Below, in pieces: positions 1 through 64,000 of a stretch of DNA of 64,000 nucleotides (positions within the stretch are counted from its first letter, which is position 1; every line of letters begins with the position of its first letter). The position numbers and the translations under genes were made by a program. The notes beneath the pieces were generated by a model, which was given only the letters and a program-made list of their open reading frames with translations, did no database searches and had not been told where the DNA came from. Origin of the DNA: Branchiostoma floridae (lineage: Eukaryota > Chordata > Leptocardii > Amphioxiformes > Branchiostomatidae); assembly GCF_000003815.2 (NCBI RefSeq), contig NC_049997.1, positions 3,084,328 through 3,148,327 on the forward strand, written 5' to 3'.

Positions 1-3000
1 GCAGGGGCGCCGTCTGGCAGTTTGAATGTGAAGTGCTGCAGCAAGGTTGTCAGAAAGGTGAAAAGTTCCATCTTGGCTAATTGCTCACCAAGGCACTGAC
101 GCCGCCCTAGGTAAGGAATAAATAAGCAAAAATGAAATATTTGCAAGTTGGGCGACAATCAAATGATCACTAGGTCTACGGACTAAACTTCAAGGAAATC
201 AAACAGCAAATTTAAATTGAAAATGTATATCAAAAAAGGTTACGGCCGTGTGGCGCGCTGGAGAAGTTAAGCAACGCGACGGTCCGGACAGTTCTTGGAT
301 GGGAATCCCCCAACCAAGGACGGTCGGATCGCTGTAGCCGGCCCAAGCTTGGTCATTCCACGAAATTGTCTTCCGGGAGGGACGTAAAACGTGTGCTCGA
401 GGAGGTGCCTCAACCACGTTAATCAGCCTCATTATCCATTGGGTACCTACTGGCTGGCAAAATACACCAGATGGTTATTAGATCTATTATAAAGATACCT
501 TGGTTGCAGGGAAATTAACCAACAAGTTGTTTTGACAATAACTCACCTAGCGAGAACGGAATGAACCACTCAGGACGAACAAGAGTTCCATCTTCGTCCA
601 GAAACCTGTCCGGGTTGAAGGTCTCGGGGTCAGGTGCCACTGTCGGATCCATCATGGCGGACCACAGGTTCGGGATGACGAAAGTGTTGGCCGGGATGTC
701 GAAGTCGTGCAGCACCGTGGCAGCAGAGGTGGTATGAGGAACACTGAGCGGTACGATAGGTCGGATCCGCTGGATTTCTAGTATGGTGGCCTCGGTATAG
801 GGCAGCTTTCCTCGCTGGGACAACGTTGGGGGACTGGAGCCAAACTCTCGGTCGATCTCGTCCTGCACTTTCCGCTGAACCTCCAGGTGGCGCGCCAGGT
901 ACAACAGTCCCCACTTCAAGGTCGTAGCCGTAGTTTCTGCTCCAGCGATGAACAGATCTCTGACCGTGCCGATCATCCCCATTTCTGTAATGGTACGGTC
1001 CACGTCATCCGGGGTCTGCTGCTGTGTCTCCATCAAGTACACGTCGATAATGTCCCGGATGTCGGCTGGGTCGAAAGTCTCTTTGTGTTCTTTGATTTTT
1101 GCTTTGATGAATTCAACGATCTCCATGCTCATCTTTGCTCGATTTTTGCTTCCCTCGTTGAAGAAGGGCAGCTTACGCACCAAGGGGATAAATCGAGAAA
1201 TGCCGCCAGCACTTACCAACTCTGACATCAAACGCATGAGCCTCTGGAACTCTGCGTCGTTATATTCGAATCGCTCACCGAAGGACATGGAACATATAAC
1301 GTTTGAAACGCCGTTGGACAGAAGAAGAGAGATATCCGTTGCAGTTCCATCCTTCTCCGCAAGGATGTCGCACACGGCGCGAGCCTCCTCTGTGATTTTA
1401 CCCTCCAGACTCCGTTTGCCCATACCGAACTGACGGAGAGCGGTCAAACCGAGTCGGCGTTTCACCTTCCAACTTTCCCCATACTGGGCCATGACAACTC
1501 CTGCGGAATAGAGAAAAACGTCCACATGCAAAGTTGTACGCTGTACTTTAATCTAGACTGTATACTGCGCAATACTGAAGCCCGTTTACGCAACCAGTCG
1601 CGCATGCGTAGGTCAAAGTTGAAGTCCATGAAAAATTCACAGCACTTGCAAACTGACCGACGAATCGAAGGTCACTTGTACCTCAACATATGAATGTATA
1701 AAGTATGGCGGAGAAAAGAACCGTTTCCAGCCATCATGGGCCTTCACGTTTGACCTGCTCATGCGCAGTTTCATCCACGAACGTGCTCATTCTCATGAGT
1801 GGAGTACAAAAATGCAGGAAACTTTCTATTCGGCCGACATTGACCATATCATTTGTTTGTTGTTGTTTTTTCTGGCTGTCAAGCATACATGTATAACGGT
1901 TATATGAAATATTTCTTTTTTGTTTTCTTCTCTTTTCCTATCGTACACACCTTGGTCCTTGTCAGAAAAACGGAATGGAGAAGGGCGGTCCGAAAACACT
2001 TCAGGTTGCTTGACGAGCGCGTCCTGAATAGCCTTGTGCCTGTAATAATGCAAAATATTAATATTGTATAGATATCTCCTTCTTCAAACACTTATGCAAA
2101 GATAGGAATAAGGGTAGCCATTGGAATTGATGGTATCAGTCCAGTGTTCTATCTGATGATTGTGTCTGTCTATTTTGGTAAGTTTTCACCTAGCCTGGAT
2201 GACAACTGAACTAACTGGATGACAGACTGTTTCCAGGCCCTACAAAGGTCAACTCTTCTGGTCTAGGGTGAATATGTTTCCGAAAAAGATTTACAACAGG
2301 CACCCTGAGTTAGCTATAGACCCCGTACGATGGAAATTATTGAGATCGGGCCAGTGGTCTGGTATCCAGGATAGTTTTCACTACATACCAGCCTCGTTCG
2401 TCAACCTCAGCGCCACAGCAACGTTTTTCATTGCCACTATTGTTAATGTTTGTACTGGATTTACTTGTATTAAACTAAATGATAGTAGCCGTACAAAGTT
2501 CAATGTTCACTACAGCGGTCGACAGGTTTCGTATTACCGCTGTGGATAGAAAATCCGTTTGGAGAGAGTAATCCATATGCTTGGTTTACTCCGCAGAGGC
2601 CTAAATAATACCCCTATCGTTACAGATTGTTGTCGTTTCTGTGGTACAAATCTTCGTGTGAATGGGCAACTGGAAAATCTCAGAAGGATTTACGGTGCCG
2701 AAGCAAAAGTTTAATCAGGGCATAACAAGTAAATCTTATGGACGATATCCTCTTAAGACCCCGAATTTGAGAGAGGGCGAAAAAAATAGGTAAAAAGTAC
2801 AAGATACTGTATGTAGATTTTCCCACGGAGGGTGGTATCCAGGTTATTGTAATACGGGCCATTGTGTGTTATTACCTCCATGAAAAATTAAGGTATAGTT
2901 TTTGGTGTGTCTGTGTGTGTCTGTGTGTCTGTCTGTGTGTGTCCGCATATTTCTGGTCAGCATAACTTTAGAACCTCTGAATGGATTGTAATGATATTTG

Positions 3001-3995
3001 GTATGTGGGTAGGTGTTTGGAAGACAAAGGTCAAGGTCGATTTGGGGCCCTATGGTGTGTGACCTTGGTACTGCAGCAGAACTTTGATTTTTTGTATCTT
3101 TTGACCTGAACATGCTATGGTCCTGATTTCTTGGTGGCAGATAGCTTGCGACGTAGGGAAAAGGGTATATAGGCTTGGGCCCCCTATCGGCTTGCTCTGG
3201 AACTGCAGGGGCAAGTTTGTCAAAATCTTCCAAGGAGCATAATGGAACATAGGAACGATGAATTTCTATGATATTTAGCATCTAGGTATGTTTGGCAGAG
3301 ATATACATAATGAAGTGCAAATTATGCACATTTGGACTTGATTTGCATCTTTAATGAGGAAAATATATATTTCCAGTATTTTTCATTATAGGAATCAAAT
3401 ACACGTAACATATGTAATTTGTGACAGGTGGAAGATTAGCAGATACCAATTATGCAAATAAGTCCCTAATTTGCATAATGAATGTGAATGTGTCCTAATT
3501 CATGTAGTAAGTGTAATTAATGATTGGATTGTCAACATTGTGACCTGTGTAAGTTATGCAAAGGTGTATATAACCAAGCATAAATTATGCAGATATGCAA
3601 GTCATTTACATAATCAGAATATTTCATGGAGGTGTGAGGTCTCCGAACTCTTGTTCAATCAGTGTTTTGTCGTCCAAGACCATAGCATGTCATCGTACGT
3701 GTACGTTACAAACCTACCCATTGAGCACGACAGTCAGCCTGTTGGCGATCCTCACACAGAATACATCCCCGTACTGCTGCCGCCAGGCCGCCAGGTTGGA
3801 CAACAAGCGGCTCGGGCGGAAGCTGAGGAGGTTGCCGAGCAGGGGCAGGCCTCTCGGGCCCGGCGGAAGGTTCTTCTGCCGACCACCTGCGCCCAGGAGC
3901 CAGTAGGTCGTCAGGAAGGCCAGGACGAGAACCAGGGTGGACTGTAGGGTCAGGTTAGCGAGTAAACCGCTCGCAAAAGCCACGGCTGATTCCAT
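1..3995 (-). CDS. Cytochrome P450, CYP2 clan (3' end cut by window edge)
   Basis: Heme-thiolate monooxygenase, expected in the ER membrane. Visible exons on the minus strand are 3718-3995, 1951-2039, 547-1500 and 106 to the window edge; all joins keep frame across GT-AG introns. The start at 3995 opens a hydrophobic anchor (about residues 8-34) followed by the proline hinge [12 protein letters not shown]. Exon 2 supplies VFSDRP. Exon 3 carries helix-C WKVKR (about 133-137), I-helix AGAETT (about 308), K-helix EIQR (about 364-367) and FNPDRF (about 417-422). The heme motif [10 protein letters not shown] is split by the last intron, with the ligand Cys near 445. About 475 residues are visible, so perhaps 20 are missing against the usual 490-500. 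Exon 3 is unusually large (954 nt), spanning what several exons encode in vertebrate CYP2 genes. The subfamily and substrate cannot be told. No break is seen in the visible part. Confidence 0.93.
238..460 (+). repeat. Putative 5S-rRNA-derived SINE in P450 intron 3
   Basis: Positions 240-341 resemble a 5S rRNA gene: TACGGCC near the start, AAGTTAAGC like the box A region, AGTTCTTGGATGGGA matching 14 of 15 bases of the 5S internal element, and CTGTAGCC near the end. About 20 bases of the 5' part seem missing. The following tail (GGGACGTAAAAC, CTCGAGGAGGTGCC) looks like a SINE body, not a 5S spacer. It is inferred to be a 5S-headed retroposon; a plain 5S pseudogene is the alternative. Confidence 0.6.
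2872..3655. repeat. Dispersed repeat, family R1, copy 1 (in P450 intron 1)
   Basis: It begins TTACCTCCATGAAAAATT and ends with the inverted form ATTTCATGGAGGT followed by GTGAGGTCTCCGAACTC. It contains a GT-rich tract, a recurrent segment (ATGGATTGTAATGATATTTGG) and several TTATGCAAAT/ATTTGCATAA pairs. Copies or fragments recur near 12257, 35565, 41043 and 50155. No coding capacity is seen. It is probably a non-autonomous transposon. Confidence 0.7.
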
Positions 3996-5425
3996 TATTA
4001 CAGCGCACTATCGCCAAATGTTACTCTACTCTAAACGTTGCTTGAGGTCATATTTACATACAGTTACAAGTAAAATGGCCTTTGGAAGATCACATGATAC
4101 TACTAAGTATTTTACAGGGGGGGGGGGGGTGGCCTCCGTTGGACCATGGAAGAGTAGCTTGCTTCCGAAAACTTCCACAGGCACCATGTTCCCGTGAACA
4201 TGTACTAATCAGTTTTAGGATATCAGGCATGCACAAAGCAAAGAACATATCATGACGATCACCCGCTAACGACTCACAGGACGGACGAACGAGGTTATAG
4301 TTCAAAGTTCAGTGTCCGCACGGATGGTGGAGACGTTTGCGCTATTATTAGGGCTTGCAAGAACTTTCTAAAACGAAAATACGCGAATCACAACATTAAA
4401 ATGCTGCATAGAAGAAGAAAATAGAAAGTAACATATGATAAAGTATATTTCTTTTATTGATACGAGTGACATTATGACGCCATCAAGCTAGTGTTATTTT
4501 GTATTGTTATTAACCCGCTTTCTCACATGGTAGGATGCTATTTGTGTCTCATCTATTTACCTGTCCTGTACAAACATTGTATTTGCATGTCTTAAATTTC
4601 AAAATAAATCTGACGTTTCATAAACTGTACATGTGTGTGTTGACAACTGTACCGCTAAATTATCACCAATGCAACATATGCAGTTATGTATTGTCATATT
4701 CACGAACCCGTCAACATTTTTAGAGTCCTGACCGTTGTATACACTTTCTGGCCACTTTCAATCAAACATATGTTGTAGTGATCACGACAATTCGACGAAC
4801 AACGACAGTGTGACGAACAACGCCATCTATTTTCTATTAAATAGAACGATCTCGGGCTTTTCTTTCACATCCAACTATAATGTTGAGAGGAAGTGAGGAC
4901 ACCGCTGCGGGGGTTTACACCTACAGTGCAGAGTCCCGTATGTTGTGTTGTGGAGGCTGTCAACCTCTACGTGCACGTGAGTCGGCCCACCTGTGAAGAC
5001 AAAATAGGTCTCAAAACTCCAATATGTTCCTCAGTCTACTCCTCCTTGGCCGGTAAAGCAATAATGCCACGCTGACTTAATATTATTATTGACATCCTCT
5101 GGAGACCCCAATCTAATACGCGAGGGCTAAAACAACAAGAAAAATCCACCAAAACTGACTTAACATTCAGTCCATTCTTTCCCAGATTTAGTTTGTCGTA
5201 TGTTGACCTCTATTAAGACTGTAAGAGACAATCGTCGCCTTCTGAATTATGTTCATATTGCCATTCCTGTTTAATGTTATAAAGAGGGAACAAGGTACTC
5301 TCCAAGCAGAGGTTGGTGGGGAAAATCATGACCTTTTCCATATAATTATGATCAGCCTTCCCGCCAACTTGTCCTGACAATATGCCCCCTTACCTGGTAC
5401 CCTGGTAAAAGAATACAGCAATAAA
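3996..5425. other. Intergenic region upstream of the P450 gene
   Basis: No convincing coding sequence. It holds a run of G at about 4119-4128 and, at about 5296-5345, one end of the inverted-repeat transposon whose complete copy is at 59686-59821 (CTCTCCAAGCAGAG then GTTGGTGGGGAAAAT). No clear TATA box was found for the P450 start at 3995. Confidence 0.5.
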
Positions 5426-7757
5426 TTAGATAAATGATGAGAAATCCTGTGACCTGCGGTACGTGCAGGCCTCATACTGCTCCCTGGTCATGTCCCTCTG
5501 CACGTCCAGCCAGCCCAGGTCCTGGTGGTGCTGGAACAGGCGCCGCTCAGAGAAACCTATCCTCGTGTCGTACTTCAGGATCAACTGGCGCAGGGAGCCG
5601 CAGCTGTAGTCTGGAACGATGTACTCAAAATATCTGGTGGAAATGGAGAGACAGAAATCACGTGATAACTACGACAGTCGAGAAAAAAGAACTGAGCCAA
5701 AGGGGGTTATTACGAAGAGTTAATTTCTGGTTTCCGCAGTCGACTGAGTAGCGCTAAATACTTTTTTTTAAACAACGGATAAAGGTTACATCGCAGATAA
5801 AGGCGAACTAGTGTAAGATAAAATGCACCATAGAAGGCTCTCTGTGGATTTTTTTCGTCTTTTTGGACTCATAAAACACTTTGGCTGGCCATTTGGGGCC
5901 GGCAGTACGGGGCCGGCAGTTGAAGCCACCCAGTAAAAAAAGAAACGGCCAGCAAAAGTGTATTATGAGCAACAAAAAGACGTGGAAAAGACCCCAGAGG
6001 ACCTGCTATGGAGGCTACCGTTACCTGGCACAGTCCTACAACTGCTTGTTGAGGATACCCCTCTCCTTCTCCAGGATCTGGAAATACTCCTTCTCGGCTT
6101 TAGCCTCAACAACGGAGAAAGGTTACCCCACGGATAAAGGTGAACTAGCGTAAGATAAAATTCTACTGTTACCTGGCACAGTCCTTGAACTGTTTGTTGA
6201 GGATGCCCCTCTCCTTCTCCAGGATCTGTAGATACTCCTTCTCCGACTTTAGCCTCAACAACGGATAAAGGTTACCCCACGGATAAAGGTGAACTAGCGT
6301 AAGATGAAATGCAGCTGTTACCTGGCACAGTCCTTGAACTGTTTGTTGAGAATGCCCCTCTCCTTCTCCAGGATCTGTAGATACTCCTTCTCCGACTTTA
6401 GCCTCAACAACGGATAAAGGTTACCCCACGGATAAAGGTGAACTAGCGTAAGATGAAATGCAGCTGTTACCTGGCACAGTCCTTGAACTGCTTGTTGAGG
6501 ATGCCCCTCTCCTTCTCCAGGATCTGGAGATACTCCTTCTCGGCTTTAGCCTCGGCACGCAGGTTCCGTGTGACGCGGTCATAGGCCACGAGGCGTGCCC
6601 GGATACTGGGGCACCTGCGGTCCGTACTCCTCACACTGCGGCGCTGCGGACCGAGGCTAACGTCCTGGCCATCCTTTACCTGAAATTAAACCAGTAAGGC
6701 TTCATGATGAATATTTAGGCAACTTATAGCCTCGACACGTAGGTTCCGTGTAGGCCACGAGGCGTGCCCGGATACTGGGGCACCTGCGGTCCGTGCTCCT
6801 CACACTGCGGTGCTGCGGACCGAGACTAGCGTCCAGGTCATCCTTTGCCTGAAATTAGTTGAGCAGGGCTTTATCGTGGCGTCATGTGCTGCGTAACTGG
6901 TATAGGCTATAGTGTTGGACCCGGTCGGAACCCAGAGGTCCCGAGTTCGATACCCGCCGTGCCCCCTATCAAGTTGTGCCTTTGGGAAAAGCACTTTACA
7001 CGACATGTCTTTTCCTGTCTAGGCATACATATAGGATAGGGTTTCATAGAAACAACAGCACTAACGTTAGTTATTAACATATGTGCAAAGTTGGCAAGTG
7101 TATCCTAAACAATCTAATCAATGTTTAGATTATTGACCTTTGACACGTCCAATATGGCCGCCATGATTCCTCTGTGGTTTCCTCTGGAAAACTCCAGACA
7201 AACTTGTCTGAGCTGAATCACTGTTAGTTGACCTTCTAACATGGTCGTCTGTCAGGAGTTATGATCAACACATCCATACAACACATTCACAATCCCGAAA
7301 AAATCGGAACCTTGAAGGGATAGAAATGTGTGAACAATCGGAGGCCAGACTGAAAACTGACAAATTGATCGTATCAGCAACACTTAAATTACGGTAGCAA
7401 ACGGCCAAACATACAGAACGCTATGTACTGTCAAACTGCCAACAAATTGCTCTCCATGGCCAGAATAAATTAGCGCGTTCACCTGTCCTTTTTTGCGCAG
7501 GTAGGCGTGGTTAATAGTTACGTCTTACTATATAATCTATTGTCGACACCATGAAGTGACACGAAGCTTTCAAAATGACCTTTCACAGCAAATGAGAAGC
7601 GTCACCCAGTAAGTATGTTAGAAGATCTGACACTTACCTTGTCCGGAATATTACGACTCTCTACCAAGTAAAGGACGCAGCAGACGACACAGAATTTTAC
7701 CAACATTATTACAAGAAAAATGTCTCCCAGTCTATCCCACAAATGTCTGCATACAAA
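5426..7757 (-). CDS. Unrecognised membrane/coiled-coil protein (5' end not found)
   Basis: I do not recognise this family. Three exons join in frame on the minus strand: 7638-7757 (acceptor TTTCCTCTGCAG, donor GTAAGT, phase 0), 6471-6679 (acceptor TTTAATTTCAG, donor GTAACA, phase 2) and 5426-5633 (acceptor TTTCCACCAG, ending at TAA). The first encodes FVCRHLWDRLGDIF then about 20 hydrophobic residues, a likely membrane segment. The second is charged, with a predicted coiled coil (AEAKAEKEYLQILEKERGIL). The third encodes YFEYIVPDYSCGSL and ERRLFQHHQDLGWLDV. No ATG in a good position was found upstream; a reading frame starting at an ATG at 7957-7959 (MGGLWEVKKHPLPW) is a weak first-exon candidate. 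A donor-like CAG/GTCACA at about 5454 could carry splicing further. Fragments of exon 6471-6679 are duplicated around it. Confidence 0.5.
5831..6016. repeat. Hairpin MITE, family H1, copy 1
   Basis: Long imperfect inverted repeat from AAGGCTCTCTGTGG to AGGACCTGCTATGG. Arms contain CGTCTTTTTGG...CTCATAAAA and the reverse form TATTATGAG...AAAAAGACG, plus GCTGGCCATTT / GGCCAGCAAAAG. It lies in an intron of the 5426-7757 gene. Other copies are at 10441, 10905, 12945 (half) and 29779. Confidence 0.8.
6021..6552 (-). repeat. 149-bp tandem repeat made of a 3' half-exon
   Basis: TTACCTGGCACAG recurs at 6021, 6169, 6318 and 6467, a period of 148-149 bp. Read on the minus strand, each unit carries the coiled-coil end of the exon (KEYLQILEKERGILNKQ...) plus its splice donor. 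The fourth unit is the real exon 6471-6679. The first copy has an in-frame TAG; copies 2 and 3 are open but have only a weak acceptor (TTGTTGAG). Linker DNA (CGGATAAAGGTTACCCC...) is shared and also seen near 5775. Probably non-functional duplicates; alternative terminal exons cannot be excluded. Confidence 0.8.
6728..6857 (-). pseudogene. Duplicate of the 5' half of exon 6471-6679, frameshifted
   Basis: This stretch repeats 6552-6688 with scattered changes, including the acceptor region (CCTTTGCCTGAAATTA against CCTTTACCTGAAATTA). An 11-base deletion after CCGTGT shifts the frame, and the 3' half of the exon is absent. It is therefore a dead exon fragment upstream of the real exon in transcription order. 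Confidence 0.75.
6876..7015 (+). repeat. tRNA-derived SINE
   Basis: A tRNA-like head with box B GAGTTCGATACCC at 6943-6955 is followed by GTGCCTTTGGGAAAAGCACTT, a typical SINE body. The head does not fold as a clean tRNA and no anticodon arm is convincing, so it is not called a tRNA gene. Confidence 0.55.
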
Positions 7758-8701
7758 CTGCAGAGGAAACGGAGATGCCCCGCCGGGAGTTTGCAGTTCC
7801 CTTGTCGTTGATAACCGCAAATATTTGAACTCGAGTCTTGAGCCAGATGTTTCCAATGGGAGAGGTCCTGGCGCTGTCAACCTTGTAGATTCTAAACAGC
7901 GGGTTGCGTAGGTGTCGCCATGGCAACGGGTGTTTCTTTACTTCCCATAAGCCCCCCATCTATGTTATTGTGAAAATGTGATATGTCGAGGGTGCGTATG
8001 TCTGTTGTATAAAAGGTAGATATTGAGACAGACATCGAAGATCACATATCGTATGAGTCAATACAATATTTGGAAAAGATTTTGTAAAAGACAAGGTTCC
8101 AAAAGCCTTTTATACACCCATCACGAATGCTGGAGTCATATTTACCGTTTCACTTATAATCATAGTGATTTGATTTGATTGTGTTATCTGAAATCAATTT
8201 AAACGGACCTGGTCTCAGATGGCTAAAAAACCCCGGCAGATTCCGAAGAAGGCCAGCTCGACAGCGTCCTCTTGCGATTTAATGTGGAAACACAGGGGCA
8301 CGTCCGTAGTGAAAGCATGCGCGATGATGTCCATCCACGATAACTCAGGTCCCCCAATCAAGACTTTCAAAACAAATCCCGCCAACAGCTCTGTATTATA
8401 CTAATCTATCGCATTTCTTTTGTTAGAGTAATGATGTATGTCATGTCCTGATTGGTAATTGCTTTTGCTGAACTAAGTAGATTATTAAAAGGGCCATTGA
8501 TATATTTCGTTCCGCCGTATCACCCAAGGGTTTAATATCTATGCTGTGCCATTAGCCTCTACCAGGGTACCTCCTGGTAAAATAGTGTTAATGTGGGACT
8601 TGGGATAAGTTAGGAACTAAAAGTCTAGTAGGAGTTTGGAGTGAACTGACCGGCCTGAGCCGGATAGACTGCAAAAGACTGGCTGAAAACCCATAGCAAC
8701 T
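7758..8701. other. Region upstream of the unrecognised gene; no gene called
   Basis: Contains an ATG-started minus-strand reading frame beginning at 7959 that overlaps the acceptor at 7757 in another frame; it could be a 5' exon but has only weak donors (AAG/GTTGAC). No clear promoter, RNA gene or repeat was seen in the rest. Confidence 0.3.
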
Positions 8702-8913
8702 TACTGTAAATGCATTTAAGTTCGTGGGGATTTAATTTCGCGGTAGCGGGAAAAATGACTTTTCGCGGTGGATTTAATTTCGCGGTAACACCATCTACTG
8801 CAGTCTAATACCTTAATAGAAAAATGTTCGCGGTGGATTTAATTTCGCGGTAAAGTGGTTGCCGTGAAAACCGCCAACATTAATCCACCGCGAACATTTC
8901 TGCATTTACAGTA
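8702..8913. repeat. MITE with CTGTAAATGCA ends and TA target site
   Basis: Terminal inverted repeats: CTGTAAATGCA at the left and its reverse complement TGCATTTACAG at the right, each flanked by TA. Inside are repeated modules GGATTTAATTTCGCGGTA. At 212 bp with a TA duplication it fits a Tc1/mariner-type non-autonomous element. Confidence 0.8.
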
Positions 8914-9237
8914 TTTGCCCCTATTTGGCCAAATACTTTTTTTATCAAGCTGATACGTCTGCTTGGAGACTACTGTGTCATCAGTACAGGATGTCTCTAC
9001 TTACTGCTAACAAGACGAGGCGTCACCGTAATCAACACTGATCGTAATCTGACCTCGGGAGTCGGAACTGCCTTCTGAAACCCGTGCAGGCCCTAATAAG
9101 GACTTAATCCTAATGGATTGGATTAAGGAGAGCTTAAAAGGAAAAACATCTTGAAAGCTCGTCAAGATGTACCGAATTAGGTCTGAATGAAAACTACAGA
9201 CTACGACATCCTCCCTTCAATCAGTCAAATGTTGCTG

Positions 9238-9240
9238 TGC

Positions 9241-9273
<33 letters not shown>

Positions 9274-9277
9274 GTGT
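9238..9277. repeat. (TTG)n then (TG)n microsatellite
   Basis: About ten TTG units pass directly into TG repeats; a run of G follows at about 9297-9307. Confidence 0.95.
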
Positions 9278-9407
9278 GTGTGTGCGTGTTTATTTTGGGG
9301 GGGGGGGCTCCTAAGACGTGTATTCTTACATTAGAAGAAGTCGGATTCACTCACTAGACTATGATAGTTTTCGTGTTAGCTTTACAAGTTTACATGTACC
9401 CAACGTA

Positions 9408-9551
9408 CGCACACACGCACACACACTCACACGCACACACACACTCACACGCACACACACACACACATACACGCACGCACACGCACACACACACTCACAC
9501 GCACACACACACACACATACACGCACGCACACACACGCACACGCACGCACA
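9408..9551. repeat. (CA)n microsatellite with CG interruptions
   Basis: Long CACACA/CACG tract of about 140 bp. Open reading frames on both strands here are artefacts of the repeat. Confidence 0.95.
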
Positions 9552-10167
9552 TAAGGACAGGGAAATTGTACAATAAAGGTCTTCAGTCATTCATTCTTAA
9601 AAACCTGAAAGGTTCAAAGCTTTGAAGTTAGTTATCCTTCTTTACATTTGTATATACAGAAATAAAAGTTTGCATAAGAAGTTGTGATTATATAAATGTA
9701 CAGGTCTAGCTGTATGACTACCAAAAAATCTTTTTTCTGCAAAAGCTACAATACATGTAATAGGTCATAGCCTTACATTTAAGTCTTTTCTGGCAATGAA
9801 GACAATGCAGAAACTTAGTGGTGGCCATGGGATAGTCTTTGTGATGTTTTGCTTTAGTTTCGCTGTTTTCCTGACTAATAAGCTCTGCTTCAGCTGCTGA
9901 ATCTAAATTTGTCTGCGTCCTTTTGAAGACTTACTCACGGCACTTTCTCGTGGGTACCATGAGAAAGATTACAGTCCATGGGAAAACTCTCTCGTCTTCT
10001 GGGACTAATGTTTTCTTATTTGGCAAACTTCTGTGTCAGTTAAACCATCGGGCTCACGGTGGTTCCAGGGCGAAGAGGCGCCCGGCGGCTTTCATGTCAA
10101 CTCACCGTGAAAGTTTCTCACCCTCCCGTAAGGGGGAGTGAAGACCGTTGGTAATGAGAACACGATG
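9552..10167. other. No gene seen
   Basis: AT-rich start, then a somewhat GC-richer part near 10040-10140 containing a small inverted segment (CTCACGGTG ... CTCACCGTGA). No coding or RNA signal was recognised. Confidence 0.3.
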
Positions 10168-10440
10168 CCTGACTCACAGAACGTACCGTGCCTTCCTTTA
10201 TACATGTGTGGGTTCTTGATGAAGTTATGAGAAAGTTACGGCCGCTAGAATCCCACGGCACAGGGAGTTGAAGAAACTACATGCGTAGATGTTTTTATTC
10301 CAAAGGATCGCGCTTGCTACTCAAAACGCTGGTACCCTAGGTTCTTATTTTTTCACCGTCTCTAGACTCTACCATGCGCAAGTCTTTACTGGACTAACGT
10401 GTCGCTGGAAATATTTTATTAAGACAAACTGGCTAGCCTC

Positions 10441-10648
10441 CATAAAGCAGGCTCTCTGTGGACTTTTCTCGTCTTTTTTGGCTCATAAAATGCACTTTTG
10501 CTGGCCATTTCTTTTTGTACTGGGTTTCTTAACTATTTGACCAGATGGTCAAGTGGCCCAGTACAAAAAGAACTAGCCCAGCAAAAGTGTATTATGTGTC
10601 AAAAAAGGCGGGTAAGAAGAATCTGAGAGAGCCTGCTATAGAGGCTAA
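10441..10648. repeat. Hairpin MITE, family H1, copy 2
   Basis: GCAGGCTCTCTG on the left and AGAGAGCCTGC on the right, with long inverted arms (GGCTCATAAAATGCACTTTT against AAAAGTGTATTATG) and a central GACCAGATGGTC palindrome. Confidence 0.85.
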
Positions 10649-10904
10649 TACCTGACACACAGAACGTACCGTGCCTTCCTTTTACATGTGTGGGTTCTTG
10701 ATGAAGTTATGAGAAAGTTACGACCGCTAGAATCCCACGACACAGGGAGTTGAAGAAACTACATGACTTGTGTGGATGTTTTTATCCCAAAGGATCGTGC
10801 TTTCTTCTCAAAACGCTGGCACCCTATTGGTTCTTATTTTTTTCGCCATCTCTAGCCTCTATCAGGCTCAAAGAAAGTGTCGCTGGAAAGATTGTACAAA
10901 CTGG

Positions 10905-11116
10905 CTAGCCTTCACATAGTAGGATCTCTTGGGACTTTTCTCGTCTTTTTTGGCTCATAAAATACACTTTTGCTGACCATTTCTTTTTGTACTGGGTCGC
11001 TTGACCATTGGCCCAGATGGTCAAGTGACCCAGTAAACAAGAAATGACTAGCAAAAGTGTACTATGAGCCAAAAAAAGACGGAAAAAATTCCCCAGACAG
11101 CCTGTTGTGGAGGTTA
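10905..11116. repeat. Hairpin MITE, family H1, copy 3
   Basis: Same arms and the same GACCATTGGCCCAGATGGTC-type centre as the copy at 10441, about 465 bp further on, inside the second tandem unit. Confidence 0.85.
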
Positions 11117-11354
11117 ATGCCTGACACACAGAACGTACCGTGCCTTCCTTACATGTGCTGGTTCTTGGTGAAGTTATGAGAAAGTTACGACCGCTAGAAT
11201 CCCACGACACAGGGAGTTGAGGAAACAAAAAACACTATGTTTTTATTTATTCCCTTGGAGGATCGCGCTTGCTACCCAAATATATACCGCAGTGTTTTAT
11301 ACAACGACGTTACAGGATCATTATTTATAGCGACTGCTGTATATAACATTATAG

Positions 11355-11581
11355 ATTCTTGAAATAGTTAAACTGTAATTTCCAACACCAAAAATTGGAC
11401 TCACCCAAATTGTCGACTGTACAGCATCANNNNNNNNNNNNNNNNNNNNNNNNNNNNNNNNNNNNNNNNNNNNNNNNNNNNNNNNNNNNNNNNNNNNNNN
11501 NNNNNNNNNNNNNNNNNNNNNNNNNNNNNGGGTGAGTCCAATTTTTGGTGTTGGAAATTACAGTTTAACTATTTCAAGAAT
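11355..11581. repeat. Perfect 52-bp inverted repeat around an assembly gap
   Basis: Positions 11355-11406 and 11530-11581 are exact reverse complements. The centre is the 100-N gap 11430-11529. This is either a foldback transposon whose centre was not assembled or an artefact of joining two strands of one repeat. Confidence 0.9.
11430..11529. other. Assembly gap (100 N)
   Basis: Exactly 100 N, the usual placeholder for a gap of unknown size. Confidence 0.99.
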
Positions 11582-12256
11582 GACTTGTACCAACACAGAT
11601 GAACTTTCAAGTTAACATTATAGATTAATGCAATAAAACAATTCATTAACTGTAAAAATTCCCTTGTCCCAGAAGTTGGGTAGACATAGACAATTGCAGT
11701 TGTACAACTTGTGATGCATACTATGAATTGACTTTCGTCCAAGTCATAAAACGCTGACAGCCAAGGTTCGTATCATTTTTCCCATCTCTAGCCTCTACCA
11801 GGCTCCACATGTCACTGGAAAGATAGTGCAAATTGGCTAGCCTCTATAGCAGGCTCTCTGGAGTAGTTTTCCGTCTATGTTGGCTCAGTATACATTATTG
11901 CTGGTAATTACATGCTTGAAAAAAGCATGTACTGTTTCTGGTAGGGATCTTTGTGATTCCGGACCGATATCTCTAGAACCTCTGGATGGATTGCGATTTC
12001 CTTTGCTATGGGGATAGAGTGTGTGACCTATTGTGCTATTAAGTAGATTAGAAGTTTGCTGTTGTTTTGTGGTTCGTTTTTTAAAAAATATTTACACCCC
12101 TTTTCCTGATATGGAGTGATCCGGCCTCATTCCCTCTGTCTCAACCTCCTTGGGGACAGCTAGCAGCTGTAACATGTGTTTTGAGTTTTCAGTAGCATGG
12201 TCCGAGTGTGTGGAAGGGTCGTTTCCAGTGCTACATCTCCAGAACAGAACGTGTGA

Positions 12257-12911
12257 TTTACCTCCATGAAAAATGGAGGTATAGTTTTTGGTGTGTCTGT
12301 GTGTGTGTCTGTTTGTGTTTCCACATATTTGTGGTCAGCATAACTTTAGAACCTGTTGATGGATTGTAATGATATTTGGTATTTGGGTAGGTGTTTGGAA
12401 GACGAAGGTCAAAGTCAATTTTGGATCCCCTGGTGTGTGACCTTGGTACTGCAACAGAACTTGGATTTTTGTATCTTTTGACATGGATATGCTATGGTCT
12501 TGATTTTTGGTGGCACATAGCTTGTGGTGTAAGGAAGGAGTGTTGTATGTTTGGGCCCTCTAGCAGCTTGCTCTAGAACTGCTGGGGCATTCTGGTCAAA
12601 ATCTTCCAAGGAGCAAAAAAGAGCAACTGTGACCATCGCTGTCACCTCTGTATGGTGTGAACCATTATATACACATTGAGATACAATGTATGTGCCAGGT
12701 GCAGGTGTAACAATAGGAAATAAAAATGAAATGGTGAGGACACCAGAAAGGTGTAGTTTTGGATCTCACTGTTTACCATAGGTAGATATATAACTTAAGA
12801 ACAATGATGGAATAATTTTGCCAAACGTCAAACCATATCAACCCCCACGACACACCATACGCACCATCACAAAACAAAATATTTCAAGCAGGTTTGAGTT
12901 TTCAGACTCTT
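12257..12911. repeat. Dispersed repeat, family R1, copy 2
   Basis: Begins TTACCTCCATGAAAAATGG, here forming a small hairpin with GGAGGTATAG, then the GT tract, GATGGATTGTAATGATATTTGG and CTTCCAAGGAGCA shared with the copy at 2872. The right end is degenerate (ATATTTCAAGCAGGTTTGAG). Confidence 0.7.
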
Positions 12912-12944
12912 GTTTCTTTTTGCAGTCAGTCGCTTTCCCTGTCG

Positions 12945-13052
12945 GCCCCGTGGAGCAGAAGGGACCCAGTACAAAAAGAAATGGCCAGCAAAAGTGTATT
13001 ATATGAGCCAAAAAAAGACGGCAAAAGGGCAACAGAAAGCATGTAATAGAGG
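12945..13052. repeat. Half of an H1 hairpin MITE
   Basis: Only the right arm is present: GGGACCCAGTACAAAAAGAA, GGCCAGCAAAAGTGTATTAT, GAGCCAAAAAAAGACGG, then ATAGAGGCTA. Confidence 0.7.
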
Positions 13053-14463
13053 CTACAAATTGGCTAAATAGACAAATAATACACCAGAGGAGTCAGCTAG
13101 CCGAGGGGTACAATTTGCGACGAAAACAGTGAAACAGGAGAGAGTTATGGTGCATCTCTTCCTGTGTATCCATGCCCCCAACCGCTTTACAAATATTGAC
13201 CTCGTCAGAAAACGATTCACACATCCATGGGAACCAGAGATTTTCCCAGATAAGGTCATTAACCAATTATCTCTTATATCCGAACTGAATTATGTGGTAC
13301 TGGATCCATGTACCAGCCATTTAATTAATTAACTAGTAATTAATTGGCGTTTAATGAAGTTTATTTGCAAGTTCTTGCCCGAGGGCTAATTGCAACATGA
13401 AACATACCGAAAATATAGTAAACATACATAAAATAAAGTAATTTGGTATAGATAACAATGGTGAAAAATGTAGTGGCTATTCTATCACTGATATGGACTG
13501 CTGAGAGCTACAATCTACGCATCTGGGGTTTGACTTCTTTTCTGGAAGCAGTGAAAGACGAAGTACCCCACTTTTTCTATGATGAGTGTGTTATGTGACG
13601 TTAACAGCGTTATAGTTTTGTTTTCATCGGTAAGCGTTTGGAAATTTTTGTGTGTTTTGCATACCTCTTCAAATAACTCATTTCTTTCCTTGTCATTAGA
13701 GAGGCAGTTGGAAATAAAATGTATTTCGGAATTAATGGACTAAGGTTCCAAGGCCTATGTCGTATTAAACGTTTTCCTTGTTCCTGGTGCGACACAAATC
13801 GCTCACGCTAAGACGACTTAGCTTGGGTACCATTTTCCGCTGCTAAGACGAATCTACTTACCCTTAAAAAATGAAAAGAAAAACGGCAAATAGTGACAAT
13901 TGATATATGTATATATACAGAATAGTTGATATATACAAAACAAAGGTAGATCGCTTCTAAAATAGATGTGTATCAACTAGTTAACTATACTCACTCATTC
14001 CGATGATTCCTCATGCTCATAAAGATACGAAGAAATATGAGGTGAAAATGTAGACATCTTTATTTCTGTTTTCTTTGTAAATTCGTCTTGTGTAGGAAAT
14101 AGTGTTTTGATGGTTGTTGCTCCTGAAGCTTGAGGCGTTGTAAAGATGGGATAATTGTCTGTTGTTTCGGTTCATCGTAAAAACATTTTTGTGGGAAAAG
14201 AATCATGATATTGTTTGCTGAACCCGTATGTCTAAATATTTGCCGACACGGTGGTATCAACAATTCACACGTCTTTGGCGACCACATACATTGTAAGGCC
14301 TCTATCCAATAAATTTTGAGTATTTTAGGGTTTCAGCCAAACTCCTATCAACCTGTTGCATTACTTAAGTTTTGCTGAAGAGAAGATGCTTTTAGCAAGG
14401 TTGTAAAACTAGCTACAGACAGAAATTTGCGTCCATCTGTGTGAGTTTTCTAGCCCCAGTCGT
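13053..14463. other. No gene seen
   Basis: AT-rich DNA without a convincing coding frame, RNA gene or repeat. A TTAATTAATTAAC run lies at about 13320-13335. Confidence 0.35.
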
Positions 14464-14549
14464 GTCCAGGTGCAGCCCTACCGTCTGTGGAACACATCCG
14501 GACTCAGACATGGCGGCGCCCGGCCAGCCTTTAACATGGAAATTCTCTC
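14464..14549 (+). promoter_or_regulatory. Conserved block CNE-1, MRF-A copy
   Basis: About 1.75 kb upstream of the MRF-A start. It shares GTCCAGGTG, CAGACAT, a GGCGG...CCGGC core and CCTTT-AA-ATGGAAATTCT, in that order, with 23300-23389 upstream of MRF-B; a third partial copy is at 30602-30648. It is inferred to be an old paralogous cis-element retained after gene duplication. No coding frame is shared. Confidence 0.55.
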
Positions 14550-15250
14550 GAGCCGGGAAGCGAGAGGCGAAAATTCTTCTCTCAGCGTGATGATGCTTTC
14601 ATCACTCACCCGTTTACCGGTGGGGAGAGGGGGTATGGGGTCGTGTTTGGGTCAAGTACACGTTGCTTTTTTATACCGCCCCTTACGACAACTGTATATT
14701 TTAGTCAACTTACAGTCATGCCAGGTTTCAAAATGTTAAATGTCAAACATTGTGATCCTTCTTTAGATACCTTACAGCCCCTTGGTGCAATATAAGATGT
14801 ATCCGCAAGAGGCGTTATTGCATTTAACGTGGGTAGACCGTATATGGGGCATAAATACGGCTAGGCTCTGTTTGGTTTTTAACGCCTTTTAAAGCGTTTT
14901 ATCGGGTATTTCTTATTTTGGAAGGGTCTCTTTTTGTTATAGAAGCGACTAAAAAGACGTTAAGATATTAGACAGAGCCAAACCTCTACTTTGAGTGTAC
15001 AAAATTACTAGTTGTCCTTTTAAATTGTTTGAAGGCAAAGAAAGCTTTGAAAAAGTAAATGCATGAATGCACTTTTCTTAATGGTTGACTTTGATAAAAA
15101 AAGTCTTTGTTGCTATGAACTTTAAGACATGAGTGTGTAGCCAGTGATTGCTGACCTCGTTTTTTTCCAAATTGGAGTAAGATGTTGCGTTCGGTGGTTT
15201 GGTGCCGTTTTAAATCGCCCCTCCCCTCCACACGAATACTCCACAGTACA

Positions 15251-15290
15251 GAAGCCCCGCACCTTTCATGTGCAGCGACCGTGACGTGTT
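15251..15290 (+). promoter_or_regulatory. Conserved block CNE-2, MRF-A copy
   Basis: Matches 24011-24050 upstream of MRF-B at 34 of 40 positions, ungapped, and ends with an identical ACCGTGACGTGTT. It lies 990 bp upstream of the MRF-A start. It contains an E-box CATGTG (absent in the B copy) and a CRE-like TGACGTG half-site (present in both). Inferred enhancer or upstream promoter element. Confidence 0.65.
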
Positions 15291-16019
15291 CTCTCTCCGC
15301 TCACGACAGGACCGGGCAAAATGGGATTTCAACATGCGAGGAATTCTCTAAATTCTCCCGTTGAGAAAGATAGACCCACCGTGTGTCAATGTACAGCGGT
15401 TCATATTCCTATATATACTTGATTTTATTCCCATTTATAAGGCATCCCTGAATAGACGATCGATATTAGAAACGTCGTACCTTTTAGAACACAGTTCCGC
15501 AGGAAAATCCATGCTGTTACACCTTGATAGCCATATGTGATGCTGGTTATGTACATGTGAACTTGAAATTAGGTCTTTTAAAGTTACGTAGTATTACTTT
15601 GATGAAATCGTTGTTATTGTCACCCAAAGCACAAAATAAAAGGTGTTCTGTGATCTGACACCAAAGTTACGTTGTTTAGTTGAAATTCACCTGTATTAGG
15701 TGTTTATGATCTCTTCGGCTTTTGTCGTCTCACGGTCAACAGCTTCAGGCAGGGCCTCAGTCAGTTACTGGTTACAGTTCTTGCCTGTCAGTGCCTTTGA
15801 TGACTATGTTTTTATACGTGTTTATGATACATCTGAATTTATTTCAGTGTGTAAGTCACAAGGGTTTTATAGAGGTTTCTAGCGAAGAGCTTTCAAGTCC
15901 AATTTTCTTCACGCGAACTAAACATGCTACCTCGAATAACGTCGTTCTCGAAGTGCGGCAAAATCTTATAGCACATAGCAAGGAGGACCCCCTTGCTGTT
16001 TACAGTGCCATTTTTGTTT

Positions 16020-16194
16020 GCCACCCAAGTCGGATTTGGTCCGATTTTCCTCGGCGGGTGGAACGGTGTCCTACCGAGACAGCTTTGCCTTTCGATCGGT
16101 TCTCCAGCGGGAACACCTCCCGGCCGTCATGAATATTCAACACCTTGTGAGGAGGAGCTTGAGGAATCCCCTGGTGAGGATGTACGGATATAAA
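16020..16194 (+). promoter_or_regulatory. MRF-A core promoter region
   Basis: Elements in order: GCCACCCAAGTCGG (16020-16033), CCGATTTTCCTCGG, GTCCTACCGAGA, the near-palindrome ATGAATATTCAA (16129-16140) and a TATA box TATAAA (16189-16194). Transcription would then start near 16220, giving a leader of about 60 bases. The same elements in the same order precede MRF-B. Confidence 0.75.
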
Positions 16195-16279
16195 GGCAGA
16201 CCTGCCCTCCTTTAAACTCACACGTGGACTCTTGTTGACAACACGACTCTTCCTTCACACAGTCTTCCGCTGTTTCTTC

Positions 16280-17981
16280 ATGATGAACTACACAGAGCTG
16301 AGCAGCTGTCGGTTCCAGTTCGACACGTCCTACCCACAATCACCGGACCAAGGCTTGGACATGTTCGGCAGTCTGCAGGTCCCCGCCCCGATGGAAGCGT
16401 ACGGAGGCTACGGTGAGTCCGCCGGGCACGTCCCGGCCCCGGCGGCGGCAGCTCACGGGCCCGGGCGGTGTCTGATGTGGGCCTGTAAGACGTGCCGGAG
16501 CAGGAAGGCGTCTCGGCACGACAGGAGGAAGGCCGCCACCATGAGGGAGAGAAGACGGCTCGTCAAGGTGAACGAGGCGTTCGAGGTGCTGAAGAAAAAG
16601 ACGCACATGAAGCCGAACCAGAAGACGCCCAAGGTGGACATCCTCCGGAACGCCATCGCCTACATCGAGCAGCTGCACCAGACTCTGCGGGACGGTCAGG
16701 AGAACTCGGCGGGACAGAGTGCGGACTCCCCCGCGGCCAGCCCCGGGGCATGCTCCGATGGAATGGTGAGTTTCTCCATCATCTTTCCCTGAAATTGAAA
16801 AGCATGTTTCAATCATTTATCCCGGTTTTTATTGCTTTTATTAGGTTGGTCGACGGGACGTGTCCTTAAACTTTTAAATCATAAATGTCGCCGTCGCTCA
16901 ATCGCATTCTACATGTAGTCATGGCCATGGAATCCAAACATATACTTATAAGTAGCCAGCAGGAGAAATCATTATCCATCAATCGTTAACGATTACGTTT
17001 TAAGAAAAATACTTTGTTTGACTCTGACGCATCCTGTAAAATTTCGTCAGCATATTGAATCCTGCAAAATCACGCATTTTGATATCATACACGCGTTTTC
17101 CTCTGCATCACTTAAATGATGACAAGAATTGTAAGGTAGCTACAAATGAGTAACGTTTTGTTTGATGTTGTTTCACAGGATTTAAACAGTCCGGCCAGCT
17201 CGTCATCAGAGTCAAGTTTCACCTGGACGGACGGTGACCTGTACCCCTCTACTGACCTCCTCTCCGGTAAGTCTTGTCATCAGGCATGTACATTTATCTT
17301 TCTGTCAGAATTGAATTGTGGCAAGAACACCTGAGTCCAGGACGATCGTGCGATAGTTCTTGGGACAGCCATGCAGTTTTAAAAGTTCAGCTGTCCTGCT
17401 ACACAAAAGGCTGTGTTAGAGCCATGTCGGTGGTTTGTTCTATCATAGCCTGCTATGGCATCAAAATCGTGCGACAATCGCACAGCGTATGTGATCGTGC
17501 CCTGACTCTTCAAATAAAAGTTAGGCTTCGGCTGGTTTTTACGTTTCTGCCTAGCTTTCTATTCTGTAAGAGTTTCTTTTGGTCCACCAGGCGACTTGAG
17601 AGTAACAAAACGTCATCTTTCTCTTTACCTTGTACTAAAGAACACGGTCGGTCAAATGTGAGAGGAATTGTTCAGGATCAATCAGAGGTGATAAAAGAGG
17701 ACAGTATTTCATTTCTCTAACATGTTTCTATTGCCTACCAGCCAACATGAGAATACCAAAACCTTGTAGTTGTAGTTGTAGTTGTAGTAGTTGTACGGAA
17801 TAATCCGAGGTAGTTGGAGGAGGAGTAGGTCGAGGACACTTTTGCAGTTTCTCTAACATGTTTCCTTTGTCTCCCGTCGACAGATTTCCTGTCCAGCATG
17901 TCTAGTGAAGCCGCTGGGACGAGTCTTGACAACCTGTCGTCCATCGTCAACAGCATCGCGCTTCCCGACGGGCACCTGTAG
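16280..17981 (+). CDS. MRF: Myogenic regulatory factor (MyoD family bHLH), paralogue A
   Basis: Muscle-specifying bHLH transcription factor, nuclear, expected to dimerise with an E-protein on CANNTG sites. Exons 16280-16765, 17179-17266 and 17884-17981; phases 0 and 1; 223 residues. In order: N-terminal LSSCRF, the Trp motif CLMWACKTC (W67, the PBX-contact region in the family), basic region [14 protein letters not shown] (81-94) with the myogenic Ala86-Thr87 and Lys96, then helix 1, loop and helix 2 to about 137. Exon 1 ends in CSDGM as in vertebrate MyoD genes. The end of the protein has [12 protein letters not shown] in place of the usual SLDCLSSIV helix III. A is the most divergent of the three ([12 protein letters not shown] where B and C have [12 protein letters not shown]). 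ATGs at 16280 and 16283 are both possible. Which numbered amphioxus MRF it is cannot be told. Confidence 0.95.
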
Positions 17982-17990
17982 TCATGGACA

Positions 17991-18030
17991 CAAGATGGCG
18001 GCGTCCAAGATGGCGGATCCAAGATGGCGG
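17991..18030 (+). promoter_or_regulatory. Three tandem CAAGATGGCGG motifs after the MRF-A stop
   Basis: CAAGATGGCGG occurs at 17991-18001, 18006-18016 and 18020-18030, starting ten bases past the stop codon. The motif equals the established YY1 core AAGATGGCGGC at two of the three copies. It sits in the predicted 3' UTR. YY1 binding is inference. Confidence 0.6.
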
Positions 18031-18209
18031 CCACAATCACTAAAATATTCCGTTCCTTTGTAATCAATTCCATGTTCGACGGACTCTTCTGTCACTAATA
18101 GAAAGTCGTAAATTTTATACGTAATTGACATTTCGACCATGTACGACTTGTGCAAGAATGTCATCGAGAAATGTGTCGTGATTTTTTGTCAATATGAATC
18201 TATTTTTAT

Positions 18210-18215
18210 AATAAA
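18210..18215 (+). terminator. Poly(A) signal for MRF-A
   Basis: AATAAA about 230 bases after the stop codon, the first one downstream. Confidence 0.6.
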
Positions 18216-20690
18216 ATATCAAGGAAAAGTATACCATGTTGTCGTCTGATTTACGTATACAATGTACTTTAGTGTCAGGGATAGTAAAGGGGTCGACATG
18301 ACCGGTGAACATATCGATGGATCTAATGAGGAAAAAAGATACAGATCAGTCCAGAAACTCGGAAGTATGAAATATAGACAAAGTTAGTATGTTACTTATA
18401 ACTGTCCTGTTAGGTTCATCACAGGTCGTAATCACAGAAAAAGCAATACAAACTTACAAAAAACTTTAAGGAACATTTCAAGTAATAGTTATACTGACTA
18501 GATCTATATCTTTGTGCAGGTATAGCAAGAAATGAGTGTTCTTACACGTGGACAGCCCAACCGCGTTCAAACTTCGACATGCCCTTTAAACAGAATTAGA
18601 AAACGTTTTACACCTGGTTGAAAATTTAAGACACCCTTTTCTATGCAGGGCGCTTTGAAAACCGCCCTAGTGTCGACACGTCGTCCCTTGTTAAGTAAAT
18701 AAAATGAAATGAAGTGCTACAGAGGAGTCTATAGTTCGCAGCAACAAGGTCATCTACCTAAATCAGAATGCATTCTTTAGTTATTTACACACTTGAAACC
18801 CTTCAACACGGCCCTTACCATACAGGCGATATAATGCCTACCTATCCTTGCCTACATATAGTATGTTCCTTGATGAATAAGTAAAGCCCGTAGAAAGTGT
18901 TGCCAAGTTCAGGGCGTAAGAACTGTACGTCTGTTGACACAAGCTATGGTACATGTATATTGTTGCCACGAAAGCTGCTATACCCCATTTCCACTAGGAC
19001 AACGCTCTGGTCGCGCGCACCTTAAATTTAACTCTTATCTTCTTATCATGATACTGGACAAAACCCCGCGTGGGGCATAATGTCCAGGAACTCGCCTAAC
19101 AAATTGTATAGAACAGAAAACTTATCTTTTTTACGCTTTGTGTGTTTTGTTGTCTTTTCAGTCACACGTTTACATTTTTTATGATATACCCTGTATGAAA
19201 TTGAAGGATACACATGTCCTATTTAGGTCGCAGTCAGAGAGCAGCGCGATCGTCGTCTAGTGGAAAGGGGCTTTAGAAGAAGCCATGTGACCTACCCGAG
19301 TACTCCGCTTTCTATCAAATATGATTACTAAGTCAATTGTTGCCTTGATTACGTTCAAATTTACTGTTTGTGCCCCAAATGAGAGGTTGTATGATAAACA
19401 CTTATGGAAGAATAAAGTATGAAATGATTTAAACTCCAAGCAGATGTTTTTATCGTTTTTTTTTAATGTTTGGCTGGTGGACTTAAAAAGCGCTTAAAAC
19501 ACGTCCAAAACCAGCCGAGGCCGAACCTCTGCTAGTTGGCAAGTAGCTATTGGGCTGAACAAAGTTTCCAAGGAGTATAAAAGCCCACAGTTTCCAAAGA
19601 GCCCAAATAAGCTAAAAAAAAATCTGTCAATGAAGTTAGCTGGCCCACTGTGTCTCCTATGATCGCCTTTAAACGGTCTTTTCCCCTAATTTCAACCGTA
19701 CAGCTGCAGCCAGAAATCACCAGCTGATTTCTGGGGTGGACTTTAAACAATCGCCGGGCTTGTTTGCTCAGTAACTGGGCCCGATCGGGCGCAAGTGTTC
19801 CTTCCCTCCGAGAGTTGGGGGTAGCTGCACGGTGCGCCCTGTACAAACCTTCTCGGGGCAACTGTTCCAATATCCTCACGACAAATCACTCCCCTGAGGA
19901 GACACACTTTCCGCGCGGCCCTCAAGATGGATGGGGGTAGGGTGACGTCACTGCAGTACATCATGGTCACCGCTAGGTGATGCAGGTGTCACAGAGCGTT
20001 TAGATGGACTTGAAAGATACTATCAAGCGAAGAATCAAAGGTTTCCAAAGTATTTCATCATTTCAAAGTAAGGCATTACTACACAAAAATACAAATTCTA
20101 TTAGCAGGAATGTTACGAGGCTTTTATTATAACCCAACAATTAGCGAAAGGAGATTCGACCATGTACTTTTTTTTTCCTTTTTTACTTCGCGGCGAAATA
20201 ACTTATGAACGGCAATCTTGTATGTAAGCTTTGGTTTTGGATATGATTAGGCTGAAACTAAGTTTATGAAAAAAATGTGGACAAATTCATCATATCAAAG
20301 ACTCTTTTGGCTTGACTTGACTTAAAAGATCGTCATAAGAATGTACTTGCAAGAATGCGCGCAATTCATACCGGGTGTTTTCTTGCTGTTGCTACGTGCA
20401 TGGATAAAATACATTTCTTATTCTAGTGTGACCGCGACCAACATGCACCCCGCCCTCCGCACGACAAACGTCGACAGATGAATTTGACCCTGACTCTAGG
20501 AGTGAGCAGTTGTGGCAAGTGGCACGCGTCGACAGCACGGCCGGACAAAGGCCTGCCTTATACGTGCCCGTCCCCCGTGTCGCCGGCAGCCCGCAAGTCG
20601 CGTGGATGAACAAGAGGAGACCGGGTCCTGTGTCGTCCTCCCGGGCCGGGTATCCACACCCAGGAGACGGGAGGGAGGCTTCGGTTTCTG
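18216..20690. other. Between MRF-A and MRF-B; no gene
   Basis: No credible coding sequence. A segment near 19440-19540 resembles transposon debris (TTTTTAATGTTTGGCTGGTGG ... CCAAAACCAGCC) with relatives near 14880 and 55250. 19660-19960 is GC-richer and contains the paired E-box element listed separately. 20430-20680 is also GC-rich, with no frame or family recognised. Confidence 0.4.
19701..19734. promoter_or_regulatory. Paired CAGCTG E-boxes on an inverted repeat
   Basis: Two CAGCTG sites, the E-box preferred by MyoD-type dimers, at 19701-19706 and 19721-19726, 20 bp apart. The second overlaps a perfect 10-bp inverted repeat, CCAGAAATCA (19710-19719) and TGATTTCTGG (19725-19734) with a 5-bp spacer. 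It lies 1.7 kb after MRF-A and 5.2 kb before MRF-B. Inferred candidate auto- or cross-regulatory site. Confidence 0.4.
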
Positions 20691-21400
20691 TTCCTACTGT
20701 CTGTTGCTATGCGATTTCTTCAATAAATGAACGAACAGGAAAACCATTTCAACATTCTATAGGTGTATGAATGAGGATTGAATGTTGCTATGCGATTTCT
20801 TCAATTGATGAAAGAACATAATCCCCAAGCAGATCCTACGGTGCCATAAGATAGTATCAAAGCTGGCCAGGGAGTATAGCCGGCTAAGGGAGTCAAACGG
20901 GCACCGGAAGTTTGATACTATACATTACGCACCCTGGATCTGGTTGGAGATTAGAAAGAACAGGCTAGGCAAACCATTAAATTTACTATCATAGGTGTAT
21001 GGATGAGGATAGAATGTTGCTATGCGATTTCTTGAATAGATGAATGAACAGGAAAACATTTACACAATCTGAAGATGTATTACTGAGGATAGAATGCTGC
21101 CATGGTCGTGGATTATACGAGACTATTATGATAATGTTTCTGCGACACGTATTATAAAAGATACGATACCATGACAGGGAACACTGCGGCTTGTATACTA
21201 GTACTAAGTAGGTGTATGAATGTGGATAGAATGTTGCTATGCGATTTCTTCAATTGATGAATTAACAGGAAAAACACTATTTAAACATTCTATACATGTA
21301 TGAAGTATGAATGAGGATAGAATGTTACCACAGTCGTGAATTATATGACACTGATTAAGCCTCTGCCTCGTATCATAAAAGATATGATATCACGAAGAGA
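20691..21400. repeat. Degenerate direct repeats, TTGCTATGCGATTTCTTCAA
   Basis: Units with TGTATGAATGAGGATAGAATGT, TTGCTATGCGATTTCTT and GAACAGGAAAA recur near 20702, 20785, 21020 and 21233, with partial units near 21090 and 21310. Between them, 20855-20920 holds a separate small inverted repeat (TAGTATCAAA / TTTGATACTA). Confidence 0.7.
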
Positions 21401-21743
21401 AATACTGATATTTTATCACAAAATGTAAATACAATGTCACGTTTTTTGTACGTCTCCAACTAGATGACAGGCTCTGGACTACAATTGAATTTCTAAAAAG
21501 CAAGCTGGCCTTGTTGTAACTTTTGTTTTTGTTGTTGTTTCTTTTATCTAAATTCAATGGTGTGTGAAGCGTTTTATACAGCTGCTATGAAATATGTGGA
21601 TTTAGCATAAGACAACAAACAATTGATTGAATGAGCTAACACAAAATGGGTCGGAAATTTCAATAATTTTGAATCTTCAATTTCAGCCCGGAAAGTTTGC
21701 TGCTCACTGCTTTCAGTTTGGTGATTTTTGACAATTTTCTTTG

Positions 21744-21766
21744 CCCCCCCCCCCCCCCCCCCCCCC
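21744..21766. repeat. Poly(C) run
   Basis: About 23 C in a row; its length may be unreliable in the assembly. Confidence 0.95.
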
Positions 21767-22588
21767 AAATCTTGGGAAGAAGCTCTTTCTTGCGTTCATA
21801 TGTGAAGATCCGTACGTGTGTGTTATCTATGTGTGTGTCCGGGACCCCGGCTGTGTAATAAACACAGGCTCGTTGAAAAATCATCAACACTTTCTATGTC
21901 TTCAAGATGCCGACAAAGATAGCAAACGTCTTCCATTCACTTTCACAAAGAAGAGAAAACAAGAAGACACACAAGTCTCCTGAAATCTCCGTTTTTATAT
22001 GACGAAGAAAATGCTGACCAAGTACATAAACGTTTGCGCCAGAGAAACCCAAAGTTTTCCCTGAGAAAACCTACCGTATAAAGCAAATTTATCATCACTG
22101 AGGGACGCGATTTGGCGCGTACTGACAAAGTGACATCATTAGAAAACGATTGTCACTTCTGGGCTAAGTGGAGACGTGCCAGATAATAGTGATTCACACC
22201 GATCTGGCACTTCCGACTTCTGTGTGTATTGAGAGGCGGTTAGCACAAACAGCAGAACAAGAGATTTAACGGGATAAAGCTATTTTCGCCTTTGTGTTAA
22301 TCCGGTTTAGAGTGGATTGTGGTAATCGAGCTAATAAACTCATCAGTGGCACGAGAGGATGAGATTTTAACGAGCACCATAACAAACGGTCAGAACTGAG
22401 CGAGCAGATGTTAATGTCTTCAGAAGAAAACTCTCCCAAGATGGCGCAGTCTTTGTTTTCATCTGACTCATAACAGCTCTAAGTGATGAGGCACATGTGA
22501 CTGTTAAGCACGGAAAGTTTGTTGTCATAAAGCTGGGACGTCCTTCCTAAAACTAACTCATAGTATTTCAAAGTGTGAAAACCTAAAA

Positions 22589-22717
22589 TAGCCTATACCG
22601 GGCTCCACAGGTCGCAAACTGTACTCCTCGGCCATCTAACTCCTCTGGTGTGTTTTCTGTCTTATTTGGCCAATTTCTACTATTTTTCTAGCGACCTGTG
22701 GAGCCTGGTAGAGGCTA
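22589..22717. repeat. Hairpin MITE with TAGCCTATACCGGGCTCC ends
   Basis: Left end TAGCCTATACCGGGCTCCAC AGGTCGC pairs with right end GCGACCTGTGGAGCCTGGTA GAGGCTA. Related single ends occur near 10360, 10855, 11795 and 39500. No coding capacity. Confidence 0.75.
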
Positions 22718-23299
22718 TGTGATAAATACATTGATTGTAGTCCAGTCTATTTGTTGCAGGATAGCAACTATTCGGGGATGTGTACTGCTTATCTCACATG
22801 CAACAGTCTGTGTTTATCACATGTAGTACGTTCTTTAAATAATCGGATCACAAATGTTTAACTTAAAAGTGATATTCTCAGAAATAAAATCAATTCAGAC
22901 CTTTGCGGGTGTTTTGATACACAGAACTATTACCTCAGGACATAAGTTACCGTTACTTTTATTATACCCACAAAATTTCCAAACATTTACTGACAAAACA
23001 AAACTATAACCCTGTTTACGTCACATAACAAACTCATTATAGAAAAAGTGGGACACTTCGTCTTCCACTGCTTCCATCCAGAAAACAAGTGAAACCCCAA
23101 ATGCTTAGATTGTAGCTCTTTATCTGTACTGTACATATCACCAGAACAGCCTCTTGTTTCTACACCATCTATACCAAAGTCTTTTATTTTTTGTATGTTT
23201 ACAATTTATTCTGTATGTCACATGTTGCAATTAGCCCACGGGCAACAACTTGCAAATAAACTTTCATCATTATATTTCTATCCTTTCTCCTCCCGGTTG

Positions 23300-23389
23300 G
23301 TCCAGGTGGCGGGAGCCGCGGCTGGTGTACACCTCCCGGGGTCAGACATACTGGCGGCCGGCGCGCGCCTTTTAAATGGAAATTCTTTC
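23300..23389 (+). promoter_or_regulatory. Conserved block CNE-1, MRF-B copy
   Basis: About 1.5 kb upstream of the MRF-B start. GTCCAGGTG, CAGACAT, TGGCGGCCGGC and TTTTAAATGGAAATTCT occur in the same order and spacing class as at 14464-14549. The core CCGGGG...CAGACAT...GGCGGCCGG is closest to the orphan copy at 30602. Confidence 0.55.
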
Positions 23390-24010
23390 TAATGGCTACA
23401 AGTTCTTGTCCCAGCATGGCGGGCCCTTCATGTCCGACCGCCCGGAGGATCCTGGGGGACACCAGAAGGATGACGTCATTTTCAGACGACGTTTAGGGTT
23501 GACCAAGGAGGCTTTATCAGCTAAAACCTCCAGGGTTGACCGATATTTTGTTTAGCTAAAATGACTTTAACTCGTGCGCTTCAAGTTTCTTTTCTATTTG
23601 ATTGTTGAAGATGTTGTGTTTTTTTTGCCTACGTCGGGTAACGTTAACTTTGAGTTTGAAAGAGTTGTTTTAGAAATTTTGATCTAGAAGTAGAAATTGA
23701 CGTCGGTTGACGACAACAAGTCAAAATATCAGAAAGAAAGAGAAAAAAATTCTAGAAAAAAAAGGAGGAAAGCAAATTTAGAATCTTTGTGTGTTTGTAT
23801 TCTACGCTACTGTTTATCTTGGGAAGTCTTTCAATTCACAGACAATTGAGGACAATGGTCGTGTGTCCAAACAAAGCGATTGTATCATGCGAACAACTTC
23901 AAGGTGGCAAACTTCAGCACTTCTTGAAAGGAAGGGTACAAACACAGAACACGCACAAGCTGTAATAGGCCCTCACGTTTACATCACAACACCTCTGGAC
24001 AACAGATCTA

Positions 24011-24050
24011 GGAGCTCCGAACCTTTTATGTGCAGATACCGTGACGTGTT
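24011..24050 (+). promoter_or_regulatory. Conserved block CNE-2, MRF-B copy
   Basis: Counterpart of 15251-15290 (34 of 40 identical), 829 bp upstream of the MRF-B start. The core AACCTTTTATG also appears at 33040-33050. The similarity resumes about 40 bases later (CATGCGAGAAATT against CATGCGAGGAATT). Confidence 0.65.
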
Positions 24051-24534
24051 GTAGAGGGGGAGGGGCCGCGGGACGACTTCAAGATGAGAGAAGTCTTCAT
24101 GCGAGAAATTGCCACAACAACTTTTCTTGTACTTTGGAGTGCCTTCGAAATACAAAATTGTATTCAATGCAGTAATAATGATATTATTGCAACTTCTATT
24201 GCAAGTGACAAAAAGGACATACAAACAATAGTAACAGCATAGTGAGCGACTACTCTATTAAAAGGCCGACTCTAGAAATGTATTGGGTTTGACCTATTTT
24301 TCTGAGACGGTGGAAGAGTTAGACGATGGATCACCACTTTCCTGTAATGTGTGGGTTTTGAGATGCTAAAAGGAGAGAAGTTTTCTTTTTATCTGCTGGC
24401 CTGTCAAGAAGGAATATCAACATGTGTCAGCACACAAAAGTTCTGTTACATTAGCGAACATCTTCCATGTGCAGATGGTTCTAAGCAGACACAAGTGACG
24501 CATCTTGACTTCCAGCCGAGTTGTGACCTGTCGT

Positions 24535-24730
24535 GCCACCCAAGTCGGCCCGGCTCGCAGCACCGATTCTCCTCGGTAGGGGTAACGAGGTCCAACCGAG
24601 AAAACTCACATCCCGAGCAGGTTCCCAGAGGGGGCACCGTGTTTCCAAATCGGGAGTATGAATATTCATAGGTCACCAGAGTGGGAGGGGCCGGTGGACT
24701 GCCCCCCTTTGGAGGAAAGCGGGTATATTA
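24535..24730 (+). promoter_or_regulatory. MRF-B core promoter region
   Basis: GCCACCCAAGTCGG (24535-24548, identical to MRF-A), CCGATTCTCCTCGG, GTCCAACCGAGA, the perfect palindrome ATGAATATTCAT (24658-24669) and a TATA-like TATATTA (24724-24730). The start of transcription is expected near 24755, giving a leader of about 125 bases. Confidence 0.75.
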
Positions 24731-24878
24731 GCGCTCGGCGGATCCTCTAACAACATACATGTGCCCTTGTTCGAGCGGAGAGTGTCAGTGTTCATCACTT
24801 GCTCTCTGACACTTCAAAATATCACTCCCATCACAGTTTTAGTTGGAGTAGGGGTGACTTAAGAGACACCAGACCAGG

Positions 24879-27800
24879 ATGGAGTTTGTGGAACTGAGCA
24901 GCTGTAGGTTCGACGCGACGCCGACCTTCTGCGATCGTCCAGCCGCCCCCAACGCCACGGTCCTACCGGGCGAACACTTCCCCGTACCGAACGGCTCTTA
25001 CGAGTCGGACCATGGGGACGGTCACGTCCTGGCCCCGGGCCCGTCCTTCCACGGCCCCGGCCGCTGTCTGCTCTGGGCCTGCAAGGCGTGCAAGAAGAAG
25101 ACGGTCCCGATCGACAGGAGAAAGGCCGCCACCATGAGAGAGAGGCGTCGTCTGGTCAAAGTCAACGAGGCCTTCGACATACTGAAGAAGAAGTCATGTG
25201 CCAACCCGAATCAGAGGCTCCCCAAGGTGGAAATCCTCCGCAACGCCATCTCCTACATCGAGCAGCTCCACAAACTGCTACGGGACAGCAAGGAGAACTC
25301 GTCGGGAGAGGTCTCGGACAGCTCCGCTCCCAGCCCCGGGTCCTGCTCGGACGGAATGGTGAGTTGACTCCGCCCGTTACATGTTAGAACACGACCGGAC
25401 AGGGACGGATCAGAAAACCGAGATCAAACGACAAGCGAGTCAAGTCGTTATCCCCCTTGTCAGGCCTGGCTTCCGTTGTGTATAATTAGTTAACAATCCT
25501 GACGATAAAGAAGCTTCCGAAACTTATATAATTGCACAGTGGGGAGTTTAAAGTACATCTAGATATTCATACAAATTAGTCAAAATTATAAGTTGTCGAT
25601 TGTCTAGCGTTGCTGTAGAAATATTCACGTCTAGTTTATGGTTTTTCACTTCACTAGAAACATGAATAGTGTTCATATATGTACTGTACAGGGTTACTTA
25701 CAGGGTTACTGGTGTCTTTTTATGGCAGTGCGTAGGAGGAAAAGTTCCCATAGCCGTATTAACTTTTACTACATGAGAACCATATCCATGACGCAGACCG
25801 TCTGTACGATATGACGTTAGCAGTCTTTATCTGGGTCTTACTATCGCTCCATCCTCCCAGCCTTGATCCATATTTACCCCGGCTGACTCGCCCGAAAATG
25901 GCGTTGAGATAGATCCCATATCTACTTCTGATAATGGCCTCCTAATGACGTGCTTCAGTCCGTGGGTAGTTGTGGGATTTCAGCTTCACAGAGAAACGTT
26001 CAACTAGTGATGTCCGCCGCTCTCATCTGGTCTTCATTACGCAAACCTACGTTGTGTTTCCAAGTGGGGTCAGCAGGCCCCATGCCCCTGGGCTATCAGC
26101 TCCCCTGCACCACTTTGGTTCAGTAACTTTTCAATCTGTACTGCAGATAAATTTAATTAGCAAGAAAAACAATGTTGTCCCATGGAAGTAGCACTCATTA
26201 CCGGGGGTACTGCTGACAGAGTCGGCCGCAAATGGGAGAGTCGGGAGGGGAAAATATGATCCGTGTTAAGGGTGAGGTGTGGGGAAAAGTCGACTGTCTG
26301 ACCTAGACTGGGTGTAAACTGACACTACAAGTACCTTTTCTTCTGGCGATCCGAATACTGGCGTCCTTTTTTTTGGTGAGAAGCCAAAATAGAAACGTTT
26401 TTGTACTTAATCGCTTTTGACAATCGCTACACACATATACATGTATACACAGAGGTACTAGGCCACGTAAATTGAAATTGGAAAGATATGCATTGTACCT
26501 TTTGTTGTTTGATAAACAGTGATACTTTTAGTTTTAACATACTAAACCTTGCTTCAACAGGCTTACAGCTAGAACCCTCTAAATGTGTACATAAGAGTAT
26601 TTGAGTGCAATGTCAATGGTTAGATAACGTTGTTTATTATTTCCTCTTCTTCCTTGCAGGCTGCCCACAGTCCCCACAGCTTCTGTACAGACACATCCGG
26701 GAACTCATCCTGGGAACATGGTGACAGGCATCATGGGAACGGTAAGAGAACTTCCATCTTACCTTCCTAGGCTACAGAAACATGGACGTTCTTTTGACAG
26801 AATGACTCTTTCTGTTGTCTCAGTGAGAAGTTTGCCTTCGATTAAGCATTGTTCCGATACTTTGGACGTTATGATGCCACAAATTAGCCTACAATAGTTA
26901 TAAACAATTCCATTTTACTTTGTAGACACAAGCAACTGCTTATAAATGTTAAAACTGAAGAAACGACCCTGCAAAGCAAAGAACACAAAATATGGAACGT
27001 TATCCACTGTATGAAACATACCTTGTATTGATGTAAACATAAGAACACACAGCGATCGCTTCACAAAAGAAAACATCGCTTCTTGCTTTAGCTGCCATAA
27101 AAGATGCATTTATAGTTAATGAAGCTGTTTTAAAGACCATAACATTGCAAAGTGATTTGTAATTGAAAGTGATAGCGTAAGCAGGCACATGTACCCTGCG
27201 TGATGCCGCATATCAGGTTACAGTCTGTCTATAAATACATGGGCTATAGAATAACGCACTATTCAAAACGGAGTTATACAGGGCAGTAATACAGGATTTT
27301 ATGAACTTGATTTTTGCTCAAGTCAAAGTTGTAGAATGGCAATATTGTAGTTCGTTAAGACTTAACCGAAGAATAAAGTGCTGGTTCTAACTGGAATAGA
27401 TATTAATGTTGGCATGATAATTGAAAGCTGAGACGGGGCATCATTTCCAGAATATTCCAGTCATAAATCATCGGTATATATATATATAGATGTCGATGAA
27501 TGGAAATTGTCCATAGTTTTGTGTCTTGTGAGAAATGTTTTCGGACACACGTTTTGGCTCTGTGGCATACTACAGTTATGAGTAACAATTGGCAAACAGT
27601 TACTCATTTTCTTTGCTTTATTTTTATATCCCATGCACCCAATGTATTGTAGCAATCCTCTTGACCAAAACAGGACCCAAACGGACTCAAATATGCATGC
27701 TCCATTCAGAAATTTATTTTGAATTACTTAAATGGCTCTTTTTGTACCGATCAATCCTCTGTTATCGACAATGGCAATCGTATATTGTTTTAATTTAATA

Positions 27801-28219
27801 ATGTAATAAATTGATCATAGATACTTAAACGTAAGTCCTTAACAAATTATTAATTATCGTTTATTGACGGAACGTCCGATTCTGTACCAGAAAGCGCAAA
27901 AAAAAGTTCTAAACTTTTTGAACTGTTAGTGCAAAAGTGTATCGACATAATTCATTGCACTACAAATTAATTTCTTTATTTTGCACTTCATGTTTGATCC
28001 ACAAACTGCGAATGACTTTAGCTAAGAAAAGACTGTTTTTTGTGTGTTGTTGCTATTGTGGTTTGTGCCTGACCATAGTTTTCCTGTTCTCTCCTAGGCC
28101 ACGAGAACCAGTCATGCGGTAACAACGTGTCGAGTCTAGACTGTTTGTCTCTCATCGTACAGAGCATTTCTACTATTGAAGGCGAGGAGAACAACAACGC
28201 GAGCAACCCGCCAAGATGA
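24879..28219 (+). CDS. MRF: Myogenic regulatory factor (MyoD family bHLH), paralogue B
   Basis: Muscle-lineage bHLH activator, nuclear. Exons 24879-25358, 26660-26741 and 28098-28219; intron phases 0 and 1; 227 residues. The start has a good context (AGGATGG). Features: LSSCRFD at 7-12, Trp motif [12 protein letters not shown] (W66), basic region 79-92 with Ala84-Thr85 and Lys94, helix 1, loop NPNQRLPK, helix 2 to about 135. Exon 1 ends SCSDGM; exon 3 holds the helix III core [14 protein letters not shown], close to vertebrate MyoD. The N-terminus ([10 protein letters not shown]) is clearly related to MRF-C ([10 protein letters not shown]) and not to MRF-A. Introns are 1.3 and 1.36 kb with no obvious transposon. 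It follows MRF-A head to tail. The paralogue number is not assignable from sequence alone. Confidence 0.96.
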
Positions 28220-28386
28220 GAGACCCGCGCCAAAACAGGGGACTGCCATTCATTTTTAACAAAGGAGGCATCGGGGACCATGTGTACATTTCCAATGAAC
28301 TTATATGGACTTGAGAGAGAAGTAATTATTGTGAGGAAAAGTCGTTGTGTTGTTGTTGGTCTTGTTGTCGTATTCTTCTTGTGAAG

Positions 28387-28396
28387 TCTCGCGAGA
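28387..28396. promoter_or_regulatory. TCTCGCGAGA palindrome in the MRF-B 3' UTR
   Basis: Perfect 10-bp palindrome TCTCGCGAGA, a motif known from CpG-island promoters in vertebrates. The same palindrome, with similar flanks (CTTCTTG...AA), occurs in the last coding bases of MRF-C at 47865-47874. Role here unknown. Confidence 0.4.
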
Positions 28397-28498
28397 GATG
28401 AAGTGTCCACGAGATTTTCTGAACGACTGAATGTATATCTATTTGTACATATGCTGTATATACTTGACTTCCAAGCTACGCCGTGTTCTCGTGCTAGA

Positions 28499-28504
28499 AA
28501 TAAA
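28499..28504 (+). terminator. Poly(A) signal for MRF-B
   Basis: AATAAA 280 bases after the stop codon. Confidence 0.6.
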
Positions 28505-29071
28505 TATTTACATGTTGTGTGTTTTCTTACAAACCTGTGTATGCTGCATTTATTTCTTGAAGCACACACACTTCGGTTAGATACAACGTTTTCATAGTCA
28601 ATAGTCTAATACCAAAAACGCCTAAAACCATTCAATATTGATTGTTAATCATTAGTTCATTGTATTATATACTATTAGTTATTTCTTTTGGAATATTCTA
28701 TCAAGAACAGTAGACATTTTTTGGCAAATGTACTAAATTTCAACATGTAGTAATTCTCCAGGAAGTGAAGAGTGTAAACAAAATTCAGGTTAATCAACTG
28801 ACTCACTCACAAGGGCTCAAAATGAAATATTAGTGCCTCAGTCCAAGATAGCAGCCACCTCCCTACAACTTTAACTTACGTTCATTTTGTAATTCATCGA
28901 CAGGATTGCTGTTATTATCTATAAGAGATGGACCACAGAGCCCTCTGTATGGTTCTTCTCAACAAGATGCACCAAATGTGACCTGACGTAGGCAGCCATG
29001 CCTCAGGCAGACGGCTGTGTATCCTAAACCCTCTAGATTCTTCTCTCCGTCTCCGGGCACTAAACCGTCTC

Positions 29072-29315
29072 TAAAGGTGGTCTCTCACTGCACTTGGGGC
29101 ACCAGTGTGGCACTGCGGGGTTCATCCACTGCTGCATTGTTGTGTTATGTGCCGATTTAAAAAAAATTGTATATTGCGTAATACGTAAAAATTAGAAGAC
29201 AACAAAATACACAAAAAGCAATACAATTCACTCTTTATCTCTGTAATTCGTTGAGTAATCTTTCGAACCCCTCAGTGCCGCACCGGTGTCCCAAGTGCAG
29301 TGTGATACCACCCTA
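29072..29315. repeat. MITE with GGTGG...CACTGCACTTGGG ends, copy 1
   Basis: Left AAAGGTGGTCTCTCACTGCA and right TGCAGTGTGATACCACCCTA are inverted. The centre has ATACGTAAAAATTAGAAGAC then AACAAAATACACAAAAA, also found in the copy at 39670-39910. Confidence 0.8.
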
Positions 29316-29778
29316 AGTATCCCATCCATCACGCACATTCAGCCCAGATTAGCGCAGATTTGGCGGGAAGGAGAAGTGAGATAATTGCAGGTGTAATTGC
29401 CGTCCGCGCGGTTAGCTGTGACCTCTGACTCACCTCCCGGTAATGTGACCTTGCCTGTGGTAATCCAGCTCGAACGTTACGGAGCCTGGCAGGGAGACAA
29501 GACTGCGTCACAGGCGGAGACAAGGGCTGTCAGCACTGACTCAGCGGTGTGCAACTTCTGGGCCATTCTTGGTGGGAAAACTCAGCCATACAGAATATAG
29601 AAATGGGCTTTGTTTCTTACGTCTAACAGGCAAACCAGAACACACCAGTTTTGTAGAGAAAATAGGAGCTGCGTCAGAAGTTTGATCTACTCAAGGCGGG
29701 AAAGACCCCTGCTGTTTTCGATAGCACAAATGACATTATACAATGTCCTTGATAAAACGAAATATTCGGTTTTACACC

Positions 29779-29955
29779 CAGGCTCTCTGGGGCCTTTTTT
29801 GGGGCTCATAATACACTTTTGCTGGCCATTTCTATTTGTACTCGGTCGCTGATTGCTGGCCTTTTCTGACTGCCGGTAGGCCCCAAGTCCAAATAGAAAT
29901 GACCAGCAAAAGGGTATTATGAGCCAAAAAAAAGGCCACAGAGAGCCTGCTATGG
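29779..29955. repeat. Hairpin MITE, family H1, copy 4
   Basis: CAGGCTCTCTGGGGCC on the left, GGCCACAGAGAGCCTG on the right, arms GGCTCATAATACACTTTTGC and its complement. Best preserved hairpin of the family in the window. Confidence 0.85.
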
Positions 29956-30062
29956 ATGGTAGGGGACGTCCCGAACCGAAGCTAGGTACATGTACTCATA
30001 TGTTGTACTCATGTGTTGGTATCACATTAAAGTGCCCTTCTAAAAGGTCGATAACATTGTTC

Positions 30063-30120
30063 CAGCTATGGATTTGAACCACATTCTCTACCACAACACT
30101 ACTCTACCACTGGTATGTAG
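30063..30120 (-). repeat. tRNA-like SINE head (minus strand)
   Basis: Read on the minus strand it has box A-like GTGGTAGAGTAGTG and box B GGTTCAAATCC. The arms do not fold into a full cloverleaf, so it is called a degenerate SINE or tRNA pseudogene. Confidence 0.45.
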
Positions 30121-30288
30121 AATATATCAGAAGATTTACCTGTAGCTACTTTTACCGAATGATACATGTAGCGCTATATATCGCTATCTACTCAACAGGA
30201 AATGGTGTCAAGCACATGTCCTCACTCGCTGCTATTCATCGACGACTAAGTTACGTTACTGTGGAAACGTTTCATGAACAGTGGATAA

Positions 30289-30407
30289 GTGTGTGTGTGT
30301 GTGCGTGTGTGTATGTGCGTGCGTGCGTATGTGTGTGTGTGTGTGTGTGCATGTATGTGTGTGCGTGCGCGCGCGCGTGTGTGTACTTGTGTGTGTGCGT
30401 GTGTGCG
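30289..30407. repeat. (GT)n microsatellite
   Basis: Interrupted GTGTGT/GCGC tract. Confidence 0.95.
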
Positions 30408-30601
30408 GATTTATCAGTGTATAAATGGACACAGTCAAGGTTATCGTATAAATTATCCTCTTAAGAAATACGATATGGGCCCTATTTCATCCACACATCA
30501 CGTGTGCGTGTTTCACCTGTGTGTTACTTTAAAGCCCTGTGTTCTAGTATAGAAGCTCCCGAGCCTCTTACAAAAGACCACCGGGTCACGTCCGACCCAC
30601 G

Positions 30602-30648
30602 TCCGGGGACCAGACATGACGGCGGCCGGTACCGCTTTGAAATGGAGC
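30602..30648 (+). promoter_or_regulatory. Orphan third copy of block CNE-1
   Basis: CCGGGG, CAGACAT, GGCGGCCGG and TTTGAAATGGA occur in the same order and orientation as in CNE-1 of MRF-B, about 2.4 kb past the MRF-B stop codon. No MRF coding sequence follows it on the plus strand. It may be a distal enhancer or the relic of a lost gene copy. Confidence 0.45.
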
Positions 30649-31529
30649 CGCGGTCCCAGGTCGGGAGTGTTCGCACTTGGCACAATCAGGCCACATTGGT
30701 CACGCAACGCTGACGCCATCTCGCACCATCTTGCTCGAACTGAAAACCAAACTTTGAAGAATCGGTGAACAGAGGGGCCAATTAGTCTCTCCAGCAGGCT
30801 ATTCGAGCTTGGAATTTGGAGGCTTCATTTTTTTTTCTAATGGCATATATATCAGTGTATTTCTTGGTCTATTGTACTCGTGTGCGAAGTCTACAAACGA
30901 GGCTAGAGACGAGTTAAAGCTTTTTTTTTAATGTACCGATACCAGTTAATCGCTCACCTTCTCAGCGAATATATCTATGTTGGCTGAAAATAAAAGTCTA
31001 TCCAAAAGGCAGTTCACATCTATAGTAGCGCAAGGTAATATGAGCAAGGGACAAGTACCTTAGCCACCTAGCTGCCACTGGGGCTTGAGCCATGCAGACA
31101 GGTGGTACAATTTGTAGGTCAAGTTCAAAAAGAAGTCATCTGCATGTATACTGTAATTCTTAGGCTTCAAAATGGACATTCTTTCTAGGTCCTTTTACAC
31201 ACCCTTATCATTGGACAAAATCATCTGTTAATTTCTTCAACGTTACATCAAACAAACGGAGGAACGCAAGATATGACAAGCACTTTGGCCTGGTCACGCG
31301 ATGGTCAGTACTGGGATGGGGCAGCGGGCATCCTCTTCCAATCAAAGTTTCATACCACACAGTAGGGACAAAGAACCGAACACCTATCCTTATATAGTCA
31401 ACTTGGAAGCTGAAGTAAAGAACTAAGAAGTGAGATGATTAAAGGATGACCTATAAACTGAAATTCGGAAAACCTCAAGAATGCACGAAGGGAGGCGGTA
31501 TTAGATTTTGAAGAATGGAAGGAATGGCG

Positions 31530-31653
31530 GTGTGTGTACGTGCGCGTGTGTTTCCGTGTATGTGTGTGTGTGTGCGTGTGTGTGTGTGTGTGTGTGCGTG
31601 TGCGTGCGCGTCTGTGTGTGTGTGCGTGCTTGCGTTTGCACATGTCTGTGTGT
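31530..31653. repeat. (GT)n microsatellite
   Basis: Interrupted GT/GC tract of about 120 bp. Confidence 0.95.
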
Positions 31654-32940
31654 TCTACACAACACTACATATCCACTCAAACGCTTTCTTAGAGAATAGT
31701 CTAGATCTCTCTCACCAATGTCAAAGCCATACCTCCCGTTGTCCCTCTAGCCCCATAAGTTACACCCAGTGTGTCAGAACCCCGCCTTGCCCCATATTGA
31801 AGACGTTAGCAGAACGTGACCAGGTGAATCGACACGTTTTACCGACACCGGCGCAGTTAGCACGACTGGACAGGGGAGTTGACCGTGAACAATGGATTAG
31901 GGAGGCGGAGAATTGGGCTATCGTCAGTCGAGGTGGGGGTCCGGCAGATCGCGTGCTGAACCCTCATCCACCCGCTAATTATCCACTACCCCCACGGTAC
32001 CGGGGAGATCGCACACCGGGGTAGGGGAGTCGGGGGGACCGTAACTCTCCACGTGCCTCAAGACGACAGGTGGATACAGAGTAGCCAACTTCAAGTTCAA
32101 GTCTGGGGCTAGACTGGCGTTAAAGTCTAGTTTAAAAAGTGAAGAATTAATTCCGCCTCCAGGGAAGCATTTGTGACACAGAAAGACTTATTTTCACCTG
32201 ATATCAAAACTTATAATTAACAAAAGCAAAATACGGGCCGGGAAAATATAGGAACTAAGTGTTAATATCATTTGTCTGTAGGTCGTTATACAGATGAATG
32301 AATGATTCAATCAAACGTTTTATCTTGACAGAAGGATTTCTAGCTTTCAATCGAACGTGATAAAAAGAGACACTGAAGTTAGATGCATCTTGTGGCACTC
32401 GCTATGTTTTCCGTAACCTTTTCTGTCATGTTTTTTTAAATTCTTTTATTAATGTTCTTTTCTTAATACCCGTATATTTCTCTTCTTTTCGTTATTATAT
32501 CCTTATGTTTTCTTTTCTTTGGGTCCTTACATGTATAAGGCCGGTCATACCTGCCATATAATTTAGATACAGATGTAGATACAGATATTTACGACCGATT
32601 CTGTATGTACTCCTGAGATGTCTCAAAGTCTCCTGAGATGCAAGGCGCAAACAGGTCCTTAAAAGTCCCACATGAGACACATCCAGGGAGCTGAGGTGAT
32701 AAACAGGTTTGACAATATGCGCGCCCCGAGTCCTACCCAAGACACAACACATCCACACACACCTGCCGAACCGGATTTCTCCGGTCCTCTGTCACGGCGA
32801 ACTCCTCACAGTCATTTCCTTTCTTAGTCATCGCCCACTCCAAGACGCTATCGTCTTGAGGCGTAACGTGACACGAGCTACAATCGCGGATTAACGATCA
32901 CTGATATGTCAGATAATCTGCTGCGACATCTCTGCCCAAA
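31654..32940. other. No gene seen
   Basis: 31930-32040 is GC-rich with a fairly long open frame, but no codon pattern, motif or splice signal supports coding. The rest is AT-rich. Confidence 0.3.
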
Positions 32941-33290
32941 TATGAAAATCTGCGCCGAATTAGCCTCGATTTCCTGCGAGGTAACCGTGACTGTGACCTC
33001 TAGAGGTCACGACCCCTGCATGACCCCCGAGGCGAGGCCAACCTTTTATGGGTAAAATCGGAGGACGGGGGATCCCGGTAGGGATGGGGCTTTATCTGCC
33101 CGGCAGAGGCGATGAAATGTCGTACAAGACTTCTGGAGACAGCCGTCCCGAGATGTAAAGCCGATAAAAGTAAGGACTGGCAATTAAGCAGCCCGGCTTC
33201 TCGGGATGTGTCACATTCTGGGCGTGCTGGGGCGATCAGATGACGTCATCAAGATGGCGATTAGTTTGGCGATTTCATTCTGCCACTCAT
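32941..33290. promoter_or_regulatory. GC-rich block with an 18-bp palindrome and CNE-2-like core
   Basis: Contains GTGACCTCTAGAGGTCAC (32993-33010), a perfect palindrome that is also an everted repeat of nuclear-receptor half-sites (TGACCT, 4 bp, AGGTCA). At 33040-33050 it has AACCTTTTATG, identical to the core of CNE-2 of MRF-B. A CAAGATGGCG motif lies near 33252. It stands out from AT-rich surroundings and has no coding frame. Inferred regulatory region. Confidence 0.4.
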
Positions 33291-34462
33291 CAAAGTTACG
33301 ACATCGTCTCGATATGGTCTTTATCTGACAGTGCGACAACTTATAGCGGTACTGATGTGAGCAAGTTTTAGATACTGACGAATACCTATGTTACTAATTA
33401 GCTACGACAAAGAAATATTCATATGTAGCCATCAGTTTCGAGTTTGGTCAAAATATAATATATAGTATACTAGCTGCTTAAATCGTTTTTGTCATTTATC
33501 TAAGTTGTTGTTTAAAGTAAATGAAAGAGAAAACCCAAGAAAAACACGCTAACAGAATACTAGTATGAACGTACAAAGAGAACCACTGTGTGCAGGTGAC
33601 TTGTTGACTGCCTCCTCTCCGTTTCACACTGTTTGTGTGATGCCTGTTGCTTTTGCTATTGATGTGTTTTGCATTGATTAAAATACTTCAGATTAAAATT
33701 CCTATTTAGATGCCAATTTGCCTACATTACCATACGCACTTCAACTTGAACATGAACTTCCTCGTAGTACAGTCGTTATGGGCACAAACGGAACCACTTA
33801 AAAAGAAATCAAAAGCCTTGTCAACCTTTCTATCTCCCCTAGCACCATTACACCATCCAGTTATAACAGATATCTTCAGACTTAGTCTTCTCGTGCCTGG
33901 GTCTCGTCCAAGACGAGGGCAATAATCGGAAGCGACGGTTGCCAAGCTGCCTCCAGAAACAATCCCGGGGAGGATCCATTCCGCGCGGGGAAGTCGCTTC
34001 CACCGGCCCGGGGCGAACGGAAGGAGGGCGGGGCCGGATGTCAACACAATACCGAGGAACGTGTGGAGGCTTTTCCCCTGTTACTGCTGAAGATTGTTTG
34101 ACTATCACTGCATACAACAAGGGCTGCGGAGGTGTTCTTCAGCAACTTCTCCAGTACTTTTTATAGAATCTACACGACTTTACTTCTAGGCCAAAAGACT
34201 CGGATAATGTTGGGTTATGGAAGAAATGAAAAGATATACCGTGCAGGTGCCTTTTGTGTCTTAAAGTTACCTCAATTCTATTTCATTGTCATGGTCAGAT
34301 CGATAAAAAAAAGCTTGAGATGAGAAAGAATAATTTATGATAAAATACGCAGCAATGTTTCGAGCATTTCTGCCATTTGTAATCACGGTGTGGAATTCCC
34401 ACTGTTCTGCTCGTTGAAAGTGGACAGTTTTTTCCAGAATGTATATTTAGCATCATCACACA

Positions 34463-34876
34463 ATGATCCGATACGTATCAGTCCAAACAACCGTTTCCTT
34501 CATTACTGTCTTCTTTTGTTTGACAAATGCGTTGGAATCGTTTCCCTTCTTCTCTACCCACATGACCCTTAAAATAAATCGCCTTCGGGAATATGCGTTC
34601 CAACAGGTCACCAAGACAAGTCTCCCTTTCAATGTTCAATGGACTTTTTCTGTTATTGCCAGGGAACTTGCTACTAGTAGTCCAGATCCATCGGAAACCA
34701 TGATTAATGACAATAGTTATTTGCATAATATTCAATTCAAGCTGACGCACTGGAAACAGCGAGGCATCTTTATGCAGAGTCTTTTTTGTACAGCGACTTT
34801 CGTAAGGTCTACATGTATAACAACTACTTACGGTACAACTAAACAGACATATGTAGATTTCTACAGGTATGAATAA
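34463..34876 (+). other. Uncertain 137-codon open frame
   Basis: Starts with a true ATG. The N-terminus has a signal-peptide-like hydrophobic run (VSFITVFFCLTNALES). No family recognised, no supporting promoter, splice or poly(A) evidence. In this AT-rich DNA it may well be chance. Confidence 0.15.
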
Positions 34877-35395
34877 ATCAACATATCTGGTCTAGCATGT
34901 CATTTACACTATTGGTTCTACGGTATAAGCATTCGTGGATATGTGTCTAACACATTGGTAGGTGCAGGAACTGCTTCCAAGAACGTAACGAGCTAAAGAC
35001 AAAGGCACTACACATCCTGACCACGCCTACCCTTCGCTTTGCTGAAGTCAGCAGCATCGGGAGATGACGGGTCGTGTGTCAAGTACCAGTCCCAAACGTG
35101 CGGTCACGTCGTACTGGGTCCAGCACGCGGCGTATGCGGCGGTATTTGGACAGTTGTTAGTATGACAAGCAGGAATCTTGTGGGGATTACCAACCCAGAC
35201 CACGGCACGCGCAACGCGGCCTGCCGGGTCACTAGGGGAACCAGCACTTGTGCTGAGGAGAGGTACCGTGCACTTGTATCCAATCTTCTGGAACAAGCGT
35301 GAAAGGGAGAGGGATAGCATGGTGTTCTTTCTAAGCGATTGCAGACTCCTCGGTGTTACTTTACCTTTGTCAAGAAGGTTATGTGTTGGGTGTAG

Positions 35396-35529
35396 TTTGT
35401 GCACCTGTGTGTGTGCGTGCATGTGTGTATGTATGTGTGTGTTTGTGTGTGTACATGTATGTGTTTATGTGTGTTTGTTCATGTATGTGTGTGTATGTGT
35501 GTGCGTGTGTCACGTTTGTGTGTGTGTGC

Positions 35530-35560
<31 letters not shown>
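35396..35560. repeat. (GT)n microsatellite
   Basis: Long GT tract with GTATGT and GTGC interruptions, joined at its end to an R1 fragment. Confidence 0.95.
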
Positions 35561-35564
35561 GAAA

Positions 35565-35720
35565 GTATAATTTGGAAAGCTGTGGACGGATGCTGATGGT
35601 ATTTGGTAGGTCAGTATCATCGGGAACACGATGGTCTAAAGTCGAAAATTGGCCCTCTGGCGGCTCTCTTATATTCCGCAGCGAAAAGTCCTGTTTTGAT
35701 ATCTCGTTCGAAATCAAAAG
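35565..35720. repeat. Fragment of dispersed repeat R1
   Basis: Shares GGACGGAT..TGATGGTATTTGGTA, GGCCCTCTGGCGGCT and TTGATATCTCGTTCG with the inner part of the copy at 41043. The preceding GT tract belongs to the same element. Confidence 0.55.
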
Positions 35721-35799
35721 GACGCATCCTTTACATTGGGGTACGTTTTGCTGATCGACGCAAAGCAAAAAGAGACTATTTTAGATTTAAGGGGCAAGT

Positions 35800-35887
35800 T
35801 GGACCGGTTTTTCATTGTGATGTATGTGACGAAACGTTTTCGACGAAAGCAACTACCAAAATGCACTTGTCGTTCGCTATTGTATGA
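35800..35887 (+). pseudogene. Possible half C2H2 zinc-finger remnant
   Basis: One frame reads VFHCDVCDETFSTKATTKMH, which has the Cys-x2-Cys, Phe and first His spacing of a C2H2 finger, then stops without the second His. No second finger lies nearby. It could be a relic or a chance match. Confidence 0.2.
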
Positions 35888-35946
35888 AACAGATACCAAA
35901 CGTCCGAACAATTGTAAAACAGATACCAAACGTCCGAACAATTCAC
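35887..35946. repeat. Two tandem 30-bp units
   Basis: AAACAGATACCAAACGTCCG AACAATT occurs twice with a 30-bp period. Confidence 0.9.
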
Positions 35947-36027
35947 GACAGTAAACCAACAATCCCCCCAACACGGCCCGGGTCAGGCCCGTGTCCCGGG
36001 TGATGGGATGATATCTGCAGAGATGGC

Positions 36028-36038
36028 TATATATAACC
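36028..36038 (+). promoter_or_regulatory. TATA/MEF2-like site
   Basis: GGCTATATATAACC fits both a TATA box and the MEF2 consensus YTAWWWWTAR. GC-rich DNA with CCCGGGT repeats lies just upstream and a pyrimidine-rich stretch about 30 bases downstream. The next ATG in good context (GCCATGG, ATG at 36131) opens 84 codons with no recognised family. No known gene is attached. Confidence 0.3.
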
Positions 36039-36840
36039 CCGGGTGGTTACTCGATCCCTCTCCGCTAAAGAATGACACCAGTCTACTCATACACATCACT
36101 CGCACAGTCCATAAACATCATCAATGAGCCATGGTACTCGTAACGTTTCTGTGGAGCTTTTCTCCATTTGGTATCCTCGTAAAGTCACACACAGGTCCTG
36201 ATGATGTATTGAACACGGGTGCAGAATTAAACGATGTTCCTGACGCTACCCGGTCAGTGGACGTGGCTTTAAATGTGTCATATTTCGCGAAAAGTCTAGT
36301 TTGCATCGGCGGTGTAAAAATACACAGCTTTACTCTAGCCACATCGAGTTCAAGAAAGTACCCCCAAAAAGTTTTTTTTCAATAAGTACAATGATTTTAG
36401 TCCAAGAAAATATTGCCTCTGATGGTTGTCTAGTCAATGTCCTGGCAACGTTATAAAGTTAACATGTACAAAAGTTGAAAGGAATAGCGGCAGTTCAAAG
36501 ACTACACGAAAAGGAAATGTTTATTTACCTTGTTCGATGTTTTATAAACAATTCCTATTTAGATGCTACGGTGATTACGTTAGTACTTTATTTCCACACA
36601 GAACATTATAAGTACATGTGTAATTTACCTTCATTTTTGTACAGCAGCTATGTTTGCCTACGATTGCAATAGTCTTCAAAAGTTTTAAGTCGTAAGTTTT
36701 GCCCAGGAATGCTATTTCCGGTTTGGTTATCTAGGTTTCTATCACAATACATAAGGGAAATAGCCTGCTCCAATTTTTCCAGTTGTCGAATGTCGCCGAC
36801 CATTCTAAAGGGTATAAATAAACAATGCGGTGTTGCCACG

Positions 36841-36915
36841 TGCCGAGAGTTTAACGGAGAGTGAGTCAGACTCCCCACAGGGATTCATAGTCCAGGGTTC
36901 AAATCCCACTCAAAA
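36841..36915 (+). repeat. tRNA-derived SINE head
   Basis: TGCCGAGAGTTTAACGG resembles a Ser/Leu-type tRNA 5' half and GGGTTCAAATCCC (36895-36907) is a good box B. The intervening arms are degenerate. Confidence 0.5.
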
Positions 36916-39250
36916 CTTTTCAGAAGATGTTATCGTTTTCTTCTCTATGGTTGATTTACAGTACATCGACGTAGCCTCAGTGTCTTCTTAGATAATGATT
37001 TTACTGTGATTCCCATACTGATTGGCGAGGGTGAATAAAGCATAGAAACCGAGAAATCATAGGAGCCTCGTAAGTAGCATGACAATCAGGCTAACGCCGT
37101 CGTGGTCTTTGGTGAAAAAGTCACAGAGCTTTGTTATACATATGATATTGCTGTACCGATAAGATGTGTGTAAGTCAGTACGTGAACAGAAGAAAAGGAA
37201 AACGACAAAAAAAATAGCACATTTTCACCTCCACCCATACATCATTCTTCCGGGTCAGTGACCTTAAGTCCCACTAGTCACACGAGATTTCGCGAGAACA
37301 CCTGTGGACAACGTGATGTCACGCAGGTGGCAGCCTCCATGTCTTCAGGGGACAATGCTTCGCTTTTGACAAATGGTTTACAGCGTCGCAACCCTCTGGA
37401 CTTTTCATCATTGGTCACGGCAAATTAGGCCACTTTCTGCAGGTTCTTCTCTGGCCGACAGGAAGCCCGCCCGGGGGACGGGGCTGGTCGGCGGTACCGG
37501 CACGTGTCCGTCCCGCCGTGTTTGTGTTAGCGCCCGGTGATCTCTCCCTCCCGACAACTCTGTGACAGCTCATAATTGGAACCGTGCCCGACATTGGGGA
37601 AGCGTGGCCGGGTAACTGGGCAAAACTCATCCGACGATTTTCCGGGTCGTTCGACGTACAAAGACGTATTCAGTCCAGGTGTCACTGCCGCAAATTAACG
37701 GCAGTGTCTGGGGGGTGGGGTCGCCAGAGTCACATATGACAAGATGTGGGCTCTCTAACACGTCTACATGGAGGAGGGCCTGAATGACTCAAGGACGATT
37801 GACTTTAAAAGTCATGAGTAGGAGGGAAACGAAGGGAAACCCCGCAGAGAGCCAATAGATGACATCATTCCATTTTCCCTGTCACGTCTAACCAAATTAA
37901 ACCAAATCAAGCCAACCGTGGCAAAAAATATAAGATCTTTTGAAGTTCTATAGTAGCTTCTACATTCTTATAGAAAAGCGTTAATACTCCTGTACTTTGA
38001 AGAAAAAAATGGTCATAGTAAATTGGTGCAATTGACAATGGTAACGAAGACAATTAGGATTGTCTAAAAAAAAGACTAAATCACTCTATTTTCGCTAATG
38101 TTGTACTCTTTTCGATACACAATGGATTAAAAAAAGTCGACGCGTTAGATGGGCTATATTTTCTCCCAATTGACTTTATTTTGGTTACGCAGATTGGCAC
38201 AACATTTCTGTTATGAGATACATGTACAAATGTATGCAACAGGGGGACACGAGCAACACAGAAGAACCGCACAGGATTTTCCTTTTTTTTGCCTGAATGC
38301 AAAACGCTGCAAATGCGGTTTTCTTCCCGCCTATCGTAGATGGTTGGCTTTGTATTTTCCCCCGTTAATATATGTACATGTATATGTCTAAGAAGGGCAC
38401 ATCGCCCTACTTTTCTTACGTCTGTCTGACTATCATGGCATCACCGTGAAAGAAAAATCTTACTTCCATGCAGTCACTACGGTACATCAACGATGACAAT
38501 CAACAATGGGTACTTCTGCTGACCGAGTTGTGGGTTAAATGTTTTAACCTCATCGTGGTATAGCCCAGTAAAAGTTCTATCTCTAGTTTCCATGCCCCCT
38601 ATCACCAGAGGCAAAGAAACTGGCTCACTTGAACTCAGTCGGGCGAAACGCCGTTTTTCATCGGCCGAACGTTCTCAGAAGCTGTCTGAGATGTCAGAAC
38701 GTCGGAAGTGCCCGTCAGTACCAAGGGAAACTTTCTCCGACTCCTTACCAAACCCAAACATATTGTATAGCATAAGTTGTTTATTTAACCCTATATCAGC
38801 AGACGTGCTTGTGTCGGGGCTTTGTACAGAACTAGTATATACTAGTACGACACGTGTGCTAGACTGGTGCGATGTCAGGGCGACAACTTTAGTCTACAAA
38901 AGGACGTTTGGAGTCGGAACGCACGGGTAGTAAATCCACGATGGCGAGGCAGAGTTTCTAAAGACCACATGTTGTCCAGACCAGTGCATAGGAGATTTCT
39001 GTACAATCCTTTCAGAACTTCGCTATTAGCTATATATATAGATTTAATTTTTTCTACATAACTATTCATATCTTGTTTAATTCTAACCGACGTTAACTCT
39101 TTCTCTGTATTATGAACGAAATATTTCACCACGAATAGTTTGATAGGTATCAATAAAAAACAAATTGAGTTGACGTTCTTTTGTAAAACGTAATACATTT
39201 CGGTAAAGGGAAAGCTTCATGCCACATTGCTAGGAACTTTCAAAGCAAAT
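36916..39250. other. No gene seen
   Basis: 37420-37620 is GC-rich (contains GCCGGTACCGC on the minus strand, shared with 30622-30635 in part) but shows no coding signal. The rest is AT-rich. No RNA gene recognised. Confidence 0.3.
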
Positions 39251-39425
39251 TGTGACCTTCTTATCATCACCGTTTTTGGTGGGGAAGCAAGAAAAAACAC
39301 AGGACATACGATAAGAAGGTCACACTTTCCCCCAACAATCTCTACTTGGCTTGGAGAGTAGTTGGTCGGCTATTTCATGGATCCAGGGTAGGCTCACGCC
39401 GCTCACCCCAGATAAGAAGGTCACA
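39251..39425. repeat. Nested inverted repeat TGTGACCTTCTTATC
   Basis: TGTGACCTTCTTATC at 39251-39265 is exactly inverted at 39310-39324, and the right arm is repeated at 39411-39425. TCTACTTGGCTTGGAGAG near 39340 links it to the CTCTCCAAGCAGAG transposon family. Confidence 0.7.
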
Positions 39426-39669
39426 ATTTCCCAAACAATTGCTCTGTAGACTTTAACAGGCTCCCCAGAGGCGTTAGATGGCCACGGAGTACAGTTTGCG
39501 ACCTACTTGGAACCTGGTAGAGGCTAGCTGCTCGGTAGCCTGATAAAAGCTCGCTTATAGCAGCCCGCCCCGGCCTCCTAGAGGGGAGGGGCCAGTTACA
39601 GCCCTGGACGGCAGAGTTTTTGTCACACAAACTAGTTGGTCGGCTCTTTCCAGGGTAGGCTCACCCCGC

Positions 39670-39910
39670 TAAAGGTGCACTCCCATTGCGTCATTGGGTC
39701 ATTGGGGGGTTTGTTCACTGCGTCACTGTTTTGTTATTTCTCCGATTTTTATGATTTAAATATTGCACAATACGTAAAAGTACGACTTAGAAGACGACAA
39801 AATACACAAAAAAATAAGAAAATTCGTTCTCTATCTCCGAAGTTAGATGAGTATCTTTCGAACCACGCAATGCCGCAAGCGTGCCCCAAGTCCGGTGAGA
39901 GTGCACCTTA
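39670..39910. repeat. MITE, same family as 29072-29315
   Basis: Ends AAAGGTGCACTC / GAGTGCACCTTA are inverted; the centre has ATACGTAAAA and GACGACAAAATACACAAAAA as in the first copy. Confidence 0.8.
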
Positions 39911-41042
39911 ACTGCGACAGTGACGCGGGCCGGCTGCGCGATCCCTGCGGGACTGATGGCGCACGAGCCCGGCCAGCTCCCGCCTCACCCCCGTCCGATC
40001 AATCCGTCCCGCTGTCCGTCCTGAGCCCTGACATGATCCGCCCGCCCACTCTTCTGACACGACATGTGGAAATTCACTTTCACTTGTGCCCCGTGTTTAT
40101 GTGCGCGGCCTGTCGGACACGCCGAGTTATCAAACCGTTCATTTTCCAACTATCCATGTCAAAAGGGGTTATTGTGGTGGGGAACATCAATCATACAACT
40201 GGCATGTGTTTTAGATTTTAGATTTTAGGATCTACCACAGCGATGGGATCACGCCTATGGATACGTCCAAACTTTGACAAAAGTTGAATTGTACATGGAG
40301 TATTATAAAACACGCGGTATTTGGAACATGGTATTTTGGTATGGTATAACTATCTTCAAGTTAAATGGATGTCGGGTGAATTACGCACTATGCAAACGAT
40401 GGTTTTAATTTGATAAAGCGTTTTTGTTGTTATTGATGATATTTCCTTTCAAAGACGAATTCAACGCCTGCACGTGTCAAAATGTTATTTGCGTTATATA
40501 GACGAATAGAATGTGTCGTTTAGTCCAGTTTATTCCTCTTTGAGAGTACACGATTTTGATTTTTCTCTCTTAGCGTCGTCCAACAAGTGGAAGAACTTCA
40601 AGAAGGGAGCACGTCCGTACATACAGTGGTGAAACAAAGGCTCATTCACTAAAGGACTGACAATGACTCAGGTCAAGTCAAGACTTGTGCAGCGCCTACG
40701 CCTTCCACAGGTCAGCACAGTAACTCAGTCTGAAGGGACTCTGTCCGGAAGTAAAGTTTGTTGACTTTTCAAGTCCGTTTCGCTTTCTACGATCCCTATA
40801 CTTAACCCTGCTATATTAGTATGTGATTCTCAAATAAACAAACTTGGCTTGGTGTGGAAAGAGTTTACAGTAAGAAGCGCTAATAGCGCCCATAGTTCAG
40901 ATCCTATTTCAGGTGTGCACTGAGTACTTCGTCGTCTGAGTTTTAAACGGTCTGCCCCTGTAAACACTCCCAAGCATCAGTACCGTACTGACTCACAGGT
41001 AGCTTTTGTAGAAGTTGATAAACTGGTCCCCTTTAACCGTGA
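39911..41042. other. No gene seen; weak CNE-1-like match
   Basis: 40028-40080 contains GACATG, GC-rich filler and GGAAATTCACTTT in the order seen in CNE-1, but matching is loose. No coding frame is convincing. Confidence 0.25.
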
Positions 41043-42108
41043 TTACCTCCATGAAATGTCATGGAGGTTATATTTTACCCAGCGTTTGTGTGTGTGTGTG
41101 TCTGTCTGTCAACAAGATAACTCAAGAACGGCTGGATGGATTAGTTTCATACTTGGTGTGTTGGTGAGGTGTGATGAAAGCTAGAAGTGATTAGATTTTG
41201 GGCCCCCTAGCGGCTTCCCTTGGTACTGCAGCGCAACTTCCGGTTTTGCTATCTCGTGTTCTGAACACGCTATGGTCACGATTTTTGAGTGTTAGATAGC
41301 TCTTGTGCTCAGGAATAAGGGACATAAGTTTTGGCCCCCTACCGACTAAGTTTGGGATAGCAGGGGCATTTTTGTCAAAAACTTCTGAAGCGGATAACTC
41401 AAGAAGGGAACAATGGATTTTCATGATTTTTGGTACGTAGGTACCTTATACAATGTTGTACAAGATAAGATACTAATTATGCAAAATAGGAGTAAATTTG
41501 CATAATTAATGGGAATATTCTATCATAGCAGTTTTTTCAATGTATCTCTTGTCCCGGACATGATATAGTTTTGACATTTGGGTGGTAGATAGCTTGCAGT
41601 GTCATGACAAAGTGGGGCAGAGTTCAGCCCCCTAACATGTAATTTTGGAACTACAGGGGCGTTTTTGTTATGACATTCCAAAGAGGATAACTGCAGAAAG
41701 GATTGACGGATTGGCATCATTTTAGGGGTGCAGGTAGCTTAGGCAAAGGTGTTCATAATGATATACATGTTATGCAAATGAGGACCTTATTTGCATAATT
41801 AATGAGGAAATTGTATAATACCATTATTAGCAATAACTGGACTTCAATAAATGTAACACTTATCAATTATGATAGATGGAATATAAGCAGATACCAAATA
41901 TGGTAATGAGGAACTTATTTGCATAATTTATGTAAAAATTGCAAAGCCGCTTTATGTCTAATGATTGGAATTTTATACTTGTGACATGTGTACGTTAGTC
42001 AATGATGAACAACACCACGCATAAATTATGTTAATGTGTTAGTCAATTGCATGAAATTTACAAAAGCTCTAAATTTTCATGGAGGTATGAGGTCGCCGAA
42101 CTCTAGTT
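41043..42108. repeat. Dispersed repeat, family R1, longest copy
   Basis: Left TTACCTCCATGAAATGTCAT, right TTTTCATGGAGGTATGAGGT CGCCGAACTC. It contains internal modules repeated two to three times (GGATTGACGGATTGGCAT / GGCTGGATGGATTAG; TTATGCAAAT ... ATTTGCATAATTAATG), so it seems built from tandem subunits. No coding frame. Confidence 0.75.
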
Positions 42109-42942
42109 TTTCTTTATTTTGCGAACATGTTTTGCCATTTATAGACCATGACATTTTTCCTAGGGTAGTTCAAAATGGAAATTGTGCTGTATGATAACGG
42201 TTGTGGTGAATTAGGTAATTTGGGCTGAACTCCCCGCTACCCAACCAGGTAGCCACCCCGTTTAGCGTCAGGAAGCGCTGCTGTCACTCCCCGATACCAG
42301 CATATACTACAGGGTTGACGGACACCTTGTGAAGATCTTTTAAAGTGATGTCATCGTCAGCCAATGAGCCACGTCGTTGGCAAGGACACGCAAAGGCAGC
42401 CAATTGGGCGGTCCGGTCAGTTTTCACGACTTGCCAAAAATTGTATCCCTGATCCATGGTTTGCTAATAATTTCGATAATAAACAACGCAGGAACTGGCA
42501 ATAAGATGGATATTATGGATGAACTTGAACCCCAGAGATAGTTGCACGAAATGTTGGAACATGTAAGATCGGTTCTCATCGTAAAAATCATTGTTATCGA
42601 GCTTAGAGGTCTTCATAAGAATGGACTGAACTCCTAAATATCTCAAGTGTATATGCCTCAGGATGTCTCATGCTGCAGCGATACATCAATTTATGTATTT
42701 TGCTTATCATGTGGCAGTATCATGGTATCCAGTGGAGTTATAAGAGTTGATGCCGTACTTGCCGTCGCCCTCTCAGACGGCTGATGGGAAATCTGACAAG
42801 TGTGATTGACAGCTCTCCTACCCCTATAGGCGTGACATGATGATAAATTACTTGTCTAATTTGTTGTTAATTTGATTGTATCTTGTCTGAGGGAGTACCT
42901 GACTTCTCTCCGTGAATTCGTCGTTTTATGTGTCTCTACGTA

Positions 42943-43138
42943 CATTCATCCGCTCACTCATTCCTTTCATTCATCTATTCATTCATTCATTTATTTATTC
43001 ATTTATTCATTCATTCATTCATTCATTCATTCACACGCATACATGTGCTCACATACACTCATTCATTCACATACGTGTACTTAACCATGTTGCTGTTACT
43101 CACTCACTCACTCATCCACTCAATCACTCACTCACTCG
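42943..43138. repeat. (ATTC)n and (ACTC)n microsatellites
   Basis: TTCATTCATT tract followed by CACTCACTCA tract. Confidence 0.95.
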
Positions 43139-43239
43139 TTTCTTTGCGTATACGAAAATCTTATGGTTGCTAAATGATAATACGTACTGTATCTCACAGA
43201 TCTCTTTAACTGACCACATGTTGAGAAGGTGTATGTGTT

Positions 43240-43455
43240 TTGGGCGTACTCACCAAGCAGGGTTGATTTGGAAATTTGTGAACTTTTTCTCATATGTCGT
43301 ATTTTTCTGTCAGCTAAACACTGGAGCAGAAAAGTGTAGTGATGACACGAAGAAGAAGCAGCTAAACACTTGGATGGGTTAGCTGACAGAAAAAGACGGC
43401 ATATAAGAAAAAAAAGGTCACGATTTCCCCCATCAACTCTGCATGGAGAGAAGGT
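43240..43455. repeat. Degenerate CTCTCCAAGCAGAG-family element
   Basis: Left CTCACCAAGCAGGGTTGATT, right CAACTCTGCATGGAGAGAAG; TTTTTCTGTCAGCTAA and TTAGCTGACAGAAAAA form inner inverted arms around AAACACTGGAGCAG. Confidence 0.7.
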
Positions 43456-44682
43456 GTGCGTAGGTGGTCCGATTAGACGCGGTCTCCTTTCGCCTCCCGT
43501 CAGCACCTTGTGCGTTTGGATGACATCCGTACAAATTCGGACCAGAGGAAACATAGCACCGTAAAATAAGAACCACACCCCAGGGTCACGGAGAGGTGGG
43601 GGGTCGCGGGGAGGACTCGGGGCAGGTCCTGATGGAGCCCGGGGGCAAAGGTCACCAAGGTTAAGGGTAAAGGTCAGGTGTAGTGTTGGGGGCAAAGTTC
43701 AGGTGTATACGGGTACATACGCCCGAACAATTCAAACATTAGATCTTTGTGTGTATTTTGTATTGTTGGTGATTTACACCTGGTCTGGAACTGTAGCGTC
43801 AGTTCTGCATATATCTCACCTTTATGCCAAGTTCACCTGAAATAAGTGTAACATATCTATTAGAACTATCCCAGTCCCCAATAAATATCCTCCCTATATG
43901 AGGTGCTAAAATCAACATAGGTCAAGTACATGAACAGAGGATATAAATGGATTACTTCGTTTAGGAATGATATCAGCGATAGCTATGCAGTACAAACAAG
44001 TATTTGCTGCCCTTGAAACCTACATTCCCACCACAAAGCCACTCAACTATACTGTAGCTTCGAATCTGTTACTTAATAGTTTCCATAGACTAGACCTCTG
44101 GCTCCAAATTTCCGGACCTATACAACTTATGCTCTACTCACTAAGGTTTGTCTTTTAGCTTGTCGTTTCATTTGACTTTGACTTTGACTGTATATTTATA
44201 CTGTACATTTGAAGTATACGTTAACCAGTTGAGTCAATCATCGGTGTATTTAATGAGAAGTGTAAATGCAGGTTTGTGCTCGCACCCGATATCAGCTATC
44301 AGCTAAGCTATCTGAGTTTGCCATGTATTGTATTGTCTGCAATTTCGATAAATTTAAAACATTGCTGTACAAGTTTTGATACCCAATTACTTCATCGAGC
44401 TAAAGAAGCCATTGACAGGACCTTGGGAACATGTTGTAATGTCATGGTCAAGTGCAACAAGAGATGAGATTCGCGCTCTGTGATTTTCCCACAATCTTGG
44501 AAAGTATTATCAACCCAAACATGTCCAGTTCGCCTGTATAGGTCAGTCTGCATATGTGGGAATGTCCATTCTTGTCGTGAGTTCTCGCAACTCTCACGGC
44601 CCTGATAAGGACATACCGGAGCCAGCCCTAAAACGTTCGCAATGAGCTAAGCCTCTACCTTTCAGAGGAGACCTACAAAACC
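43456..44682. other. No gene seen
   Basis: No convincing coding frame, RNA gene or repeat up to the gap. Confidence 0.3.
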
Positions 44683-44834
44683 NNNNNNNNNNNNNNNNNN
44701 NNNNNNNNNNNNNNNNNNNNNNNNNNNNNNNNNNNNNNNNNNNNNNNNNNNNNNNNNNNNNNNNNNNNNNNNNNNNNNNNNNNNNNNNNNNNNNNNNNNN
44801 NNNNNNNNNNNNNNNNNNNNNNNNNNNNNNNNNN
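44683..44834. other. Assembly gap (152 N)
   Basis: Run of N of sized length. Confidence 0.99.
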
Positions 44835-45351
44835 GATAGACTTGTTTGTTTGTATGTACTACTAGTATGTGACATTTGAAGCTACAAACCTTACATCGAA
44901 CGTCTGAGTAATGCTTATCATGTTGGTGATTAAAACGCAAATAATTCAGCATCAAACTAAAACTATAAGATCAGCCAGTAACATTTCCTTACCACTACCA
45001 GATAATTTTGCATGTTACACTTGTAAGAACACCGTTAATATTTTTGTATTCAGTACAAACTGCCCAAAACACAACTGATAGGACCGATAAAGTGTGGTCT
45101 ATGTGGACAGGTGGCCAGGATTCTCAATAATGAATCTTCGTACCAATAACAAAAATATCTACGGGCCCACCTAAATATGGTCACATTTACAATTACAAGG
45201 TGGTCCTCATGTAGAGGTGGTCACTTGTACAGGTTTGACTGTACCCTCGATAAACAAGTCAATCTTTGAACACCTGAACAGGGAGTGTTGTGTATCAGTG
45301 GGGTTCAAGCGCAGCCGGCGCCAAACTGACCATGTCGGAAACTCTGATCTT

Positions 45352-45545
45352 TTGGCGTAGTGGTTTGAGGTGCTGGGCAAGATTTGTGGTCTGGCGCCCG
45401 GGTTCGAATCCCGGAAGCCAGGAGACGGACTGTTCTCCTCTTTCTCTCATTCTTACACTTGTCGGCTAGCTCGTACCGGTGACCTGCTCGGGCTTGTCAT
45501 GGAGTGATGGACCAGACCTTTGATGACTCCTGACACGTTCCGTCC
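45352..45545 (+). repeat. tRNA-derived SINE
   Basis: GGCGTAGTGGTTTGAGG is box A-like and CCGGGTTCGAATCCCGG (45399-45415) is a perfect T arm with box B. The D and anticodon arms are poor. The head is followed by about 120 bases of body (CTCCTCTTTCTCTCATTC ... GACTCCTGACACG). Confidence 0.65.
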
Positions 45546-46965
45546 ACACTCTCCTTCTTATACTTGTTTACAACAGTACGGATACTCATGATGACAGTCA
45601 CAATGACATTAGCCGCCAAATTAAGCCGGTCTATATCCAGAGAAAGCCCCAATGACGCTAACCAACATCGCTCAGAATCATTGTGAAGGAATGCAGTTCT
45701 GCCCCTGTTGAGCTGAACACCGTTCCCTGTAGAGTGGTTGAGGGCAGACGTCTCTTGTCTCGTGTGAACAAAGATGACACTGTTCTTCCGTCAGGCCCAT
45801 CTATGGGCATGTTCACCGCCTCCAGTCCTGTATCTCCGCACTGCGGATTAGTACACCAGCCAGGAGAGGTCAGGGGTCAACAGCAGGGTCAGAGATCAGT
45901 GAAAGTGAACGCCGCTTGTCAGATAGATAAACGAGGGAACAGTCAGTAACAATACCTCACCGGCAACCCTGAGATTTACAGCACCAATCTGTGTACTGCC
46001 TTCAGACTGAATCATTCTGAGATGTTACTTCTGTCTAGATTGCTCATATTAAACTGGATCTTACCCCTCAGGCTAGTTGATAAAGAATCAGCAATAAGTC
46101 ATTGTTGTTCTGGATTTTTCCCATGCATTATTTCAGCCAATAATTTCTACCATCAACAGTAGGCAAACAAACCCGAAAACATATATTGTTGTTTCGTTGC
46201 GTTTCGAAAGAACAGACTTGAAAGACTTGTACAGGAAACACCTTAAAAAGAATCACTGAACGTCTCAAAGCATTGCGCAAAACGATAAGGCTTTCGGTAG
46301 CTATTTCTAATTAGCTTTTAATTAGTCTGTGGTCTCGGCTGGTCTGTCGGCACGATTGGGATCGACTTACACAACCCTCCCGATCGGTAATGAGAGCCCT
46401 CGCTATCAACTCTCGGGATACTAATGAACTTAAATAGGTGGAACTATACAATCGGCTTTGTTTACAGTCTCCTGCCGGAGGCTTTGGTCAGGTCTCTGGG
46501 GGGAATGTCCAAAAGGCCGCGCATTGCTCCATGGGAAGTATCGGGTGACACGCTATCAAATGTAAAGAAAACAAAGCGGTGAGTTAATTTTGGAGGAGTT
46601 GGCGACATTTGAGATGAGAGGGTGCTGATGACTCTGGAAAATTCAGACGGTTCAGACAGGATATTTTTAGTCGTGCAGAGGAGCATCTTCCACTGGCAGT
46701 GTATCAAATATTCATTGTCGTTGAGTTATGACTGTTAACAAAATACTGTATGCATATTACAGGGGCCCTTAACATCAGTATGGCTATCAAGTCAAGTCAA
46801 CAAAAAAGCAGGCAAAAGCTTTAACCAGTTAAATAACATAAAGAAACCGTCTTGAAATATTCTTTATCATTCCTCTACTCCAAAATTCCAACATCATTCT
46901 ACTTTTTTTTGGTACACGACCTAAACTGGAGTCAACACTCCTACCTGGCCGAAGTTACGTATACT
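45546..46965. other. No gene seen
   Basis: 46330-46700 is less AT-rich and could be regulatory; I found no shared block in it. No coding signal. Confidence 0.3.
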
Positions 46966-47315
46966 CAACTCTACTCTACTCTAGTTTACTCTACTCTGCT
47001 CTGCTCTACTCTACTCTGCTCTGCTCTGCCCTACTCTGCTCTACTCTACTCTACTCTACTTTGCTCTACTCTACTCTACTCTACTCAGAGTGCTCTACTC
47101 TACTCTACTCTGCTCTGCTCTACTCTGCTCTACTCTACTTTGCTCTACTCTACTTTGCTCTACTCTACTCTACACTACTTTACTTTGCTCTACTCTAGTC
47201 TACTCAGTAATCTGCTCTGCTCTACACTTCTCTGCTCTGCTCTACTCTACTCTGCTCTGCCCTACTCTGCTCTGCTGTGCTCTGCTGTACTCTCTAATCT
47301 ACTCTATTCTACTCC
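46966..47315. repeat. CTCTA/CTCTG pentanucleotide array
   Basis: About 350 bp of the 5-bp unit CTCTR, with occasional TTTGCT and GTAATC interruptions. It lies 0.5 kb downstream of the MRF-C stop codon. Confidence 0.95.
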
Positions 47316-47331
47316 TTAACGATCATATGAT

Positions 47332-47377
47332 TTTATTAATAAAACTGAACACGTTACGCATCGAAACAGACTTTATT
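47332..47377 (-). terminator. Candidate poly(A) signals for MRF-C
   Basis: On the minus strand AATAAA occurs at 47372-47377 and 47332-47337, giving a 3' UTR near 500 bases that ends just before the CTCTR array. Confidence 0.45.
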
Positions 47378-47841
47378 AGAAATTGTTTACATAAGTCTTG
47401 TAGAGGATAGGTAGGATTACAAACAGTTCACATATATATTTACATTTGAAACAATATATATTTCAGGAAAACGGTCAAGGCTCGCCCAATATCTGAGTAA
47501 ATCATAGCATGATCATGGGATAGGTAAAATGCAGCGATTTTATATCAAGCCAAGGTGGAAACAGACAATACAGTCATGAACAGTGACTCACAGGTAAATA
47601 CATTAAGTACTTATTAATATAAGAATGTAAATGTACAAAAGGAATAAAAAGTACGAATATATACTTGAATCTCAACAGAAAAGTATACATATAACTGTGA
47701 CGGGGAAATAACAGAGATATCTCTGTAGAAATATTACATAGCAAATATATCTTTAATACATGTATATCAAATACAGTAGACGGAAAATTCAAATATCTTA
47801 TCGACAAAAGCTGGAAATATGGGGTCAATTCTCGTGACGTT

Positions 47842-50800
47842 TCACTGCGGTGTGCTTCTTGAAATCTCGCGAGAGTTGTCCTCGCCCGTGGACGAGACGA
47901 TGACGTCATCACTGTTTTCCTCTGACGCAGACTCTAACGTGGCAGCTGTCTGCGCATGTGCAGAGGTGGATATACTCTGGACGATGAGGGACAAGCAGTC
48001 TAAACTGGATACCTTGCTGGCGTTGTAACCTGGAGGGGAATAATAGATTTGGAATGGATAGATTAAAATTATGAAAACACCAATATTTTACATAATTGTT
48101 TCTAAAAATCATACAGGGTTAGACATCCAAGTAATAAGGCACACGATAAAAGATATCTATTTGTAAACGGTCCATTTTTCGTCAGTTGAAGCTAAAGACA
48201 GAAAGTAAAAATCTATCCACTTGCTTGAGTAAGATACCGTCTACCCCCCTCCCCCATTGGATCTTTTTCCAGTCACAGAAGCATATTTTCAACATCAGTT
48301 TTCAGTCAGCGACAGAGTCAGTTTTTGCCCAGAGCAGAAAATGTCTGAGTTTCTGTTTTGTAATTAAGGGACGACCTCGGCCTGTGATTGTGATCTGGGA
48401 GAGGATTATGCTTATCTGAGCAGATATCCCGTTTTCCGGACCAACAGATAAAGTCTGGGTAGACTTTAGTGTTTGTTGTTTCTCTGTGCACGGGAACGGG
48501 AGCGGACCAGACAGGCGATATCAATTAATGTAGCGGTAACTTCGTCAGACCATTTAAGGAACGGAGTACTAGTTAACGGACCAGTGGTAAGTAGTGGAGG
48601 ATTTATCCAAGTTGTCGACATCTCAAATTTATTGCGATGTAATCATCATATTGTTATGACTTTCATCATATTAAGCCATTAGTTTCAAGACATTTTAAGT
48701 GTCGTTTAAAGTGAGGCGAATTATATTGCAACGATATTGCTCCTTAATTTTTGAATTGGCGAAGGACATGTTCTGATGGTTACTATGACAACTTGTTGAT
48801 TTTCATAAACGTATCTTCCTTCAAAAATAAATCATTTCGTCATATTTCCTTTGCAAATTTTTGTCCTATTTTGAAAAACAGTAAAAAAAAATGACAATAA
48901 TTACCCTGTCTGGAGAAGCATCGCGCTGTAAACATTATAATCAATTCAGGGTGGTGAAATTTGTACATTTTAAGCAGCTCAGGTTAATCGCTGTTTCCGT
49001 CTTGTTATGGGTTTTAATAACTATTTCCTTTGTTAGTTGATCTGTTTCTCTTCTCCCACAGGGCTATAATCATCCCTAAATGAGCCCCATCTGTAGTGAG
49101 TGATAACCTGACCCTGACCTTCCTAAATCTCAGCTTTATTCCCCGCACATTGCCCCACGTTTACAACTTCCCTCCATTTACTGGACTATAAAACATGTTA
49201 GTTACACCAAGTTCACAATCATGTACTTGACCTTATTTGGTTACGTACGGTAATTTGTTCATTAGCATTCTACCGATTTGGTGAGGATTTTCCTTCTCAC
49301 TACAATCACTAGAAGTAGTAGAATAGTTATGTAGCAAGTCCTCATAAGATTGTCATTTATAAGTATAAAAATGAACTAGCGATATAACATTATTTGACTT
49401 TTGGCTTTGTGCATAATATCAATGGCACGAAACAATAATAAAGATTCCCTGTGATCACTTATAATACTCACGACTAGAACACAAGCGATAGGGGATCTTT
49501 TTATTCGCAGTATTAGGCAAAAATCACAATTTGCTCATACAAAGCCTCCTACTCAAAGGGCCATATTTTCCAACACAGGTTGAATATAACAGGTTTAATT
49601 GGCCACTCCTATCATTCTTGTTGGGTTCTACTTATGTTCATTATATATGGCGGCCACGATTCTCGAACGTTATGATGAACTGTACATGTCTTGATTAATT
49701 CTATTAAGTATCAGTATAATTTAATGATTTGGGTTTTACTATTTAAGGACGATACAGGAGAGAACTGGGGTTATGCTAAGAGCACAAGGTTTCCAGATAT
49801 AAAAATTTAGATCTTGGAGCCATGTTGGTGACGTTTTCATGTTTTATTGCTCTTCGTGATAATGTTAAAAGGCAAAGTGCAGAACTCTGGCAATCACCAA
49901 CAACGCAAGAACACAACACGTCGTTCCAGCATCACCCCTTCCCCTGCAGGAAAGCCAGCCTGTCCATGTAAGGCGTAAGTACGTGTCTGCTGGGACGTCT
50001 CTTGTCGGGCCCACTTGTTCTGCTGCCTATTAGAGGCGTTAAACGCAGAATAAATGGCCACTACTGAACACAGTGAGATAAGCAATGGCTCCACACGAAC
50101 CATAATCGGGCTATTCTATTACTTGTTGCCGCTATCAAAAAATACAGGCATTGAGACGAAGGTCAAGTTCGACTTTGGGTTCCAAGCGTGTTTTCTTGGT
50201 ACTGCAGCAGAACTTCTGATTTCTGTATCCTTTGTCTGGACATGCAATGGTTTTGTTATTTTGCTAAATAAACAATCAATATTCCTGTAGTTATCGTCAG
50301 GAAGAAATGGTGTAGGCTTGGGTCGTCTGGTAGACGATGTTGTTGGATTGATGACTGCAATGACTAATTGTATTGCTATGAAGATACTAGTACACATATG
50401 TACCTTGTATTGACTTAAATATTATCTTACTCTAATTGATACTTAGCGACTGCTGTGCACTACTAGGAAGTGTGAAAACTCCTTGGTGCACGAGTAGTAC
50501 TTTTTAATTTAGCCAACTTCTAACCCATCAAAAAAACTTGAATTAAACTTACGGGCTACGAGTATAAATACAGTAGTAGTGTAAACGCTCTCTGCATATT
50601 TGACTCAGTACTAATGTATATTGCCCAATGTATGTTTTCCGTCGTATACGTATATAAGAACTGGTCTTTGAACACTGTATCTTTCTTTAACAAAGATATA
50701 CTGTTTATACTGAGGTATCGTTATTGACAGTCGAATTAGATTAGCAGAAATAAGGCATGAGGAGGGGGGATTAAACTGCAAACGTCATAGTCTAATGTGA

Positions 50801-53800
50801 TCCGCTCTTTACGTCCTTACGGATTAAAACGGAACCCTGGATGCCTCAGGCCCGGAACAGCGCTTATGAACACCTAATGCTGTAAGGTATCCTGATACTA
50901 GACCTGTCAGTAACCATACCTCAATTACAACGCAGGGGAAAATAATATACAATTGTCTCGGATGTTGCGGAGCTCGGTCGACGTCGGAAGGAATAAGTTG
51001 TTTTGAGCTTCTTTAAGCACAACAGTAAAGTTGTAAGTCAGAAGTAAGTCAGTCCTGATCGTTGTCAAGCCCACGGAAAGCCTTCCGGGTGTGAACTAAT
51101 CCCTCCAACCTATGTAAACGCATGTACAGTCTGTTGTATAAACTTTACGTAGCTGCGAAAACAAACATGGTTGTACGATGTTCGCTCTCTGATGACAGAC
51201 CGTCGACCGGACTGCCTGGACACACTTCTTGTGGGTGTCGGTGCGGATTTGAAGATAAGAAGGTTTGTTTCAGTGGGAAAGTATACTTTAAACACGGTAA
51301 GCCATATGTGGATCGTTGGAGGATGAGGGGGGGGGGGGGGGTGACCATGTGGTTCGTGTTGGACTAAGGGCGAATACTAAACCAAATGTTGAAAAAACAG
51401 TTGTTTGAAGGTCGGCCAAAGCAGCGGCGTTCATCGCCCGAAGGGTGCTCTTATCACGGGCGGGGGCCTGCTTCTCATTTCTGACTTTGTTTGCTCCTCA
51501 AAACGGAGTTGAACTGGTCTGGGGGAGACAAGACTGCTAATTCTGCCAATCAGAATCATAGTAACCGAACGACGATAATGAATGAAAGACCTTTATTGCA
51601 CATTTATGCTCAAACAAGCTAAGTACAGGTCGTAGCGATGAGGTACAATTTCATGTTTTCTTTCTACATCTACAGAGTTTACTACAGGTTCAACTTCTCG
51701 CTTCTTCAGAGTCTTCAGACAGCTGTAAACATAAGGGCAGATGCAATCAATAATGTACTGTCGTCAAGCAAATCCAACAAATATGGAGTGCGATGATACG
51801 TTAACGTATCAAAGGCTTATTCGTCTTCTACATGGCGGGGAATAGCCTGATTAAATCTCGCTTGTAGCAGCCCGCCCAACAACATCCATGGGGAGGGGCC
51901 AGTTACAGCCCGGACAGCAGAGTTTGTGTTACACAGACTACCGGTGGAAGGCTCCTAAAAACAGCTTTTCCAGCACAGTTACATTGCCAAGTACAGAGGG
52001 TTAAATATATCGCTCTTGTCTTGTCTAATGTTTGACTCAGGTAAACTAGAAATAACCTTCTCGGTTACACATGATGAGAAGTAGGTGTAGGAGATGACCA
52101 GACAACCCCCCGCGGAGAGACATGGTCCTATCCCGTCCATTACATCCTCCCTGCTGAGGCAACAGGTCCGGGGACAACACGGCAAAACTTTCCCAGGACT
52201 AACCAGATTAAAACAGGCTGGGCACGGATGGGAACACCATCATTCATGCCTCAATGCAAAAAAGGAACTTCGTATAATCTATATATTACTTGTAAAGATC
52301 CTCACTGTGTCTCCTTTCAATATTGTATTCAAAGAAGATAAACTGAATGTAGTTTGTGCAAGATCTATGCTACCAGCAAGTAGTATCATGCAACAATCTG
52401 GCTTTGTTTGTCTCACATGATGACATTAGTATACGTACTGTGTTTCCTTTTGATATTGCATGGAATCTACATCTACTGTTACTAGACTCTATGTGGCTAG
52501 CTGTCTTCTACAGTATACTAAGTTTACATCCGATCGTACCTGTTGCAAATGTTGACCCAATTTGTTGTGCAGTAAACTTTGACTTGACCGATATCGAGAC
52601 GTTTATACTAGTATCTTCCATGGAAAGGGGAGTTGGTTATCTGACAAAGAAAGAAACTTGACGACACGACATAAGCTTCATATGCTAACATTTTGTCCAA
52701 ATTTGCGAATACGCGACAATACAGACAGCTTAGACCGTGGATTAGTAAAACTAACGTCTCGGGGGTTTATAAGCGATTCCATCGCAAGTCAATCAAATAT
52801 AGCTTTAGCAGTCTTATCTCGAGTCGTCTAACTTTCATCAAAGTATGTCGGAAGCCACATCAGGGGCTGATTTAGCGCTCCCTTTCTTCTGCAGTAGCGG
52901 AAGTTTACTCCGACGTTACCACACCCACACAGTGTTTATAAACTCCACCTCAGAAAGGCCTGTCCTGCAGTAGTGTTGTCATGTGGGATGCAGGTAGAGT
53001 GTATAACGACATGAGAAAATGATGAAACGGGGGCAGTTTCCGCTGTATAACGAGGCTCGTTTGTTTGTGTTGAGTCGCGGACAGCAGGCCGATTGGCCGG
53101 CCCCGGGCCCCGGCAGACACACGCTCCTCATTAGCTTAATTCGGCGGGTTTGGAAGCGATTTGGCCCGAAGTGGAACCACATGCGGCGCCGATGACCTTC
53201 GGGATGAGTTACTAGGCTGCGCGGAAGGACTTGTCAGCCTCCCCGCTCCCGAGACTGATCGCTATCAGCATCGCTGCCGACGGAGGTCCCGTCCGAGGGG
53301 CAGCGGGGACGGGGAAGCTTCGGGTCGGAGGACATAAGGTTCACGCGAGGGGCAAATCATCGGCTGACTCCGACGTCTGTCCTCTCTTGTAGGGCGTGGG
53401 ACAAAATGCACGGTACATTAACCGCGTGACCCTTACCTGTCGGCTCATTCTCACGATCTACATCAGTATTAAACTTTTAAAGAATTAAAACTCTAAATTG
53501 CGTGATCATCTATCAAGAAACACTTAAGTAATCTATTGAATTTACTCTCGTACCCCCAGGGGTGCCTAAGCATTTGCACGAACCCTATGAAATTCGTACG
53601 AATATTATGTGATACACACGAATCACTATGCGAAAACGCACGGATATTATGAAATTCGCACGAATCACTATGCGAAATCGTACGAATTTTATGAAATTCG
53701 CACGAATCACTATGTGACACACACGAGCCTTATGTGATTTGCACGATCCTTATGCAAAAACGGCGGNNNNNNNNNNNNNNNNNNNNNNNNNNNNNNNNNN

Positions 53801-56800
53801 NNNNNNNNNNNNNNNNNNNNNNNNNNNNNNNNNNNNNNNNNNNNNNNNNNNNNNNNNNNNNNNNNNNNNNNNNNNNNNNNNNNNNNNNNNNNNNNNNNNN
53901 NNNNNNNNNNNNNNNNNNNNNNNNNNNNNNNNNNNNNNNNNNNNNNNNNNNNNNNNNNNNNNNNNNNNNNNNNNNNNNNNNNNNNNNNNNNNNNNNNNNN
54001 NNNNNNNNNNNNNNNNNNNNNNNNNNNNNNNNNNNNNNNNNNNNNNNNNNNNNNNNNNNNNNNNNNNNNNNNNNNNNNNNNNNNNNNNNNNNNNNNNNNN
54101 NNNNNNNNNNNNNNNNNNNNNNNNNNNNNNNNNNNNNNNNNNNNNNNNNNNNNNNNNNNNNNNNNNNNNNNNNNNNNNNNNNNNNNNNNNNNNNNNNNNN
54201 NNNNNNNNNNNNNNNNNNNNNNNNNNNNNNNNNNNNNNNNNNNNNNNNNNNNNNNNNNNNNNNNNNNNNNNNNNNNNNNNNNNNNNNNNNNNNNNNNNNN
54301 NNNNNNNNNNNNNNNNNNNNNNNNNNNNNNNNNNNNNNNNNNNNNNNNNNNNNNNNNNNNNNNNNNNNNNNNNNNNNNNNNNNNNNNNNNNNNNNNNNNN
54401 NNNNNNNNNNNNNNNNNNNNNNNNNNNNNNNNNNNNNNNNNNNNNNNNNNNNNNNNNNNNNNNNNNNNNNNNNNNNNNNNNNNNNNNNNNNNNNNNNNNN
54501 NNNNNNNNNNNNNNNNNNNNNNNNNNNNNNNNNNNNNNATAGGGATCGTGCAAATGCTAGCACCCCTGACCCCAGTCGCACTTATGTACATAAACTAGCC
54601 AGGAGAATATATGGTCATAACGTTATATATATATATTTAGAGGGGGGGGTTAGAAAGAGGAGAGAGAGAGATGAGGAGAGAAAGAGAGAGGAATAGATAG
54701 AGAGAGAGAGAACTTTGGTGGACATACGCCAAACTTCTCAAGATTATATAGTAACAATGCTGTAGCTTTGGACAGACATTGAAATATTGAGAACATCCCT
54801 ACATGGTTACTTCTTATGATAGTAATAAAAATGAAATACAATGGATGCTACGTAAAACACACACGCCAAGTTACCAGAAAAGTTGTGTTTCCTCTTGAAA
54901 TGCTAAACGGTTCAGATTCAAAGTAACGGAATTATTGACAAGATTCCAGCTTGAAACATATTCCAGTTGTACATATTGAATTGTATTTGAATTTGTTTAC
55001 TTGGATGACTAACCTTCATAAACGTGCCATAAATCATATGATAAGTAGACGACTCACCGTTCTTGCCTGTAGGTTTGACGTCACAGTTGTCTCCGAAGTG
55101 ATGTAAGGTGTCCACACAGAAGGCGTCCGGACTGTGGTCAGACTGGGGGATCATGGGAAATAGGATTACAGGGGAAGGACAATAAACAAACCGGATTATC
55201 TATTATATATCTAACCTGCGGTAAGTTATAGTACTTTGCAAACAGAAGTTCGGCTCATGCTGGTTTTTGGCGTTTTTTTTAAACGTATTTCGCGTTTGGG
55301 CGAGAGACATAGAGAAACCCGTACAAAATAGAAACTCAATAAAAACGCCTTAACCGGAGCAGAACCTATCTTGGAGAGTAAGCTGATGTACTACGCAAGC
55401 TAGAGTAATGAGGAGAAGGATAGGTTTTTCCCAGTTCCAATGAAATTCTCCCTATAGGTATATCAATACATTCAATGTAATCAATTTAGTATAGTACGTC
55501 GATAAAATGGTATAAAAGGCCAGTTTCTCCCAGATCACTTCAGTCTCACTGACGAATGTTAGTGGATGCTATCTGAAACGTCTGACCGTTTCCAAAATCA
55601 TATCCAGTTGGTTGAGTAGCTTTTAGGTGTATCTAGTATTGTGTATACCACCTTACCAAGCAAAAGACATTACTTATTGTCCATTTGCCCCTTACATCTT
55701 ATAACAAGTTGCTCAGGATATCGAATCTGACATTTAAGAAAGCTTTAATTAACATGTGGGGTATCCTGACACACTCTATTACTATGGTAACGGGGTCCAC
55801 AAAAATACAGTGTCAGTCCCATCCATATTGCGGATTTATTCATTGTAGCCATGTAAGTCCCACATTTGTCTTATATTAACTGTTATGACCTGTATAATCA
55901 AGTGTACCTGACTCAGTTTAGCTGACGTGACAAACTTGTAACACTACCTCCATTCTGTATCATGTAACTCATCCGGTTAGTGGAACTCTTAGCGGAGCAG
56001 TTTTGCGTGGTCTACAGCTACTGTATGCTATGTACAAAAATGTACCAATGATTTAACAGAAGTATACGCACCTTAGTGTTAGTAATTTGTAAGATTTTCA
56101 CCTCTTTCCATTCTCTTCTCTTTCGTTTTAATTTTAGATCTAGACAAAGCTCTGTGCTGTAAACGCTCAACAAGTGGTTTGAAAGCAGTTAGGCTTCGTA
56201 ATTAATCCCAAAAGGCAAAATACACGACTTCTTTCTCTATAGTTTGTTTTTATATGAATAAAAATGACCAGGTTGGTAAATAATAAAGGGTTAATGCCCC
56301 GGCNNNNNNNNNNNNNNNNNNNNNNNNNNNNNNNNNNNNNNNNNNNNNNNNNNNNNNNNNNNNNNNNNNNNNNNNNNNNNNNNNNNNNNNNNNNNNNNNN
56401 NNNATACACCGAGGATAAGGCGGGGCATTAACGTTATTATCATATAGCCTATCCAACTGACAGTTATTTCACACAAATTCATTTATAACAAATAAACACT
56501 TTTAGTTAATACATTACATAAAAATACATTTGCAATATATATATTGTACAATAGTGTCTATATATAATACAAACATTAAACTATTTCATCATCATCATTT
56601 AAGTAATAATTTTAACTAATCATCTGTTTGTGAGATAGCATATCAGCATCAACATGTGGCTTATTTGCAATACAAACTACATGTATTAAGTGGAGTCCTG
56701 GTACCCCCCATGCAGAGCCTTTTCACTTGGGCACGACAAAGTACGTATATATGAAGTGATTTAGGAAGGTACCGGCTTAATCACGTTAGAAAGCCATAAT

Positions 56801-58742
56801 GAAAATGTGTAAAATCAGCATAATTCCTTTTCAAGTATCCCTATATTCCCCATGTGGAGCCCTAATTAACATAACCAATCAATCATAATATTTTTGACAG
56901 TTATGCATGGTTTACACACAAACAACAGTACAAAAAAAATTCATGACTGTCCCCTGTATAATGGTGCGGTCCAAAAAGTGGTCGGTTATTAGAATAACCG
57001 ACCACTTTTGAGGTTACGGCCTGATAACCCATGGGAAATGGGGGCCTCTGATTGGCCAACTCCATCTGGCTATATGATAATAATATATACACAACCTCTG
57101 TTCTTCTACACAGTATATCTGATGACAATCACAACTTTTGCGCATAAATAATTTTCTTCCGACATCTTCTTTTCATGTACAAAACTATGTAATATTTCAC
57201 AGACCTGTTGACGACAGCTGATTGCCTATAGCTGGCAGGTAGAACGTTACCTGAAAATTCCCAAATCCTATTATCTTAACCTCTAATACTAATAGTCTAT
57301 TGTCCTGTGATAATGTTCCGCGTGTGTTTGTGTAGCTTTGTACTTGTTCCCAGTTGGAGAAACAGTCTCTACAATGTTCCCAGTTCGGCCTGAAGAAAGC
57401 ATACTTCCCAGGCCAACTTTTGTTTCGTCGGGCTGGCAAAGGGAAGTGTCGGTCCCAGAGGATATCACCTGGGAACCGAACCCTACACTCCAGCCCTGTC
57501 CCAGCCCACGGACATGTGGTTCTAGTTATTCTGCTGTAACAAACTTGGCGAGTAGGGTTTGACCTCTCCGTTTCGGGTGAGCGCCGTTCTGAGAGAGTGA
57601 GAAAAGCTTTGTTTTGGATCATCTCTGCTCTGTTTTCCTCGCTGGTTCTCAACTGAAGAGCCTCGAGTGGCAAATGTTTGGACGGTGCGGAACTGGGAAA
57701 ATATACAACTACATGATGGAACTTTTGTACGACGAAAAAGAACTGTGTCAGTGCAGAACATATTAGTATGAAGAAACTGTCTTTCGGCCTACTTTTGGTA
57801 AATTAACTTCAGATAGCGACTAGGAACGTCAAACTGAAGCTGTATTGCAACAAATTGGATATGTATCATAGAAGTGTTTGTATACAGAACAACTTTTAAG
57901 ACTTCTGAGCTTTCCAGACGAGCGTATTAAGGAAGATACTGTAGGACAGTATCTTAGGAGCTAAAATTATTTACTAGAATTGACGATAAAAAAACACTAC
58001 CAGTGACTATGAGATTTATATCACAGACACTGAAAGGGAAGTTGTTAGACAAGTGATAAGTCTTGTGGTGTCCCACCCACACTTACGATAACTTCTGGAA
58101 CCAGACTTAACAACCCGCAAGCGTACATTAACACCGCTACTACATGATCAGTGAATCGTACATGTACACTGTACACTAAACCCATGATATACTCAGCAAG
58201 AGCTATAACTAATTTAGAGACGAAGAGAACACAACAGAACTCACCATCCCGTCCGAACACGACTCCGTGCCCGCCCCGTCACTGTCTCCGTCCGTGTGCC
58301 GTCTGTTTCCCGACTTCTTGCGATTCTCCTTTGCCCCTCGTAACAAGTTCTCAAGACTCTCGATATACGTGATGGCGTTTCGAAGAATCTCGACTTTGGG
58401 CAGCCTCTGGTTCGGATTGGTGCATGTTCTTCTCTTCAGAACCTCGAACGCTTCGTTGACTTTCCTTAGGCGTCGCCTCTCTCTCATAGTCGCGGCCTTA
58501 CGCCTATCTACAGTCACGGATTTCCTCTTGCAAGCCTTGCAGGCCCAGAGGAGGCAGCGGCGCTGGGAGTGGAAGGCTCCGGGGGCGAGAACGTGCTCGA
58601 CTGGCTCATCGGAGTCGTCTAGAGGAGAGGCCGGGATCGGGAGGTGGTCGCCCGGGAGGACAGCACCGTTCGACGTCGATCCGCGCTCGTAGAACGTCGG
58701 GCCTGTGTCGTACCGACAGCTACTCCTCTCAACCACCGCCAT
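47842..58742 (-). CDS. MRF: Myogenic regulatory factor (MyoD family bHLH), paralogue C
   Basis: Muscle-lineage bHLH activator on the minus strand, converging on MRF-B. Exons 58245-58742, 55058-55142 and 47842-48029; intron phases 0 and 1; 256 residues, the longest of the three. The ATG at 58742 has a good context (GAGATGG). Features: [16 protein letters not shown], Trp motif [12 protein letters not shown] (W66), basic region 79-92 with Ala84-Thr85 and Lys94, helix 2 ending at about 134, then a Lys/Arg-rich stretch ([11 protein letters not shown]) not seen in A or B. Exon 1 ends SCSDGM. Exon 3 gives [14 protein letters not shown] and then a longer Ser/Glu/Asp-rich tail ending STPQ. Introns are large (3.1 and 7.0 kb) and hold transposons and gaps 53767-54538 and 56304-56403, so further transcribed sequence could be hidden, though the coding joins are complete. 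Confidence 0.95.
48030..53550. other. MRF-C intron 2, left part
   Basis: No coding exon. 50155-50340 is a fragment of repeat R1 (GGTCAAGTTCGACTTTGGG, TTGGTACTGCAGCAGAACTT). 51330-51342 is a run of G. 53080-53350 is GC-rich (GGCCGGCCCCGGGCCCCGG) and may be an intronic regulatory island. The rest shows nothing recognised. Confidence 0.35.
53557..54568. repeat. TIR transposon with minisatellite core
   Basis: Left end CAGGGGTGCCTAAGCATTTG is inverted at the right end (CAAATGCTAGCACCCCTG), flanked on both sides by ACCCC (53552-53556 and 54569-54573), a possible 5-bp target duplication. The visible interior 53580-53766 is a ~42-bp minisatellite made of two ~21-bp halves (CGCACGAATCACTATGCGAA). The remaining 772 bp are N. 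Inferred non-autonomous DNA transposon. Confidence 0.7.
53767..54538. other. Assembly gap (772 N)
   Basis: Run of N inside the minisatellite-bearing transposon. Confidence 0.99.
54644..54712. repeat. GA-rich low-complexity tract
   Basis: GAGAGAGA-type tract after a G run and a TATATATA run. Confidence 0.9.
56290..56432. repeat. Inverted repeat around an assembly gap
   Basis: GTTAATGCCCCG (56290-56301) is inverted as CGGGGCATTAAC (56421-56432); the 100-N gap 56304-56403 fills the centre. Similar to the situation at 11355-11581. Confidence 0.8.
56974..57009. repeat. 36-bp near-perfect palindrome
   Basis: AAAAGTGGTCGGTTATT (56974-56990), two-base centre AG, then its exact reverse complement (56993-57009). 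In MRF-C intron 1. Loop too short for a microRNA precursor; it may be a collapsed terminal inverted repeat or a protein site. Confidence 0.9.
57197..57673 (-). other. Uncertain 158-codon open frame in MRF-C intron 1
   Basis: Open but without recognised family, and without clear splice or poly(A) support. It contains no repeat ends I can see. Chance or a decayed repeat is more likely than a gene. Confidence 0.12.
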
Positions 58743-59043
58743 CTCGCTTCACAACAACATAAAACAACCCACGAGTTCACAAGTTGTTCACAACTGCACG
58801 TTTACTCGAGAAAACGCGCCACAGACTTCACAACAGTCTCCGAGTCCCAGAGAACAACTCCTCAAGTTTGACAGTCACAGTCTATCGGAAACCAGTGGAC
58901 CGGCGACTTGATGTGGTAACCCGATCCACTCGTTGTCCACTCAGGGTTCAGAGACGCAGCGTTCGACAATTAATCCTGCATGTACATCGCCAGTCAACTT
59001 GCTCGATATGTCTCTAAAAGTCACGCCTCCTTGCGGTCGGCTC

Positions 59044-59105
59044 ATGAATATTCATCAGATAAAAACTTTCACCGCCCAGACCGAGGTATGACGACATGTC
59101 ATACC
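59044..59105 (-). promoter_or_regulatory. MRF-C upstream promoter elements
   Basis: The perfect palindrome ATGAATATTCAT (59044-59055), shared with MRF-A and MRF-B, lies about 300 bp before the start codon. Next to it is an inverted repeat GGTATGAC, 5 bp, GTCATACC (59085-59105). A further inverted pair CTCGGAC/GTCCGAG lies near 59138-59160. No good TATA box; TTTTAG at 59014-59019 on the minus strand is the nearest AT-rich candidate. Confidence 0.6.
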
Positions 59106-59685
59106 TTATCGAAGAACCGTCGATGGGGGAAGTGCTCGGACTTCTTATTTTGGTCCGAGTGCCAGAAGGCCGCGGGGAGCGTGTGGGCTTATTTCCATGT
59201 TGGGTCTGCTCTGAACCTTCAGCCCCCGGACTGCTGTCAACCGGGGAGGATTATCACGGCTTTCCCAAGCTCCGCTGTAAGGTGGCTGCATTCTTCATTT
59301 CCCTGTGCTCTGATAGGACTTCCTATCGCTGCCACTCTTTGTGGGGAACACCCCATGTTGACAGGACGGGGTGGATCGGTTTTACAGTTTCTTTTTCCTA
59401 TTTCATCTTGAAAGTTTAACAATCCTACGCACCGTTTCAGTATCTCGGGATTGGCAAAAATGACTTTCTGATGGAAACACCTGTCATTCGGACCTGTAAC
59501 CTTTAGAGGTGGACTTGGTCTGGGTCTGGGTCCTAGGGCTAATGACGTTATGGAGCAGAGTATTTTGGGAATGAAAACTAAATGATTCGACCTGTATCTA
59601 CATTCCAATGTCCCTCAAACAACTCTATGCTGAGGTCATTGACCCCGACTAGAGCATGTCCTGGATTGTATTTCTTGCTTATATT

Positions 59686-59821
59686 ACTCTCCAAGCAGAG
59701 GTTGGTGGGGGGAAAATTGCGGCCTTTTTCATATATGCTGCCTTTTTCTGTCAGCTATCCCTAAAAAAAAGTATAAATGAAAAAGCACACGATTTTTCCC
59801 ATCAAACTCTGCTTGGAGAGT
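59686..59821. repeat. MITE with ACTCTCCAAGCAGAG ends
   Basis: ACTCTCCAAGCAGAG at the left is exactly inverted at the right (CTCTGCTTGGAGAGT). Size 136 bp. Relatives at 5296, 39200-39360 and 43240. Confidence 0.85.
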
Positions 59822-61550
59822 GAAATGTCTATTGCCAAACGTTTGTCTGCTGCGACTGAGCGAAAGCCCAGACGCCCCAGTTTGAAGGATTATGTCTTAT
59901 ACTAGACAGTTCTAGAAAACTGACCGCCATCTGTCAGTAAATGCGGAACATTTCCATTCCATGTTTCAGGAGTGTTTTCCCACTACATTTTGCGTGCCAA
60001 ACTTAACATCAGAGTAGTGGAAAACCAGATGTATAGAGATCTTCAAACAGAAGCGTTGGAGGGGGGCTGGTAATAATGTAAAGCGAATAGCCGTGCAAAG
60101 AAAATAGCGAGAAAAAAGGTTATCGGGAACAAAGTGACTTTAAATATATTTGTATAACTGTAAGAAATATACATTGGATTTATCAAACACAAGAAACAAC
60201 CAATTAAGACCTTTCGGTTGTCAACCAAACTTGGCTCCAGGTGACGGCACTTCTCGTGCCCCGCCCATCAAACTCACTTTTCCCACCGACCTTTGCTCCA
60301 GCTCTGCGGGAGGTGGGAGGGGGGCAGAGCCTGGCAGCCATCCTGAGATCCAGCTCCTTGTCCAGCTAAAGTACTGTCAGACCGTTCATACACACATTTG
60401 GTAAAGTCGTGTGGGAAATAGCTTACCGTACTCTTCCCTCAACCAGCGGTCACTTCTAAAAACGGCAGGGTGCAAAGCAGTACCTTTTTGGTCGGAGCAG
60501 CTGGTTTTACAACTAAAACGTAAATGTGCGACAATAGTATGATAATAGACTCGTTTTGATGTCCAAGTTTTACCATTTGTCTATGACTTTCGGTTTCTTG
60601 ATTAGGTTCTGCCTTTACAGCTTCAGAAAATTCGTCTAGTCTAGACATTTTTCAGGTGAAGGAATAGGAATGAGCATCTTCACCACACCAATGTTATCTA
60701 TTTGCATTACTCAATACTCATAAATTGTTCCCTTTTACTCAATAATAATAGCTTTCTTTCCAGATGTTTTTACACCTTGTGAATAGTAAGGTAAGAAAGA
60801 AGGAAAGAATAAAGCAAGCAAGAAAACAGAAAAAAAGAAAAAGGAATAATCTATACTACACATTCTTTTTTTTAAATTAGATGCATGTTATTATATCATC
60901 TTAGTATATTTACAAACGCATGCGGTAAACAACATATCCTACGAGTGCTAGTACTTGGCAGTGGTAGGACAGCACAAGACCATTCGCGTTTTCTCACTTA
61001 TCGTACGAGCGTGTAGACTGACAATTCAGGATTAATTTAAACAAGGAAAGAGTTGTTTCGTAAATACGATCTTTTCCTTCTCTGACATGAAACCATTACC
61101 TTGTGGAAAGCTGCTGTATTAGATGCTTCCTTTGGTAAATAATGGGGACATTCTCCGAGTCATCAAGGCGGGCAGTCGGGCACACATGAGTGATCATGTC
61201 GGACGGTATGGGGAGCTCCAATTTCACAAAATGTTGCAATGGTAGAAACAGAGATACTGGAACAGCAAATTTTCATGTCTTCTGAGTATTGTTTTCGTGA
61301 AGATACCAATATCAGGAGGATAGTTGCATACAGTATACATAGCATTTCTTTTAGGTCTAGCTAGTAGTCAAAGCAATCTTGCTTTCTGTCTATGTTGTTA
61401 TCCTTTTTTTTTCAGTTTTCATGACGAAAATTTATTTATTTTCATCTTATATTTCGGGAATGCAATGTACAAACAAACTTTTAAAGTTTAAAAATTACTG
61501 TTATCGGTATATAGGTCTTATTTTTAGTCCACAGTTTGTTGTATTTAGGT
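59822..61550. other. Upstream of MRF-C; no gene
   Basis: 60230-60360 is GC-rich and contains the small inverted repeat GGCAC-GAGAA-GTGCC (minus strand) and GGGCGGGGC; it may be regulatory. Poly-purine tract at 60790-60845. No coding sequence recognised. Confidence 0.3.
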
Positions 61551-61552
61551 TA

Positions 61553-61690
61553 CCAGGTCGCGTGCGCAGTGGTTCAGGGTTCGAGTCCTGCGAGGGCTAT
61601 CCCAGTGTCCCTAGGACCCGTCAGCTGTGAAAATACGCCGGACATTCACGAACGGACGATCTCTTCAGCAGGCTCACGCTGGCACATTTG
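61553..61690 (+). repeat. Truncated tRNA-derived SINE
   Basis: GCGTGCGCAGTGG resembles box A and GGGTTCGAGTCC (61578-61589) is a good box B, but they are too close for a tRNA gene. A body of about 100 bases follows. Confidence 0.5.
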
Positions 61691-64000
61691 TATGTACATG
61701 CCGCAAATTTCCTGCATTTCTAAACAAGAAAGAAAAAGAAGACAATAATAGAACCGGGTAAAAACAAACATGGTTTGTTTTCATCTAAGGCAGTAATGAA
61801 GGGCCCTCTTGTTTTATACATCCAAATGGTTGTGTTTAGAATAGATTGATTTAACACAGAATTAAAGGTTTATTTCCTTTTCTTCGTTTGAATTACTGCG
61901 TGCATTCGAGAATCACAAAGAAGAAAAAAAGAATGCTAGCATTTGGTAAAAAAACAGCATATCCTGATACTGATTTTCTTTGTACGCAACTGAGGTTTTT
62001 TTATTTTTTTAAATCTGAGGCGTTATCTACTTTGTAGATTTCTTAATGATTCAATAAAAAAGGCGGTACACATTAACCGCATTTACAATCTTATTTCTCA
62101 GATGCTCATGTAAATAATCTTGAATAACGCTCTCCGCGGGAAATTCCAGGGACATTCTTGTCTCATAATTGAAAATAAATGAGTGACGTTCTCGCTGGCC
62201 GGAACTTACGGTATTCGGACCCTTCTTTCAACCCGCCCGCTTCGATGAGTGAAAACAACCCTCTGATTAGACCCGTGGACATAATTAAGAAGGAGACAAA
62301 AATAGAAATAGGCTGGAATAAGACATAAAAATGATGATAAGTATATATAAATATAAATATATCTCCATTGGATTCAAACGAGAGAAGAAAATATTAGATG
62401 CAGCGATTAACGATAGTACAATGATGTTTCCTATAGAAATAAACAGTGTTTTAGTTCATTTTCAAGATAGTCTAGATTACTGTATAAGTTTAGTTTTTAC
62501 TTTTCAACCAGTACTTTTGACCACATATGTGGTCAATTGTGCATTTAGCCTACGGAGATGAATATGCAATAAAGATTATCATTATTGATATGATTTGACA
62601 GTGATATCATTTGTAGGAACTAGGCACGTTAAGGAGATATATGAGATATGTTTATGTATCTAACAGTTGCAATGAAACGTCTGCCAATGTCAATTAATCA
62701 ATTTGACATAGGCATATGCATATTGCTTAAATTTTCATTTCCCAACAGCCCTTATAAATTTTAAACTGGCTAGCAAGCAGTCCGATTCTTTAGTAGGAGA
62801 TTTTTTAGTATTGTTCTTTAACGTTAACCCTTGAGCAGACTTGGTCAGGTAGTCAACATTGAAAACCAACATCTAGAAGAGTTTTAGGACCACCTTGAAG
62901 TACAAAATACACGTTTCCTGATCACTCCCACCACATGTCAATATAGCACATAATGTCACAAGTAAAATAAAACGTTTTAGTTAATTGGTCCTCGATTTTT
63001 ACCAGATTAACCTACTGACCTGATATATATAGATATTTCTCGTCGCATCGGTCATGATCAAACTAAAGACTCTCTTGACTGTTTCTCTTTTGTTTCTTAT
63101 TGACTTTTGGTCTTACCTTCAGAGAAGAGGTCTCATCTTTCAATACAGAACTAGTGTTAATCACCATGTAATGTGATTTTTATCGTTAAAAGCTAATTAG
63201 CAAGAAAGACAAGCATTACAAATTGAATCGTTTCCTATTCAGCTTGTTATTTCTCAAGTTTATCGTTACTTACGCTGGCTTTCATATGTTTCCATGTGCT
63301 GTATACTAGTATATTATATAGAGGATGCTGAATATGCAGTTTTGATAATAAAGCCGTTTAGAAATCAGCGTTTTTTCTTCTTGTTCTGGGATTGTAATCT
63401 CGCACTGCGCCAAACACTGTCAAAAGGTTCAGTTGAAAAGTTAGACATGCCCCATATTGCCATTTGTCCGGCGTCCAATCCCAGAATACAGGCGACATCT
63501 GTCCTTCTAATTGTTACATTTCATCGTTTACCTCCGGTCGTGTGGACGGACACGGGCCCTCCCATCACCCTCTGCGCCTCGAGCGTGTCGCTATGTCATT
63601 ATTTACGACATTTTATCTCGCGTTGCCGTAAACCGACACCGTTTGATGTGTCGTTAAATTTCTGTTGCCTACACAGAAAGGGTATGCCAAGTCGATCCTT
63701 TGTGTCGCCACTTCGCGTTAGGAAAGGAACGTAATATACTAGACTGTTTTAACACGCCGCTAGTGGAGTGTAAAACGGTTATAGTGGCGAATAACAAGTT
63801 CCACGACGATTGAAATGTTACTTCGTTTATAGAGTTTGAGGGGAGCAAGCCGGAGCATTTCAAAGGTCTGCCCTGAGGTCCGGGTTAAGATGAAGTGTGC
63901 GCCATCACAGCGGGTCATTGCGCGAAGGTTAACCTGTCTCCGCCCTTTACTGGTACACTGTGAGTCGGTTAATGCTCCATATCAACATACACATGCACAC
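61691..64000. other. No gene seen to the window end
   Basis: AT-rich. Open frames near 63294-63734 and 63669-63863 have no supporting signals. No CNE-1, CNE-2 or bHLH match was found here by eye. Confidence 0.3.

Follow-up and report, generated by a model that had tools for sequence, protein, structure and literature searches.

Four of the five paralogous MRF promoters of Branchiostoma floridae carry an intact copy of one palindrome core, which amounts to three independent copies, and the fifth, that of MRF4, carries a degraded one. We read this palindrome as a MORE-A4-type POU homodimer element in an inherited and selected MRF promoter module, on which a pair of class III POU factors would act as activator, and we place the probability of this reading at roughly 55%. 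The palindrome element as such is real and very probably constrained. The reading builds on what is observed directly in this region, namely sequence identity, the positions of the copies, a module shared between promoters, strongly diverged synonymous sites nearby and the decayed copy at MRF4. The assignment of a POU factor as the putative binder is drawn from the match of the palindrome to a published dimer motif.

The DNA analysed is a window of 64 kb at C19:3084328-3148327 in an assembly of 513.4 Mb and 431 contigs, to which ten flanking stretches of 10 kb were added, giving an extended region of 163 kb with some gap runs of N inside; all five first coding exons of the MRF cluster were located in it. 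The genes are named here after the published order, MRF4-MRF2a-MRF3-MRF1-MRF2b, which the available sections of PMC7530620 give for the five-gene cluster of B. floridae, together with a clone and another species' assembly in which four MRF genes are flipped. The present cluster is taken to be the same one, as both have five clustered genes and a first exon common to MRF2a and MRF2b. With names assigned in this way, the first coding exons within the window, each encoding bHLH sequence, are those of MRF2b (16283..16765, plus strand), MRF1 (24879..25358, plus strand) and MRF3 (58245..58742, minus strand). The first exons of MRF2a and MRF4 lie in flanking sequence to the right of the window, at window-scale positions 72193 and 79821, both on the minus strand. 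A cytochrome P450-like coding region, judged by eye from reading frames, adjoins the cluster at 515-3900, and a tandem satellite at 46837-47410 has reading frames made of repeated YSTLL/CSALL units.

The palindrome TGAATATTCA is present exactly three times in the window, each time before an MRF start codon, and four times in the 163 kb, always in an MRF proximal promoter, the fourth being that of MRF2a. Read as a 12-mer, it is a perfect MORE-A4, ATGAATATTCAT, in the promoters of MRF1 (24658..24669, plus strand, -221 from the ATG) and MRF3 (59044..59055, minus strand, -313 from the ATG of this minus-strand gene), and agrees with MORE-A4 at 11 of 12 bases in that of MRF2b (ATGAATATTCAA, 16129..16140, plus strand, -154). 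These distances refer to the 12-mer; for the inner 10-mer they are -220, -312 and -153, respectively. MRF2a, like MRF2b, has one end base changed and matches at 11 of 12 positions, and MRF4 fails to match. A preliminary description of this DNA had placed palindromes about 150, 220 and 300 bp before the three ATGs and had seen no other full copy in the window, and both statements are confirmed by the positions and counts given here. Its wording that the palindrome precedes all three MRF genes holds for the window, but the cluster has five genes and the MRF4 copy is degraded. A short dyad with perfect 8-bp arms, GGTATGAC-N5-GTCATACC, also closely precedes the MRF3 palindrome on the gene strand, at 59085-59105.

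The palindrome is one part of a shared module that opens with a CTCGG...CCGAG dyad. The palindrome comes next, followed by a GGAGG box and, in four of the five MRF genes, by a TATA box. The dyad takes the form CTCGG-N19-CCGAG in MRF2b (16050..16078, plus strand, 50 bp before the palindrome) and MRF1 (24572..24600, plus strand, 57 bp before it) and CTCGG-N15-CCGAG in MRF3 (59135..59159, minus strand, 79 bp before it); the MRF2a promoter has its dyad at window-scale 72398, and MRF4 has the first arm with an altered second arm (CTCGG...GTTGAG) at window-scale position 80060, approximately. Since its spacer is shorter, its palindrome lies farther away and a separate CCTCGG of MRF3 aligns instead, the MRF3 dyad may be separate rather than homologous to the other MRF dyads. 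Within the 163 kb, the pattern CTCGG-N15/19-CCGAG occurs six times: once in each of the MRF2b, MRF1, MRF3 and MRF2a promoters, and twice elsewhere. These last two matches, at window positions 3811 and -20185, are one sequence in opposite orientations and may represent an inverted duplicate.

On the 3' side of the palindrome, the box reads GGAGGAGC in MRF2b (16151..16158, plus strand) and GGAGGGGC in MRF1 (24684..24691, plus strand), and in MRF3 a GGAGG was read from the sequence at 59026..59030 on the minus strand. The half-site ATATTCA is present in all five promoters, and its start is followed by a TATA element at a narrow range of distances: 56 bp in MRF2b (TATAAA, 16189..16194, plus strand), 62 bp in MRF1 (TATA-like TATATT, 24724..24729, plus strand), 56 bp in MRF2a and 60 bp in MRF4. 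A scan of 470 bp at MRF3 found no TATA match. A shared promoter module of MRF genes is not described in the parts of PMC7530620 available to us, and the main text of that paper contains zero occurrences of 'palindrom', 'binding site' and 'POU'.

The weight of the shared palindrome depends on how many of its copies are independent. Over about 270 bp before the ATG, the promoters of MRF2a and MRF2b are near-identical, and the near-identity continues through exon 1; BLAST gives 93% identity for the stretch that starts at about -400 and ends with exon 1, and the first-exon dS is 0.056. The two promoters are therefore counted as one, which leaves three independent intact palindromes. Gene conversion between these two genes is considered in PMC7530620, as far as its available text goes, and because the near-identity spans the whole proximal promoter, a conversion tract would include the regulatory module. 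MRF1 and MRF2b have a dS of 0.84, and their promoters align throughout and are joined by BLAST at the dyad block; the dS values for MRF1-MRF3 and MRF2b-MRF3 are 1.74 and 1.98. On these distances, MRF1 and MRF2b are older homologues than MRF2a and MRF2b, and MRF3 is far apart from them. A BLAST of the MRF3 upstream region against the other four MRF genes found no match. Taken together, the dS values and the BLAST results indicate that an 11-bp core is identical in three lineages, in a setting where the MRF3 promoter has otherwise drifted almost past alignment.

Part of this pattern would also be expected if the palindrome were leftover homology, identical through shared descent or gene conversion and devoid of function. 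The near-identity of MRF2a and MRF2b fits gene conversion, and the MRF1 and MRF2b promoters, aligned throughout and BLAST-joined at the dyad block, fit shared descent. However, MRF3 is far diverged (dS 1.7-2.0) and its upstream region is without a BLAST match, yet its palindrome is intact, and leftover homology is thus a decidedly unlikely account of the whole. The four-promoter alignment gives the same contrast in another form: the palindrome is its best 12-column block, with a mean pairwise identity of 0.833 against a median of 0.361, and the next separate block, with an identity of 0.694, contains CTCGG. Conservation is judged here among the paralogous promoters of the cluster.

Chance recurrence of an AT-rich palindrome is most improbable. 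It draws some support from the finding that two palindromes of such make-up are commoner genome-wide than low-order Markov models predict, but the counts at the MRF genes speak against it. For TGAATATTCA, 100 dinucleotide shuffles of the window give an expectation of 0.15 copies and none of them reached three, and the genome rate (1639 copies in 513.4 Mb) gives 0.20 per 64 kb and 0.52 per 163 kb; for the 12-mer ATGAATATTCAT, 392 copies genome-wide correspond to 0.05 expected in 64 kb, where two are seen. In five 320-bp promoters 0.005 copies of the palindrome are expected, against three independent ones. Probabilities from such expected counts are post hoc for this palindrome, and word sharing across the three promoters is the better test. 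Among 5000 shuffles of the three 350-bp MRF upstream sequences, one produced a 10-mer common to all three and none an 11-mer. Random triples from the same region, scored without words built from fewer than three different letters, shared a 10-mer in 4 of 3000 cases and an 11-mer in 0 of 3000; since the MRF1 and MRF2b promoters are homologous, the three are not fully independent draws in this test.

The preliminary description had made its proposal depend on a low frequency of the motif in the genome, and the exact genome count agrees with it, at one 12-mer per 1.3 Mb. The 392 copies of ATGAATATTCAT do exceed the 80-119 expected by Markov models, which were trained on sequence that included the palindrome loci. 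Nevertheless, a single dinucleotide-matched control palindrome has 220 copies, and 7 of 20 sampled 12-mer sites (the first of 50 listed, all on C1) fall in one repeat family. If the remaining proportion of 13/20 holds throughout, about 255 sites are left, near the control's 220. Given the matched palindrome and the repeat family, the genome-wide excess of the 12-mer gives no support to a function.

The repeat family carries ATGAATATTCAT near one end and was seen as two inverted pairs, 7.4 and 8.8 kb apart, that resemble a DNA transposon with long terminal inverted repeats. A transposon origin of the MRF palindromes was considered and rejected, as their flanks match 0 of 54 other palindrome loci, some of which overlap. 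The combination of palindrome plus TATA was likewise discarded as a genome-wide signature, with 116 matches against 63 for a reversed control.

The identity of the putative binder is suggested by published work on POU factors. In the accessible portions of PMC4576985, ATGAATATTCAT is named 'MORE-A4', the top de novo ChIP-Seq motif of class III POU factors (Oct6, Brn1, Brn2) in neural stem cells, and homodimers of Brn2 and of class IV POU factors are stated to form on it in vitro. The intact MRF palindromes have the same symmetric 6+6 half-sites and agree with the motif at 12/12 or 11/12 bases, and the exact MORE-A4 in MRF1 and MRF3 bears out the earlier comparison of the palindrome with the POU-dimer element class. 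The settings differ, in that the ChIP-Seq sites reported in the available text come from neural stem cells, whereas the present ones are recognised by sequence in an invertebrate chordate, in the proximal promoters of its muscle-determination genes.

The palindrome might instead be bound by a non-POU factor, for instance a heat-shock-factor-like protein on an nGAAnnTTCn pair, or by an unnamed dimer. The nGAAnnTTCn pattern is a heat-shock-type consensus, and a heat-shock element needs at least three alternating nGAAn units. TGAATATTCA also fits nGAAnnTTCn and the conserved core is symmetric, as such a reading would have it, but a third unit is absent: in MRF1 the neighbouring position on either side has three mismatches, and in MRF2b and MRF3 the best candidates, each with a single mismatch, lie on opposite sides. 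The outer A and T, moreover, are kept in MRF1 and MRF3, and MRF4 is without a GAA arm and retains ATATTCAT. A non-POU binder is accordingly rather unlikely. A heat-shock element in the strict sense was rejected, as each of the three sites tested has no more than two exact units.

The genome itself is predicted to encode a POU factor capable of dimerising on MORE. A PF00157 profile search of the genome gave seven matches, and fetched DNA at C9:14656334 contains a class III POU gene whose best structure matches, 7xrc and 2xsd, are both of POU class 3. Its POU-specific domain is identical at 63 of 72 residues, with nine differences, to 7xrc, which we take to be Brn2. About 2.2 kb downstream, a homeodomain exon, assigned to the same gene by proximity and strand, encodes NRRQKERRM with the dimer-contact Met; the middle of this split homeodomain was not located near C9:14656334. 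Other POU genes, by their family signatures, are presumably Pou4, Pou2 and a Pit-1-like gene. The Met at residue 151 is characteristic of class III and makes a partner contact on MORE, according to the available sections of PMC5286379. One class III POU gene was thus identified, as against two listed in the accessible part of PMC9953854; a further PF00157 match lies on C10. The nine differences and the split homeodomain of the gene found would suit the diverged Pou3l.

Binding sites of Pit-1, of POU class I, are of the TATNCAT type, to be compared with the ATATTCA of the MRF promoters. Pit-1 is an unlikely binder, however, because in amphioxus it is reported, in the text of PMC9953854 available, only from the preoral organ and its anlage. 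Among the POU factors covered there, B. lanceolatum Pou3l (class III) is first detected at G2, is found in the somites and neural plate at N2, where it covers almost the whole neural plate, and has become faint in the somites by N4. The expression of Pou2 is diffuse at N2 and, at N4, occupies endoderm, neural plate and the tail bud. MRF1, MRF2a and MRF4, according to the sections of PMC7530620 available, first appear at the gastrula stage, in presomitic mesoderm, and MRF3 at the early neurula stage, in the somites. Because of this apparent overlap with the MRF genes in time and tissue, as judged from these partial published accounts, Pou3l would be the best candidate.

The same comparison limits what the palindrome could do. 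Pou3l is also present in the neural plate, where MRF genes are not reported, so the palindrome cannot alone specify muscle. Nor does it set onset, as MRF3 has a perfect palindrome and yet is expressed later than MRF4, which lacks one. A role as a general booster is more likely than one as a muscle switch. The amphioxus neurula atlas (PMC11136973, available portions) associates peaks of the muscular somite with MRF and T-box motifs and links those of POU type with neural cells.

Such neural expression raises the possibility that the POU element is repressive, with neural-plate POU factors keeping the MRF genes off outside the mesoderm. This would agree with the largely neural expression of Pou3l and Brn1/2/4 at the time when MRF genes start in the adjoining mesoderm, but the same available text also reports Pou3l within somites (PMC9953854). 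In four of the five genes, furthermore, the palindrome lies 56-62 bp before the TATA box. Such a place before the TATA box is usual for an activator. Repression is for these reasons unlikely.

Our preferred reading, activation by a class III POU pair, would imply the following history and mechanism. One ancestral MRF promoter would have carried the proximal module, including the palindrome; tandem duplication would have passed the module to the MRF genes, and selection would have kept it. A class III POU factor, with Pou3l as the first and Pou2 as the second candidate, would pair on the palindrome in mesoderm, both presomitic and somitic, and provide a common positive input to the MRF promoters, to which T-box, FGF or other factors may add tissue specificity.

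If correct, this reading names a cis input that the muscle-determination duplicates of an invertebrate chordate have in common, and it connects a factor class familiar chiefly from the nervous system with the beginning of muscle. Among the literature matches listed, in so far as their text was available, there is no link of this palindrome or of POU factors to amphioxus MRF promoters, nor of POU factors to muscle determination, and no paper on the regulation of vertebrate MyoD or Myf5 by POU factors was recognised among the matches listed. The whole words Pou5f3, Oct and POU are all absent from PMC7197714, the available portions of PMC7806126 and PMC4245813 contain nothing on POU in amphioxus muscle, and the titles and abstract openings of the matches listed point to no published alignment of orthologous amphioxus MRF promoters. 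With one site intact in some and decayed in another, the five paralogous promoters would also offer a ready test of task division among duplicates.

The decayed version is that of MRF4, where the aligned position reads ATTTACATATTCATA and the degraded copy is ATTTACATATTCAT. It retains an intact right arm, ATATTCAT, but no left arm. The opposite strand reads ATGAATATGTAAAT; there, an octamer-like ATGTAAAT lies one base away from ATGCAAAT, and the MRF4 site may be a POU site of the monomer type. With one arm gone and an octamer-like sequence beside the other, a dimer site would have become a monomer-type site. A broader proposal, which we regard as possible but less likely than not, is that all these promoters derive from one ancestral grammar of dyad, MORE-A4, GGAGG box and TATA, in which class III POU would be a direct common input to myogenesis and the change in MRF4 from a dimer site to a half-site plus octamer-like sequence would be the cis change behind its separate posterior expression. 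Farther upstream, about 1.6-1.8 kb before the MRF4 ATG, there is a long inverted repeat (GTCTCTACCAGACTCCGGATCGCTGG...) resembling a small foldback element, and between this repeat and the gene lies a tandem array of GAACATC-type units.
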